Of a stretch of 45,065 nucleotides of DNA, positions 1 through 45,065 are shown in pieces. Numbering within the stretch: the stretch's first letter is position 1; the number at the start of each line of letters is the position of its first letter. The position numbers and the translations under genes were made by a program. The notes beneath the pieces were generated by a model. It was not told the origin of the DNA and made no database searches. It worked only from the letters and a program-made list of their open reading frames with translations. Location of the stretch: NCBI GenBank assembly GCA_009842645.1, contig VYFB01000042.1:1-45065 (forward strand). Direction: 5' to 3'. Source of the stretch: Nitrospira sp. SB0677_bin_15 (GTDB lineage Bacteria; Nitrospirota; Nitrospiria; Nitrospirales; UBA8639).

Positions 1-48
1 CGGGACGCCTTGCCCTGCATCCCGCTATCACACTAAATCAGAAGTTCC
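1..48 (-). mobile_element. Partial MITE-like element cut by the window start
   Basis: These bases match the reverse complement of the first part of the complete element at 40885-41029. The match runs from the CGGGACGCC stretch out to the terminal repeat (TAAATCAGAAGTTCC, two differences from the intact end), followed by a flanking TA at 49-50. The rest of the element lies outside the window. No protein is encoded. Confidence 0.75.
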
Positions 49-91
49 TATGGCAAGTCAGGGCCGCATAAGTCCTGCACGTGACACTGAT

Positions 92-205
92 AATGAAATA
101 ATACATTGTAAAAAGTTCACAAAATTCACAATTTTGTATAATTTAGAACAAACTTTAAAAAAATAAAATATTGAAAGAAATGTAAAGTTGTTTAAAAAAT
201 GCAGA
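92..205. other. AT-rich non-coding spacer
   Basis: Very AT-rich stretch with runs of A and T and no open frame, in contrast to the GC-rich repeats on its right. No promoter, origin or gene was recognised in it. Confidence 0.5.
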
Positions 206-290
206 ACATTACAACCAGGCGGACAACGCGTCACAAAAAGAACGTTCGATGATTTGGAGCCGCACCAGCCCGTAGGTCAGGTTGGTGTCG

Positions 291-450
291 CCCTTCGACT
301 TCAGGCGCGTGGCGCCTTACGCTCAGGATGAACGGATTATCACTTCCCGTTCGTCCTGAGCGTTCTTCGACTCCGCCCCTACGGGGCTACGCTCAGAACC
401 GACGGCCCCTCTTCCGTTCGCCCTGAGCGTAGCGAAGCGAAGTCGAAGGA
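291..450. repeat. Dispersed palindromic repeat, family A, copy 1
   Basis: Mosaic of short inverted units built around CTGAGCGTAGCGAAG and its complement CTTCGACT...CGCTCAG. Related copies occur at 26989-27100 and 38822-38951. The units pair with each other and would form hairpins in RNA. The copy fills most of the gene-free stretch before the first CDS. It is preceded by GCCCGTAGGTCAGGTT, a sequence also seen near 42856. Confidence 0.75.
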
Positions 451-536
451 CACGCAGGACAGGTGTAACCTGACGGCTTAGCCGTTCGACGAACACGTAG
501 CGCGTCGGATTACACCAAGCGAATCCAACCTACTCG

Positions 537-577
537 CCCTGTCATCCCCGACTTGATCGGGGATCCAGTGTCTTTGT
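537..577. repeat. Dispersed repeat, family B (GTCATCCCCGA type)
   Basis: A short imperfect palindrome (CCCCGACTTGATCGGGG) followed by ATCCAGTGTCTTTGT. Related units occur at 11083-11190 and 42276-42372, and diverged forms near 42476 and 43480. It is a REP-like intergenic hairpin with no coding content. Confidence 0.65.
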
Positions 578-670
578 AGTTGGTCTTTGTGGCCGCGCCA
601 TCAATTTGGGACAGCACAGGGGCCGTCCCCTACGGCCGGGGAAATGCCTTATGACGCTCTCCGCCTCTTC

Positions 671-699
671 TTGACGATAACGACCACTCGTAGTAGCCT
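671..699 (+). promoter_or_regulatory. Possible promoter of DUF1640 copy 1
   Basis: TTGACG (671-676), a 17-base spacer and TAGCCT (694-699) lie just before the ATG at 707. The same arrangement, TTGACG-17-TAACCT, precedes the paralogue at 21263-21291, and similarity between the two copies starts at about this point. The short distance to the ATG and the lack of a Shine-Dalgarno sequence would imply a leaderless message. Confidence 0.3.
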
Positions 700-706
700 A
701 GACTCC

Positions 707-982
707 ATGAGCGTGCTTGCATTCGACACACACAAGGCGGTCAAGGCCCTCAAGGAAGCCGGGGCCGATGAACGCCTGGCCGAAGCCGTGGTCGCAACTG
801 TCAGCCACGCCATGGGCGAAAATGTGGCTGCGAAGGCCGATGTTGCCGCCACGCGATCTGATCTCGCCGCCGAAATTGCCGCCGTGCGATCTGACATCGC
901 CGCCTTGGAAGCCCGACTCTACCACCATCTTTGGATTATGGCCGCCGGCATCGTCGGTCTTACGGTCGCGCTAAAAAGCTGA
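707..982 (+). CDS. DUF1640 / CCDC90-type coiled-coil membrane protein (copy 1)
   Basis: Protein of 91 residues. An N-terminal helical part (FDTHKAVKALKEAG) is followed by the conserved AEAVVATVSHAMGENVAAKAD segment, a coiled coil of 11-residue units (RSDLAAEIAAV, RSDIAALEARL) and one C-terminal membrane helix (LWIMAAGIVGLTVAL). This is the layout of small bacterial DUF1640 proteins, relatives of the coiled-coil CCDC90/MCUR1 family, whose bacterial role is not established. The frame is open upstream to 587. I chose the ATG at 707 because similarity to the paralogue at 21299-21616 becomes strong there. The C-terminus (VALKS) is shorter than the VALVKLLS of copy 2. The gene sits outside the mod-res island on its left. 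Confidence 0.75.
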   Translation: MSVLAFDTHKAVKALKEAGADERLAEAVVATVSHAMGENVAAKADVAATRSDLAAEIAAVRSDIAALEARLYHHLWIMAAGIVGLTVALKS

Positions 983-1089
983 TCCCGTGACCTGCTATTC
1001 TCCCTGATCTGCCTGCCGAATCTGCCATTCCCGCGAACGAGAGTATCCAACGTCTTCGTTTTTGCATTTGTAGCCGCGCCAGATTGACT

Positions 1090-1117
1090 TTGATTTTGAC
1101 AGGCAGGGCGCTAATAT
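1090..1117 (+). promoter_or_regulatory. Possible promoter upstream of the DUF262 operon
   Basis: TTGATT (1090-1095), 16 bases and TAATAT (1112-1117) resemble a housekeeping promoter about 160 bases upstream of the ATG at 1276. This is a visual match only. Confidence 0.3.
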
Positions 1118-1164
1118 ATGGCAGCCGACCACCTGATGATAGCAATAGCCATTGTCCATCCAAT

Positions 1165-1200
1165 GTTGTGAATTTGTGAGACTGCCATGCCGACCCTCCT
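1165..1200 (+). pseudogene. Probable remnant of the mod 5' end and leader
   Basis: The sequence GTTGTG-AATTTGTGA-ATGCCGACCCTC resembles the leader and first codons of mod at 4576-4612, where GTTGTG, AATTTGTGA and ATGCCGACTCTT appear in the same order with a few small gaps. The frame from ATG 1187 gives MPTL, as in Mod, and closes after 18 codons. The copy and the real mod start bracket the DUF262 operon. The match is short, so this is a tentative call that gains weight from similar end-copies elsewhere in the island. Confidence 0.42.
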
Positions 1201-1275
1201 CAACAGAATCTTTGATATATACCCACAACATCAATTATCATAAGAGCTCTTTAAAAAAAGGGAAGGGGAATTGAA

Positions 1276-2499
1276 ATGGGCCTGGATTTTGATGTTGGTG
1301 AAATGCCAAAGACTTTCGAAGAACCCTTGGAAGACGTTGAACAAGGAGGTGTTGAGCAGGAAAACGTTGAAGGACCAGAGGCTTCAATCTCTCCCCCTCC
1401 AATCAAAGATCCCTTCGATCCTACAAAAATCAACATCGACACAAAAAACCCTGTCGTTGATCTGATTATAAAAAGAATTTCCCGTGACGAAATCGATTTG
1501 AATCCAGATTTTCAACGTCACGCGGACGTCTGGGGCAGAAAAAGAAAAAGCAGGCTCATCGAATCACTCCTGTTACGCATTCCCATACCGGTCTTCTACA
1601 TGGCGGCGGACGAAGAAGACAAATGGCAAGTCGTCGATGGTCTGCAACGGCTGGATACGTTAAAAACCTTCGTTCTTGACAAAACACTTCGTTTGCGTGG
1701 GCTGGAATACCTGAACCAATTTGAAAACCATTCTTATGACGAACTCCCTCGTCACATGCAGCGACGTATCGACGAAACGCAGCTTTCCTGTCACGTTATT
1801 CAACCCGGCACGCCGAGAGAAGTCATGTTTAATGTTTTTAAACGCATCAATACCGGCGGCAAACCGCTGTCGCTACAGGAAATCCGACATGCCTTAAACC
1901 CCGGAAGAGCAAGGGACCGCATCAACGAATTAGCAATGGACCAAACGTTTTTGGAAGCAACCACCAACAGCGTGAGTACGAAGCGCATGGCTGATCGTGA
2001 ATGCGTACTGCGATTCATCGCATTCCACTTGCAGCCGTTAGATACTTATAAGGGTGATCTGGACGCCTTCCTCGTAAAGGCCATGGATTCCTTGAATAAA
2101 GATGTGAGCGAAAAACAATGGGGTTTACTGAGCTCTGATTTTCGTCGTGCGATGCGATTGGCCACGGCTCTGTTTGGTACCGAGGCCTTCCGCAAGCCAC
2201 CCAAAAAACGTAGAAGTAGGCATAGAGATGCGTTAGCCGACGAACTGGGATTCGTCGACGAACGCAGAAGCCCTATCAACAAGCCCCTGTTTGAAAGCTG
2301 GTCTGTCAATCTGGCGCACTTGGACGAATCTCAAGGCCAACGCCTCATAGAGCAACGAGAAACCGTTCAAAACCATTTCCTGGATCTGATGGGACAAGAT
2401 AAATTCGTGGAAAGTATCAGCATAGGGACTCAATGGGATGAGCAGGTCCGTACTCGCTTTAAAGAGATCGAAACACTCCTCCGTAAGGTATTGGAATGA
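1276..2499 (+). CDS. DUF262 domain protein (ParB/Srx-like)
   Basis: Protein of 407 residues. After an acidic low-complexity start (residues 1-45) it carries a DUF262 domain at about 55-235: the substrate-loop segment NPDFQRHADVWG, the signature VVDGLQRLDTLKTF (about 119-132) and FKRINTGGKPL. DUF262 occurs in GmrS/GmrD, SspE and other phage-restriction proteins, where it has nucleotide-triggered nuclease or regulatory activity. The DGQQR motif of the family is DGLQR here. No DUF1524 HNH nuclease domain follows, so the C-terminal 170 residues are a different partner region. A good ribosome site (GGAAGGGG, 1261-1268) precedes the ATG. The stop overlaps the start of the ATPase gene (ATGA), so the two are translationally coupled. 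Confidence 0.85.
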   Translation: MGLDFDVGEMPKTFEEPLEDVEQGGVEQENVEGPEASISPPPIKDPFDPTKINIDTKNPVVDLIIKRISRDEIDLNPDFQRHADVWGRKRKSRLIESLLLRIPIPVFYMAADEEDKWQVVDGLQRLDTLKTFVLDKTLRLRGLEYLNQFENHSYDELPRHMQRRIDETQLSCHVIQPGTPREVMFNVFKRINTGGKPLSLQEIRHALNPGRARDRINELAMDQTFLEATTNSVSTKRMADRECVLRFIAFHLQPLDTYKGDLDAFLVKAMDSLNKDVSEKQWGLLSSDFRRAMRLATALFGTEAFRKPPKKRRSRHRDALADELGFVDERRSPINKPLFESWSVNLAHLDESQGQRLIEQRETVQNHFLDLMGQDKFVESISIGTQWDEQVRTRFKEIETLLRKVLE

Positions 2500-3608
2500 T
2501 TACTCAAATACGAATGAGAAATTTCAAATGCTTCAAAGAGTACGAGTTGCCACTTGGGGGACTGACTGTTCTGGCCGGTTTGAACGGCACGGGAAAAAGC
2601 AGCGTCATACAGGCACTCTTGTTGCTCCGACAATCCGGTCTTGACGAGAAAGGTTTCCCTAGAGTTTTACGCTGGCAAGGCAAGCTAGTCGACACAGGCT
2701 CGTTCAGAGACGTGCTTTACGAAGGTGCCGAGCAAGACGTCATTGAACTGGAGGCCGAATTCGACAAGATTAAACGAATCAAGATAAGTGTGACGATAGA
2801 CGATTTTCAAACGCCTTCTGCGGGGATCACGAATTCCGAAAGCGTTGAAGACGCCTCACTGTATAGACGATCTATGTACTATCTGAGTGCAGATCGTTTG
2901 GGGCCACAAAAGACGCTGCCATTTTTTGAGCAAGGACATGAATCAAATACGCCCTTGGGCAAGAATGGAGAACATGTGCTCTGGTTTTTGGAAACATACG
3001 GCGGAAAGATAATCTCGGAAAATCTTAGACATGCAGACGCAGATCAAACAACTCTCATTTCCCAGACCAATGCATGGCTCAAGGTTATCAGTCCGGGAGC
3101 CAAGCTCGAAATCACTCCTATGCCTAAAGCGGATGTCGCCCTGGCAGGTTTTGCCTTTTCCAGAGAAAGGGACGTCATGACAAAACCCTTTCGGGCAACT
3201 AACGTCGGATTTGGATTAAGTTATGCTCTGCCTCTGATTGTCGCGTTGCTGGCCGCTCAGAATGACGACTTGGTGATCATCGAGAACCCTGAAGCCCATA
3301 TTCATCCGGGCGGACAGACCCGATTGGCGGAACTCGCAGCAAGGGCTGCTTCAGCAGGGACGCAAGTTATCCTGGAAACTCACAGCGATCACATTCTGGA
3401 CGGGCTGCGCCTGGCGGTTCGTCGTGCCATCATCAGACCGGAAGAGGTTACGCTGCATTACTTTCAACGAAAAGGTTTGGATACCGAAGTCACCACGCCT
3501 GTCATAAGGCCTGATGGCCGATTGGACGTCTGGCCAGAGGGTTTCTTCGATCAGCACGAAAAGAATCTGTCGTCACTCATAGCACACCAACAGGATACCG
3601 GGGTGTGA
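2496..3608 (+). CDS. AAA family ATPase, DUF3696 / SMC-OLD-like
   Basis: Protein of 370 residues. The N-terminus IRMRNFKCFKEYELPL followed by Walker A GLNGTGKSS (about 28-36) is typical of RecF/SMC/OLD-type ATPases. The later half has a signature and Walker B region (VIIENPEAHIHPGGQ, about 258-272) and the H-loop LETHSDHILDGLR. The tail ending near LDVWPEGFFDQHEKNL matches the DUF3696 type. No TOPRIM nuclease domain is present, so any nuclease activity must come from a partner. It overlaps the DUF262 gene by 4 bases and is followed after 1 base by the third gene, which implies a three-component complex. Such ATPases usually act as sensors or motors in anti-phage modules. Confidence 0.88.
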   Translation: MITQIRMRNFKCFKEYELPLGGLTVLAGLNGTGKSSVIQALLLLRQSGLDEKGFPRVLRWQGKLVDTGSFRDVLYEGAEQDVIELEAEFDKIKRIKISVTIDDFQTPSAGITNSESVEDASLYRRSMYYLSADRLGPQKTLPFFEQGHESNTPLGKNGEHVLWFLETYGGKIISENLRHADADQTTLISQTNAWLKVISPGAKLEITPMPKADVALAGFAFSRERDVMTKPFRATNVGFGLSYALPLIVALLAAQNDDLVIIENPEAHIHPGGQTRLAELAARAASAGTQVILETHSDHILDGLRLAVRRAIIRPEEVTLHYFQRKGLDTEVTTPVIRPDGRLDVWPEGFFDQHEKNLSSLIAHQQDTGV

Positions 3609-3609
3609 A

Positions 3610-4551
3610 GTGATCCTGGTATTCAACGAGCTTTCTGCTCACAATCTCGCACCATCACGACATCAGGCAAGAGAACAAACAACAAATTTGGTCCGGGCCG
3701 TGGCAGCAGTAGCGAGCGGACAATCCACTACACTCGTTTCGATTAAGGACTTCGAGATACATCAGGCTCCACTTGCGGAAGATTATACGGTGTACCAATG
3801 GTCACATGATGAAAGAGTCGATCGAGATTTGAGAAATTATTTCTTGAAGATTTCAGCAAAGATGCGTTTCGAACAGGACGTGTCCGAGGCCGTCAAGGAA
3901 CAGTTCTACCTTTCAGAATTCCATTTCCATCAACAAGAAGCAGGAGGCTTGGGGCTTGCATGGTTACTGAAAACGACTGCTGTAAGTCTGCCTTTCGAAG
4001 AATACTGGCTGCGAACCCACATCCCAGTACATCGCAAATGGCTTGAGAACACGGGAATGGAACGGGAAGAAGATGTAAAGGTGCTCAACCTTTCGGAAAT
4101 GAATCACGTTCCAGTTGTTTTCGACGAATTGACTGGAAAATCTCAAGCAGTTCTGAGAGATGAGCCGGTGAAATTAGCGGAAAGGAAAGCTGATTGTTTT
4201 CCACACCTGACGTTCGGGTTGGATGTGGATTCTCAAATAGGTGAACTCTCCGTTGAGATTTTACGCATAACAATAACCAAGTTGATCGTCCTGGACGGAG
4301 CAGTGCGAAATTGGCGACGCGAGAAGACGGAAGAACCAGTATTGCCGAAGGTCAACCCAGAGAGTGAAGCGACCATGCAGCAATACGGAAACGAACGGGA
4401 ATTCCGAAGCGCTAGCGGTGAGAAAAAAGGCTTCAATCTCCACGCCATGATGGGCAGCGGATATCGCATTCACCTTCGAATCGACAAAGAACACAAGAAT
4501 CTGGAAATAGGCTATATTGGGGAACATCTTCCTACGGCAAGATTTCATTAG
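3610..4551 (+). CDS. Unknown third component of the DUF262-ATPase operon
   Basis: Protein of 313 residues with no domain I can name with confidence. It starts at a GTG one base after the ATPase stop, so coupling is near certain. The N-terminus (ILVFNELSAHNLAPSRHQAR) looks like a beta strand followed by a basic helix. A middle FHFHQQEAGGLGLAWLL segment may bind ligand. The C-terminal part HAMMGSGYRIHLRID ... IGYIGEHLPT resembles a compact beta-sheet domain often seen at the end of small defence effectors. There is no membrane segment and no obvious nuclease motif. Its position suggests it is the effector or a specificity subunit, but that is inference only. Confidence 0.7.
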   Translation: MILVFNELSAHNLAPSRHQAREQTTNLVRAVAAVASGQSTTLVSIKDFEIHQAPLAEDYTVYQWSHDERVDRDLRNYFLKISAKMRFEQDVSEAVKEQFYLSEFHFHQQEAGGLGLAWLLKTTAVSLPFEEYWLRTHIPVHRKWLENTGMEREEDVKVLNLSEMNHVPVVFDELTGKSQAVLRDEPVKLAERKADCFPHLTFGLDVDSQIGELSVEILRITITKLIVLDGAVRNWRREKTEEPVLPKVNPESEATMQQYGNEREFRSASGEKKGFNLHAMMGSGYRIHLRIDKEHKNLEIGYIGEHLPTARFH

Positions 4552-4600
4552 AGCCTTTTTTCATTCACACGCGAGGTTGTGTGTAAATTTGTGAACTTGT

Positions 4601-6235
4601 ATGCCGACTCTTGATTTCAAAGGAAAATCACTCGTTTATTCCCATCACCTGACCGTTCCTTCACGGACACTTGAGACGGACGCCAAAAAATCCCTTCCAC
4701 TGAAGAGCAACAAGTCTTCCCTTGACGACAGTCTGATCATCCACGGCGATAACCTGCACGCACTCAAGGCGCTGATGCCCCGCTATGCCGGCAAGGTCAA
4801 GTGCATCTATATCGACCCGCCCTACAACACCGGCAACGAAGGTTGGATCTACAACGACAACGTGAACAGCCCGATGATGCAGGAGTGGCTGAAAGACAAA
4901 AGCCCGGTGGACGGCGAAGACCTGGAGCGCCATGACAAATGGCTCTGCATGATGTGGCCGCGGCTCCATCTGTTGCGCGAACTACTGGCTGAGGACGGGG
5001 TGATTTTCATTTCCATCGACGATAACGAACAGCACCACTTGCGGATGGTGATGGATGAGATTTTTGGGGAGGAGAATTTTGTCGCATCTATCATTTGGGA
5101 GAAGGTTTACTCACCGAAGAGCAGTGCGAAGTATTTCTCGGAAAATCATGATTTCATCGTCGCGTATGCCAGAAACAAGGAAGAGTTCAGACTCGGATTG
5201 CTCCCACGCACTGAAGAAGCTGACTCGCGTTACGCCAATCCCGACAACGACCATCGTGGACCATGGAAATCCAGCGATCTTTCAGCACGCAATCCATATA
5301 GCAAAGGAACATATTCTATAAAATGCCCAGGTGGGCGTGTGATAAAAGAGCCTCCTCCTGGCAATTTTTGGCGTTACTCGGAAGAGAAATTTTTGGAATT
5401 GGACAGGGACAACAGAATTTGGTGGGGTGAAGATCGGAACCAAGTTCCAGCCATCAAACGATTTCTCTCAGAAGTAAAACAAGGCTTGGTGCCTGAGACA
5501 ATCTGGACGTATAAGGAGGTCGGTCATACTCAAGACGCCAAGAAAACGCTTCTTCAGATTTTTCTAGAAGACTTTCCAGATTTTACGACAACCAAGCCTG
5601 TGGAATTGCTGACCAGAATCATTCGTCTCTCGACAGACAAGGACGCCATCATCCTCGACTCCTTCGCCGGCTCCGGCACGACGGCACATGCGGTTCTCGC
5701 CTTGAACAAGGAAGACGGCGGCAACCGCAAGTTCATCCTGGTGGAATGTGAAGACTATGCCGACGAAATCACCGCCGAGCGCGTCCGCCGTGTCATCAAA
5801 GGCGTGCCGAAGGCCAAGGACGAAACCCTGAAAAACGGGCTGGGCGGCAGCTTTACCTACTGTACGTTAGGCGATGAAATCAGCCCGGAGAAAATGCTCA
5901 CCGGAGAGAACCTGCCGGACTACGAAACCCTGGCCCGTCACCTTGTCTACACCGCCACCGGCCAAGCACCGGACAGAATTCGTAATGCAAAAGACAAAGA
6001 CGGCTTCTTCTACGAAACCGGCGACCGGCTCTTTTATCTGATCTACAAACCCGATCTTGTCTTCCTGCGTAGCGCCGACTCCGCCTTGAACAGTGATCGC
6101 GCCGAACGCATCGCCAAGCAGACCAAGAAAAAGCAGAAAACCGCCCTCGTCTTCGCCACCCACAAATTCATGGGCCAGAAGGAATTGACTGGAATGAAAA
6201 TCACGTTCTGCGGATTGCCGTATGTAAGTTTTTGA
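4601..6235 (+). CDS. mod: Type III restriction-modification DNA methyltransferase (Mod)
   Basis: Protein of 544 residues, the usual length for Mod. The order of motifs is that of beta-class N6-adenine methyltransferases: the catalytic DPPY in YIDPPYNTGNEGW (about 72-75) comes before the SAM-binding FAGSGTT (about 354-360). The middle variable part (about 170-310) would be the target-recognition domain. The C-terminal end FMGQKELTGMKITFCGLPY is typical of Mod proteins. It would methylate one strand of an asymmetric site and supply specificity to Res. Mod and Res are normally adjacent, but here res begins 6.4 kb downstream, with a methylase-kinase operon and toxin-antitoxin debris in between. 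The last 20-odd bases are copied at 11676-11698. The ATG at 4601 is followed by the typical MPTLDFKGK start. Confidence 0.95.
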   Translation: MPTLDFKGKSLVYSHHLTVPSRTLETDAKKSLPLKSNKSSLDDSLIIHGDNLHALKALMPRYAGKVKCIYIDPPYNTGNEGWIYNDNVNSPMMQEWLKDKSPVDGEDLERHDKWLCMMWPRLHLLRELLAEDGVIFISIDDNEQHHLRMVMDEIFGEENFVASIIWEKVYSPKSSAKYFSENHDFIVAYARNKEEFRLGLLPRTEEADSRYANPDNDHRGPWKSSDLSARNPYSKGTYSIKCPGGRVIKEPPPGNFWRYSEEKFLELDRDNRIWWGEDRNQVPAIKRFLSEVKQGLVPETIWTYKEVGHTQDAKKTLLQIFLEDFPDFTTTKPVELLTRIIRLSTDKDAIILDSFAGSGTTAHAVLALNKEDGGNRKFILVECEDYADEITAERVRRVIKGVPKAKDETLKNGLGGSFTYCTLGDEISPEKMLTGENLPDYETLARHLVYTATGQAPDRIRNAKDKDGFFYETGDRLFYLIYKPDLVFLRSADSALNSDRAERIAKQTKKKQKTALVFATHKFMGQKELTGMKITFCGLPYVSF

Positions 6236-6289
6236 TGGTAACACGCTCCCCTTTGACCATCAAAGCCTGAACGGGAAACAATATAGGTT

Positions 6290-7426
6290 ATGTACGATAT
6301 TAGAAAATATAACGAAGTAATAGAGGCATCTTCCCCGACCCCATTAAGCTGGGCTGACTCCTGTACGCATCAAGAGTGCTCATTACATCAACTGTCGCCT
6401 TACATAGGAAAATTGAAGAGTGTGATCGCAAAGGACCTCATCCTCAAGTACAGTCAACCCGGTCAGTTGGTGGTGGATATGTTTTGCGGGAGCGGTACCG
6501 TCCCACTTGAAGCCGCCCGTCTTGGTCGACGGATCTTTGCTTCTGATACGAGCCAATACGCGGTGACGCTGACCAAGGGCAAGTTGTACGCACCGACCAG
6601 AATCGAATCCGCACTTGCAGACATCGATCGTCTTCTCAAGCGCGTCGAATCGCTGCCTATGCCTGATCTCCGAAGTGTCCCCCGATGGGTTCGAGCTTTC
6701 TTTCATCCCCGTACATTGAAAGAAATCCTGCGTCTCAGTGAGTTTCTTAGAAACGAACAGCATTATTTCCTACTGGCATCCTTACTCGGCATCCTGCATC
6801 ATCAAAGGCCCGGATTTTTGTCTTATCCAAGCAGTCACCTCGTTCCCTATCTGCGTTCAAATAAGTTTCCAAGAGCAGCTTACCCTGAGCTTTACGAATA
6901 CCGTCCAGTCGCCGTACGCCTCAGAGCGAAAGTTGAACGCGCCCTGAAACGTCCACCGAGAAACTCTTGTCATGGCTTAGTCGATGATATTCGTAAGTCC
7001 GCAGTGGAATCTGTCAATCTTCCCGATGCCATTGATTGCGTCATCACGAGTCCACCCTACATGAACACCCTCGACTATGGGCGCGACAACCGGCTACGAC
7101 TCTGGTTTTTGGGTGAATCGCACATGGAGGCTATGGACCGTGCTCTCAGTGATCTTCTCGGTTTCACAAACGCAATAAAAGCACTTGCCAAACAATTACA
7201 ACAAAAAATGCGCCGGGGCGGTTATTGTATCTTTGTCATTGGGGAACAACTCATTCGAAAGAGAGATCGATTTCCCTCCGAAGAACTGATGAGGATTTTC
7301 GTAACGCACGCCCCAACATTTCGTCTATGTCGGGTTATGAGCGACGTTATTCCTGACGTTCGTCGCTCGCGCAAACGGCTCGCCGGCGTCAAACGAGAGC
7401 ATATTCTGGTATTCAGAAAGCACTGA
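6290..7426 (+). CDS. DNA methyltransferase, SPPY type
   Basis: Protein of 378 residues. A SAM-binding motif (VVDMFCGSGTVPLEAA, about 63-78) precedes the catalytic motif TSPPYMNTLDYGRDNR (about 251-266). The motif order is opposite to that of Mod, and SPPY suggests an N4-cytosine or N6-adenine methylase. The segment between them (about 100-245) would be the recognition region. The C-terminus (VRRSRKRLAGVKREHILVFRK) is a typical last strand of the methylase fold. It begins 54 bases after mod but belongs with the next two genes: its stop is 2 bases from the kinase start. In such a setting a methylase marks self DNA, as PglX does in BREX. That is an analogy, not a family assignment. Confidence 0.85.
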   Translation: MYDIRKYNEVIEASSPTPLSWADSCTHQECSLHQLSPYIGKLKSVIAKDLILKYSQPGQLVVDMFCGSGTVPLEAARLGRRIFASDTSQYAVTLTKGKLYAPTRIESALADIDRLLKRVESLPMPDLRSVPRWVRAFFHPRTLKEILRLSEFLRNEQHYFLLASLLGILHHQRPGFLSYPSSHLVPYLRSNKFPRAAYPELYEYRPVAVRLRAKVERALKRPPRNSCHGLVDDIRKSAVESVNLPDAIDCVITSPPYMNTLDYGRDNRLRLWFLGESHMEAMDRALSDLLGFTNAIKALAKQLQQKMRRGGYCIFVIGEQLIRKRDRFPSEELMRIFVTHAPTFRLCRVMSDVIPDVRRSRKRLAGVKREHILVFRKH

Positions 7427-7428
7427 GC

Positions 7429-9861
7429 ATGCGTAAAAACCTGCCACCCGTAGAATTGTTTCTCGGAAAAACGATACCGCAATTTTCTGGATATGAGATT
7501 CTAGAACATATTGCATCGGGCAGTAATGGTCATCTGTTTCGAGCATTTGACAAATCGATAAACAGTACCCTTGCATTCAAAATCATTCCTGCTGACAACT
7601 TGCAGCCTGACCATTTGGAAGAAGCAAGGAAAGCCAATCGTTTAGAAAATTCATCCGTTGTCAGTTGCCATAGTGTTATCGAATATTCATTCGCCAACGT
7701 GCCTTGTGTCATTTTTATATACGATTACGTGAAGGGTAAAAATCTGAGAGATTATATAAGACAGGATCAATCGAACATCAATGTACTTTTCATTGAGAAC
7801 TTTTTGCGATCAATGTTCGGGATATTGCACGAATTAAAAGAACGTAAATTGACTCATGGCGATCTGCATGCGGGTAATATTCTTATCTCGAAATCTGAAT
7901 ATGATATCTATGGAAAAATAATGTTCCGAGTAACAGACTTCGGCGTTGGTAAGTTATCAGGACATTTAGCGCATCCTAACGACTATTTCTATGTTGCGGA
8001 AATTCTCAAGCAATTGCTGGAGTGCGTGGAATATCAGGATTGCGAAGGTCGGGATCGATATGTCTACGATATACTTCGACATGATTTTTTGGAAAGGCAT
8101 TTAACTGAGACAAACCCTATGGCTGACCAACTTGCTATGAATCCACAGAAAATGCTGGAAAAACTGGATTCTTTAGATGATCAGTATTCAGCTAAAAAGA
8201 AGCACTCGGCCTCTACGCTTGTAACACCTTTTGACTACCCCAACTGTGAGCAAATCGGAAACTCCCATCTATTGCTCAAGAACCTCTATTCAGATCGCTT
8301 GCTTGGACTTTCGGAAATTCAGGCACGATCCAATCTGATGCTGACCGGACCTCGAGGATGTGGAAAGACCACCGTCTTTCGTGCATTAAGCCTCGCCTAC
8401 TTAATTGCAAACACAAAAGACAAGCCGGACGACCTAGACTATATTGGCATTTATTATAGATGTGACGATCTGTACTTCGCGTTTCCAAGATATAAGACAC
8501 CTGAACGCCTTGAAGCACTGGACGTACCCTTGCATTTCTTGATCGTCACGTTGCTGGCAACTGCTCTGGAGCAGATAGGCACATGGGCAAAAGAGCATTT
8601 TCCAAATGAGTTCAAAAAGAAAGAAGAAGCCCTTGTTGCAGAACTTTTGGATTTATTCGGATGGTCACATATGGACAATCCAAGTGCCAGGCAGTTAGCT
8701 ACTCTGGTTACTAGGTTAAAAGTTAAAGAAAGAAAGCGTGCAGCGAATAAGCAACGCTTTGTTCATGTACAGACCGAACCTATTGAGGACTATTTCGGAC
8801 CCGGGATAATGTTTGATTCCTGTCGTCTTATCCGGAACAAATTTTCTTTCTTGCGCGACCGGCCTTTTTATTTCTTTATTGATGATTATTCACATCCCAA
8901 AATAACCAAAAACTTACAGGCAAATCTTAACCGATTACTCATGCATCGTGGCCCAGATGTTTTTTTCAAACTCTCGACAGAAAGCCCAGTTTCTTTTGCA
9001 CGTGAGGATGTTGATGGCAAACAGTTTGTCGAATCTCGTGAATACGATTTATTAAATCTCGGATTAAGGTATATCACGGAAGACTCACATCAAACTCTTG
9101 AATTCCTTGAGGATTTATTCAATCGTCGTTTCGATAAGGTTGAAGGATACCCCGTCAAAACTCTTAAAGAGCTTCTAGGATCAATGCCGCGCAATGAAAA
9201 TGACACGGCCCGAGCTTTTCGGAAGAAGAAGGGTCGAGAGAACTACGCAGGCACAGAGACCGTCACTGCCATGTGCAGTGGTGATATCGACTATATGATT
9301 CGACTTGTTGCCAGGATGGTAGAAGATTCTGGAGGGCCAGACGCACTAGCAAAAAGTAAGACAGTGCCTCGGATACCGCCAAGCCAACAACACAAGTCTA
9401 TCCGTACTGCTGCAGGTGCCTTTATGGAATCAGTGCGCACGTTGCCTCGTTGGGGAGAACAACTGGCTAAGGTAGTGACAGCGTTCGGCAACGTGGCACA
9501 TTCTTATCTCCTGTGCGAAACATCGGCCAATGCAACACATAACCCTCCACACCAAGCATCTAGGATCGAACCCTACGAACCATTACAGCTATCCCAAGAA
9601 GCCCAAAATATTCTTGATGAACTGTTGCGTTACTCAATTCTCATTGCAGATCCCCGTGGAAAGAGCCGACGGGGAGAGGTCGTGCCCAGATTTTATCTGC
9701 GACGTTATTTGATCCCTCAGTTTCTCCTGACATTCAGTCGACGAGACTCACTCCAATTGCAAAATCACGAGATTGAAACCCTTTTGCGTGAGCCAAAGAC
9801 ATTCGAGAAGGTGATGAGTCGGCGTGATCCAAATCAAGAGGACCTTTTTCCTGATGAATAG
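7429..9861 (+). CDS. Ser/Thr protein kinase - AAA (ORC/STAND-like) ATPase fusion
   Basis: Protein of 810 residues with two clear parts. Residues about 20-200 form a protein kinase: glycine loop IASGSNGHLFRA, lysine in LAFKIIP, catalytic loop HGDLHAGNIL (about 142-151) and DFG in RVTDFGVGK (about 170). The activation segment is short and there is no APE motif. Residues about 290-620 form a P-loop ATPase: Walker A GPRGCGKTT (about 306-314), Walker B FYFFIDDY (about 477-484) and a sensor-like FFKLSTE strand, in the style of ORC/Cdc6- or STAND-like defence ATPases. The C-terminal 190 residues look like a helical or winged-helix region. It follows the methylase by 2 bases. Kinases tied to methylases occur in BREX (PglW), but this fusion with an ATPase differs. 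There are no membrane segments. Confidence 0.85.
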   Translation: MRKNLPPVELFLGKTIPQFSGYEILEHIASGSNGHLFRAFDKSINSTLAFKIIPADNLQPDHLEEARKANRLENSSVVSCHSVIEYSFANVPCVIFIYDYVKGKNLRDYIRQDQSNINVLFIENFLRSMFGILHELKERKLTHGDLHAGNILISKSEYDIYGKIMFRVTDFGVGKLSGHLAHPNDYFYVAEILKQLLECVEYQDCEGRDRYVYDILRHDFLERHLTETNPMADQLAMNPQKMLEKLDSLDDQYSAKKKHSASTLVTPFDYPNCEQIGNSHLLLKNLYSDRLLGLSEIQARSNLMLTGPRGCGKTTVFRALSLAYLIANTKDKPDDLDYIGIYYRCDDLYFAFPRYKTPERLEALDVPLHFLIVTLLATALEQIGTWAKEHFPNEFKKKEEALVAELLDLFGWSHMDNPSARQLATLVTRLKVKERKRAANKQRFVHVQTEPIEDYFGPGIMFDSCRLIRNKFSFLRDRPFYFFIDDYSHPKITKNLQANLNRLLMHRGPDVFFKLSTESPVSFAREDVDGKQFVESREYDLLNLGLRYITEDSHQTLEFLEDLFNRRFDKVEGYPVKTLKELLGSMPRNENDTARAFRKKKGRENYAGTETVTAMCSGDIDYMIRLVARMVEDSGGPDALAKSKTVPRIPPSQQHKSIRTAAGAFMESVRTLPRWGEQLAKVVTAFGNVAHSYLLCETSANATHNPPHQASRIEPYEPLQLSQEAQNILDELLRYSILIADPRGKSRRGEVVPRFYLRRYLIPQFLLTFSRRDSLQLQNHEIETLLREPKTFEKVMSRRDPNQEDLFPDE

Positions 9862-10918
9862 CCATATTTCTGGAACCCCCTTGCTAAGACCGGATGAAAA
9901 ATTAAGTAAGGTAGACTGGCCGGATCTAAAAAAGATCGAGTTCCCTTCAATAGGAACTAGTGACTGTTTGTTGGTATGTGCCGGCTTTGAAGACCGTGCT
10001 ATCGAAACACTCCGACAAACCTGTAAGGCAGGGAGAACCGGTTTTTCGCTTGGCATGGTGACGTATCTTCCAGACTACGAAGAAAACAGAATCAAAGAAT
10101 TACGTGCAATCAGCGAAAAAGCTGACATCCTGACAACTGAATTTGTCTATGATCGAGCAAAGCCGACAGGTATGGGAGAAGAACTACAACGCTTCACTCA
10201 GCAATTCGATCGAGTGTTCATTGATATTTCCGGCATGTCACGCCTCCTGATCGTGCAAACATTGGTAGCACTCATCAGCGAAGAAAACGGCCAGATAAGC
10301 ATAATCTATGGTGAGGCAGAAGAATATCCACCATCTAAAGATACATTTGAACAAAACAACCAAGATGATAATGCCGGGCCTGCCCCGAGTTACCTGTCAT
10401 CCGGAATTTTTGAAATAGCAGCGACTCCCGAGTTGAGTTCTGTGTCCATGTTGGGTGAGCCGATCAGATTGATAGCGTTTCCATCATTTGCCCACGAACA
10501 GCTCACAAATTTGCTTCAAGAACTGCAACCTACTTATGCGGAATTTATTCATGGCGTACCACCAGATCCAAAGAACAAATGGCGAACAGAGGCAATCCGT
10601 AGGCGCAACCTTCTAACTCTGAATGAACTTCGGGGGAAAAAGGATCTTGAGGCGTCCACGCTTGACTACAGAGAGACGTTACATAAGTTGCTCGATATCT
10701 ATGCAGAACGTAGCATGTTTGATCGACTTGTGGTCGCCCCTACCGGCAGCAAGATGCAGGCTGTCGCCGTGGGGTTATTCCGTGCGGTGCTTCATGACGT
10801 ACAAATCGTTTACCCGACGCCACAAACTTTCACAGAACCCGGTAGATATACTTTAGGGCTTCGGCAACTGTACAAGGTTGATCTCCCAACCGAGGCAATA
10901 AAGGCCTGTGCCCGATAA
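9854..10918 (+). CDS. Unknown Rossmann-like protein of the methylase-kinase operon
   Basis: Protein of 354 residues from the ATG at 9854, which overlaps the kinase stop (ATGAATAG). A longer frame from GTG 9824 is less likely. Two alpha/beta parts are visible. The first has LLVCAGFEDRAIETL and FIDISGMSRLLIVQTLVAL (strand-helix units with a conserved D-I-S-G-x-x-R). The second, near the end, has RLVVAPTGSKMQAVAVGLF followed by VQIVYPTP and a final YTLGLRQLY. Such strand-loop-helix motifs with S/T-G/K resemble ligand-sensing Rossmann folds (CARF/SAVED-like), but I cannot assign a family. It may sense a nucleotide or act as a partner of the kinase-ATPase. An imperfect repeat hairpin lies downstream. 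Confidence 0.75.
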   Translation: MNSHISGTPLLRPDEKLSKVDWPDLKKIEFPSIGTSDCLLVCAGFEDRAIETLRQTCKAGRTGFSLGMVTYLPDYEENRIKELRAISEKADILTTEFVYDRAKPTGMGEELQRFTQQFDRVFIDISGMSRLLIVQTLVALISEENGQISIIYGEAEEYPPSKDTFEQNNQDDNAGPAPSYLSSGIFEIAATPELSSVSMLGEPIRLIAFPSFAHEQLTNLLQELQPTYAEFIHGVPPDPKNKWRTEAIRRRNLLTLNELRGKKDLEASTLDYRETLHKLLDIYAERSMFDRLVVAPTGSKMQAVAVGLFRAVLHDVQIVYPTPQTFTEPGRYTLGLRQLYKVDLPTEAIKACAR

Positions 10919-11043
10919 ACGCCGATTAGTCCTAACATGTTGTCGCGTTTCACGCGACGTTTGCCACAGACATTTTTCCATCTAGCCCCGAGCCAAGAAC
11001 GCATCAAAAATTTTCATACAGAGCAGATGAGTTGAAAGACAAC

Positions 11044-11076
11044 TCCAAATCTACCAATAAGACGCTTTTGAACGGT
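11044..11076 (+). pseudogene. Possible diverged remnant of the res 5' end
   Basis: The stretch AAATCTACCAATAAGACGC and the following TTTTGAACGG align without gaps to the beginning of res (AAACCTACCAACAAAACGC then CCTTGAGCAG). Nearly all differences are transitions. The reading frame is closed. It is too short and diverged to be certain, but two stronger copies of the same sequence lie at 11591 and 12505. Confidence 0.3.
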
Positions 11077-11082
11077 CCGACT

Positions 11083-11190
11083 TGTCATTCCCGACGGTAG
11101 TAATCGGGAATCCAGGGTCTTTTGTCTTCACGGACGCAGAACAAAGCAAAGAACCTGGATCCTCGATTACAAATGTCGAGGATGACAGAA
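11083..11190. repeat. Dispersed repeat, family B, paired inverted copies
   Basis: One unit (GTCATTCCCGACGGTAGTAA then TCGGGAATCCAGGGTC) is followed by an inverted unit (CCTGGATCCTCGATTAC then AAATGTCGAGGATGACAG). Together they form a large imperfect hairpin. It lies in the 350-base gene-free gap after the methylase-kinase operon and could act as a transcription end. Confidence 0.6.
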
Positions 11191-11269
11191 AGAGGTCTTT
11201 GTTATGACAATGGTTCTCAGACGTTCCTTTTCATCTCTTCTATAACTAGCAACCGGAGGTTTCTGAGCA

Positions 11270-11542
11270 ATGAAATTTAACGTAACGGTTGATCGAGACG
11301 AAGACGGGGTATGGATTGTTGAATGCCCTGCAATCCCAGGTTGTGTGAGTCAAGACAAAACAAAGGGTGAGGCTCTCGACAACATCAAGGAAGCTATTGT
11401 GCTGTGCCTTGAGGTACGTGCAAAAGAAGGGGAAATAGCTACGCTCTCCGTTCCTCATCACAAAGAAGTCGCCAAAGGAACCCCGAGAAGCCTGATCCGC
11501 TCTGCAGGTCTTACTGGCGACGAATTTTGTGCCGCCAAATAA
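11270..11542 (+). CDS. HicB-HicA chimera (fused antitoxin and toxin remnants)
   Basis: Protein of 90 residues. Residues 1-58 are a HicB antitoxin start: MKFNVTVDRDEDGVWIVECP, then AIPGCVSQDKTKGEALDNIK and EAIVLCLEVRAKEGE. From about residue 60 the sequence changes to what looks like the end of a HicA toxin: SVPHHKEVAKGTPRSLIRSA then GLTGDEF, matching the P-x-H-x-x-x-x-x-K-G-T-L-R-x-I-x-R-x-A-G-L-x-x-x-x-F ending of HicA. The catalytic start of HicA (with its histidine) and the DNA-binding end of HicB are absent. The simplest reading is an in-frame deletion that joined neighbouring hicB and hicA genes. A good ribosome site (GGAGG, 11255-11259) remains, so the fusion may still be made. Confidence 0.7.
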   Translation: MKFNVTVDRDEDGVWIVECPAIPGCVSQDKTKGEALDNIKEAIVLCLEVRAKEGEIATLSVPHHKEVAKGTPRSLIRSAGLTGDEFCAAK

Positions 11543-11590
11543 TGAATATGTCGAGCAGTCCCAAATCAAGTACGGGACAAAATACCCCTC

Positions 11591-11701
11591 GTGCAACTCA
11601 AAACCTACCAACAAAAAGCCCTTGAGCAGTTGGATCATTGGCTTGGGGTACTCAAGGCAACGCAGCTTTTCACGTTCTGCGGATTGCCATATGGCATGTA
11701 A
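11591..11701 (+). pseudogene. In-frame Res-Mod mini-chimera (remnant)
   Basis: From GTG 11591 a 36-codon frame reads VQLKTYQQKALEQLDHWLGV and then LKATQLFTFCGLPYGM. The first 22 residues copy the start of Res (MHLKTYQQNALEQLDRWLGA at 12699). The last part copies the end of Mod (ITFCGLPY at 6235), with 22 of 23 bases identical over TCACGTTCTGCGGATTGCC and the following RTATG. The order res-start then mod-end is the reverse of a normal mod-res operon. It is therefore a recombination scar rather than a simple internal deletion, unless it lost the middle of a res-mod tandem. Too short to be a working enzyme. Confidence 0.75.
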
Positions 11702-11791
11702 AGTGGCTAGAATCCGTGAAGTAAGAGGAGAGGTCTGGCCATGAACAGACAGAAATAGTGCGATACACTGACTCACAAAGAGAGAACGCAT

Positions 11792-12037
11792 ATGAAATCA
11801 ATTGACAAGAATATAGTTATAGCTTCGGACGGCAAACTCCCGCCGGCCTTCCGCGAGGCATTTGGCCGAAAGGCCCGTGTGATTGTTCATCTACAAGAAG
11901 ACGAACACAGGAAAACGCAAGGGGCAAACCATCCGATGGATCTCGCAGGCAAGATTCGGGCATTCCGAGACGTTGATGACCCTGTCACCTGGCAATCTGC
12001 CCTTCGAGATTCGTGGAAACGCGGTTTGGGCAAATGA
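11792..12037 (+). CDS. Antitoxin of a VapBC-type pair (AbrB/MazE-like start)
   Basis: Protein of 81 residues. The N-terminal part (IVIASDGKLPPAFREAFGRK then ARVIVHL) resembles a swapped-hairpin AbrB-type DNA-binding domain with the D-G-x-L-P-x-x-F pattern. The C-terminal part (DLAGKIRAFRDVDDPVTWQS) is the toxin-binding tail common in small VapC partners. The ribosome site AGAGAG precedes the ATG. Its last codons overlap the toxin start (ATGA at 12034-12037). It would neutralise the PIN toxin and repress its own operon. Confidence 0.8.
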   Translation: MKSIDKNIVIASDGKLPPAFREAFGRKARVIVHLQEDEHRKTQGANHPMDLAGKIRAFRDVDDPVTWQSALRDSWKRGLGK

Positions 12038-12405
12038 ACTCCGAGCGTTTTTTGGTCGATACCAACATTTTCATTCTGCTGTTCAATAATCGTCTGACAG
12101 ACCCCCTCCCCGATGGAGAAATCGCGTGCTCAGTCATTACTGAAATGGAATTGCTGTCTTCTCCGGCAATGACTTCACCGGAAGAATTGTTGATTCGTGA
12201 GATGCTTGCCAGCATGACTATCTATAGCATCGATCAGGATGTGAAAGAAGAAGCTATTCGCTTGCGACGAAAATCCAGGCTCAAGTTGCCGGACGCAATT
12301 ATTGCCGCCACTGCTATGTGCCACGATGCCGTTCTGGTGACAAACGACAATGAGATGCAAGACGTGCCGGACCTGAAAAGCCGGCAGTTAGCGGTCAGAC
12401 AATAG
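12034..12405 (+). CDS. vapC: PIN-domain ribonuclease toxin (VapC family)
   Basis: Protein of 123 residues from the ATG at 12034 that overlaps the antitoxin stop. All four acidic positions of the PIN active site are visible: D in FLVDTNIFILLF, E in SVITEMELLSS, D in LKLPDAIIAATA, and D in VLVTNDNEM. VapC toxins cut tRNA or rRNA when freed from their antitoxin. The intact motifs suggest a working module, unlike the broken toxin-antitoxin genes on both sides of it. Besides any role in defence it may help keep the island in place. Confidence 0.9.
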   Translation: MNSERFLVDTNIFILLFNNRLTDPLPDGEIACSVITEMELLSSPAMTSPEELLIREMLASMTIYSIDQDVKEEAIRLRRKSRLKLPDAIIAATAMCHDAVLVTNDNEMQDVPDLKSRQLAVRQ

Positions 12406-12504
12406 ACCTCAAGCGATGCATGGAAAAAATGAGGTAAAGGTCTTACCATAACGGCCTGTGACATACCCGGACGGGTCCTACGCTGTTTTAATCACTCAAG
12501 GTTT

Positions 12505-12654
12505 ATGCAACGCAAAACCTGCCAACAAGACGCCCCGCCGCTGACCAATGAACAAAAGTTTGAACTCGATCGGCGTTTGGATGCGTATGAAAAAGACAAG
12601 ATCAAGGGCCGAGAAGCCTCCGAGGTCGTGGCTTCCCTAAAAGAACGGTTATAA
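12505..12654 (+). pseudogene. Res-start / addiction-module antitoxin chimera (49 codons)
   Basis: The frame MQRKTCQQDAPPLTNEQKFE continues with LDRRLDAYEKDKIKGREASE and VVASLKERL. The first 10 codons copy the res start (AAAACCTGCCAACAAGACGC against AAAACCTACCAACAAAACGC at 12708). From PPLTNEQ onward it is the second half of a RelE-partner 'addiction module component' (TIGR02574-type), whose usual first half (a helix that ends LALVEALWDSL-like) is missing. It lies 45 bases before the true res start. Expression is uncertain. Confidence 0.65.
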
Positions 12655-12698
12655 ATTTCAACGAGACACAGTCATCTCACACCTTCCTTATTTCTTCA

Positions 12699-15230
12699 AT
12701 GCACTTGAAAACCTACCAACAAAACGCCCTTGAGCAGTTGGACCGCTGGCTTGGGGCGCTTAAAGAGGCGCATAAAGACGCGGCGGACGGCGTAGAGTTT
12801 TACGCGAAAAAGAAAAGACCTATTCCCGAAGAATTGAAAAACTATCCCCTCTCCGCTTGGAACAGCTTGAAAGAGCAGAACGTTCTCCCTGGCATTTCGG
12901 ACAACGGAACTCTTACAATCCCCGACTACATTTCCCGAACCGGAACGTCCGGTGCGCCCATCCCGCACGTCTGCTTGAAGGTGCCGACCGGGGGTGGGAA
13001 GACCCTTTTGGGCGTTACCGCGCTTGAGCGTATCAAGCAGGACGTGGGCTTCGTGTTGTGGATCGTGCCTACCAGGGCGATCTACGAACAGACGCTCAAG
13101 GCTTTCAGGACCCGCGAGCATCCGTACAGGCAGATGCTTGAGAGAATTTCCGGCGGCAAAGTCAAACTGTTGCAGAAGGACGACCGCTTCACCCGGCAGG
13201 ACGTCGAAAGCCGGCTCTGCATCATGACGCTGATGCTGCCGTCTGCCAACAGACAAAAAGGGAGGGACTTCCTCAAGATATTTCGTGACAGCGGGAGCTA
13301 CACTTCGTTTTTTCCAGAACAGGACGATCCAACCGCCAACCGCGCACTTTCAGAACGGCACCCGGACCTTGAGAAGAACAACACCGCCGGCTCGGCGAAG
13401 CACAGCCTGATCAACGTGCTGAAATTGATCCGCCCCACGGTCATTCTGGATGAAGCACACAAGGCATACGGGCCAAACGACAAGAACAATCGTGAGTTCG
13501 TCAAGTCCGTCAATCAACTCAATCCCCGCTTTGTGCTCGAACTGTCCGCCACGCCCAAAATCGGCATTAGCAACATCCTGGTCAACATATCGGGAACCGA
13601 GTTGCAGGCCGAGGAAATGATCAAGCTGCCGATAGAGATTCACAGCTTCGGCAACTCGGACTGGAAACACACGCTTGCCGAAACCCAGCGGAAATTACAG
13701 GAACTGGAAACCGAAGCGCAGAGACTGCAAACACGGGAAAACCGCTATATCCGTCCAATCGCCCTGGTCAGGGTCCAGCGGACGGGCGGAGAACAACGGG
13801 GCAGAGGAACCATCCATTCGGAGGACGTGCGGGAGCATCTGATCCAACAGCTTGCCGTGCCGCAAGACCGGATCAGGGTGCAATCGTCGGAACAGAAGGA
13901 ACTCACGGGCGAGGACCTGCTTGGCGAAACAAGCCCCGTCCGCTGGATTATCACCAAGGACGCCCTCAAGGAAGGCTGGGACTGCGCGTTTGCCTACGTG
14001 CTGGCTTTATTGGACGACACCACGGCAACCACGGCCATGACTCAGATGACCGGACGGATCATGCGACAGCCTCACGCGCGCAGAATTGAGCAAAGCGAAG
14101 CCCTGAACAGGTGCTATATTTATTGTTACAACACGAACGTGGGCGTAGCCGTCGAAAGGGTCAAGGCCGGGCTGGAAAACGAGGGGCTGACCGGGCTTGG
14201 CAATACCATTAGAGGCGCTGGTGAAGGAGACGCACCGCAACCACAAACCATCAAGCGCCGTCCAAAATATAAAAGACTTCAGATCTTTCTCCCGCAGGTT
14301 CTGCACGAAGAAGGGTACAGGTGGCGTCCGCTTGATTACGACCGCGACATCCTGGGAGCAATCAATTGGAGCGAAATCGACGTGGGCGAGGCGGTGAATC
14401 CGGACGACGATGACACGATTCGGGAGATCATCGCGACAGTTGACGTTCAGGGGGATAGACGTATCTTCGATGAGGCCCTTGAAACCGGCGAACGGTTGAG
14501 CCTTGATTATTTCGTCCGGCGGCTGACGGACGTAGTGCCCAACCCGTGGCAGGCTGCACGAATGACAGCGAACTTCCTCAAAAAGCATACGGGATACGAC
14601 GATTCAAAACTGTTGAATAACCGGATTTATCTCTCGGAGGTTTTGCGCCGGAGCATCAAGGAAGACCTGGACAAGAAAGCCGAGTCGGTTTTTCGCAGCA
14701 AGATCAAAAACGATGCGATCAGGTTTCACCTCGAGACCGACGAGAAGTTGGATTATGAACTGGAGAAATCGCTTGAGGTTTACGTGTCCAGTCAGGAAAG
14801 AGCGCTTCAGGGTGAACACGGACTGCCGATACAACAGAGTCTGTTCGATCCCGTGCATGAAAGCAACTTCAATGGACTCGAAAAGGATTTCGCGCTGTAT
14901 CTGGACAAGAGCAACGCTATCTCCTGGTGGCACAAGATCGCTGCAAAACAGCAGTATCATCTCCAAGGATGGAGACGGCAGCGGGTCTATCCGGATTTCG
15001 TCGCCTGTCAGCGGGGGGATGGAAGGCTTCTGATCCTCGAAACCAAAGGCATTCATCTGAAGGGGAACGAGGATACGAATTACAAGCAGCAACTGCTTGC
15101 AACCCTCGAAGCAGCATACAACAAAGCCGATGACAGGGGCGAAATGAGAGTCTGCGAACCACCCGCTGTTTTCAGGATGATGTTTGAGGATCGCTGGAAA
15201 GAACAGGCCAACGCGCTTGTTGCGGAATAG
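12699..15230 (+). CDS. res: Type III restriction enzyme subunit (Res)
   Basis: Protein of 843 residues. Superfamily 2 helicase motifs: Walker A VPTGGGKTLLG (about 94-104), motif II ILDEAHKAYG (about 249-258), motif III ELSATPKIG, and motif VI in MTQMTGRIMRQPHARR (about 448-463). The C-terminal nuclease of PD-(D/E)xK type is intact: YPDFVACQRGDGRLLILETK (about 763-782) has PD and ExK. With Mod it would cut after translocating between head-to-head unmethylated sites. Both ends of this gene are duplicated nearby: 5' copies at 11591 and 12505, and the last 100 bases at 21107-21206. The ATG at 12699 is chosen by family length and the MHLKTYQQ start. Confidence 0.95.
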   Translation: MHLKTYQQNALEQLDRWLGALKEAHKDAADGVEFYAKKKRPIPEELKNYPLSAWNSLKEQNVLPGISDNGTLTIPDYISRTGTSGAPIPHVCLKVPTGGGKTLLGVTALERIKQDVGFVLWIVPTRAIYEQTLKAFRTREHPYRQMLERISGGKVKLLQKDDRFTRQDVESRLCIMTLMLPSANRQKGRDFLKIFRDSGSYTSFFPEQDDPTANRALSERHPDLEKNNTAGSAKHSLINVLKLIRPTVILDEAHKAYGPNDKNNREFVKSVNQLNPRFVLELSATPKIGISNILVNISGTELQAEEMIKLPIEIHSFGNSDWKHTLAETQRKLQELETEAQRLQTRENRYIRPIALVRVQRTGGEQRGRGTIHSEDVREHLIQQLAVPQDRIRVQSSEQKELTGEDLLGETSPVRWIITKDALKEGWDCAFAYVLALLDDTTATTAMTQMTGRIMRQPHARRIEQSEALNRCYIYCYNTNVGVAVERVKAGLENEGLTGLGNTIRGAGEGDAPQPQTIKRRPKYKRLQIFLPQVLHEEGYRWRPLDYDRDILGAINWSEIDVGEAVNPDDDDTIREIIATVDVQGDRRIFDEALETGERLSLDYFVRRLTDVVPNPWQAARMTANFLKKHTGYDDSKLLNNRIYLSEVLRRSIKEDLDKKAESVFRSKIKNDAIRFHLETDEKLDYELEKSLEVYVSSQERALQGEHGLPIQQSLFDPVHESNFNGLEKDFALYLDKSNAISWWHKIAAKQQYHLQGWRRQRVYPDFVACQRGDGRLLILETKGIHLKGNEDTNYKQQLLATLEAAYNKADDRGEMRVCEPPAVFRMMFEDRWKEQANALVAE
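15131..15230 (+). repeat. 100-bp direct repeat, left copy (res 3' end)
   Basis: The last 100 bases of res, ending exactly at its TAG stop, recur at 21107-21206 with two differences. The two copies bracket the FGE / sulfotransferase / P450 block. Sequence similarity stops at the stop codon on the right and near TGACAGGG on the left. Confidence 0.95.
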
Positions 15231-15246
15231 CGCAGAACGCACTCGG

Positions 15247-16440
15247 TTACTTTAGGTCTCGGGCAACGCGGAAGCCCGAAACGCTTGTTGCGCTTTTGGC
15301 AAGCCTTGGGGTGCGTATCGCCGATCGATTCCCCTCCGCCCCGTAGAACCAGCCTCCCCCTCGCGCCACGCGCAAGAAGCACAAGCCGGACTCCCATGCG
15401 CTTCCATCCGTGGGACCTCCCGAGTAATCGGAGTTAAAGCAATCCTGCGTCCATTCGCCGGCGTTTCCGATCATGTCATGCAGCCCGAACGAGTTCGGTT
15501 GAAAGGAGCCCGCGGGCGCGGTCCCCGCGAACCCGTCATCGCAGGGAATGATCGCGTCTAATTGAAAATCGAAGTTATGGAAGGCGTTGTCCGTTTTGTC
15601 ATACACGCTGGCGAACTCGCAGAAATCATCCTCCGGTCTCCAGTAGTTGACGGTCGTCGACCCGGCGCGCGCCGCATATTCCCATTCCGCTTCGCTCAGC
15701 AGCCGATAGCGCTTTCCCGTCAGGTCGGATAGCCATTGCGTGTACAATTGGGCGGCGTGCCAGCTAATATTGAGTACGGGACGCCGTCCCCGGCCGAAGC
15801 CCTCATCGTCCGGTTTCAGTCCACCGCATCCGTCCATGCGAACGCAGCTTTCCCATTCCTCGTGGGTCACCTCGAAAACCCCGACCGCGAATGGCGCCGG
15901 AATCGTCACCTCCCGCTGCGGACCCTCGCTCGAATGGCGGTGGGGTTCCGATTCCGGAGATCCCATGATGAATGTCCCGGCCGGGATCACAGTCATTCTG
16001 GGCGCGACGTCGCAATCCTGAAAAACGCCGCCCGGCTTGATCTCTCCGGCTGATTTCGGATCGCATTCGGCGACCCATTCAGCATCGCTTAACGATACAT
16101 ATCCTTGAATGGCTGGCCCCTCCCGCTGTGTCAAATCCACGAGATACCAGGCCTCTAATTCCCGCAAGACCCGAAGCGGGACACCCGCGGGAACCGTCGC
16201 GACCAGTCTGCTATTCGGATCCGCGGCTTCTCTCACCGGCCCCTGGCGCGCGACCATCCGCAACTCCAACGCATCCGCCGTCCGGGGCGCGGCGAAGTCG
16301 GCAAACAGGGCCACGACGAAGACCAGGAAGGCGGCCCCTCCTGGGAAACGACCATGGCCACGGTCTTCCCCTGCTTCATGGGTTGACGCCCCGGCCTTGG
16401 TGGCCGGAAGCCCTTGCAACGGAAAAGCCTCGAAATCCAT
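15247..16440 (-). CDS. SH3-domain + FGE-sulfatase (SUMF1) fold protein 1
   Basis: Protein of 397 residues. A hydrophobic stretch (AAFLVFVVALFADFAA, about 35-50) acts as signal or anchor. A bacterial SH3 domain follows (GPVREAADPNSRLVATVPAG then VPLRVL), then a FGE-sulfatase/SUMF1 domain (VIPAGTFIMGSPESE ... RYRLLSEAEWEYAARAGSTT ... MIGNAGEWTQDCFNSDYSGG ... RVARGGGWF ... GFRVARD). The cysteines that make formylglycine in true FGE (C-x-x-x-x-C after the RGGSW motif) are absent: here GGGWFYGAEGNRSAIRTPR. It is therefore probably a structural or other oxidative member rather than a sulfatase activator. It starts 3 bases after the stop of the next, paralogous gene, with which it forms an operon read leftward. 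Confidence 0.85.
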   Translation of the reverse strand: MDFEAFPLQGLPATKAGASTHEAGEDRGHGRFPGGAAFLVFVVALFADFAAPRTADALELRMVARQGPVREAADPNSRLVATVPAGVPLRVLRELEAWYLVDLTQREGPAIQGYVSLSDAEWVAECDPKSAGEIKPGGVFQDCDVAPRMTVIPAGTFIMGSPESEPHRHSSEGPQREVTIPAPFAVGVFEVTHEEWESCVRMDGCGGLKPDDEGFGRGRRPVLNISWHAAQLYTQWLSDLTGKRYRLLSEAEWEYAARAGSTTVNYWRPEDDFCEFASVYDKTDNAFHNFDFQLDAIIPCDDGFAGTAPAGSFQPNSFGLHDMIGNAGEWTQDCFNSDYSGGPTDGSAWESGLCFLRVARGGGWFYGAEGNRSAIRTPRLAKSATSVSGFRVARDLK

Positions 16441-16443
16441 CGT

Positions 16444-17679
16444 TCAATCCAACCGTCGGGCGACGCGCAGCCCCAGACTGCTGTAGCTGCTGTTCAGGGT
16501 TCTTTTGGTGCGCGCGGCCGTCCGATTTTTCTGAAGACTATAGGCCCATGCGCCACCGCGCGAGATGCGGAAGCGACAATCGCCTGTCTCCCAGGCGCTC
16601 CCGTCCGTCGGGCCGCCGAGATAATCGGCGTTGTAGCAATCCTGCGTCCATTCGCTGACGTTTCCGATCATGTCGTACAGACCGAACGCGTTCGGCGAGA
16701 AGGATCCGACGACGGCACCGGCCGGATATCCGTCCGAGCACGGAATGGTCGAGCCGACCGCGTCCACAACGTCGGGAACCAGCTTCAGTGCCGTCAGATC
16801 AAGACCGTTCAGATGCTCGCAATACGACGAGTCCGACCCGGAGCCGGGCCGGGGCGCCGTCGTGCCGGCCCGGGCGGCATACTCCCATTCCGCTTCGCTC
16901 AGCAACCTGTAACGTTTGCCGGTTATCGCGGACAGCCATCGCACGTATTTCCGCGCCTGCGGCCAGTCTATGTTCATCACGGGATAGTTCCCGCGTCCAA
17001 GACCGAGATCGTGCGGCTCTTTCGGACCGCATCCCCCCGTCCTCTGGCAGGCGTCCCATTGCTCGAAGGTTACCTCATAAACGCCCGCCGCGAACGGAGT
17101 GGTGATCTCGACCTTTCGCTGGGGGCCCTCATCGGGCAACCGGTATTCTTCCGAGGCCGGCGACCCCATCATGAAGCTTCCCGCGGGCACGACGATCATT
17201 TCCGGCGCCGCCGCGCAATCCCGAAACCGGTCTCCCGGTCCCAGGTCAATCATTTCCGCAGGAACGCAGTTAGCGGCCCATTCGACATCGCTAACGGATA
17301 CATAGCCTTTCCGAAATGAAGGCCCGTCCGCATCCTCGCGCGGTTCAACGAGATACCAGGCCCGCTTTTCCGAAAGGGGGCGAAGGGTCGTGCCTGCCGG
17401 CACGGTCGAGACGATCGCGCCGTTCGGGTTCGGAACCTCCCTTATCGCACCCGGGTCGGCGCGCATGCGCAGGACGATCATGTTCGAACTCAGCGGATCT
17501 GGTTGTCGCAACCGGAACGTAGATTGCAGAACGAAAAGTTCCTTGATCGTGAACTTGGACAGAAAACTGGCGGTCTGATGGATCGACGAAAAATTTGTCA
17601 GAATACCATACGCTAACAGAGCCCCGGCCACGGTGCCGACGATTCCCACGATCCGCCTCCAGGACTTGAGGACAACCAT
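16444..17679 (-). CDS. SH3-domain + FGE-sulfatase (SUMF1) fold protein 2
   Basis: Protein of 411 residues, a paralogue of the gene it precedes, with the same layout: N-terminal membrane helix (IVGIVGTVAGALLAYGILT, about 10-28), SH3 region (DPGAIREVPNPNGAIVSTVP then AGTTLRPL) and FGE-type domain (VPAGSFMMGSPASEEYRLPD ... RYRLLSEAEWEYAARAGTTA ... MIGNVSEWTQDCYNADYLGG ... ISRGGAWAYSLQKNRTAART). The FGE active-site cysteines are again missing. Two adjacent diverged copies suggest a tandem duplication followed by specialisation. The gene is divergent from the sulfotransferase gene, with a 166-base shared upstream region. Confidence 0.85.
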   Translation of the reverse strand: MVVLKSWRRIVGIVGTVAGALLAYGILTNFSSIHQTASFLSKFTIKELFVLQSTFRLRQPDPLSSNMIVLRMRADPGAIREVPNPNGAIVSTVPAGTTLRPLSEKRAWYLVEPREDADGPSFRKGYVSVSDVEWAANCVPAEMIDLGPGDRFRDCAAAPEMIVVPAGSFMMGSPASEEYRLPDEGPQRKVEITTPFAAGVYEVTFEQWDACQRTGGCGPKEPHDLGLGRGNYPVMNIDWPQARKYVRWLSAITGKRYRLLSEAEWEYAARAGTTAPRPGSGSDSSYCEHLNGLDLTALKLVPDVVDAVGSTIPCSDGYPAGAVVGSFSPNAFGLYDMIGNVSEWTQDCYNADYLGGPTDGSAWETGDCRFRISRGGAWAYSLQKNRTAARTKRTLNSSYSSLGLRVARRLD

Positions 17680-17845
17680 CGCTTCACCCCCCCGCCCTTG
17701 TCCGATTACGGTTGACCGTCTGAGCTTTGCGTTTCTGTAACATGCCCTCTCCTTTCGCCATTCGTCTTGCAGATTATTGCATGTCCTTCAGGAAAGAATG
17801 TCAATTATTTTTTGCAGATTGTACCCGTGAGATCGGAATAACATA

Positions 17846-18982
17846 ATGAGCAAGTGGATGCGTTGGACACTGGCAACTCGGAGTAGTATAGTCATTTCTA
17901 CCTTCTCGACGGCGGCAACTTCCGCCATGGACTCAGCCCGGAGTTGGTTCGTGAACGAAATTCCTCCTGTATTCGTATTCAGCACCGGACGGTGCGGGTC
18001 CACGATGATCTCGGAGATGCTGAACATGCATCCGGATATCCTCAGCATATCCGAGTTTTTTTCGGCTCTCGGTCCGAACGCATTCGCCGGGAAGAAGATT
18101 ACAGGCGAGTTCATGTGGCGCCTGTACAGTGAGCCCGGAAAGAGGTTGGCTATTGTCAGACGGGAATCCTTTAGCGAATTGCTTTATCCCTTCGACGACC
18201 CCGGAGCGCGCTTCGACGCCGCCACGCTGCCGCCCATCATGGCAGTATCGCTGCCTCATCTCACGAATCGCTACGAAGAACTCTACGATGAGATAGAGAA
18301 GATCGTTCGCGCACAACCCAAGGCGTTCCCCAACGACCATTACCGGACACTGTTCAACTGGCTGGGGGAACGCTTCGAAAGGAAATTGTGGGTGGAGCGT
18401 CACGGCGGCTCCCTCCTGATGGCTTCCCGGCTGCTGCGCCACTTTCCCGAAGCGCGGGTCGTTCATATGTTCCGGGACGGGCGCGAAACGACATTGTCGA
18501 TGAGTAACCACCCGCCCTTCCGAGTTATGCTTGCGCTGATGCGGAGAGCCAGACGCTGGGGCATCGACGCCTACCGATTACTGGAAAGGCTCGAACGCAG
18601 TGACCGGTTAACCAGCATGATAGACACGTTGCAATGGCTGCTGTCGGATATTGACAGCCTGCTATCGGAGCCCCCGACGCTACCCGAGGCTGGCGAATTC
18701 TGGAGCAACATGATAGAAACGGGCTACCGGGTGTTCGGCCACTTCGGGCCAGACCGGCTGCTTGAGTTGCGATTTGAGGAAATGCAAGAAAATCCGGAAG
18801 GCGAGGCGCGCCGCCTCATCGAATTCATCTCGCCGGAGTTGGAGAGCGAGGCTTGGATTTCTGAAGTGGCTCGGCTTCCCCGCCGGACCCCGTCAAAATT
18901 CGCGCGGCTCGCCCCCGATGCACAGCGTGCCGTTACCGAGGCGTGCCGTCCGGGACTGGAGCGACTCGGTTATGCGGTCTGA
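17846..18982 (+). CDS. PAPS-dependent sulfotransferase family protein
   Basis: Protein of 378 residues. The 5'-phosphosulfate loop VFVFSTGRCGSTMISEML (about 43-60) and the 3'-phosphate motif ARVVHMFRDGRETTLSMSNH (about 205-224) define the sulfotransferase fold. The remainder (helical, with the acidic RLLELRFEEMQENPEGE segment) matches the Sulfotransfer_3 type that sulfates small molecules or glycans. No signal peptide is convincing, so the protein is probably cytoplasmic. The gene is followed after 73 bases by the GPP34-P450 fusion and is divergent from the FGE-like pair. A later ATG at 17930 is an alternative start. Confidence 0.88.
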   Translation: MSKWMRWTLATRSSIVISTFSTAATSAMDSARSWFVNEIPPVFVFSTGRCGSTMISEMLNMHPDILSISEFFSALGPNAFAGKKITGEFMWRLYSEPGKRLAIVRRESFSELLYPFDDPGARFDAATLPPIMAVSLPHLTNRYEELYDEIEKIVRAQPKAFPNDHYRTLFNWLGERFERKLWVERHGGSLLMASRLLRHFPEARVVHMFRDGRETTLSMSNHPPFRVMLALMRRARRWGIDAYRLLERLERSDRLTSMIDTLQWLLSDIDSLLSEPPTLPEAGEFWSNMIETGYRVFGHFGPDRLLELRFEEMQENPEGEARRLIEFISPELESEAWISEVARLPRRTPSKFARLAPDAQRAVTEACRPGLERLGYAV

Positions 18983-19055
18983 ACGACGGAGTTGCCGGAC
19001 TTGCGGAATTGCAGCTCGATAATGCGGTGAAAACCTTGCACGCAGTGAAAGAGGC

Positions 19056-21095
19056 ATGATGAAGGCGGAAATATTGGTTGACCGTCCCTTGACGCTTGCC
19101 GAAGAACTTCATGTCCTGTTGCTGGACCGGCAGGGGGGCGGCCTCATCGATGCCGACGACCGCAAGATCAGATATGCCTTTGCCGGCGCGGGGCTGATGA
19201 ATCTGGCGAGGGAACGGCGCATCGATACCGACCTCGAAAATCTGACGGTGCTCGATTCGACCCCGCTGGGAGACGACATCCTCGATCCCTTGCTCGCGGC
19301 TATTTCAGGGGGCGAAAATACCGACATCGTGTACTGGATCGAGCGTTTCTCCGGTCCGGAAATCGCCAACCGGATACGGCGTCGCGCTGGCGAGCGCCTG
19401 ATCCACAGGGGCATCTTCAACATCGACCCGGGCGGGACGCTCTTTCTTGACAAGCAGGTGAGCTTGACACGCCGCTACCCCGGCATCCCCTTGCCCGAGG
19501 GTCAGGATGTGGTCCTGCGGGTGATGAACGTTATCTTCAGCGAAGACATTCCGAGTCCGGATGAGGCTATGCTCGTCGCGTTGGTCGATGTCTGCGGGAT
19601 CTTCGGGCACATTCTCGCGAAGCCGGAGCTTGCGGAGAGGCGCGACCGCATCGCCTTGGTAAGCCGTCTGGATCTCATCGGACTATCGGTTCGTAACGCG
19701 ATTCTCGCCGTCCGGGAGCCGGATGCCAAAGACCGGACATTACACAGGATTTTCCAGGAGTCGGCTGCCGGGGGCCGCCGCAAATGTCCTCCTATGGCAC
19801 CTATGGGGCTCCCCCTGATCGGACACTCGCTACGCTTGCGACCGTTTCCGACCCAAACACTTGCCGACTATTACCGCTCCCTGGGGCCGATCTTCAGAAT
19901 CCGCGACCTGGCGAGCACATTGACTGTTCTGGCAGGGCCGGAGGCCAATCTTTTCCTTCAGAAACGCGGGCGGGCGTTGCTTCGCAGTCATAAGGCCTAC
20001 ACGCCGCTTTTCGAGGGAATGGACGCCCAGCGCATCATCCTGAGCATGGACGGTGAGGAGCATTTCAGCCTCCGCAGGGCGATCTCTTCCGGCTTCTCGC
20101 GCGACCGGTACCTGAACAGGCTGCCGGAGATCCGGGATATCATTCTCAGCAAGTTTCCGGAGAACGGAAATGCGGTTGCCATCGACACCTTCAGTCACCT
20201 TACGGCCAAGTCGATCGGACTGGCGTGTACCAATTATGTCCTGTCCAACAGTGAGGTCAAGGACATGGACTTCTTCCTGCGTCGCCTGATCGCGGTGACG
20301 GTGCTGCGCGCGCTGCCGAAATTCATGATGTACACCCCTCGCATGAAGCGGGCGAAGGCCGGGTTTTTCGATATTTTCACCAACATACTGCGCGCACGGC
20401 TGGATGACGGAACCGACCAAGGCAAAGAGGACGTGGTGGATGCGATGCTCGAACTGCACCGGTCCAACCCTCAATTTTTGCCCGAACAAGAACTCAGGGT
20501 ATCTTGTCTGGGGCCGATCTTTTCCGGCCTGCACACCACCGCCAGCACCGGAACCTTTGCCCTGTATCTGTTACTCAAACATCCCGGGTGCTTGGAACGG
20601 GTTCGGGTCGAGGCAGATGAGCTTTATGCGAACGGGGGGCCAACCCCCGAGAAAATGAAAGCCTTGGACGTTACCCGACGAACCGTGTTCGAAACCCTGC
20701 GGATATACAATCCCTTCGGGTTCCTTTTCCGGCACGCGGTCAATAGCTTTGATTTCGGCGGCTACACCATACCGGCCGGTACCGCGCTTTTCCTGCCGAC
20801 TTCCGTGCCGCACTACTGCCCGGAATTTTTCCGGGAGCCGGACCGCTTCGACATCGATCGCTACTTGCCGGAACGGGCCGAACACAGTCAGCCCGGCGTT
20901 TATATGCCCTTCGGCTTCGGTACCCACCGCTGCCTGGGCAGCACCATCGCCGAAAACCATCTGATGTTCACGCTCGCGACGATCCTGCATCACCGGAATG
21001 TCAGCATGGACCCTCCCGATTATAAGATGAAGATGATTTTCGACGGCGTACCCGCGCCGACAAGAAAGTTAAGGCTCAAACTCACACCAAGGTAA
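19056..21095 (+). CDS. GPP34 (GOLPH3-like) - cytochrome P450 fusion
   Basis: Protein of 679 residues. Residues about 8-215 form a GPP34 domain: LTLAEELHVLLLDRQGGGLI, AFAGAGLMNLARERRI, LTVLDSTPLGDDILDPLL and a domain-ending ALVDVCGIFGHILAKPE. GPP34 is the fold of GOLPH3/Vps74, a phosphoinositide- and membrane-binding protein, and is found in some bacteria. Residues about 245-679 form a P450: I-helix FSGLHTTAST (about 489-498, with His where most P450s have an acid, as in CYP51), ExxR as FETLR (E546-R549), and the haem loop PFGFGTHRCLG (Cys626). No redox domain is attached. The N-terminal domain could hold the enzyme at the membrane. The ATG at 19056 follows AAAGAGG. A second ATG is next to it. 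Confidence 0.88.
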   Translation: MMKAEILVDRPLTLAEELHVLLLDRQGGGLIDADDRKIRYAFAGAGLMNLARERRIDTDLENLTVLDSTPLGDDILDPLLAAISGGENTDIVYWIERFSGPEIANRIRRRAGERLIHRGIFNIDPGGTLFLDKQVSLTRRYPGIPLPEGQDVVLRVMNVIFSEDIPSPDEAMLVALVDVCGIFGHILAKPELAERRDRIALVSRLDLIGLSVRNAILAVREPDAKDRTLHRIFQESAAGGRRKCPPMAPMGLPLIGHSLRLRPFPTQTLADYYRSLGPIFRIRDLASTLTVLAGPEANLFLQKRGRALLRSHKAYTPLFEGMDAQRIILSMDGEEHFSLRRAISSGFSRDRYLNRLPEIRDIILSKFPENGNAVAIDTFSHLTAKSIGLACTNYVLSNSEVKDMDFFLRRLIAVTVLRALPKFMMYTPRMKRAKAGFFDIFTNILRARLDDGTDQGKEDVVDAMLELHRSNPQFLPEQELRVSCLGPIFSGLHTTASTGTFALYLLLKHPGCLERVRVEADELYANGGPTPEKMKALDVTRRTVFETLRIYNPFGFLFRHAVNSFDFGGYTIPAGTALFLPTSVPHYCPEFFREPDRFDIDRYLPERAEHSQPGVYMPFGFGTHRCLGSTIAENHLMFTLATILHHRNVSMDPPDYKMKMIFDGVPAPTRKLRLKLTPR

Positions 21096-21106
21096 CAGAA
21101 ACCGGG

Positions 21107-21206
21107 TGACAGGGTCGAAATGAGAGTCTGCGAACCACCCGCTGTTTTCAGGATGATGTTTGAGGATCGTTGGAAAGAACAGGCCAACGCGCTTGTTGCG
21201 GAATAG
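21107..21206 (+). pseudogene. Detached copy of the res 3' end (right 100-bp direct repeat)
   Basis: Differs from 15131-15230 at two of 100 positions and ends at the same TAG. It begins 11 bases after the P450 stop. It encodes the last 32 residues of Res, has no start of its own and is not expected to be functional. The DUF1640 copy 2 leader starts shortly after it. Confidence 0.95.
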
Positions 21207-21262
21207 CAGATGGATACTCCGTATCATGTCTCTCCTACTGCCATCCTAAGATGCCTTCTTTC

Positions 21263-21291
21263 TTGACGATAACGGCCGCTCGTAGTAACCT
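21263..21291 (+). promoter_or_regulatory. Possible promoter of DUF1640 copy 2
   Basis: TTGACG (21263-21268), 17 bases, TAACCT (21286-21291), the same layout as upstream of copy 1. The conserved block shared by both copies starts here. Confidence 0.3.
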
Positions 21292-21298
21292 AGGGTAC

Positions 21299-21616
21299 AT
21301 GAGCGTGCTTGCATTCGACACACACAAGGCGGTCAAAGCCCTCAAGGAAGCCGGAGCCGATGAACGCCTGGCCGAAGCCGTGGTCGCAACGGTCGGCCAC
21401 GCCATGGGCGAAAACGTAGCCACGAAAGCTGACCTTGCCGCCACACGATCCGATCTCACTGCCGAAATTGCCGCCACGCGATCCGATCTCACCGCCGAAA
21501 TTGCCGCCGTGCGATCCGATATCGCCGCATTGGAGGCCCGGCTTTACCGCCACCTGTGGATTATGGCCGCCGGCATCGTCGGTCTCACGGTCGCGCTAGT
21601 AAAGCTGCTCTCGTGA
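21299..21616 (+). CDS. DUF1640 / CCDC90-type coiled-coil membrane protein (copy 2)
   Basis: Protein of 105 residues and a close paralogue of the gene at 707-982. It has one extra 11-residue coiled-coil unit (RSDLTAEIAAT occurs before RSDLTAEIAAV). The C-terminal membrane helix (LWIMAAGIVGLTVALVKLL) is complete, suggesting this is the better-preserved copy. The repeat number difference shows the coiled coil changes length by whole hendecads. The gene sits between the detached res end and the DruA operon. Confidence 0.75.
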   Translation: MSVLAFDTHKAVKALKEAGADERLAEAVVATVGHAMGENVATKADLAATRSDLTAEIAATRSDLTAEIAAVRSDIAALEARLYRHLWIMAAGIVGLTVALVKLLS

Positions 21617-21907
21617 CCTGCTGATATTTCCCCTGATCTGTAAGCCGGATCTCATCTTTCCCCATAAATCCGACTCCCGACTAAACGGTACCAGTCCCGG
21701 ACACATCGTGGAGTGGAACAGAGCAGACCAGAGAAAACCACCCTCCTGTTCGCCATCTACATTGGCAGGAACAGATTTGATTATCTCATTGAGATGGCAT
21801 TCGGGGAAATGAGGAAACCACAACGCCGGCTTTGAACGCATGCAGGGAATATAAATTATCCAGCACTACTTGCTTTAAACGACAAAGTCAGGAACTCTAT
21901 TGGGACT

Positions 21908-23059
21908 ATGAATTGGGACATCGTGATGCAATCCTCTCTCATACGAAAGATCAACAAAACACTACGAATCCAAGGATATGACATATCCAAAGGAGTGTTC
22001 TCACTCATGAGGGCAGATCGAGAGAATTTGCGACGAACCCACGCGTTGGCCAAAAAAGAGCGGATTGCCGGACAGGTTGCCTTTATCCGCGATCACAGAT
22101 CATTTATCAATGACCATATGATTGATGGAAGAGATTTGAACATTGAGAATATTTCACCCAAACTGATTCCGGTCACTGCAACATCGCACTGGGGAAAACT
22201 CTTTCGCTGGTGGAATTTTGTCTGGTGGAGCATGCCGTATGAGTCGGCGTATGGTCGCCAGATGCGATATATTGTTTGGGATCAACATCATGAAGCCGTC
22301 ATCGGACTTATCGGCTTACACAGCCCGATTTTATCTTGGGCTCCGCGCGACCGCTATTTAGGCATTACCCCAGCAGATCGTGATTATTGGGTCAACCAGT
22401 CGTTAAGTGCGCAACGGATCGGGGCCGTGCCACCGTACAATGGCGTCTTGGGTGGGAAGTTGGTCGCCATGCTCATGGCCAGTGACACCCTGCGTAAAGA
22501 TTTTCACAGAAAATACTCGAAGAAAACCACTGTACTGCAAAAGCGAGAATTGCCTGCCAATCTCTTATTTATCACCACTACCGGCGCGTTCGGGAAAAGC
22601 AGTCTCTACACGAGATTAAAATTTGGCGAGGAGTGGCTGGCCTCGTTTATCGGGTACTCAAACGGCTCAGGGTCATTCCACGTTCCAGATGCAGTCTACG
22701 AACAAATATTGTTGGCGTTGAGCAGGGACGGCGTGAACGTCAAGCGAGGATACGGCAGCGGTCCTTCGCGCAAGATGCGTCTGATTCGGGAGGGAATGGA
22801 TGCACTAGGCTATCAAAATGGCGTCTTTCACGGAGTAAAGCGTGCCATTTATTTGTTTCGGTTTGCACGGAACCTGGATAGGTTGATTGCAGGTACAGCC
22901 CGACGACCGCTCTGGCATCATCGTCAAGAACGCGACCTGACTGACTACTGGAAAGACCGCTGGATTTTGCCGAGAATCGCCATGCGAGAAGAGTGCTTGC
23001 GACAATTTAGCAAGACACAATTCCTCGACGAGCAACTCAAGGAGATTGATTGCTCATGA
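21908..23059 (+). CDS. DruA-like protein (DUF4338, Druantia)
   Basis: Protein of 383 residues. The central segment GKLFRWWNFVWWSMPYESAY ... YIVWDQHHEAVIGLIGLHSP and RIGAVPPYNGVLGGKLVAML is characteristic of DUF4338, the DruA protein of Druantia anti-phage systems, whose biochemical role is unknown. The region LLFITTTGAFGKSSLY resembles a conserved core strand-loop of that family. It overlaps the next gene by 4 bases (ATGA). The usual large DruE helicase is not found in this window; instead, NurA and HerA follow. Start at ATG 21908 is chosen by length. ATG 21926 is also possible. Confidence 0.85.
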   Translation: MNWDIVMQSSLIRKINKTLRIQGYDISKGVFSLMRADRENLRRTHALAKKERIAGQVAFIRDHRSFINDHMIDGRDLNIENISPKLIPVTATSHWGKLFRWWNFVWWSMPYESAYGRQMRYIVWDQHHEAVIGLIGLHSPILSWAPRDRYLGITPADRDYWVNQSLSAQRIGAVPPYNGVLGGKLVAMLMASDTLRKDFHRKYSKKTTVLQKRELPANLLFITTTGAFGKSSLYTRLKFGEEWLASFIGYSNGSGSFHVPDAVYEQILLALSRDGVNVKRGYGSGPSRKMRLIREGMDALGYQNGVFHGVKRAIYLFRFARNLDRLIAGTARRPLWHHRQERDLTDYWKDRWILPRIAMREECLRQFSKTQFLDEQLKEIDCS

Positions 23060-24267
23060 GTACAGGCGAGCCAACTCCATATGCCCATTTACCGGAGGAT
23101 TTGATTCAACAAATGCTCGAAGCCGTTCCACGCACGGTGGAAAAGATGGAAACGATGCTTGGTGCGCAGGATGAACCCATCCAAGCAGGAATCAGTGCGC
23201 TTCGAAACAAAGACATCATATGCAAATTGAAACCGCAGACTCCTTCCATCAATTCACTCATGGCTGCTGATGGCGGACAGGTCATAGAAAGAATGAGCGG
23301 CATGGATTTATTGCTCGCCGTTGCCGTCGGAGTTGAAGGATTACACAATAAAGAAGGCGACGGTTGGAAGGCCAACTGCAATCAATACGAACAATGGCAA
23401 ACAGTCATGCCGCACGACGAAGCGACTCCCCGTCTATGTCAAGGAGCCATGTTTCTTATGGAAATCGGTGTGCTTGCCGGCGCAACGCATGAAATAAGAA
23501 TCATGGATGGCGCACATTTTACCCCGTTACTTAAAATCAACAGCATGCTGTCAGCCAAGGAAGAACATGCCGGCGAGGAGTATGTTGCCGCCTTACGCGG
23601 TTTTCTGCGCGAAACTTACAGAAAAATCATCCCCGATATTCCTGACATCATATCCAATGCGCTAAACGACCCGGGCATTATAGCAATGGCAAAATACAGT
23701 TCGTCTCGTGATGTTCTTGATTCTCATGTCAGGAGTGCGGGCGTTAATGGCATTACCCTGGACGACAAAACCTTTTTTGCTCTTGGTTTGGATTCGGACG
23801 AATACACAAGACCGATGTCAGTAGGCCAAAGCGAAGAAGAAAGAAGGAAAATATGGAATGACTTACATATTATCTGCAACCTGGAAATTAAAGAAAAAGA
23901 AGACCTCAACAAGCATCTTGAAGAGGCCATTAATCCCATACGCACGAAGAATGGAAAAGAACAAAAAGAATCGGACCTGTTCTTTACCTACTTCAAGCCG
24001 TATGCCAACGGCCCGGCATACAGAATTGAATGCAAGCGTTCTCTTGCCACAGATGCCGAACGTTTCGAAAGTGTACTGGCCGGCATAAAGCAACAAATCA
24101 TCTATCCTGACATCCGAGAACCATTTCCTCAGTATTTGGCAGATTTGATGGCAAAAAGTGTTTCCGGTGGTTTGCACGCTCTGCAGGACGCCGTGCGCCT
24201 TTCACTTGTCCGTGAATCGACGAGTACGGATCGCGTTGACTTATTGTTTTCCTATCGGAGTCGCTAA
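23056..24267 (+). CDS. NurA-domain nuclease
   Basis: Protein of 403 residues from the ATG overlapping the druA stop. The NurA pattern is visible: first metal-binding aspartate in SLMAADGGQV (about residue 72), then EIRIMDGAHFTPLLKINS with a second D-G, the SSSRDVLDSH segment matching the family's conserved SK-S/R part, and late YFKPYANGPAYRIECKR. NurA is a 5'-3' nuclease that works with the HerA motor to resect DNA ends in archaea, and NurA-HerA pairs also occur in bacterial phage defence. The next gene is HerA, joined by a TAATG overlap. Assignment is by motif reading only. Confidence 0.72.
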   Translation: MSTGEPTPYAHLPEDLIQQMLEAVPRTVEKMETMLGAQDEPIQAGISALRNKDIICKLKPQTPSINSLMAADGGQVIERMSGMDLLLAVAVGVEGLHNKEGDGWKANCNQYEQWQTVMPHDEATPRLCQGAMFLMEIGVLAGATHEIRIMDGAHFTPLLKINSMLSAKEEHAGEEYVAALRGFLRETYRKIIPDIPDIISNALNDPGIIAMAKYSSSRDVLDSHVRSAGVNGITLDDKTFFALGLDSDEYTRPMSVGQSEEERRKIWNDLHIICNLEIKEKEDLNKHLEEAINPIRTKNGKEQKESDLFFTYFKPYANGPAYRIECKRSLATDAERFESVLAGIKQQIIYPDIREPFPQYLADLMAKSVSGGLHALQDAVRLSLVRESTSTDRVDLLFSYRSR

Positions 24268-26054
24268 TGAGCCAAACCAACCAACCCCTATACGATCTGA
24301 TCAGTAAAATTGATGCGGCAACGCTGGGCGTCGTGAGTTCTCCGAGCACGACACTGGAAATTGCCTTAGATATTCGCAAGGCGAGCGAGAGCAGGCGCGT
24401 GTTAGGGCAAATGGTTTTTGCGCAATTGGAAGAAGATGGCCGCAAAATTTTGTCTCTCGGGCAGATCGTTGAAGTGGAAACCAAAAATCGTTGGCACGAA
24501 GATCCGTCCTTTAAGGGTGTCATAAAGCATCATGGGAAACTTCCTCATTTAAGCGGTGTCGCGGACAACCGAATGGCAAAAATAAGCGTGCAATCAAGTT
24601 TTGATGTTACCAATCAAGAGCCGGAGATTTATTTGCTGGGAATGTCTCCTTCAACTGGAATCCCTGTGGAAATTGTGAACAACGATTTAATGGATTTACT
24701 TGTGCAACATCACAAAAAAGCCATTACTTATCTCGGCAAAGTCTATGGGACCGATGTTGACTTGCCGATGTGGTTTAAACATTTCGGACGGGATGAAGAT
24801 ATTCCGGCCTTGGGTGCAAAAGACGCCTACCATATAGGCGTTTTCGGCAAAACAGGTTCAGGGAAAAGCGTGACTTCCGCTTTGATGTTGCTGGCCTACG
24901 CCAAAAACAAAAAACACATGAACATTCTGGTCTTAGATCCGCAGGGTCAATTTTACAAAGATCGTGATTTGTTACCTGGTGAAGAAGAAAAGCTGCTGGA
25001 TGAAATACAGGAAACCGGCATGAACGTTAAAAAATTCAAACTGATTGAAGATGTGTCTCTTCCTGAAACACATGTTGAGCTTTTCGCGGAACTGCTGGCA
25101 AACAATGGTTTTATTCAAGAAGCGTTTGGACCGTTTTATACGGATGAAAAGGCTGAACTCATGGGAGCGTCCATCGCTTCCTATATAGATGGTCTGGCGA
25201 ACAACCCGAACTTTAAGCTGAGCAATGTCGATCCAATTCCGTTACTTTTGCAGATGACCAAACGCTTTGTAACGATCAAGGCAGGCGAGAAGGAATTCTC
25301 AAAATACATAAAGGATGTCTATGGCACAAAGAATACGCAAGAGAGGCTGCTTGGTGCGATTCAAAAAGTACGCGATGCATTGGAACGTGGACAATCACCA
25401 GCTTACTTGAAAACCTGGAAACAGGCATTGGCCATGTTTTCGGAAAATCGCAAAACAAATATTGCGAAGATTTGTGAAATCATCACAGGAAAAAACCGGG
25501 GCAATTTTGTAGTGCTGGATTTGAGTCCTTCCGAAGGGGAAATCGAAAACGACAATTTGCAGGCGTTGTTTTTACGCCTCATTGAAAAAGGCATCGTTGA
25601 ATCCGGAGGAAATTTGTACGCCAAGGGGGACAGTGCCAACTGTCTGATTGTCATGGATGAGGCCCACCGCTTTATTTCAAGCCATTCCCCGGACTCTCGA
25701 ATCAAAGATCTGACCCGTGAGATCGTAGACGCCGTTCGCACGACGCGCAAATACGGCATCGGCCATATGTTCATCACGCAATCCCTGGAATCCTTGGACG
25801 ATGAAATCATCAAACAAATGCGAATCTTTGCGTTTGGACATGGATTGACCATGGGTTCGGAATTACGCAAGGTGAAAGAAATCATCAACAATCAAGCAGC
25901 CGTTAACCTTTATGCGTCATTTATCGATCCTAGCAACAGCGGAAAATTTCCCTTCATGTTTTTTGGGCCGGTATCGCCTTTTTCGGCAACAGGTTCCCCA
26001 CTGTTCGTTGAGATTTACAGCAACTACCAGGACTACTGTATCAAGAATCAATAG
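24267..26054 (+). CDS. herA: HerA-type hexameric ATPase (DUF87)
   Basis: Protein of 595 residues. An N-terminal HAS-barrel-like region (about 1-160) precedes the ATPase core: Walker A GKTGSGKS (about 194-201), the following NILVLDPQGQFYKD strand, Walker B CLIVMDEAHRF (about 456-466), the sensor segment GIGHMFITQSLESLDD (about 498-513) and an arginine-finger region. This is the FtsK/HerA translocase superfamily. It would thread DNA into NurA. Start overlaps the NurA stop by one base (TAATG). DruA-NurA-HerA read as one operon of three coupled genes. Confidence 0.88.
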   Translation: MSQTNQPLYDLISKIDAATLGVVSSPSTTLEIALDIRKASESRRVLGQMVFAQLEEDGRKILSLGQIVEVETKNRWHEDPSFKGVIKHHGKLPHLSGVADNRMAKISVQSSFDVTNQEPEIYLLGMSPSTGIPVEIVNNDLMDLLVQHHKKAITYLGKVYGTDVDLPMWFKHFGRDEDIPALGAKDAYHIGVFGKTGSGKSVTSALMLLAYAKNKKHMNILVLDPQGQFYKDRDLLPGEEEKLLDEIQETGMNVKKFKLIEDVSLPETHVELFAELLANNGFIQEAFGPFYTDEKAELMGASIASYIDGLANNPNFKLSNVDPIPLLLQMTKRFVTIKAGEKEFSKYIKDVYGTKNTQERLLGAIQKVRDALERGQSPAYLKTWKQALAMFSENRKTNIAKICEIITGKNRGNFVVLDLSPSEGEIENDNLQALFLRLIEKGIVESGGNLYAKGDSANCLIVMDEAHRFISSHSPDSRIKDLTREIVDAVRTTRKYGIGHMFITQSLESLDDEIIKQMRIFAFGHGLTMGSELRKVKEIINNQAAVNLYASFIDPSNSGKFPFMFFGPVSPFSATGSPLFVEIYSNYQDYCIKNQ

Positions 26055-26065
26055 AGAACCCTCCA

Positions 26066-26878
26066 ATGGAGAGGAAACAGCCAAGCGAAGAAGCAAAAGA
26101 TGTCAGGGGGACCTTGGGCTTGGAAGCAACACAGCGGCGGATCTGTTTCATTAGCACTTTGGGAACATTTTGTGGCCTTGTCCTGCTGGCTGTTCCCCTT
26201 CAGGCGGAAGCGCCGGACGCTATTCACGTGGGGGCTTTTTCCCATGCACGGGCCGGCGGACCTTATCCTGATTCCTGGAAGCCTCTCACGTTTCATAAGA
26301 TCGAGGAGCATACCGAATATTCGTTGGTGGAAGACGGCGGGAACGTGGTTCTCAAAGCCGTGAGTCGCGGCTCTTCTTCGGGGTTGACCCGGGAGGTGAC
26401 CATCGATCCCAAAGTCTATCCCATTGTCGAGTGGAGTTGGAAAATCGAGAACGTGTTGGAAAAGGGCGACGTGACGACCAAGGAGGGAGACGATTACCCC
26501 ACCCGGTTGTATATCACCTTTGCCTATGACGAGAGCAAAATCGACTTTTTCGACCAAGCCCAATATGAACTGGCCCGGCTGCTCCACGGACAGTATCCTC
26601 CGACCGGAGCTCTCACGTACATATGGGAGAGTCGAAGCCCGGTCGGGACCATGGTTCCCAATCCGTACACGGATCGCGTGCAAATGATCGTCCTTGAAAG
26701 CGGAGCGGACAAAGCCGGGCAGTGGGTGGCCGAATCGCGGAACGTCTACGAGGATTATCGAAAAGCGTTCGGGGACGACCCTCCCCCGATTTCCGGGGTG
26801 GCCGTGATGACGGATACCGACAACACGCAGGAATCCGCGGTGGCCTATTACGGGGATATCACGTTTAAGAAAGAATAG
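26066..26878 (+). CDS. DUF3047 secreted protein
   Basis: Protein of 270 residues. A basic N-terminus and hydrophobic segment (STLGTFCGLVLLAVPLQAEA, about 30-49) form a signal peptide with a likely cut after QAEA. The mature part has the DUF3047 pattern: VVLKAVSRGSSSGLTREVTI, YPIVEWSWKIENVLEKGD, DDYPTRLYITFAYD and VAVMTDTDNTQESAVAYYGD. The fold resembles a carbohydrate-binding beta sandwich, and no function is established. It starts 11 bases after herA but looks like the first gene of the ordinary chromosomal part rather than a member of the defence operon. Confidence 0.85.
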   Translation: MERKQPSEEAKDVRGTLGLEATQRRICFISTLGTFCGLVLLAVPLQAEAPDAIHVGAFSHARAGGPYPDSWKPLTFHKIEEHTEYSLVEDGGNVVLKAVSRGSSSGLTREVTIDPKVYPIVEWSWKIENVLEKGDVTTKEGDDYPTRLYITFAYDESKIDFFDQAQYELARLLHGQYPPTGALTYIWESRSPVGTMVPNPYTDRVQMIVLESGADKAGQWVAESRNVYEDYRKAFGDDPPPISGVAVMTDTDNTQESAVAYYGDITFKKE

Positions 26879-26988
26879 GAGAAATGCCTCTACCTCCCCT
26901 GCCCCTCCTTACAAAGGAGGGGAATAGGCCCCTTACAGCTCATCACATTTTCGGTGTAGGAAACAACGATCGTTGCTCCCTGCTTGGT

Positions 26989-27100
26989 GTCGGGTTACGC
27001 CTGTCCTGAGCGTCCTTCGACTTCGCTACGCTCAGGACGAACGGGGAGTGATAATCCGTTCAGCCTGAGCGTAAGGCGCAACGCGCCTGAAGTCGAAGGT
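26989..27100. repeat. Dispersed palindromic repeat, family A, copy 2
   Basis: Contains the same CTTCGACTTCGCTACGCTCA and CCTGAGCGTAAGGCG units as 291-450. Lies in the 309-base gap between the convergent DUF3047 and multicopper oxidase genes. Confidence 0.75.
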
Positions 27101-27125
27101 CTTACCAGCCCTACGGAGTGGATTT

Positions 27126-27184
27126 CCCCCTCACCCTGCCCTCTCCCTATTTCCCGCTTAATGCAGGAAATGGGAGAGGGTTCT
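27126..27184. repeat. Perfect 59-bp direct repeat, copy 1 (hairpin, family C)
   Basis: Identical over 59 bases to 32372-32430. Internally it is an inverted repeat (CCCTCTCCCTATTTCC pairs with GGAAATGGGAGAGGG). It ends 4 bases from the stop of the multicopper oxidase gene and may serve as its terminator. Confidence 0.9.
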
Positions 27185-27187
27185 ATT

Positions 27188-30100
27188 TTACTTGAAGGAC
27201 GCCGGTGTGGCTTTGAGGCTTTCGGGGGAATCAACCTTCACTTGCCGCAGGCTGGACGACCCGCCTGCGAGGGGCAGAACTCGCTGATCATTGGCCGGGA
27301 GCACCCTGAGGTACCCCCATTGACCTGATTGCGAATAGGGAAGCCGTCCGTTGCTCCACACGTAATCCCCGGGCAACGCCCATTTCCCCCCGGCTGACGG
27401 CAGGAACACGTCCAAGCCTTCCGAACCGGCAAATTCCACGGTACTGATCATATCGGCCCCGGGAAGGAACGGTTCAATGGGCCATTCGTGTTTCTCCACC
27501 GTGAACATGCCGTTCTGTTCGCTACTGGCACCGAACACGTGGATGCGGACTTGATCTCCCGCGTGCGCCTCAATAATCGGCGTGACGGGATCTTGCGGAC
27601 TTTCAACTTCACAGGGTTGGAACATGCGACCAAGCGAGCACCCGGCTTCCTCACGATACAGGTACGGCTCCGCCCGATAGTTCACCCCCGTCAGTCCGGC
27701 CACGTTCTGTACATAGGGCATGAAGCTGGTCCCGATGATGTTGTCTTCATCCTGGAAATACAACGCCACGTCACGATAGTTTGCGCGACCTTCATTCCCC
27801 GGAATGGTACGATCCACGATGACGTCCGCCCTCCAGCTATTTTTCAGGGAAACGTCTTCCCCGGTTTGAGGGTCACGATACGTCGATCCTTTGGGACCGA
27901 CAATGACCCCGCCGAACAACCCGTTCCGGGGATTCGTGGTCACGTTCCCCCAGTCCCACACCAACGTTTGCCCTTCGCCGTTAAAGGGATCGGCATAGTA
28001 GGTATAGGTGCGGGATTTCCCGGGAGCCACGGTTTGGTCTCCGGGGTTGTTGCCGAGGTTGACTCCCTGGGAATCCTTCGGATCGAACGCCAACCCGAAA
28101 GCTGAGAACGACGCCCGCCCTTCCTTGAGCTTGTTCGTGAGGTTGACTTTGAGGCAGTCCCCCACGTTGGCCCGAAGGGTCAGCGGCATGGGTTGCGTAT
28201 CCCCGGACACCTTCTTGACGTCATCCTCGAGCACGTAAATCTTGGCTTCCGGATTGCGCAGTTTGATCTTGCGTTCAAAGTCGACTTCAATGGCCTCCGG
28301 CGCATTGGAATTGAAACTCATGCCCGGATGATCCATCGCCACGACGTTAAACTGCTTGACCGGAGCATCCGGCGGACACACAGGTAGCGGTTCCGGGATG
28401 CCTTCCCTGCCGTATGCCTTGTTGGGCAACGGTTGAAGATCGGCGACCGGGGCATCCAACACCCTGATGAGCCCCCACGCCCCTTCCGAGAACTTGGAAT
28501 TCCGCCCATTGAAGAACATGTAATCGCCCGGTCGATGGCGAGGTCCGCCGGCTTCGGGAATCACGAGATCATACCGCTCGGCGATGCCGACGTGCAGGGC
28601 ATTCTTTCGATTGGCTTCCTCCGCGTATCGTTCCGACCAGAACGTATGCCCGGAGATCGTGAACACGTTGCTTTCGTTCATTGTGACGTCCAGCAACCGG
28701 AACACGAGGGCATCGCCCAGATACGCGCGCAGCATCGCCGTACTCGGATCGCCGTGCACGCGACTGCTGAAGATCTTTGACGGATCCGGGTCGTTCGCCA
28801 AACGCTGGGCAAACGGCTCGGCCCGGAAATTCAGGGCCCCTCCCGTGGTATGTGTGCCTCCATTGAGAAAGGGCATGGGAGTCATTTTGATCGTCTCGTT
28901 GGGCGGCATCTGGAACGACACCGTCCGGCCCGCCTCCAGCGCGACTTCCACCGGTTGCCCCGGAGGATTCCCGGCCGTGACCACGTTCACTGTATGCGGG
29001 ACGGTGTCCATGATGTGCACCATCAACTCACGGAAACTGCCCGCAACGTCATGACCGACCCGTTCCGTCGCATGGATATCCGCCACCGGGCCGGTCCTGA
29101 TCCGCTTACCCGTCTTGGGATCATGCCACGTGGAGTTGAAGGGTTCCGCAATCATCGTGCCCACGGCGCCGTGCGGCCAGGTCGTGCCGCCAAAAGCATG
29201 ATCGTGCCAGAACACGCTGCCCACGTCCGCATCCACCCAGAACCGTTGCCGCACGTATTCCACCGTGACGATGTCGCCGACCGGGTGCGCATGTTCCAGC
29301 GGCGCGTCAAACGTGAGGGTCTTGTCGCCGATAGCGGCGATCCTCAGCACTTCCTTTCCCTCCACGTTGTCCGCTCCCACTAAAATGGGAATGCCCACGT
29401 GATATTGCTTGGCGTTCGTCACGCGAATGGTCTTGTCTCCCATTTTCGCCGCCTTGGTGATTTTGGCGTTCATCGGCACCGGCAACCCCTTCTCGGTATC
29501 CTTCGTAAACTGTGTAAAGGGCCGCATCGACTGCTCATACGACATGCCGGAAATCACGCCGTCTGAGGCCTGATTGTCAAACTGGAAAAAGTGGAAATGC
29601 GTGTTGATCTTGGATGACTGGAAATTGGTGAAGTCGTCATCCAACCACTCACTGGTCAGCGTCCAGTCGATACAATCGTACACGTTCGCTCGAACGACCA
29701 GCGGAAATTTCTTGTCGTTGTCGGCTCGAACGTCCGCTTCCTCTTCATGGACCACGTAGAGCAGCCCGTTGGGATCGACGATGGCTGGCTCTTTACCCTG
29801 TGCCGCGGACAATTCAATGGGCAGTTTGATGAAATGAATATTGTAATCCTGAGAACCCGCCCGGTCGGGGCACAGGCTCCAGTTCCCGTTTTCTCCCGGC
29901 TCGGCTGGTCCCACCGACCGGGTTCCGTCGTCATTGAGTCGAATCATCTCCAACCACGGAGCCGGATTGTGATCGTTGGAAAACGGCGCGCGTTTTCCAA
30001 AATGCGGCGTCAACCAAGGCCATGCCACCTTCCCCGTAGCCGGCTCGAACCAGATGGGACGCCGTTTTCCGGGTTCATAGTTTTGCCATTCGGGTTTATA

Positions 30101-32092
30101 TTTCGGATTGTCGCCGATGGACGGTTCTTTTTCGCTCATCGCGCGATTTTTATCCCATACCCAATCGACCACCGTGGCATCATAGGCCTTGAGTTGACCG
30201 AGTTCGTCGTCCTTGTGACCCGGTTTGCCCTGGTTGCTGAGTTGCATGGACACCCAATCTTTCAGCGTGACCACCGGAGGGTCGGCCTTCCAATCGGTCT
30301 TGCCGCCATCCACGATCTTGAATTGACTGCCGAACCAATTCACGGTCGTTCCGACCAACTGATCCGACGTCACGGGCTTGTTGATCCGTCCGACCCGGTC
30401 AGGCAATTCCCGCAACGGCGCCATCACGTCGTTCTGGATACCGGGCACCTGCAAGGTGTTGTAGACTCGCCAATACCCCCACATCCCCGCGACGTAGTGA
30501 TGGGCCACGTGGCAGTGGAACAGAAAATCCCCTGCCAGCCATTGACACAATCCGGACCCGCATTCCGTTTCCAGGTCCAGGGCCTCTGAAGGGCCGATCA
30601 CTTCCACGTCCACGCGATCCGATTTGGTGCGAACGACCGGATATTTCACGGGCCCGTTCTGACCCGTATTCCACACGGGCATTTGCGTGGCCCGCGGGCT
30701 GCGTTGCCAACGAATGGCTCCGCCATGCGGATGATGAGAATGGAACACTTCCGATCCGCCGTGCACGACGCGGAACTTCGCGGGATCCCCCAAATAGCTG
30801 CGCGGAATCGTCGGCGCCGCGTCGCCGAACGTATAAGAACTATACGCCATGGATTCATCTTCAAACCCGAAATATTCGTGTTGCACGTGCATGTTGTTGA
30901 TGCCGAACGGTTCGCTACGGTAGTTCAAGGCACGCGCTCCCGGACGATAAGCGTCCGTCAGCGGATCGCGTTGAGGCAGGAAGTCGCCGTGCTTGTTCAC
31001 CGGACGAAACGCTTCATCACCCACCTCATGATAAATCAACACGAACTCGCGAAAATCCGGGCCTGTGCCGTTCTTGATCATCGTCTGCCACCCGCTGCTG
31101 TCTTTCGTGGCCGGACCCGTTCCCAATGGATCGTAATATTCCGACCCGCGAGGCTCGACGACGAACACCCCGAACAACCCCATGACCGTCAGCTCCCGGT
31201 CATTGCTGTACGTATGGAATTGCCGTCCTCCCTCCTGGGTGTCCGGATGGATGTACCATTCCATCTCGATGGCTTCGCCAACACAGTCCTTTTCACAATC
31301 TTCGGAAGGACCGGCCGCCACCGAATCGGGATTCGTCGTGGTCGCCGGTTGTCCGGTTTTACTCATGACCATGTCGGACCCATTGATGTGAAGGCTGACC
31401 TCTTCACCGAATTCCAACGCGTTCCGAAGCGTGATTTTGACGCAATCACCTTGGTTGCCGCGAATCACCAGGGGCTGAATCCATTGATCCTGAATCCCGT
31501 TTTTCACGCCGCCGGGATCATGATGGCCTTCTTTCTCCCGAGCCGCGGCGTTTTTCGCTTCTTCTTCACGAATGTCAGGAATGTCTTCGGTCAGGGCATA
31601 CATATACCCCGGATAGAAATCCAACCATTGATTCAAGGTGATCTCCACGTTGATGGCGGAGACGTCATAGTGCCGCACCGGCGCGGTTTTGGGACACAAT
31701 CCTCCCTTCATCGAAACCGGCTCGACGTCGGAATTGGAGGCCAGCAAGCCGTTGGCCGGCCCGGCCCCGTACTGGTGCATCATCGACATGGTATCGAAGG
31801 CGCCTGACGTGTCGCCCTTCTGCTGCGCGTCTTTTTGCATCTGCTGCATCAAACGCTGATGTTGCAACTCAACCAGGGCCGCACGCTCAGCGCGTCCTTC
31901 CACTGCGTTTTCCATGATGGTCTGGCCTTTGAGCCGTTCAGCCCATGCCGGTGACTGGGACGACGTGGATACCTGATGGACAGCAGGAGGCACCTCCGCA
32001 TCAGCCAACGCGTTCATGCCGACCAGCATGGCTCCTCCCCAAATCGCCAAGACCACCATTACCGTGAATATAGACCGTGTCGCGTAACACAT
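27188..32092 (-). CDS. Giant multicopper oxidase, MofA/MnxG-like (putative manganese oxidase)
   Basis: Protein of 1634 residues from the ATG at 32092, which has an ideal AGGAGG ribosome site 7 bases upstream. The frame runs open to 32197 but would cover the promoter. A signal peptide (MVVLAIWGGAMLVGMNALADA) sends it out of the cytoplasm. Several cupredoxin domains carry copper ligands: VFHSHHPHGG (about 450), FLFHCHVAHHYVAGMWGYW (about 520), INTHFHFFQFDNQASDG (about 830) and FWHDHAFGGTTWPHG (about 960). The QASDGVISGMSYEQSMRP segment is typical of Mn-oxidase-type multicopper oxidases, and the length is close to that of MofA of Leptothrix. Later domains repeat the fold with few visible ligands. 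The two-component genes upstream are the likely regulators. Substrate (Mn, Fe or other) cannot be told from sequence. Confidence 0.88.
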   Translation of the reverse strand: MCYATRSIFTVMVVLAIWGGAMLVGMNALADAEVPPAVHQVSTSSQSPAWAERLKGQTIMENAVEGRAERAALVELQHQRLMQQMQKDAQQKGDTSGAFDTMSMMHQYGAGPANGLLASNSDVEPVSMKGGLCPKTAPVRHYDVSAINVEITLNQWLDFYPGYMYALTEDIPDIREEEAKNAAAREKEGHHDPGGVKNGIQDQWIQPLVIRGNQGDCVKITLRNALEFGEEVSLHINGSDMVMSKTGQPATTTNPDSVAAGPSEDCEKDCVGEAIEMEWYIHPDTQEGGRQFHTYSNDRELTVMGLFGVFVVEPRGSEYYDPLGTGPATKDSSGWQTMIKNGTGPDFREFVLIYHEVGDEAFRPVNKHGDFLPQRDPLTDAYRPGARALNYRSEPFGINNMHVQHEYFGFEDESMAYSSYTFGDAAPTIPRSYLGDPAKFRVVHGGSEVFHSHHPHGGAIRWQRSPRATQMPVWNTGQNGPVKYPVVRTKSDRVDVEVIGPSEALDLETECGSGLCQWLAGDFLFHCHVAHHYVAGMWGYWRVYNTLQVPGIQNDVMAPLRELPDRVGRINKPVTSDQLVGTTVNWFGSQFKIVDGGKTDWKADPPVVTLKDWVSMQLSNQGKPGHKDDELGQLKAYDATVVDWVWDKNRAMSEKEPSIGDNPKYKPEWQNYEPGKRRPIWFEPATGKVAWPWLTPHFGKRAPFSNDHNPAPWLEMIRLNDDGTRSVGPAEPGENGNWSLCPDRAGSQDYNIHFIKLPIELSAAQGKEPAIVDPNGLLYVVHEEEADVRADNDKKFPLVVRANVYDCIDWTLTSEWLDDDFTNFQSSKINTHFHFFQFDNQASDGVISGMSYEQSMRPFTQFTKDTEKGLPVPMNAKITKAAKMGDKTIRVTNAKQYHVGIPILVGADNVEGKEVLRIAAIGDKTLTFDAPLEHAHPVGDIVTVEYVRQRFWVDADVGSVFWHDHAFGGTTWPHGAVGTMIAEPFNSTWHDPKTGKRIRTGPVADIHATERVGHDVAGSFRELMVHIMDTVPHTVNVVTAGNPPGQPVEVALEAGRTVSFQMPPNETIKMTPMPFLNGGTHTTGGALNFRAEPFAQRLANDPDPSKIFSSRVHGDPSTAMLRAYLGDALVFRLLDVTMNESNVFTISGHTFWSERYAEEANRKNALHVGIAERYDLVIPEAGGPRHRPGDYMFFNGRNSKFSEGAWGLIRVLDAPVADLQPLPNKAYGREGIPEPLPVCPPDAPVKQFNVVAMDHPGMSFNSNAPEAIEVDFERKIKLRNPEAKIYVLEDDVKKVSGDTQPMPLTLRANVGDCLKVNLTNKLKEGRASFSAFGLAFDPKDSQGVNLGNNPGDQTVAPGKSRTYTYYADPFNGEGQTLVWDWGNVTTNPRNGLFGGVIVGPKGSTYRDPQTGEDVSLKNSWRADVIVDRTIPGNEGRANYRDVALYFQDEDNIIGTSFMPYVQNVAGLTGVNYRAEPYLYREEAGCSLGRMFQPCEVESPQDPVTPIIEAHAGDQVRIHVFGASSEQNGMFTVEKHEWPIEPFLPGADMISTVEFAGSEGLDVFLPSAGGKWALPGDYVWSNGRLPYSQSGQWGYLRVLPANDQRVLPLAGGSSSLRQVKVDSPESLKATPASFK

Positions 32093-32178
32093 TGTTCGGC
32101 CTCCTAAAGGCAAATAGGTGATTAAAGACCATCCAGGCACGTGCATACACCTGTGACAGAGCACTTGTCGTGAAGATT

Positions 32179-32194
32179 TGCAAGGATGGTGCCT
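32179..32194 (-). promoter_or_regulatory. Sigma-54 (-24/-12) promoter of the multicopper oxidase
   Basis: On the minus strand the sequence AGGCACCATCCTTGCA has GG at 32193-32192 and GC at 32181-32180 with the required 10-base spacing, and matches GGCAC-N5-TTGC exactly. It lies about 90 bases upstream of the oxidase ATG, giving a leader of about 75 bases. An NtrC-type activator is encoded just upstream. Confidence 0.72.
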
Positions 32195-32366
32195 CAAGCT
32201 ATTTTTCGAAGCACTTCATGTAACCCGCTGAATGTAAAGGAAATGGCTAAATAAATTTGAGCAGGAGTGTAGCTAAAAGCAACAGATACCAAAAATTTGT
32301 GTGGCAGGAAAGGACATATAGGCTTGCCGCATGCACACCAAGGGATGAAAAGAGTGTCGGGCTACG

Positions 32367-33620
32367 CTACGCCCCCTCACCCTGCCCTCTCCCTATTTCC
32401 CGCTTAATGCAGGAAATGGGAGAGGGTTCTGGAAGGGTCTGATGCACGGGCAGGTCAATATGAAACGTCGTGCCCTGGCCGGGTTCGCTGTCCACCGTGA
32501 TGGAGCCCTGATGCTCCTCGATAATGCCGTGGACAACCGTGAGTCCCAACCCTGTCCCTTCTCCCACTTCTTTGGTGGAAAAAAATGGCGTGAAGAGTTT
32601 CGGAATGTGGTCGGATGGAATACCGCATCCCGTATCGGCAACCGACAGACGCACGTGATCGTTGCGACAACGAAGGCTGAGCGACAGGACCCCTCCCTCG
32701 GACATTGCCTGGATGGCATTGACGATTAGATTCAAGAGGACTTGCCCCACGTGATCCCGGTCGGCAAAAATTTTCGGACAGTTCGACTCCAGGTCCACCT
32801 CAAGCCGGATCCTTCGCTTTTCCAGCCGTTCCTGAATCACGTCCACGATATCCTGCACCACCAGCGACGTGGCGAGCGGATGGCGCTCAATGGGTCGCTG
32901 CCTGGCAAAACTCAGCAACTGATTCATAATCTTCGTAATGCGCTCGACTTGGGCCACAATGGTGGTAAGTCCTTTCTTGGTCGATTCATCCGAAGTCTTT
33001 CGCATCAAGTACTCAGCCCGTCCGAGAATCACGTTCATGGGCGTTCCGATCTCGTGAGCCATGCCGGCGGCCAGGGTGCCCAATTCAGCCAATCGTTCGG
33101 TCTGCCGGAGTTGGCTTTCCAATTTCTTCCGTTCCGTGATATCCCGCAGGATCACGGTGAACAATCGTTGTTCGCCTTTCTTGAATTGAGAAATCGAAGC
33201 CTCAATGGGAAATTCTTCGCCATTGAACCGCAGTCCGGATACCGCCCCCAAGGCGCCCATGCGCCGATTGGTCACGTGGGTTTCCCCAAAATTCTTCACG
33301 TGTTGACGATGCCCGACCCGAAACCGCTCCGGAAGAAACCTGTCGACCGGTTTCCCCATGGCGTCCTTAGCTGAACACCCGAACATGGTTTCCGCAGCCG
33401 CGTTGAATTGCACGACGCGTTGTTCATCGTTAATGGTGATGATGGCATCCATGGCCGACTGAATGATGCCGGCCAGTTGACGTTCAACGATTTGCAACCC
33501 TTTTGAGGTCCGCCGGGAGAGTGTTTCATGAGATCGAAGTTCGGCGAGTTCGCGTCGAAGGGTTTCGATTTCTTTGACAAGTTGAACTTCGGAGGGGGGA
33601 GGCGCCATGCCATGCTCCAA
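32367..33620 (-). CDS. PAS-domain sensor histidine kinase (NtrB type)
   Basis: Protein of 417 residues without membrane segments, so a cytoplasmic sensor. A coiled-coil start (about 8-45) leads to a PAS domain (AIITINDEQRVVQFNAAAET ... LRDITERKKLE, about 58-178). The kinase core follows: H-box LAAGMAHEIGTPMN (about 195-208), N-box NLIVNAIQAM, G1 VADTGCGIPSD, F-box LFTPFFSTK and G2 GEGTGLGLTVVHG. The last 20 or so codons (EPSPISCIKREIGRGQGEG) are read from the 59-bp dispersed repeat at 32372-32430, so the natural C-terminus was replaced by the repeat. The core domain ends before it. The gene starts 9 bases after the response-regulator stop. Confidence 0.93.
   Translation of the reverse strand: MEHGMAPPPSEVQLVKEIETLRRELAELRSHETLSRRTSKGLQIVERQLAGIIQSAMDAIITINDEQRVVQFNAAAETMFGCSAKDAMGKPVDRFLPERFRVGHRQHVKNFGETHVTNRRMGALGAVSGLRFNGEEFPIEASISQFKKGEQRLFTVILRDITERKKLESQLRQTERLAELGTLAAGMAHEIGTPMNVILGRAEYLMRKTSDESTKKGLTTIVAQVERITKIMNQLLSFARQRPIERHPLATSLVVQDIVDVIQERLEKRRIRLEVDLESNCPKIFADRDHVGQVLLNLIVNAIQAMSEGGVLSLSLRCRNDHVRLSVADTGCGIPSDHIPKLFTPFFSTKEVGEGTGLGLTVVHGIIEEHQGSITVDSEPGQGTTFHIDLPVHQTLPEPSPISCIKREIGRGQGEGA
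32372..32430. repeat. Perfect 59-bp direct repeat, copy 2 (inside kinase 3' end)
   Basis: Identical to 27126-27184. It supplies the final codons of the histidine kinase gene. With the other copy it brackets the whole multicopper oxidase gene and its promoter. Confidence 0.9.
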
Positions 33621-33629
33621 ATGGATTCC

Positions 33630-35000
33630 TCAGGTAGCCGATCGATCCATTTCTCCCAATTTCCTGTAGAGGGTCTTGCGGTCGATTTTCAAGATCTGCG
33701 CCGCTTGCAGTTTGTTGCCTTGCGTCTTTTCCAAAATCCTTTTGATGTACTCGCGTTCGACTTCTTCCATCGACAACGACCGTTCGATCCCCTCCTCGAT
33801 CAACCGCCCTTCTCCGTTTGCCTCGCGAATCGTGGCGGGCAACGCCTCCACTGTCACGGTATCTCCCGGGGTCAAGGTCACGGCGCGCTCGATCACGTTT
33901 TCCAATTCCCGCACGTTGCCGGGCCAATGGTAATCGATCAACAACCCGAGTGCCGATTCGGTGATTCCCGCAGGCGGCTTGCCCATTGCGCTCGCCATCT
34001 TGTGCAACAACATGTTGCACAGCAGTGGAACGTCTTCCTTGCGTTCACGCAAGGGGGGAAGCCGGATTTCAATGACGTTCAGCCGGTAATACAAATCTTC
34101 CCGAAACCGTTTGGCCGCCACTTCCTCCGCCAACACCAAATTCGTGGCCGCGATGATCCGCACGTTGACGGGAACGGATTGCGTCGCGCCCACCCGGCGA
34201 ATTTCCCGTTCCTGGACGGCCCGCAACAATTTCGCTTGCAGCAGCATCGGCATTTCACTGATCTCATCCAAAAACAACGTGCCCTTCTGCGCCTCTTCGA
34301 ATAATCCACGTTTATCCGACCTGGCGTCTGTAAAGGCCCCTTTCACGTGCCCGAACAATTCGCTTTCCAGAAGCTGTTCGGGAATCGCCGCACAATTCAC
34401 CGGAATAAACGGCGCCTCCTTGCGGCTGCTGTTGAAATGAATGGCCTTGGCCACCAGTTCCTTGCCCGTTCCGCTTTCGCCGGTAATGAGAATATTCGCC
34501 TGGGAGTCGGCCACGCGACGAATGAGGTCAAACACTTCCCGCATGGGTTTGCTTTTCCCGAAAATCTGATCAAAGGAGTACTCCCGATTGACCTGTTTTC
34601 GGAGGTGTGCCACTTCCCGGCGAAGAGACGCCTCACGGAGAGCTTTCTCAACCGTCACCAACAGATCATCCGTCTTGATGGGTTTCGTCAGATAATCGAA
34701 GGCTCCCCGTTTCATCGCATCGACGGCCGACTCGACGGTGCCGAACGCCGTCATCATGATGGTGTTACAGGCGGGATGACGTTGGACCAACTTGTGCAGG
34801 AGCTCGACTCCATCTATTCCCTTCATCCGGAGGTCCGTCAGGACGACGAGATATTCGTCACTCTCCAGGTGATCAAGGGCTTCCCGTCCTTCTTTCGCCA
34901 CGCCGACGTGATAGCCGTGATCTTCCAATATATCTTTGAGAAGATCCCGCATCTCCTGATCGTCATCAACGATGAGAATGGAATTGGTATGAGCTGCCAT
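33630..35000 (-). CDS. Sigma-54-dependent response regulator (NtrC family)
   Basis: Protein of 456 residues. The receiver domain (ILIVDDDQEMRDLL, phosphoacceptor in VVLTDLRMKGIDG at about D56, MMTAFG, KP in YLTKPIK) is followed by the AAA+ activator domain (Walker A GESGTGKELVAKA, Walker B GTLFLDEISEMP) and a FIS-type helix-turn-helix (GNKLQAAQILKIDRKTLYRK). The sigma-54 contact loop reads GAFTDA instead of GAFTGA, a known natural variation whose effect here is unknown. It pairs with the kinase 9 bases downstream. The likely target is the -24/-12 promoter at 32179-32194. The ATG at 35000 follows AGGTGG. Confidence 0.95.
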   Translation of the reverse strand: MAAHTNSILIVDDDQEMRDLLKDILEDHGYHVGVAKEGREALDHLESDEYLVVLTDLRMKGIDGVELLHKLVQRHPACNTIMMTAFGTVESAVDAMKRGAFDYLTKPIKTDDLLVTVEKALREASLRREVAHLRKQVNREYSFDQIFGKSKPMREVFDLIRRVADSQANILITGESGTGKELVAKAIHFNSSRKEAPFIPVNCAAIPEQLLESELFGHVKGAFTDARSDKRGLFEEAQKGTLFLDEISEMPMLLQAKLLRAVQEREIRRVGATQSVPVNVRIIAATNLVLAEEVAAKRFREDLYYRLNVIEIRLPPLRERKEDVPLLCNMLLHKMASAMGKPPAGITESALGLLIDYHWPGNVRELENVIERAVTLTPGDTVTVEALPATIREANGEGRLIEEGIERSLSMEEVEREYIKRILEKTQGNKLQAAQILKIDRKTLYRKLGEMDRSAT

Positions 35001-35036
35001 CAGCCACCTGCGTTAATTGTGAAATTGCTATTTTAC

Positions 35037-35042
35037 ATTATA
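35037..35042 (-). promoter_or_regulatory. Possible -10 element before the response regulator
   Basis: A TATAAT on the minus strand lies 37 bases before the ATG, in the 105-base gap after metH, in an AT-rich stretch. The -35 region is poor. Confidence 0.3.
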
Positions 35043-35105
35043 TGTGGATATTTGGGACAGGAAAGGAGAAATCCTGTTGAGGTCGGCAGGTGCTGCGTAG
35101 ACTTC

Positions 35106-38100
35106 TTACAGCAGGTTCGGGGAGAGCCAGCGTTCTACGTCGGCCACGTCCATTTGTTTGCGCGTGGCGTAGTCCTTGACCTGATCGTGGTCGATCTTCC
35201 CCACGGCGAAGTATTTGGCTTGGGGATGGGCGAAGTACCAGCCGCTGACCGACGCGGCCGGAAGCATGGCGAACGTTTCGGTCAGGTGAATGCCGGTACA
35301 CGCTTCAACCTCCAGCAAGTCGAACAGGATTTGCTTTTCAGTGTGATCCGGGCACGCGGGGTAGCCCGGAGCCGGACGGATTCCGCGATAACGCTCCCGG
35401 ATGAGATCCTCAGTCGACAGGTTTTCTTCTTTACCGTACCCCCAGCTTTTGCGGACCTCCCGGTGCAACCATTCGGCAAACGCCTCAGCCAACCTGTCGG
35501 CCAAGGCTTTCGCCATGATGGCATTGTAATCGTCATGGTCTTGTTCGAATCGCCCGCACAGGGCGTCAAGCCCGATTCCCGTGGTCACCGCAAACCCGCC
35601 CAGGTAATCCGGAAGCCCGGTCGATTTGGGCGCGATGAAGTCCGCCAACGCGTAATTGGCGTCGCCTTCCGGTTTTTCGAGTTGCTGGCGAAGCGTATGA
35701 AAGGTCGCCAGGATCTCCGAACGCGATTCGTCCTTATAAACTTCTATGTCGTCGCCTGCACTGTTGGCCGGAAACAATCCATACACGGCCTTGGCCGTGA
35801 GCAGCCGGTTGTCGAGAATTTCCTTGAGCAACCCCTGGGCGTCGTCAAACAGTTCTTTGGCCCTGGTTCCCACAACCGGATCTTCGAAAATCCTGGGGTA
35901 TTTCCCCTTCAGTTCCCACGTATGGAAAAAAGGCGACCAGTCGATCACCGACACCAGATCGCTTAACGGCTGATCGTCGATCACCCGTGTTCCCAGGAAA
36001 CCCGGCGTCGCCAGTTCCGACGTGCGCCAATCGATCTGGGTCCGCCGGTTCCGCGCTTCTTCCAGCGGCAACAATTTCTTCAGGGTCTTCTTGCCTTCAT
36101 ACGCCTCGCGCGACTGTTCTTGTTGCTGCCGGACCTTTTCCACGAACCCCGGCCTTTCATCCTTACTCAATAGTTGCCGGACGACGTTCACGGCCAACGA
36201 CGCATCCGTCACGTGTACGACGGGCTCGGGATAGCCCGGCGCGATCTTGACGGCCGTGTGGGCTTTGCTCGTGGTGGCGCCGCCGATCAGGAGCGGCACG
36301 TCAAATCCCTGGCGGGTCATTTCTGTCGCGTTGTATGCCATCTCCTCCAACGACGGGGTGATCAGGCCGCTCAGGCCGATCATATCGACCCGCTCTTCCT
36401 TGGCCTTTGCCAGAATTTTCTCACAGGGCACCATCACCCCGAGATCAATCACCTCGTAGTTGTTACACGCCAACACCACACCGACGATGTTTTTCCCGAT
36501 GTCGTGCACGTCGCCCTTGACCGTGGCGAGCAGCACCTTGCCCTGGGACGTACTCCCCGAGGCTTCCTTTTCCTGCTCCATGAAAGGCAGCAGGTACGCC
36601 ACGGCCTTCTTCATGACCCGCGCGCTCTTGACGACCTGCGGCAGGAACATTTTGCCGGCGCCGAAGAGTTCTCCCACGACGTTCATGCCGTCCATCAACG
36701 GCCCTTCGATGATCTTGAGCGGTTTGTCGTATTTCTGCCGGGCCTCTTCCACGTCTTCGTCGATAAACTCCACGATTCCCTTGACCAGCGCATGCGAGAG
36801 TCGCGCCTCTACCGTGCCTTCCCGCCAGGCATCGGCCTTGACGACTGCCTTGCCTTCCTGTTTTACGGTTTCGGCGAAGTCAACCAGCCGTTCGGTCGCG
36901 TCCGGTCGCCGGTTCAGCAGGACGTCCTCGACCAGTTCCAGCAGTTCCTTCGGGATTTCCTCATAGACTCCCAACTGCCCGGCGTTGACAATCGCCATGT
37001 CCAGCCCGGCGTTGATCGCGTGATACAGAAACGCCGCGTGCATGGCTTCACGCACGACGTTGTTTCCGCGAAACGAGAAGGAAATATTGCTCACGCCGCC
37101 GCTGGTCTTGCAGTGCGGCAACGTGGCCTTGATTTGCCGGACCGCCTCGATGAAATTGACCGCGTAGTCGTTGTGCTCTTCGATCCCCGTGGCGACCGTC
37201 AGGATATTCGGATCAAAAATAATGTCCTGCGGCGGGAACGCAACGTCTTCCGTCAGGATCCTGTACGCCCTCGTGCAAATTTCGACCTTCCGGTCGATGG
37301 TATCGGCCTGCCCCGCTTCATCGAACGCCATCACCACGACGGCCGCGCCGTACCGCTTGACCAGCCGGGCCTGTTCCTTGAATGTCTCCTCGCCTTCCTT
37401 GAGGCTGATGGAATTGACCACGCCCTTGCCCTGCACGCATTGCAGGCCGGCCTCGATTACCGACCACTTCGAGCTGTCGATCATGACCGGGACGCGGCAG
37501 ATGTCGGGCTCCGACGCGATGAGGTGCAGAAACCGCGCCATGGCGTTTTCAGAATCCAGCAGGGCTTCGTCCATGTTGACGTCGATCAGTTGCGCGCCTC
37601 CTTCCACCTGCTGCCGGGCCACGGCCAAGGCTTCTTCGAACTGATCTTCGCGAATCAACCGGGCGAATTTGGGCGAGCCCGTGACGTTCGTCCGCTCTCC
37701 GACGTTCACGAAATTCAACTCGGGCCGGATCGTCAGCGGTTCCAACCCGCTCAACCGCGTGGCGTGATCGGGGTCCACCACCACATGCGGCGGCAGATCA
37801 TGTACCGCTTGGGCAATCGCGGCAATGTGCTCCGGCGTGCTGCCGCAGCATCCGCCCACGATGTTCAACCACCCGTTCCCGGCAAACTCCCGCAAGTCCT
37901 CGGCCATCAACTCCGGTGTTTCGTCGAACCCTCCGAAGGCGTTCGGCAGTCCCGCATTGGGATGACAACTGATGTACACTGGGGCCAATTTCGAGAGTTC
38001 CTCGATATAGGGACGCATTTGCTTGGCCCCCAAGGCACAGTTGATCCCCACGCTGAAAGGATCGGCATCGGCGACGGAATGCCAAAAGGCTTCAATCGTC

Positions 38101-38810
38101 TGTCCGGAAAGTGTTCGTCCGCTTTGATCGGTGATGGTCACGGACACCATGACCGGAATGGATAGCCCTTGCTCCTGGCGATATTGGTCAATGGCAAAAA
38201 ACGCGGCTTTCGCATTGAGTGTATCGAAGATCGTTTCCACGAGCAGCAAGTCGCTTCCGCCCTCCACCAAGCCTCGCACTTGTTCGACGTATGCTTGCCG
38301 CAACTGGTCAAACGTCACTGCGCGAAACGCCGGGTTGTTCACGTCCGGCGACATGGACGCCGTCCGGTTCGTGGGGCCCAACACGCCGGCCACGAATCTG
38401 GGGCGCGAAGGATCTTTTTGCATCACCGCATCTGCCGCCTTCCGCGCCACCGTGGCCCCCGCCACGTTCAACTCATACGCCAGATGCTCCATTTGATAAT
38501 CGGCCATCGAGATCGCCGTAGAGTTGAACGTATTCGTTTCGATCACGTCCGCGCCGGCTTCCAGGTATTCCCTGTGGAGCGAGCCGATCAGTTCCGGTTG
38601 GGTCAGCACCAACAAGTCGTTGTTACCTTTGAGGTCACAGGAATGCGCGGCAAACCGTTCCCCGCGAAAGTCCGCCTCCACCAGGTTCTGCTTCTGGATC
38701 ATCGTGCCCATGGCGCCATCCAACACGATGATTCGCCGGTGAAGCCGGTCTGTCAGTTCCTCAATGCGGGCTGTCGGATTCATTGCGAGAATCTCATTCT
38801 CAGGCTTCAT
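35106..38810 (-). CDS. metH: Cobalamin-dependent methionine synthase
   Basis: Protein of 1234 residues, full length for MetH. Modules in order: homocysteine domain ([15 protein letters not shown]; zinc cysteines in GINCALGAK and [11 protein letters not shown]), the pterin/5-methyltetrahydrofolate domain (about 355-615; [17 protein letters not shown]), the cap and B12 domain with the cobalt-binding [11 protein letters not shown] motif (about 765-775), and the C-terminal AdoMet activation domain ([18 protein letters not shown]). It converts homocysteine to methionine with methyltetrahydrofolate in the cytoplasm. A second ATG 27 bases inside is a possible start. No cobalamin or SAM riboswitch was recognised upstream, where a family A repeat lies. 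Confidence 0.97.
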
Positions 38811-38821
38811 GAACTCTGTGT

Positions 38822-38951
38822 TGTCGGGTTACGCCTGCCTTGAGCGTTCTTCGACTCCGCCCCTATGGGGCTACGCTCAGAACCGACGGTCCCCCCTTCC
38901 GTTCGTCCTGAGCGTAGCGTAGCGAAGTCGAAGGAAGCGTAGTCGAAGGGC
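38822..38951. repeat. Dispersed palindromic repeat, family A, copy 3
   Basis: Starts with GTCGGGTTACGCCTGCCTTG, as does copy 2, and includes CTTCGACTCCGCCCCTA, as does copy 1. Lies immediately upstream of metH. The rest of the gap to 39175 holds a C-run, a CCCCCTCAAGGGGGG palindrome and no recognisable gene. Confidence 0.75.
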
Positions 38952-39175
38952 TAACCCGACCTGCCTCGGCCTACATCCAGCGTTGCGATGTTCTGGAAAA
39001 GCAGTGACTATACTGAACCTCGTCTCTCTCGGTCAAAAATCCCCCCCCCCACCGGCTCGCCTGCGGGCTGCGCCCTTGGCTCTCCGACTCCCCCTCAAGG
39101 GGGGAGTGATGGGTCCCCCCTCTGCTTGACTCAACATCAGGCCACGGTTAGGATGAAATGGATTGAGGCTGATTC

Positions 39176-39961
39176 ATGCAAAACACCTGTTTACGGCAAT
39201 TCCCCCTGTTTTTGCTTTTGACCGTCAGTTTAACGGTTGCGCTTCCCACTGCCTCCCTTCAGGCCAAACCTTTTTTTGAGGACGGGTTTCTTGGGCTCAC
39301 GCAACAGGAGGTTCATGTCAAGCTGGGCATACCTCACGCCATCCGCTCGAGAAAATCCGCCCTTCGTGTTTTCAGCTATTATTCACCCAAGGACTGGAAA
39401 AAATACTTCAGCAAGCTCGTGTCTCCTCAGAACGGCGAGGACGTGTATACCTACTCGCGCGACGGGGTTCAGGTCCGCTATTCGTTTGTCTATAAACCGG
39501 ATTTCCGCGAAGCCGTGGATTTTCCGACGCTCCACGTCAAACGGGTTGAAGTCGAATTCACGCCCAGTGTCCCCTTGAAGACCGTTCCGTCGTTAGTCGG
39601 TGAATTCAACCCGACGGCCAGCCCGGATGACCCGGCGTTTCGCTCGAACCTGTGGGTTTTGTTGTTCAAGGGGCCTCCGTCGAAAGACGCGGAACTCGTG
39701 GTCGAGCAATGGGATAAAGAGGATGGGGATTGGTCGCTGGCGTATCAATTATTTTCTTTGAACGGTCTTCCGAACTATTTGACCGTGGATTCCGCCATCG
39801 ACCGGCTGGAGTTTACCGTGCAGAGCCTGTCCCGAATTCATCAAATCGGCCGGCATACCCATGAACCCATGATGAACCCCTACTCCCCGGAATTTGCCCA
39901 ACGCCCCCCCGAACCGCCAAAGCCTAAGAAAACCATTCCGGTTCCGGTATACGCCGAATAG
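39176..39961 (+). CDS. Secreted protein of unknown function
   Basis: Protein of 261 residues. Residues 1-30 are a signal peptide (LFLLLTVSLTVALPTASLQA with a cut after QA). The mature start FFEDGFLGLTQQEVHVKLG resembles the start of SmpA/BamE-like domains, where a helix LTQQEVxxKLGxP leads to a small beta layer. The C-terminus is proline- and lysine-rich (RPPEPPKPKKTIPVPV). No cysteine lipobox is present. The rightward neighbour 40407-40823 carries a similar G-x-T-x-x-x-A/V motif. Confidence 0.7.
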   Translation: MQNTCLRQFPLFLLLTVSLTVALPTASLQAKPFFEDGFLGLTQQEVHVKLGIPHAIRSRKSALRVFSYYSPKDWKKYFSKLVSPQNGEDVYTYSRDGVQVRYSFVYKPDFREAVDFPTLHVKRVEVEFTPSVPLKTVPSLVGEFNPTASPDDPAFRSNLWVLLFKGPPSKDAELVVEQWDKEDGDWSLAYQLFSLNGLPNYLTVDSAIDRLEFTVQSLSRIHQIGRHTHEPMMNPYSPEFAQRPPEPPKPKKTIPVPVYAE

Positions 39962-39978
39962 GCATTTCCGAATCTCCG

Positions 39979-40353
39979 TTAGGTCCCTTGGTTGTTTTCT
40001 TCCAGTCGAAGATCATGCGCGTCCGTGAGCAGCATGTAGGCCTCACCCCACTGGTTGGGACTATCCAAGTTCCAAGGCTCCCGGACTTCCTCCGGTTTGA
40101 AACGCAATCCCCACGTGCCGCCATATACCACGTATGCCGCCCCGCGTCCGGATTCCTCAACGGGCTGCACCATGGCCTGGCATTCCGGACGGGCTTCATT
40201 ATCGGTCCATCCCACGACGTCGCACCACTCGCCCCGCGACGAGCGTTCGTAACTCTTCACTTGTCGCAGCCGCTGTGCGGGACCCAATTCCTTAAACCGT
40301 AGAAAGACGGACGTCTCGCAGTTGGGGTTCTGTTCCACCTCGATAAACATCAT
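39979..40353 (-). CDS. Hypothetical protein, 124 residues
   Basis: A soluble protein with no family I recognise. It begins MMFIEVEQNPNCETSVFLRF and has acidic and aromatic content typical of a real protein (YVVYGGTWGLRFKPEEVREP). The frame on the other strand reads as a shadow with unlikely composition. GGGAG lies a few bases upstream of the double ATG. It stands alone, convergent with 39176-39961. Confidence 0.6.
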   Translation of the reverse strand: MMFIEVEQNPNCETSVFLRFKELGPAQRLRQVKSYERSSRGEWCDVVGWTDNEARPECQAMVQPVEESGRGAAYVVYGGTWGLRFKPEEVREPWNLDSPNQWGEAYMLLTDAHDLRLEENNQGT

Positions 40354-40406
40354 CGCTCCCGTATTGACGGCATTTATTCACGGTTGCTAGACTGATTTCA
40401 CTGCCC

Positions 40407-40823
40407 ATGCAACCGCCAGAATCCCTCCCCACTTCCGTTGCTCCGGATACTCCCCACGACGAGGCGCTTCAGGACAACCCGTCGGAAGGACAGTCGATTT
40501 CCTTTCCGCGCCGGCGCTCCGTCCGGATCACCCTCTATGTTTTCCTGGGCGCCTTTGCCCTGTTCATGCTCGCCTGGGGGTTTCTGCCGGAATTCCTGGA
40601 CCCGACGTTCGAACGCCATATCGAGGCCAAGAACGTCATTGTGGGCATGACACGGGAACAAGCCATTGAGGCCTGGGGCTCGCCCTATCAGATGAACGTC
40701 ACGTATACCGACCGCGGCGTCCGCCGGGAAGAATGGGTCTACGAAGACTGGATCGAAGCGGGGTCCGTCAAGCACCGCTACCTGTATTTTGAAGAAGGCG
40801 TCCTGGTCGGGGGATGGAAATAA
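40407..40823 (+). CDS. Membrane protein with SmpA/OmlA-like domain
   Basis: Protein of 138 residues. A cytoplasmic proline-rich start, one membrane helix (ITLYVFLGAFALFMLAWGFL, about 41-60), then a periplasmic domain NVIVGMTREQAIEAWGSPYQ ... REEWVYEDW ... YLYFEEGVLVGGW. That is the pattern of SmpA/BamE-type small domains (G-M-T-x-x-x-A-x-x-x-x-G-x-P, then a beta sheet). Probably an envelope protein. The specific role is unknown. Confidence 0.7.
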   Translation: MQPPESLPTSVAPDTPHDEALQDNPSEGQSISFPRRRSVRITLYVFLGAFALFMLAWGFLPEFLDPTFERHIEAKNVIVGMTREQAIEAWGSPYQMNVTYTDRGVRREEWVYEDWIEAGSVKHRYLYFEEGVLVGGWK

Positions 40824-40884
40824 CCCTTTGTGCGCCCTCATTCCGGTTGCCGCTCCGTTCTCCCTTGACGTCCGCTTCTGTCTA

Positions 40885-41029
40885 GGGAACCTCTGATTTA
40901 TGGTGATAGCGGGATGCAGGGCAAGGCGTCCCGCAGCGAAACCCGAGGCTTATCAAGTGAGATAGGCGAGGGTTGAGCGAGGACACAACGCAGCCATGCG
41001 CCCGATAGCGCCTTAAATCAGAGGTTCCC
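40885..41029 (+). mobile_element. Complete MITE-like element (145 bp)
   Basis: Ends are a perfect 16-base inverted repeat (GGGAACCTCTGATTTA and its complement TAAATCAGAGGTTCCC), with weaker pairing further in. It is flanked by TA on both sides (40883-40884, 41030-41031), consistent with a TA target duplication or the central TA of an IS5-type YTAR site. There is no ORF inside, so it would need a transposase elsewhere. Partial copies end the window at both sides. Confidence 0.8.
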
Positions 41030-41319
41030 TAAGGGGTTTCCGTGATCTGAACCCGCCGTTCCCGTTCGTCGCCACCGCTGACCACGAGCACGCGCTTCCA
41101 CTCTCGAATTTGATAGACGGCCCAAGCATTGGGCTGTCCCTGGAAAAACGCTTGAGAATCCTCGCCCTTGGCACTCAGGTAGGTCGGCTCAGTAAATCCT
41201 TCATCCAGAACGTAGTCCATCAGACTTTCAGTTGTCATCCCTTTTCCCCGCAAGGCCACATGCGACAGAAAGGTCAGAATTTCATCAGGGTCCGCCAACG
41301 AGACCGGATCAAAAGCCAT
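41029..41319 (-). CDS. Hypothetical protein, 96 residues, 3' end at MITE junction
   Basis: Begins MAFDPVSLADPDEILTFLSH after a weak AAGG site (the frame is open to 41361). Compact soluble protein with no known domain. The sequence includes KGMTTESLMDYVLDEGFTEP and a C-terminal strand RVLVVSGGDERERRVQI. The TAG stop consists of the flanking TA plus the first G of the MITE at 40885-41029, so insertion may have removed the original end. Confidence 0.55.
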   Translation of the reverse strand: MAFDPVSLADPDEILTFLSHVALRGKGMTTESLMDYVLDEGFTEPTYLSAKGEDSQAFFQGQPNAWAVYQIREWKRVLVVSGGDERERRVQITETP

Positions 41320-41461
41320 GTTGTTTTTACCTTGGTTATGATATGCTGGCCAGAACGGCATTGTAGAGTGACAAAAACGGGAAACGCAAATAGTCGCGTC
41401 CCGGTAGAGGTGTTCTGCTCATATTCATATTCCACCTTCGCTTGATCATCTATCCCGCTCC

Positions 41462-42211
41462 ATGATGTGGAAGCTTTCGGCTGAACAGTTCCGCGACCGC
41501 ATTTTCGACGTTCTCGGCCGTAAGCAACACTGGTCGACGGCCCACTTCAACGGAAGCGACGTCACCAAGGAACAACTTAACGTTCATTTCCGCCAGGAAT
41601 ACGCCGTCTACATTCGTGATTTTGCCGTCCTGCTCGCGAGAATCGTCGGGAAAAATCCCCCCTGGCAGATCCGCCGTCACCTGGCCACGACGATTTACGA
41701 AGAAGAAACCGGCAGGCTATCGCTGGGCAAACCACACCAGGAACTCTTTCTTCAAATGATGATGGGGTTGGGCTACAAACGGGCTGAATTTCGTGACGTC
41801 GAATTGTTGTCAAGAAGTTACGCGTACAGGGAATGGCTTGATGAAATCTGCGACCGGGAAGAGTGGATTGTGGGCGCGGCGGTGCTGACCATTTTCGTGG
41901 AAGGCTCCGTCCACGACCGGGACGAAGTCATGAATCAGAAGACCCCAAAATCCAATGCGGACGTTGAAGACACCGTGAAGAAACATCCCCTCGTGGTCTA
42001 CCACGGACTTTCCCCTGAACACCTTGACCTGATCCGCGCACGCGAGATGATCGAACCTTGCAACCGCTCCGTCGTCTATGACCTGATCGCCAAAGAAGCC
42101 GTGGAATCCGGCACCAAAAATCTGATCCTGGAGAAATTGGAAACAGGATTAAACGTCTGGCTCCAATACCGCGACGGCATAGCCCGAGCCTGCGGCCTCA
42201 GGCAGCCGTAA
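41462..42211 (+). CDS. Haem-oxygenase-fold iron-containing redox enzyme (PqqC/TenA/CADD-like)
   Basis: Protein of 249 residues, all helical. The helical bundle motifs are RHLATTIYEEETGRLSLGKP with a following HQELF, and VGAAVLTIFVEGSVHDRDEV. The paired E and H residues (EEETG ... H; E-G-S ... H) are typical of diiron or metal-binding members of this fold. Such proteins cover p-aminobenzoate synthesis (CADD), PqqC-like oxidation and haem-related reactions. The exact substrate cannot be read from sequence. Two adjacent ATGs are possible starts. The gene is isolated between repeat-rich gaps. Confidence 0.8.
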   Translation: MMWKLSAEQFRDRIFDVLGRKQHWSTAHFNGSDVTKEQLNVHFRQEYAVYIRDFAVLLARIVGKNPPWQIRRHLATTIYEEETGRLSLGKPHQELFLQMMMGLGYKRAEFRDVELLSRSYAYREWLDEICDREEWIVGAAVLTIFVEGSVHDRDEVMNQKTPKSNADVEDTVKKHPLVVYHGLSPEHLDLIRAREMIEPCNRSVVYDLIAKEAVESGTKNLILEKLETGLNVWLQYRDGIARACGLRQP

Positions 42212-42212
42212 C

Positions 42213-42252
42213 CCCCTCGCCCCTTGAGGGAGAGGGCCGGGGTGAGGGGTCT
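42213..42252. repeat. Dispersed repeat, family D (CCCCTCGCCCC ... GGGGTGAGGGG)
   Basis: An imperfect hairpin directly behind the haem-oxygenase-fold gene, able to act as its terminator. Related units: 42394-42443, 43276-43325, 43404-43444. Confidence 0.7.
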
Positions 42253-42275
42253 TCGTATTTCCTGCCTTTTTCCCG

Positions 42276-42372
42276 TCATCCTCGACATCTTTAATCGAGG
42301 ATCCAGCGTCTTTGTTTTTTCATTCGCCTATGAAGAGAAAGACCCTGGATTCCTGCTTTCGCAGGAATGACG
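42276..42372. repeat. Dispersed repeat, family B, paired inverted copies
   Basis: GTCATCCTCGACATC then TTTAATCGAGGATCCAGCGTC is followed by an inverted unit GACCCTGGATTCCTGCTTTC then GCAGGAATGACGG, giving a long hairpin. No gene overlaps it. Confidence 0.65.
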
Positions 42373-42393
42373 GAGGTCGCCACCGACGCCGGC

Positions 42394-42516
42394 CGATAAC
42401 CAAACCCCCTCGCCCCACGGCGGGAGAGGGCTGGGGTGAGGGGGAAACTGTCAACGAATGACCGAACACATACAATCCCCGATTACGAACGTCGGGGACA
42501 AGCATGCGGGAATAAC
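42394..42516. repeat. Composite repeat, left copy (family D + diverged B)
   Basis: The first part (42394-42443) is repeated at 43276-43325. The second part, from GGGAGAGGGCTGGGGTGAGG through ACTGTCAACGAATGACCGAA to CATGCGGGAAT, is repeated at about 43420-43516 with few changes. Together with the right-hand copy they bracket both orphan antitoxin genes. Confidence 0.75.
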
Positions 42517-42541
42517 CGTAGGGCACAACGATCGTTGTGCC

Positions 42542-42778
42542 CTACAAGCCCCGTAGATCAAGGAACTGCTGTAGATCTTCTTCCGTCTTGAGTTCCAGGC
42601 GTTCGGCCGTCTGCGCTCCCCATTGGCGAAGACGTTGCCAGCGACGTGAGACTACGTACTGATTCAAGGCATCACGAATAACGTCCGTTCGCGTACGTAC
42701 CTCCTCCTTAGCGATCCGTTCGGTTTCGCGAAGGATATTAGTTGGCAAGGAAATCGTGATAGGTTTAGTCGTGCGCAT
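42542..42778 (-). CDS. Ribbon-helix-helix antitoxin-like protein
   Basis: Protein of 78 residues from the ATG at 42778, preceded by AGGAAG. (The frame is open to 42808.) The N-terminal strand and two helices (KPITISLPTNILRETERIAK then EEVRTRTDVIRDALNQYV) are a CopG/Arc-type ribbon-helix-helix domain. The tail (LKTEEDLQQFLDL) resembles toxin-binding tails. No toxin gene lies downstream, where only repeats are found, so it is an orphan that might act as a simple repressor. Confidence 0.82.
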   Translation of the reverse strand: MRTTKPITISLPTNILRETERIAKEEVRTRTDVIRDALNQYVVSRRWQRLRQWGAQTAERLELKTEEDLQQFLDLRGL

Positions 42779-42984
42779 GACAACTTCCTGTTGATACGAC
42801 AGAGTCACACTCTAGGGAATGCACAAGGCAACGTCAAGACTTCAAGTGACAGACAAGCCCGTAGGTCAGGTTAGCGAAGCGTAACCTGACATCCTTTATA
42901 TTGATGTATCTTTTGGGATACAATCAGGTAAGGCTTGAGATTCACCAAACCGATATTCTAGCACGAGCACTCTAGGAGACGACA

Positions 42985-43281
42985 ATGGCAAAGATACAGA
43001 CCAGGCCGTGGGACGCGGCGGATTACCTGGAGACTGAAGAGGACATCGTTCTCTACCTTGAAGCGGCTTTCGAAGACGGCGCCCCAGGACTCATAGCGGC
43101 AGCATTAGGCGACATGGCAAGAGCCAAGGGGATGACGAAGGTCGCAGCCGAAGCCGGTTTGGGCAGAGAGAGCCCGGACAAAGCACTCGCACCTGACGGT
43201 AACCCGGAATTCGCCACCGTGCTTAAGGTCATGCGAGCCCTGAGCCTCCGACTCCACGCGTCCACTTCAACTACCCGATAA
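42985..43281 (+). CDS. HigA-like addiction module antidote protein
   Basis: Protein of 98 residues of the 'probable addiction module antidote' type: TRPWDAADYLETEEDIVLYL at the start, then a helix-turn-helix with MTKVAAEAGLGRESPDKALA and DGNPEFATVLKVMRALSLRL. In relatives the third position after GRES is usually YKAL; here it is DKAL. No toxin gene precedes it, where one is normally found. The stop lies inside a family D repeat (43276-43325), so the end (HASTSTTR) may have been set by the repeat. Ribosome site AGGAGA precedes the ATG. Confidence 0.8.
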   Translation: MAKIQTRPWDAADYLETEEDIVLYLEAAFEDGAPGLIAAALGDMARAKGMTKVAAEAGLGRESPDKALAPDGNPEFATVLKVMRALSLRLHASTSTTR

Positions 43282-43325
43282 CCAAACCCCCTCGCCCCAC
43301 GGCGGGAGAGGGCTGGGGTGAGGGG
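43276..43325. repeat. Family D repeat overlapping the antidote gene stop
   Basis: Identical to 42394-42443 over CGATAACCAAACCCCCTCGC and onward to GGGGTGAGGGG. Its TAA is the stop codon of the HigA-like gene. Confidence 0.8.
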
Positions 43326-43403
43326 AACTCCAAGCCGGCTCTTTGTTCTGCTTTTACCACCCTCACCTTTATCCTCTCCCATCAAGGGAGAGGAAACTCT
43401 CCT

Positions 43404-43519
43404 CACCCCCTCGCCCCTTTGTGGGAGAGGGCTGGGGTGAGGGGGAAACTGTCAAAGAATGACCGAACACATACAATCCCCGATTGCGAACGCCGGGGAC
43501 AAGCGTGCGGGAATGACAG
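43404..43519. repeat. Composite repeat, right copy (family D + diverged B)
   Basis: Matches 42404-42516 with scattered differences. It starts with CCCCCTCGCCCCTTTGTGGG and runs to GCGTGCGGGAATGAC. The remaining gap to 43920 holds a G-rich run near 43813-43829 but no gene I can support. Confidence 0.7.
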
Positions 43520-43920
43520 AGAAAGAAATGGTGCCGCTACAGCAACCCTGTATCCTCTTGGGAAATCGGCCCTTGTTTCAGTAATGACTCTCTACTAAAG
43601 GTCGAAGGAGAATTGACTGCCGTCATCGTCGTTTTTAGGTCCGACCATGAAACTTCGCCGATAATTGTATTTCAAACGGCTTCCCGACTTGATGAATCAG
43701 ATACGGACCCCGATCAAACTTTGCTATCGCATCGACCCCGGCATTTTGCAATGATTCATAGACCCCAATTAATTGGGACTTATATACCTGTTTACCCACA
43801 GGGGTCAAAAACCGTGAGGGGGAGGGGGGATAGTATCCTCACATGAAATGGGTCCAATGTTGGACCAATTATGGCGGGGAGAGGGAGGCGAGGAGGATAG
43901 GCGGGATCTACGGTTATTAT

Positions 43921-44199
43921 TCAACCCGTCTGCACAGGGATCTTTCCGTTTTCCCGCAGAATACAGCAGACTTGCTCCTTACTGAGTGTGCATCGCGCAA
44001 AATCTTCCGTTTGTTTAAGAGTTAACTTAATTTGTTTAGCAATGTAATTACAGCGGCTTTCTCTGGTTCCCCGACTGATTCCATACGACCCAACAAAATG
44101 CGCGCCACAATACACCCTCACGCGCTCGTGCCTCTTACTGTTATCTATTCTCGATCCAAATTTTTTTGCTATTGTATAGGCATCTTCTCTAGTCAGCAT
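43921..44199 (-). CDS. Small basic protein, likely toxin of an overlapping three-gene operon
   Basis: Protein of 92 residues from the ATG at 44199, which lies inside the previous gene's end (11-base overlap ATGCTGACTAG). Basic, with strands VRVYCGAHFVGSYGISRGTR then ESRCNYIAKQIKLTLKQTED and FARCTLSKEQ. Small proteins of this type, paired with HicB-like partners, fit a toxin role, but I cannot name the family. Alternative start at TTG 44217 is less likely. Confidence 0.6.
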   Translation of the reverse strand: MLTREDAYTIAKKFGSRIDNSKRHERVRVYCGAHFVGSYGISRGTRESRCNYIAKQIKLTLKQTEDFARCTLSKEQVCCILRENGKIPVQTG

Positions 44200-44581
44200 C
44201 AGTTTCACACACCTCAATATGTTCTCGAAGAACTTGTAATGCCTGTTCCAGATCGGGAATTAGTGCATCTTCTTCGGCACTCAAGTCTTCAAAAGTATAC
44301 ATAATATCATAGGCAAGTGAGTTAATTGCCTCTTCATGGGTGCCACCCACCATTGCGACGTTGGCATCACTAAAACGTGCTTCCCATTCTCCATCTCCAA
44401 TACATTCAAGTTGGACGCAGATGGGCTTCACAAGTTTATACTTTTGATCTGGAAGTGAGGAAATGTAAGCAAACCTTACAGGATTAGGCCATCCTGTTGC
44501 AGAGCCACGAAGACGATCTGCGCTATAACACCCCTTTGGAATTGAACTGGTAGAATAATCTGTAGAGGAAATTAGCATCAT
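44189..44581 (-). CDS. HicB-like small protein (putative antitoxin), middle gene
   Basis: Protein of 130 residues. From about residue 48 the sequence PICVQLECIGDGEWEARFSD then ANVAMVGGTHEEAINSLAYD resembles the HicB-type strand-strand-helix (I-x-V-x-L-E ... E-W-x-A ... G-x-T-x-E-E-A). A long acidic helix (ALIPDLEQALQVLREHIEV) follows. It starts at the ATGA that ends the first gene and overlaps the last gene by 11 bases, so all three genes are translationally coupled. Confidence 0.6.
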   Translation of the reverse strand: MMLISSTDYSTSSIPKGCYSADRLRGSATGWPNPVRFAYISSLPDQKYKLVKPICVQLECIGDGEWEARFSDANVAMVGGTHEEAINSLAYDIMYTFEDLSAEEDALIPDLEQALQVLREHIEVCETDAD

Positions 44582-44946
44582 TGACCATTCTCAACTATTG
44601 ATTCTTGCCTTTGTGGATTCTCAATAGACCGGATATGTTCTTCAAGCCACTCAACCATGCTGCGAGCCATGCCCAAATCCATAACCACTGCAACTCCGAC
44701 TTCCCTAACGATCCCTCTTCTGGTTTCTCTTTTTGACAAATCCTCTCCCCCAAGTGCTCCATTCTCTTGCACTTGATGGGTAGTTTTCTGAGGTATAGGA
44801 AATCGCTCTGAACACACGCTCATGGTGATATAGTTGCGTGGTGTCACCCCTCCCCATATAGCATCACAGAATATGGTTCGGAAATCATTCGATTTGATAT
44901 AATGGAAATCAACTCTTCCTGCCTCTGTATTGTCGGAATTACCCAT
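44578..44946 (-). CDS. Unknown protein, first gene of the overlapping operon (DUF3467-like?)
   Basis: Protein of 122 residues. FHYIKSNDFRTIFCDAIWGG ... YITMSVCSERFPIPQ and a final REVGVAVVMDLGMARSMVEW then LEEHIRSIE resemble the DUF3467 layout (short beta sheet, then a helix after V-V-M), but the match is weak. It leads the leftward operon and overlaps the second gene by 4 bases. Confidence 0.5.
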   Translation of the reverse strand: MGNSDNTEAGRVDFHYIKSNDFRTIFCDAIWGGVTPRNYITMSVCSERFPIPQKTTHQVQENGALGGEDLSKRETRRGIVREVGVAVVMDLGMARSMVEWLEEHIRSIENPQRQESIVENGQ

Positions 44947-45014
44947 AACAAAACGACCTTATCCAAAGTAGATGTGACAGGTCAACCATCATTAGTTATC
45001 ATTAGTTGATTTTA

Positions 45015-45065
45015 GGAACCTCTGATTAAGTGCACTATCAGGCGCATGGCTGCGTTGTGTCCTCG
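45015..45065 (-). mobile_element. Partial MITE-like element cut by the window end
   Basis: GGAACCTCTGATTAAGTGCA and the rest up to the window end match the reverse complement of the right part of 40885-41029. It is flanked by TA (45013-45014). The missing middle of the element would join it to the sequence at 1-48. Confidence 0.8.

Follow-up and report, generated by a model that had tools for sequence, protein, structure and literature searches.

To our knowledge, the growth of defence islands has mostly been described as gene clustering, with few readable steps. In integron cassette arrays, cassettes are stacked at a fixed place and older ones are pushed outward, and Rhs C-terminal displacement—unlike the mod-res scars described below—involves 3' ends only, within one toxin family. 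The immunity-gene arrays of the Vibrio cholerae T6SS are attributed to serial effector displacement (Kirchberger 2017, PMC5361080), and the portion of that paper drawn on here discusses integron cassette arrays beside displacement arrays. Insertion of RM units with long, variable target duplication has likewise been described (Nobusato 2000 and Furuta 2010, as cited in the part of PMC3031569 used here).

Here, we analysed a stretch of 45,065 nt from Nitrospira sp. SB0677_bin_15 (contig VYFB01000042.1, assembly GCA_009842645.1), hereafter the window, which is labelled G000 in comparisons. A type III RM pair, mod and res, often stands at one chromosomal site; its alleles carry different defence or toxin-antitoxin cargo, with broken mod or res ends—mostly those of other alleles—beside the cargo. 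A literature search for mod-res loci that hold cargo between the two genes found nothing of the kind, which is not proof of absence, and a search on defence in sponge Nitrospira gave no result.

Gene content and gene-end repeats of the window

Models for both subunits identify mod and res of the window as a predicted type III RM pair (Table 1); against the NCBIfam type III model, the window Res scores 25 of 564 bits, far under the cut-off. NsnA, NsnB and NsnC are three consecutive collinear genes, and we take the operon to be a Menshen-like system. An NCBIfam scan of the HicB-like gene itself returned no match. In agreement with the sequence-only reading, which saw no integrase, neither an integrase nor a transposase was found among 20 window proteins scanned in Pfam, and no recombinase appeared among 10 cargo proteins scanned from relatives. 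By inspection, the cassette borders have no common core and consist of four different gene ends with lengths of 24-201 nt. Integrase-type cassettes were rejected on these two grounds.

Table 1. Annotated features of the window (coordinates in nt)
Feature	Position	Strand	Basis and remarks
CCDC90-like gene + short mod 3' relic	668..1023	+	left member of outer direct repeat; Pfam CCDC90-like E=4e-8
mod 5' scar	1165..1198	+	promoter end + first 12 nt of other mod allele
Menshen-like defence operon NsnA, NsnB, NsnC	1276..4551	+	PADLOC E=3.9e-135, 4.3e-112, 2.7e-64
mod, type III methyltransferase	4601..6235	+	PADLOC MTase_III E=4.9e-187; Pfam N6_N4_Mtase E=5.8e-42; mosaic of alleles
methylase, kinase/ORC-CDC6-like, CARF-like operon	6290..10918	+	Pfam; PADLOC CARF6 families
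weak res 5' relic behind methylase-kinase operon	11040..11081	+	profile E=0.049
HicB-like gene, G001-type DNA	11270..11542	+	94-96% to G001; Pfam HicB-like match on homologous G006b stretch
res5'-mod3' chimaera	11591..11701	+	~75 nt res start joined to 32 nt mod end
AbrB-like gene + PIN toxin	11792..12405	+	PIN E=3.4e-15 (Pfam); AbrB-like named by inspection, no family match
~30-nt res 5' relic fused in frame to small ORF, presumably antitoxin-like	12505..12652	+	0/200 shuffles
res, type III restriction subunit	12699..15230	+	PADLOC REase_III E=4.7e-213; Pfam ResIII
FGE, FGE, sulfotransferase, GPP34-P450 block	15247..21095	not assigned (.)	Pfam; G+C 57-63%
res 3' scar	21099..21207	+	98/101 to own res end
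second CCDC90-like copy + mod 3' relic	21260..21766	+	mod positions 1421-1575; mod profile E=4.6e-7
DruA, unnamed 405-aa gene, HerA cargo block	21908..26054	+	DruA E=6.6e-60 (Pfam); HerA-like (Pfam, PADLOC)
DUF3047 gene, right chromosomal flank	26066..26878	+	relatives' gene order

The sequence-only reading had proposed second copies of the mod 5', mod 3', res 5' and res 3' ends; all of them exist, with some coordinates shifted on measurement. The mod 3' copies, which it placed at 6213 and 11676, form a real pair measured at 6201-6224 and 11670-11693 (23/24 nt). The mod 5' copies begin at 4577 and 1165 (the scar matching the window's own mod at 36/56), the res 5' copies span 12700-12772 and 11592-11664 (81% over 73 nt and 88% over the best 57 nt), a further res 5' copy at 12505-12535 agrees in 20/22 nt of its best core, and the res 3' copies span 15123-15231 and 21099-21207 (95% over 109 nt). 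The list of pairs had omitted a weaker third res 5' relic at about 11040-11081 and a longer outer pair, composed of the CCDC90-like gene and a mod 3' relic (668-1023 versus 21260-21652, 81% over 393 nt), which emerged from a self-comparison of the window and 13 further loci, leaving out the short loci L084 and L086 and the genus-locus duplicates L068-L072, L076 and L079. The right-hand mod 3' relic of this outer pair lies at 21613-21766, and its G011b counterpart reaches E=2.8e-13. The pairs do not, however, make four independent brackets: the copies that begin at 11591 (res 5') and 11670 (mod 3') belong to one chimaera, so that the four pairs interleave.

In 200 dinucleotide shuffles of the 22 kb, the observed score was never reached for mod 3', for res 5' at 11591 and 12505, or for res 3', and once for mod 5', which is borderline from the window alone. 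The 11040-11081 relic, whose score was reached by 59/200 shuffles and is at chance level alone, is collinear with the point where intact res begins in G007, a locus with the same cargo. A motif common to the two mod 5' copies gave 2 matches only, a result reached by 4/100 shuffles.

At loci with an intact gene, 14/14 secondary profile matches at E<0.1 fell near a gene end, no further in than 199 nt from the start or 240 nt from the end of mod or res. Left out of this count, with E of at least 0.1, were an end match in G006a (1601-1630, E=0.34) and middle matches in G010 res (1582-1619), Binatia res (2128-2205, minus strand) and G008:C112 mod (791-934); so were a Gam2 res match inside a PIN ORF (9-148, E=0.1), the Gam1 and Gam2 mod pieces cut by a contig edge and, at loci with no intact mod, the pieces of G012 (1-139, 254-289, 1521-1637) and G013 (126-417). 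The three middle matches are weaker (E 0.32-0.81), and the G013 mod fragment (E=1.5e-21) touches neither gene end. The profile search found no relics in the G007, G009 and G008 loci.

Related loci within and outside the genus

Nine orthologous res loci were found in the genus, at 71-90% aa to the window res, and together with the window they make up the ten close res loci considered here; G038, from another genus of the family, stands outside this count. Alignment of these loci supported the proposal of a mod-res scaffold whose modules enter or leave at gene ends via recombination between alleles, in that mod and res are kept while the cargo changes at the gene borders—in three slots, namely before mod, between mod and res, and after res. 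A DUF3047 gene adjoins 7/10 loci, four of which also have a conserved pair of genes on the opposite flank; the description as one site therefore holds for seven of the ten by the right flank and for four by both. The site with both flanks conserved is empty or nearly empty in G002 and G004. DUF3047 follows directly behind res in G001, G006b, G007, G010 and G011a, and in G011b it follows a DruA block, res there being succeeded by CCDC-DruA genes. The DUF3047 flank is absent at G009, G008 and G006a, and the left flank of G010 lies about 113 kb away.

The individual modules are distributed unevenly. Of the ten close res loci, only the window, G006b and G011b carry the Menshen operon, and close copies of it (93-95% aa for NsnB) occur only in G006:C40 and G011:C46 among 14 genus genomes. 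The methylase-kinase operon sits directly between mod and res in G007, with the kinase frame split, and in no other of the 10 relatives aligned, and the PIN toxin-antitoxin pair stands directly behind mod in G011a and G011b (95-97% aa to the window). In DNA alignment, the DruA-HerA block is 90-99% identical to G011b and 75-94% to G012, and in G008 it stands at the site without mod-res; the CCDC-mod3' unit lies just upstream of mod in G001 and is also found in G011b. For the FGE block, no DNA match was found in the 10 relatives aligned, and a search for its origin gave, as the best other P450 relatives in the genus, proteins 30-34% identical in aa. The res 3' duplication occurs in the window alone among the 14 genus genomes. 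Two alleles of the MAG G011 share 97.4% DNA identity over 3.7 kb including res, but their mods are only 75% identical in aa.

G012 retains its cargo and a mod with the middle deleted, with no res, and in G003 a single mod relic remains. Gene-end sequences without a mod-res locus, named beforehand as a case against the scaffold, do occur in these two genomes; the pieces there can, however, be recognised as what is left of mod, and they stand at that same chromosomal site, in keeping with loss of the scaffold. Outside the genus, a 201-nt mod start in Spongiihabitans (162/201 to its own mod) stands in front of DarT and an intact mod. A locus in Binatia holds a res 5' relic between two cassettes, as well as a 581-bp insert flanked on each side by an identical 39-nt copy of the res start (39/39), with 28-nt inverted ends that are 86% complementary.

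Allelic origin of the scars and how they may have formed

Judged by alignment, three of the four scar kinds—mod 5', mod 3' and, by its flank, the main res 5'—match other alleles and not the present genes, res 3' being the exception. The mod 5' scar agrees at 47/52 with the G011a mod start and at 43/52 with that of G007; in G011a, the sequence upstream of the scar runs straight into an intact mod, and the scar joint recurs in the G011b locus. The mod 3' scar fits the G011a and G001 alleles better than the window's own mod. The chimaera (res 1-75, E=2.3e-15; mod 1601-1632, E=0.0044) is preceded by sequence 48/50 identical to G001, and its mod part and downstream sequence are 63/75 identical to G011a, whereas within the main res 5' scar the res stretch itself does not separate the alleles (own 59, G001 60 and G006b 62 of 75). 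The same joint is present in G006a and, decayed, in G011a, and the fusion of res 5' relic and ORF at 12505 in G001, G006b, G011a and G011b. The res 3' scar is closest to the present res (other alleles 84-92 of 101), with downstream sequence at 65/82 to G011b versus 43/88 to its own. The scaffold proposal is thereby refined as to the origin of the ends, and scars as simple copies of the present genes were rejected.

In alignment, the mod-res interval of the window breaks up into successive stretches resembling G007, G001 and G011a, with the chimaera linking them. A mosaic signal of homologous exchange inside the anchor genes passed a Bonferroni-level permutation test in 13/28 triplets for mod and 11/36 for res, figures that may be inflated, as divergence along mod is very uneven. 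At the joint between mod 5' scar and Menshen operon, only a short imperfect match exists between the two parent-like sequences, and microhomology there is only suggestive.

In our view, the best explanation, and on balance a probable one, is serial displacement, in which alleles recombine homologously on one side and an illegitimate joint closes the other. A plain double-crossover exchange would leave no scar, so one joint per event would have to be illegitimate or between unlike positions. Incoming DNA of another allele would pair with the resident mod or res body as homologous anchor, and an illegitimate joint, falling close to where the resident gene ends, would seal its cargo-bearing side; the incoming copy would complete the gene, adding cargo and leaving behind the outer end of the displaced gene. 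Repeated events could stack cassettes, ordinary homologous exchange could then swap them between alleles, joints included, and internal deletion could later remove the RM genes while leaving their ends.

Several observations count against serial displacement. No donor-recipient pair or intermediate was seen, and the direction of each event is deduced. In two contexts, beside mod 3' and beside HicB, the res 5' relics stop at the same place (about nt 75); random joints would not predict this, and shared descent is assumed. All scars are short, where random joints should leave long ones too. The gene-middle matches, the G013 middle fragment and the relic-free G007, G009 and G008 loci point the same way.

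An unlikely alternative is that the complete mod-cargo-res unit was duplicated in tandem, through unequal crossing-over or integration of a circle, and that later deletions took out the middles of the genes and spared their outer ends. The res5'-then-mod3' order would be the natural product of a deletion across the unit border, the CCDC-mod3' unit lies on both sides of the window's island, and G012 has a mod without its middle. However, no tandem intact pair was seen: the two close res copies in G006 and in G011 are on separate contigs, and both G011 copies run into DUF3047 and therefore look like strain alleles. Moreover, with three scar kinds matching other alleles, the tandem partners would themselves have had to be different alleles. 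Less probable again is that a mobile element or an unknown recombinase aiming at gene ends inserted the cargo and duplicated a long target, for which the long, variable target duplications reported for RM insertions (in the part of PMC3031569 used here) offer a precedent. Direct copies of one target bounding an insert are seen for the FGE block, between two near-identical 101-nt res ends (98/101), and for the Binatia insert with its inverted ends; as the res 3' scar is closest to the window's own res, that event could be a plain insertion with duplication. The other window scars, which trace to different alleles, do not fit. The 20 window and 10 cargo proteins scanned include no recombinase, and by inspection the four ends lack a common core and vary in length.

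Retention of the relics for function, for example as a 36-37 residue Res-Mod fusion peptide modulating the enzyme, is very improbable. Both in the window and in G006a, the chimaera has an uninterrupted reading frame in phase with the stop of mod, but over the first 25 codons the relics of these two loci differ by 0 silent and 10 replacement changes, compared with 202 silent and 195 replacement changes among intact res starts (all pairs)—one relic pair being a small sample—and the G011a copy is decayed. The functional peptide was rejected, with no constraint on codons. Chance similarity or an assembly artefact is scarcely credible. The mod 5' and 11040 relics are weak alone, the window is one contig of an assembly that has 156, and among the 14 genus genomes the res 3' duplication was found in that one alone; yet the mod 5' joint, the chimaera and the CCDC-mod3' unit each recur in at least one other locus, and four of six tested pairs were reached by 0/200 shuffles and a fifth by 1. 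Chance was rejected on the shuffles, except for those two relics taken alone.

If serial displacement holds, the role of restriction genes would go beyond defence: being diverse in alleles yet conserved in sequence, they would serve as docking arms for other defence systems. As a tentative wider proposal, type III RM genes might form a recombinase-free gene-capture platform in bacteria of several phyla, with conserved mod and res bodies as homology arms, at whose gene borders anti-phage and toxin-antitoxin modules could be added, stacked and traded; gene-end relics would be its readable record, and sometimes the sole remains after RM loss. The growth steps would then be written in the sequence, the relics telling which allele was displaced and where, and within one genus the site can be seen empty, filled in part, full and in decay.

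Comparison with known systems

The nearest parallel lies in the Vibrio T6SS arrays which, in the portion of PMC5361080 drawn on here, combine a homologous anchor with a proposed homology-facilitated illegitimate joint; displaced pieces persist (3' pieces in Vibrio), the arrays later spread by ordinary homologous recombination, and no integrase is known. Vibrio displaces the toxin gene and keeps the immunity gene, whereas here both RM genes act as anchors, two genes contribute scars from their 5' as well as their 3' ends, and the cargo consists of other defence or toxin-antitoxin modules. Rhs C-terminal displacement, named in the same portion, similarly leaves a series of orphaned ends trailing an intact gene. 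RM target-duplication insertions also link RM genes to long direct repeats, but there, according to the part of PMC3031569 used here, the RM unit inserts, while here it is pieces of the RM genes that are repeated, and the genes inserting around them are others. The stacking of cassettes at a fixed place recalls integron arrays, from which the locus differs in having no integrase among the scanned proteins and no attC-like common core seen. Finally, PADLOC models recognise mod, res and each of the three Nsn proteins, in keeping with type III RM and Menshen; the departure from type III RM is that mod and res are split by changing cargo in the cargo-bearing relatives examined.

Repeated ends of the mod and res genes

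We found the repeated ends of mod and res claimed in the sequence-only reading to be present in the window, most of them scoring above shuffled sequence (see table). That reading had treated the mod3' and res5' copies between the two genes as separate features; both copies do exist, but the copies at 11591 (res5') and 11670 (mod3') proved to be one piece, a chimaera in which a res start is joined to a mod end.

Features of the window
Feature	Position (nt)	Remarks
Short repeat	1-55	also forms the terminus of contig C74 in the same genome; second, shortened copy in C74 at 96%
Outermost direct repeat	668-1023 and 21260-21652	CCDC90-like gene, then mod3' relic; right-hand relic extends to 21766
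mod	4601-6235	strong PADLOC type III match
Methylase-kinase-CARF operon	6290-10918	methylase, kinase fused to ORC-CDC6-like ATPase, CARF-like protein
Weak res5' relic	11040-11081	
res5'-mod3' chimaera	11591-11701	
res	12699-15230	strong PADLOC type III match
FGE block	15247-21095	FGE-FGE-sulfotransferase-(GPP34-P450); higher G+C
DruA block	21908-26054	DruA, 405-aa protein without Pfam or NCBIfam match, HerA-like ATPase
Several direct repeats, 40-113 nt	42210-43517	far right, outside the mod-res island

A search for res in 97 genomes gave some match at E<=0.001 in 21, and close matches (71-90% aa) at nine loci in seven other genomes, all of the window's genus: G001, G010, G006a (C42), G006b (C40), G007, G011a (C3), G011b (C46), G009 and G008; the window brings the close res loci to ten. 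Using DNA profiles built from nine mods and ten res genes, we counted secondary matches of E<0.1 in loci with an intact gene: all 14 (seven mod, seven res) lay no further than 199 nt from the gene start or 240 nt from its end, several being common by descent and therefore not independent events. Evidence against a restriction to ends came from three matches of E 0.32-0.81 in gene middles and from a G013 fragment (126-417) that reaches neither end, in a locus without an intact mod.

Of these ten loci, seven carry at least one relic (the window's genome G000, G001, G010, G006a, G006b, G011a and G011b), and none was found in G007, G009 or G008. Self-comparison of 13 further loci, which include a distant second RM locus of G009, revealed mod or res end copies in two. 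In Spongiihabitans (Gammaproteobacteria), 201 nt of mod start are followed by a DarT-macro gene and then an intact mod. In a Binatia locus, a res5' relic separates a 231-aa gene from a putative HicA/HicB-like pair. The pattern is thus frequent in the genus and sporadic elsewhere in the sample. At L073 9358-10016, the same Binatia locus also holds a 581-bp insert whose inverted ends (28 nt) are 86% complementary and which is enclosed by two perfect 39-nt copies, in direct orientation, of the res start region; it resembles a small non-autonomous element whose target duplication is unusually long.

Cargo variation and the origin of the scars

Alignment of the window with stretches of the nine close loci and of G038, a member of a different genus in the family (47% aa), bore out the proposal that cargo changes around the pair, with variation at three slots. 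Before mod, the Menshen operon occurs in only three of ten loci (G000, G006b, G011b). Between mod and res, G007 carries a methylase-kinase-CARF operon; G011a, G011b, G010 and G006b have PIN toxin-antitoxin DNA immediately 3' of mod; G001 has interrupted HicB-like DNA; G006a has ParE, a weak HEPN match and a TPR gene; and TPR genes also occur in G006b and G011. Downstream of res, the immediate neighbour is DUF3047 in G001, G006b, G007, G010 and G011a, while G011b shows CCDC, DruA, an unnamed gene and HerA, and the window its FGE-sulfotransferase-P450 block. Much of the cargo that family scans recognised belongs to defence or toxin-antitoxin classes. Exceptions are the latter block, the CCDC90-like gene, the TPR genes and, with weak matches only, a 177-aa protein of G010.

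The window's methylase-kinase-CARF operon, common to G007 alone among the aligned relatives, gave partial PADLOC matches (CARF6 STK_AAA). The DruA block, which recurs in G011b, G012 and G008, may be a separate defence system. Additionally, a HicB-like start joined in frame to a TPR-DUF2971 protein in the mod-res slot of G006b (24145-26058; L076 8085-9998) is a further gene-level chimaera.

Three scars match foreign alleles. The mod5' scar agrees with the mod start contexts of G011a (47/52) and G007 (43/52) against 36/56 for its own mod, and the mod3' scar, taken together with what lies downstream, agrees with G011a (63/75) and G001 (62/76) against 43/77. For the main res5' scar, the 50 nt upstream match G001 at 48/50 and the own sequence at 22/50, the res part being non-discriminating (own 59, G001 60, G006b 62 of 75). 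Sliding identity resolves the mod-res interval into a chain of a G007-like methylase-kinase operon, G001-like HicB and res5', and G011a-like mod3' and PIN pair. G011b shares the mod5'-Menshen joint, and G006b has Menshen with another left flank and no scar.

The chromosomal site

A conserved adjacent gene pair (radical-SAM-like by inspection) is found in all 14 genus genomes and a strong DUF3047 match in 13. These flanks enclose mod-res in G001, G006b and G011b and probably also in the window, since contig C74 includes the conserved pair and has as its terminal sequence the first 55 bases of the window, a repeat, which places the contig break just left of the island. The right flank alone is visible within the contigs of G007 and G011a; it is also present in G010, with the conserved pair ~113 kb distant, and DUF3047 is not adjacent to the loci of G009, G008 and G006a. 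Flanks without mod-res lie 77 bp (G002), 207 bp (G004) and ~1.1 kb (G005) apart, with no mod or res match at E<0.1 between them. The site in G008 holds the DruA block by itself. Decay to gene ends is seen in G003, where a mod 3' relic remains (E=7.9e-10), and G012 keeps a mod without its middle, an AbrB-like gene, a HicB-like gene and the DruA block, with no res match anywhere in its genome.

Proposed recombination between alleles, and its alternatives

Both mod and res look mosaic in a permutation test that uneven divergence may inflate; in the two G011 alleles, the res-bearing stretch is 97.4% identical in DNA and the mods 75% in aa. The most likely explanation for cargo beside scars is one-sided homologous pairing combined with an illegitimate joint. 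One side of an incoming allele would pair with the resident mod or res gene, and its other, cargo-bearing side would be sealed by illegitimate joining close to where the resident gene ends, leaving cargo adjoining the displaced gene end of another allele. The changing cargo, the three scars matching foreign alleles, the mosaic genes and the decay to gene ends are what the comparison shows; we infer the one-sided event, its direction and the reason why joints would fall so near the ends. The chimaera joint is identical in G006a and, decayed, in G011a, with different cargo behind it; tandem duplication of units followed by deletion would account for the order within the chimaera equally well, and we consider it a rather unlikely origin of the arrangement as a whole.

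The res3' scar is closest to the window's own res end (98/101, other alleles 84-92), and the sequence downstream of it to G011b (65/82, own 43/88). Insertion with target duplication may apply to the FGE block, for which none of the 10 aligned loci has a DNA relative. Its GPP34 domain and cytochrome P450 lie within a single protein of 679 aa; 11 of the 14 genus genomes, the window's own included, encode relatives at 30-34% identity.

Overall, the behaviour of the locus is that of a defence island founded on an RM pair. Our searches of open-licence papers turned up no description of one-sided pairing with an illegitimate joint being used on restriction genes, at four gene ends and with cross-phylum parallels. 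The kind of process is already known from toxin arrays: a study of Vibrio T6SS immunity arrays (PMC5361080) proposes pairing on one side and an illegitimate joint on the other, like the scheme suggested here for mod-res.

Follow-up and report, generated by a model that had tools for sequence, protein, structure and literature searches.

A GPP34-cytochrome P450 fusion of Nitrospira belongs to a family linked to sterol genes and, in its own clade, to sulfation genes

Bacteria have no Golgi; in eukaryotes, GOLPH3 binds enzymes by their cytosolic tails. Its PI4P pocket comprises W81, R90, R171 and R174, and hydrophobic residues of its hairpin were reported in the monomer-monomer interface (PMC4414131). 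In Mycobacterium tuberculosis, an operon of a P450 and a sulfotransferase was described for a sulfated quinone: CYP128 and Stf3 make sulfomenaquinone (PMC6469627). That sponge symbionts synthesize sterols is known from their gene clusters, according to passages on the steroid gene clusters of Ircinia symbionts (PMC9531527) and on bacterial sterol methyltransferases (PMC10070321), and the origin of sulfated sponge steroids has been reviewed (PMC8145587). In the literature on GPP34 or Golgi phosphoprotein together with P450, we found no description of a fusion of the two. Here, we describe such a fusion, encoded in a window of 45,065 nucleotides (the whole stretch of DNA analysed, contig VYFB01000042.1 of Nitrospira sp. 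SB0677_bin_15), and its relatives in other genomes.

The fused protein and its family

The GPP34-P450 gene (window:19056-21095, + strand) is a single frame of 679 amino acids with no internal stop, within an open frame of 690 amino acids. Residues 14-218 (19095-19709, +) match the Pfam profile of GPP34, PF05719, with an E value of 1.3e-23 and 84.6 bits against a curated cut-off of 29.1, and the match covers positions 1-200 of the 201 in the profile. This agrees with the sequence-only reading, which had placed GPP34 at residues 1-215. Residues 1-235, modelled by AlphaFold2 with a mean pLDDT of 89.9, had GOLPH3 and Vps74 as their only significant Foldseek matches in the PDB (E < 0.001, probability 1.00, TM 0.59-0.67), and a profile built from 23 fusion-type GPP34 domains likewise found GOLPH3 (3kn1, E 4.9e-13) and Vps74. 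Thus, by profile and by fold, the N-terminus is a member of the GPP34/GOLPH3 family. In the full-length model, a linker of low confidence near residues 224-241 separates two folded domains and falls within the interdomain segment of about residues 219-247 (19710-19796, +); pLDDT was below 50 at residues 224-226, 228-241 and 254-263. The P450 domain (residues 248-673; 19797-21074, +) matches PF00067 over its full length (E 2.4e-55, 188.6 bits) and carries the ExxR pair E546/R549, an I-helix SGLHTT with His493-Thr494 and the haem motif FGFGTHRCLG with Cys626, the histidine and cysteine being those named in the earlier reading. Cys626, E546 and R549 were invariant in 53 of the 53 fusions first aligned, and likewise in a set of 48 aligned fusions. 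The P450 half of the model matched P450 structures generally, CYP51 included.

The window fusion is not a one-off. We found at least 66 GPP34-P450 fusions, a second one of which lies in the same genome (contig C11). Full-length orthologues, 71-73% identical to the window copy, occur at L016-L019 in MAGs named Gammaproteobacteria (two), Gemmatimonadetes and Rhodothermales; the phyla of the Gemmatimonadetes and Rhodothermales MAGs and one gammaproteobacterial order yielded further fusions with both domains confirmed. When 105 GPP34 domains were placed in a tree, a branch with SH-aLRT 96 had all 66 fused domains to one side, and the clades of the P450 tree largely matched those of the GPP34 tree. 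This single clade is consistent with one fusion event; such an event, followed by descent and by transfer between phyla, would be the simplest reading. That the fusion is instead an assembly or frameshift artefact of two genes might be suggested by one relative, G004, in which the two halves occupy different frames, but its probability is close to negligible, given that dozens of independent assemblies from several phyla contain the fusion at full length and that the tree indicates one origin. Indeed, since the same full-length architecture recurs in many independent genomes and the window frame is intact, a missed stop or frameshift is ruled out and the fusion is genuine.

Within the genus, 11 of 14 genomes hold the GPP34 and P450 pair, and a window-type copy is present in 1 of the 14. 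Among the genomes of the sampled phylum, no GPP34 domain above the cut-off was found outside the fusion's genus; as for the fusion itself, and none of 72,556 plasmids had a match that covered 80% of it. In G004, the pair is split over two frames at L037:3214-5264 and the oxidosqualene cyclase (OSC) contains an in-frame TAG, pointing to decay or to an assembly error. GPP34 was also seen in other long frames of 603-707 amino acids without P450 similarity (L178:1-2121, L115:9027-10838), which are possibly other GPP34 fusions.

The fusions are of two classes by their I-helix. In the first class, an acid or a histidine is followed by threonine, as in SGLHTT (window clade), AGLHTA (its sisters) and VGLDTT (another clade). 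In the second class, the I-helix lacks the threonine and is one residue shorter (ASVYLGDAF, AGHYLGS). Examples of the latter are L032:10312-12342 and L112:7442-9472, where the acid-alcohol pair is absent (ASMYLGDAL, AGHYLGS), the haem cysteine and ExxR are intact and sterol genes adjoin. To judge by these residues, the second-class P450s may catalyse something other than an ordinary monooxygenation.

The I-helix histidine of the window P450 had been called CYP51-like. This residue does stand before the threonine as in CYP51 (sterol 14alpha-demethylase), with which the window P450 shares the P450 fold and an occurrence in genomes with sterol-synthesis genes. The likeness did not extend to overall similarity: the window P450 scored about 108 bits against the CYP51 of M. 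capsulatus, compared to 344 bits for a separate P450 of the same genome, and it formed a separate deep branch in the P450 tree. The window P450 is thus not a CYP51. Since the separate P450 is the CYP51 of this genome by similarity, the fusion P450s presumably act otherwise.

Sterol genes and sulfation genes near the fusions

In the genome of the window, CYP51 sits apart from the window inside a complete sterol-synthesis cluster (contig C98) with a squalene-epoxidase/oxidosqualene-cyclase fusion protein, an ERG24-type C14-reductase, SdmA-like and SdmB-like proteins and an RND transporter. The squalene epoxidase and OSC form one protein of 1141 amino acids (L033:118-3543), and similar long frames (about 1130-1220 amino acids) account for most OSC matches of the genus and occur in several other phyla. 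The second GPP34-P450, on C11, adjoins two sterol methyltransferases. We observed sterol-type genes (KshA-like Rieske, C24-methyltransferase, SdmA/B, flavin oxidase, OSC or CYP51) beside 41 of 46 second-class fusions, 10 of 10 inside the genus and 31 of 36 outside it, compared to none of 20 control regions (12-18 kb) taken from the same contigs; the Fisher p of 7e-11 for 31/36 against 0/20 treats related genomes as independent and overstates the significance. The nearest solved relative of the KshA-like Rieske neighbours is 3-ketosteroid 9alpha-hydroxylase. The closest stand-alone P450 relative that we found, WP_227398350.1, is also encoded in a sterol cluster, on a plasmid of Planktothrix agardhii; it matched the entire P450 half of the fusion profile with 391 bits and differs from the fusions in having no GPP34 domain. 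This cluster (L228, plasmid p2, record 38799-62266) contains OSC, CYP51, three further P450 frames (one of them truncated), three KshA-like Rieske proteins and ERG24-like and SdmB-like proteins. A 187-amino-acid ORF beside the Planktothrix P450 was considered as a split GPP34 and proved to be a truncated P450 paralogue.

At the level of whole genomes, OSC (>700 bits) was present in 10 of the 11 fusion-bearing genomes of the genus, compared to none of the 3 without a fusion; the exception is G010. In the phylum of G042, OSC below E 1e-120 was found in only 4 of 395 genomes, all four of which have fusions. OSC is nevertheless not a strict companion of the fusion, since most fusion genomes of that phylum, and G010, are without it. 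With OSC so rare there, most of these genomes would use acquired sterols or something else. Likewise, G504, G544 and G685, which carry sister fusions of the window clade, had no OSC below E 1e-120, so sterols would be taken up in these genomes, or the substrate would be different.

The surroundings of the window clade are of another kind. A PAPS-type sulfotransferase (Sulfotransfer_3, PF13469, 67.4 bits; 17846-18982, +) ends 73 bp before the fusion on the same strand and is its probable operon partner. Orthologues 69-77% identical to it lie directly upstream of the orthologous fusions in L016, L018 and L019, preceded in L018 by a CysN/APS-kinase gene; in G042, one of the five window-type genomes, the sulfotransferase is missing. 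Elsewhere in the group, the gene order was cysD, fusion, sulfotransferase and cysNC in L123, cysD, fusion and two sulfotransferases in L119, and in L121 and L137 the fusion ends within or right next to a sulfotransferase frame. Sulfation genes were thus near 8 of 10 members, three of them also with PAPS-synthesis genes, compared to none of 58 other fusions (Fisher p 6e-9, a value made too small by shared ancestry). These ten comprise the window clade, its AGLHT sisters and L137, which was grouped by its I-helix and neighbours and whose position in the two trees is unsure. Between the sulfotransferase of the sisters and that of the window, identity is only 23%, over part of the length, and two different, unrelated sulfotransferase types therefore accompany one P450 group. 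P-values aside, the variation of both gene order and sulfotransferase type argues for a functional link between the P450 and sulfation. The family of the sulfotransferase is not sterol specific, since paralogues occur in G009, a genome with neither a fusion nor OSC nor sterol methyltransferase. In related genomes, such paralogues also adjoin other P450-like frames (L208, L209, L211).

On the other strand of the window, two SUMF1/FGE-like paralogues are encoded upstream of the sulfotransferase gene (15247-16440 and, with an SH3 domain, 16444-17679, both -). FGE has its active-site cysteine pair in the C-terminal RGG...R segment. Neither paralogue has a cysteine in this segment, and FGE activity, i.e., sulfatase activation, was rejected for both. 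A SUMF1-like SH3 pair without the FGE cysteines accompanies the module in two lineages (window 15247-17679, -; L018:10141-12687, -). Farther upstream (window 4601-15230) are a type III methyltransferase, a restriction enzyme and CARF-like and kinase proteins, and downstream (21908-26054) are DruA and a HerA-like ATPase, which places the sulfation module between defence-type genes. The tetranucleotide profile of the window contig correlated at 0.72 with those of the sterol contigs of its genome; regions of the genus gave 0.69-0.82 and some foreign regions reach 0.65, and misbinning of the window contig is conceivable.

A proposed working of the fusion and its partner

Our best explanation is that a P450 of a sterol-tied family hydroxylates a membrane steroid or triterpenoid, that its partner sulfates the product and that GPP34 docks the enzyme; as a whole, we consider this account about evenly poised between right and wrong. 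Its observed basis is the fusion, the common ancestry of its family and two linkages, of the family to sterol genes and of the window clade to sulfation genes. The P450, with haem Cys626 and His493-Thr494, would hydroxylate the membrane-borne substrate, and the sulfotransferase encoded upstream would then move sulfate from PAPS to that hydroxyl or to a neighbouring one, so that the product would be a sulfated, more water-soluble lipid. No redox partner was found nearby.

Hydroxylation followed by sulfation of a lipid had been proposed from the sequence. As a type of pathway this is well supported by the conserved sulfotransferase in three other lineages and by the PAPS genes, and the lipid nature of the substrate holds in outline, because sterol genes are linked to the fusion family at large. 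No sterol gene was found within the regions read around the 10 window-clade members. Sterol genes being absent from the immediate neighbourhood, a steroid substrate for this clade is deduced from the family background, where it would be the likeliest one. The same gene pair might instead act on a non-steroid lipid such as a quinone, a hopanoid or a polyprenoid. Fusions of the window clade without sterol neighbours and sister genomes without OSC would fit this, and hopene-cyclase-like matches occur throughout the genus. The sister-clade sulfotransferase resembles the solved sulfotransferases 2zq5 and 2z6v, which we take to be mycobacterial. The operon of CYP128 and Stf3 is a described precedent (PMC6469627). 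On the other hand, all five window-type genomes hold OSC (a partial match in G042) and sterol methyltransferase, although OSC is rare in the G042 phylum and the four besides that of the window bear the labels of three different phyla. Moreover, the other main branch of the P450 family and the stand-alone relative are tied to sterol genes. We thus regard a non-steroid lipid as possible but doubtful, and a sterol substrate as likely.

As for GPP34, it would serve as a docking module for a P450 that would otherwise be soluble, holding it close to its substrate at the membrane surface. The pocket residues W81, R90, R171 and R174 of GOLPH3 correspond to A33, A43, N105 and R108 in the window protein, R174 alone being kept, and the commonest residues of the fusion family at these positions are V, A, D/E and I/R. 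The position of R171 was acidic in 40 of 48 aligned fusions, and small or hydrophobic residues stood at that of R90. With three of the four pocket residues lost, the domain is not a PI4P effector of the GOLPH3 type. Docking would probably involve a hydrophobic face or the hairpin rather than PI4P, and since the PI4P-binding residues are not conserved, we put lipid tethering forward as a hypothesis. A hydrophobic residue was present at the position of GOLPH3 L195 in 48 of 48 aligned fusions; as the GOLPH3 hairpin was described as a monomer-monomer interface, this conservation fits membrane insertion and dimerization alike. The domain could thus be a protein-docking or dimerization part rather than a membrane or lipid module, bringing the P450 to a redox partner, to the sulfotransferase or to other enzymes of the pathway. 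The loss of the pocket, the hairpin interface and, in eukaryotes, the binding of enzyme tails by GOLPH3 are in favor of this alternative; the L195 position speaks as well for the membrane, and we find the alternative rather unlikely. Taken together, the probable role of GPP34 is to bring the P450 to the membrane or into a complex.

Implications and comparison with known systems

The later tailoring steps of symbiont sterols are less clear than their synthesis, and the fusions are concrete candidates for them: a P450 family with an unexpected Golgi-type domain that has sterol genes on one side and sulfation genes on the other. Most of the genomes compared are MAGs. The window organism is presumably a sponge symbiont, as suggested by isolate names of its relatives (e.g., RHO3) and by passages of PMC9531527. 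With this gene pair, the origin of sulfated sponge steroids becomes directly testable. That symbiotic bacteria make hydroxylated, sulfated sponge steroids by a GPP34-tethered P450 and its paired sulfotransferase, with GPP34 as a bacterial membrane module for steroid pathways, is a speculation that we hold to be improbable; no description of GPP34 in such a role was found in the literature. The fusions also allow the function of the GPP34 fold without its PI4P pocket to be studied in bacteria.

Compared to GOLPH3/Vps74 (PF05719), residues 14-218 of the fusion share the sequence profile and the predicted fold, and they differ in being joined to an enzyme and in not keeping W81, R90 and R171. We know of no GPP34 domain in the CYP128-Stf3 operon. 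The sponge-symbiont systems resemble the genomes studied here in their ERG24-CYP51-ERG7 clusters and sterol methyltransferases and in their spread over many phyla, including Nitrospiria, Gammaproteobacteria, Gemmatimonadetes and Rhodothermia, as far as the passages found of PMC9531527 and PMC10070321 go; these passages do not mention a GPP34-P450 fusion, and the word "sulfotransferase" does not occur in PMC9531527, nor "P450" in PMC10070321. Finally, the CYP128-Stf3 operon of M. tuberculosis (PMC6469627) differs from the proposed system in its quinone substrate and resembles it in combining, in one operon, hydroxylation by a P450 and subsequent action of a PAPS sulfotransferase on a membrane lipid.
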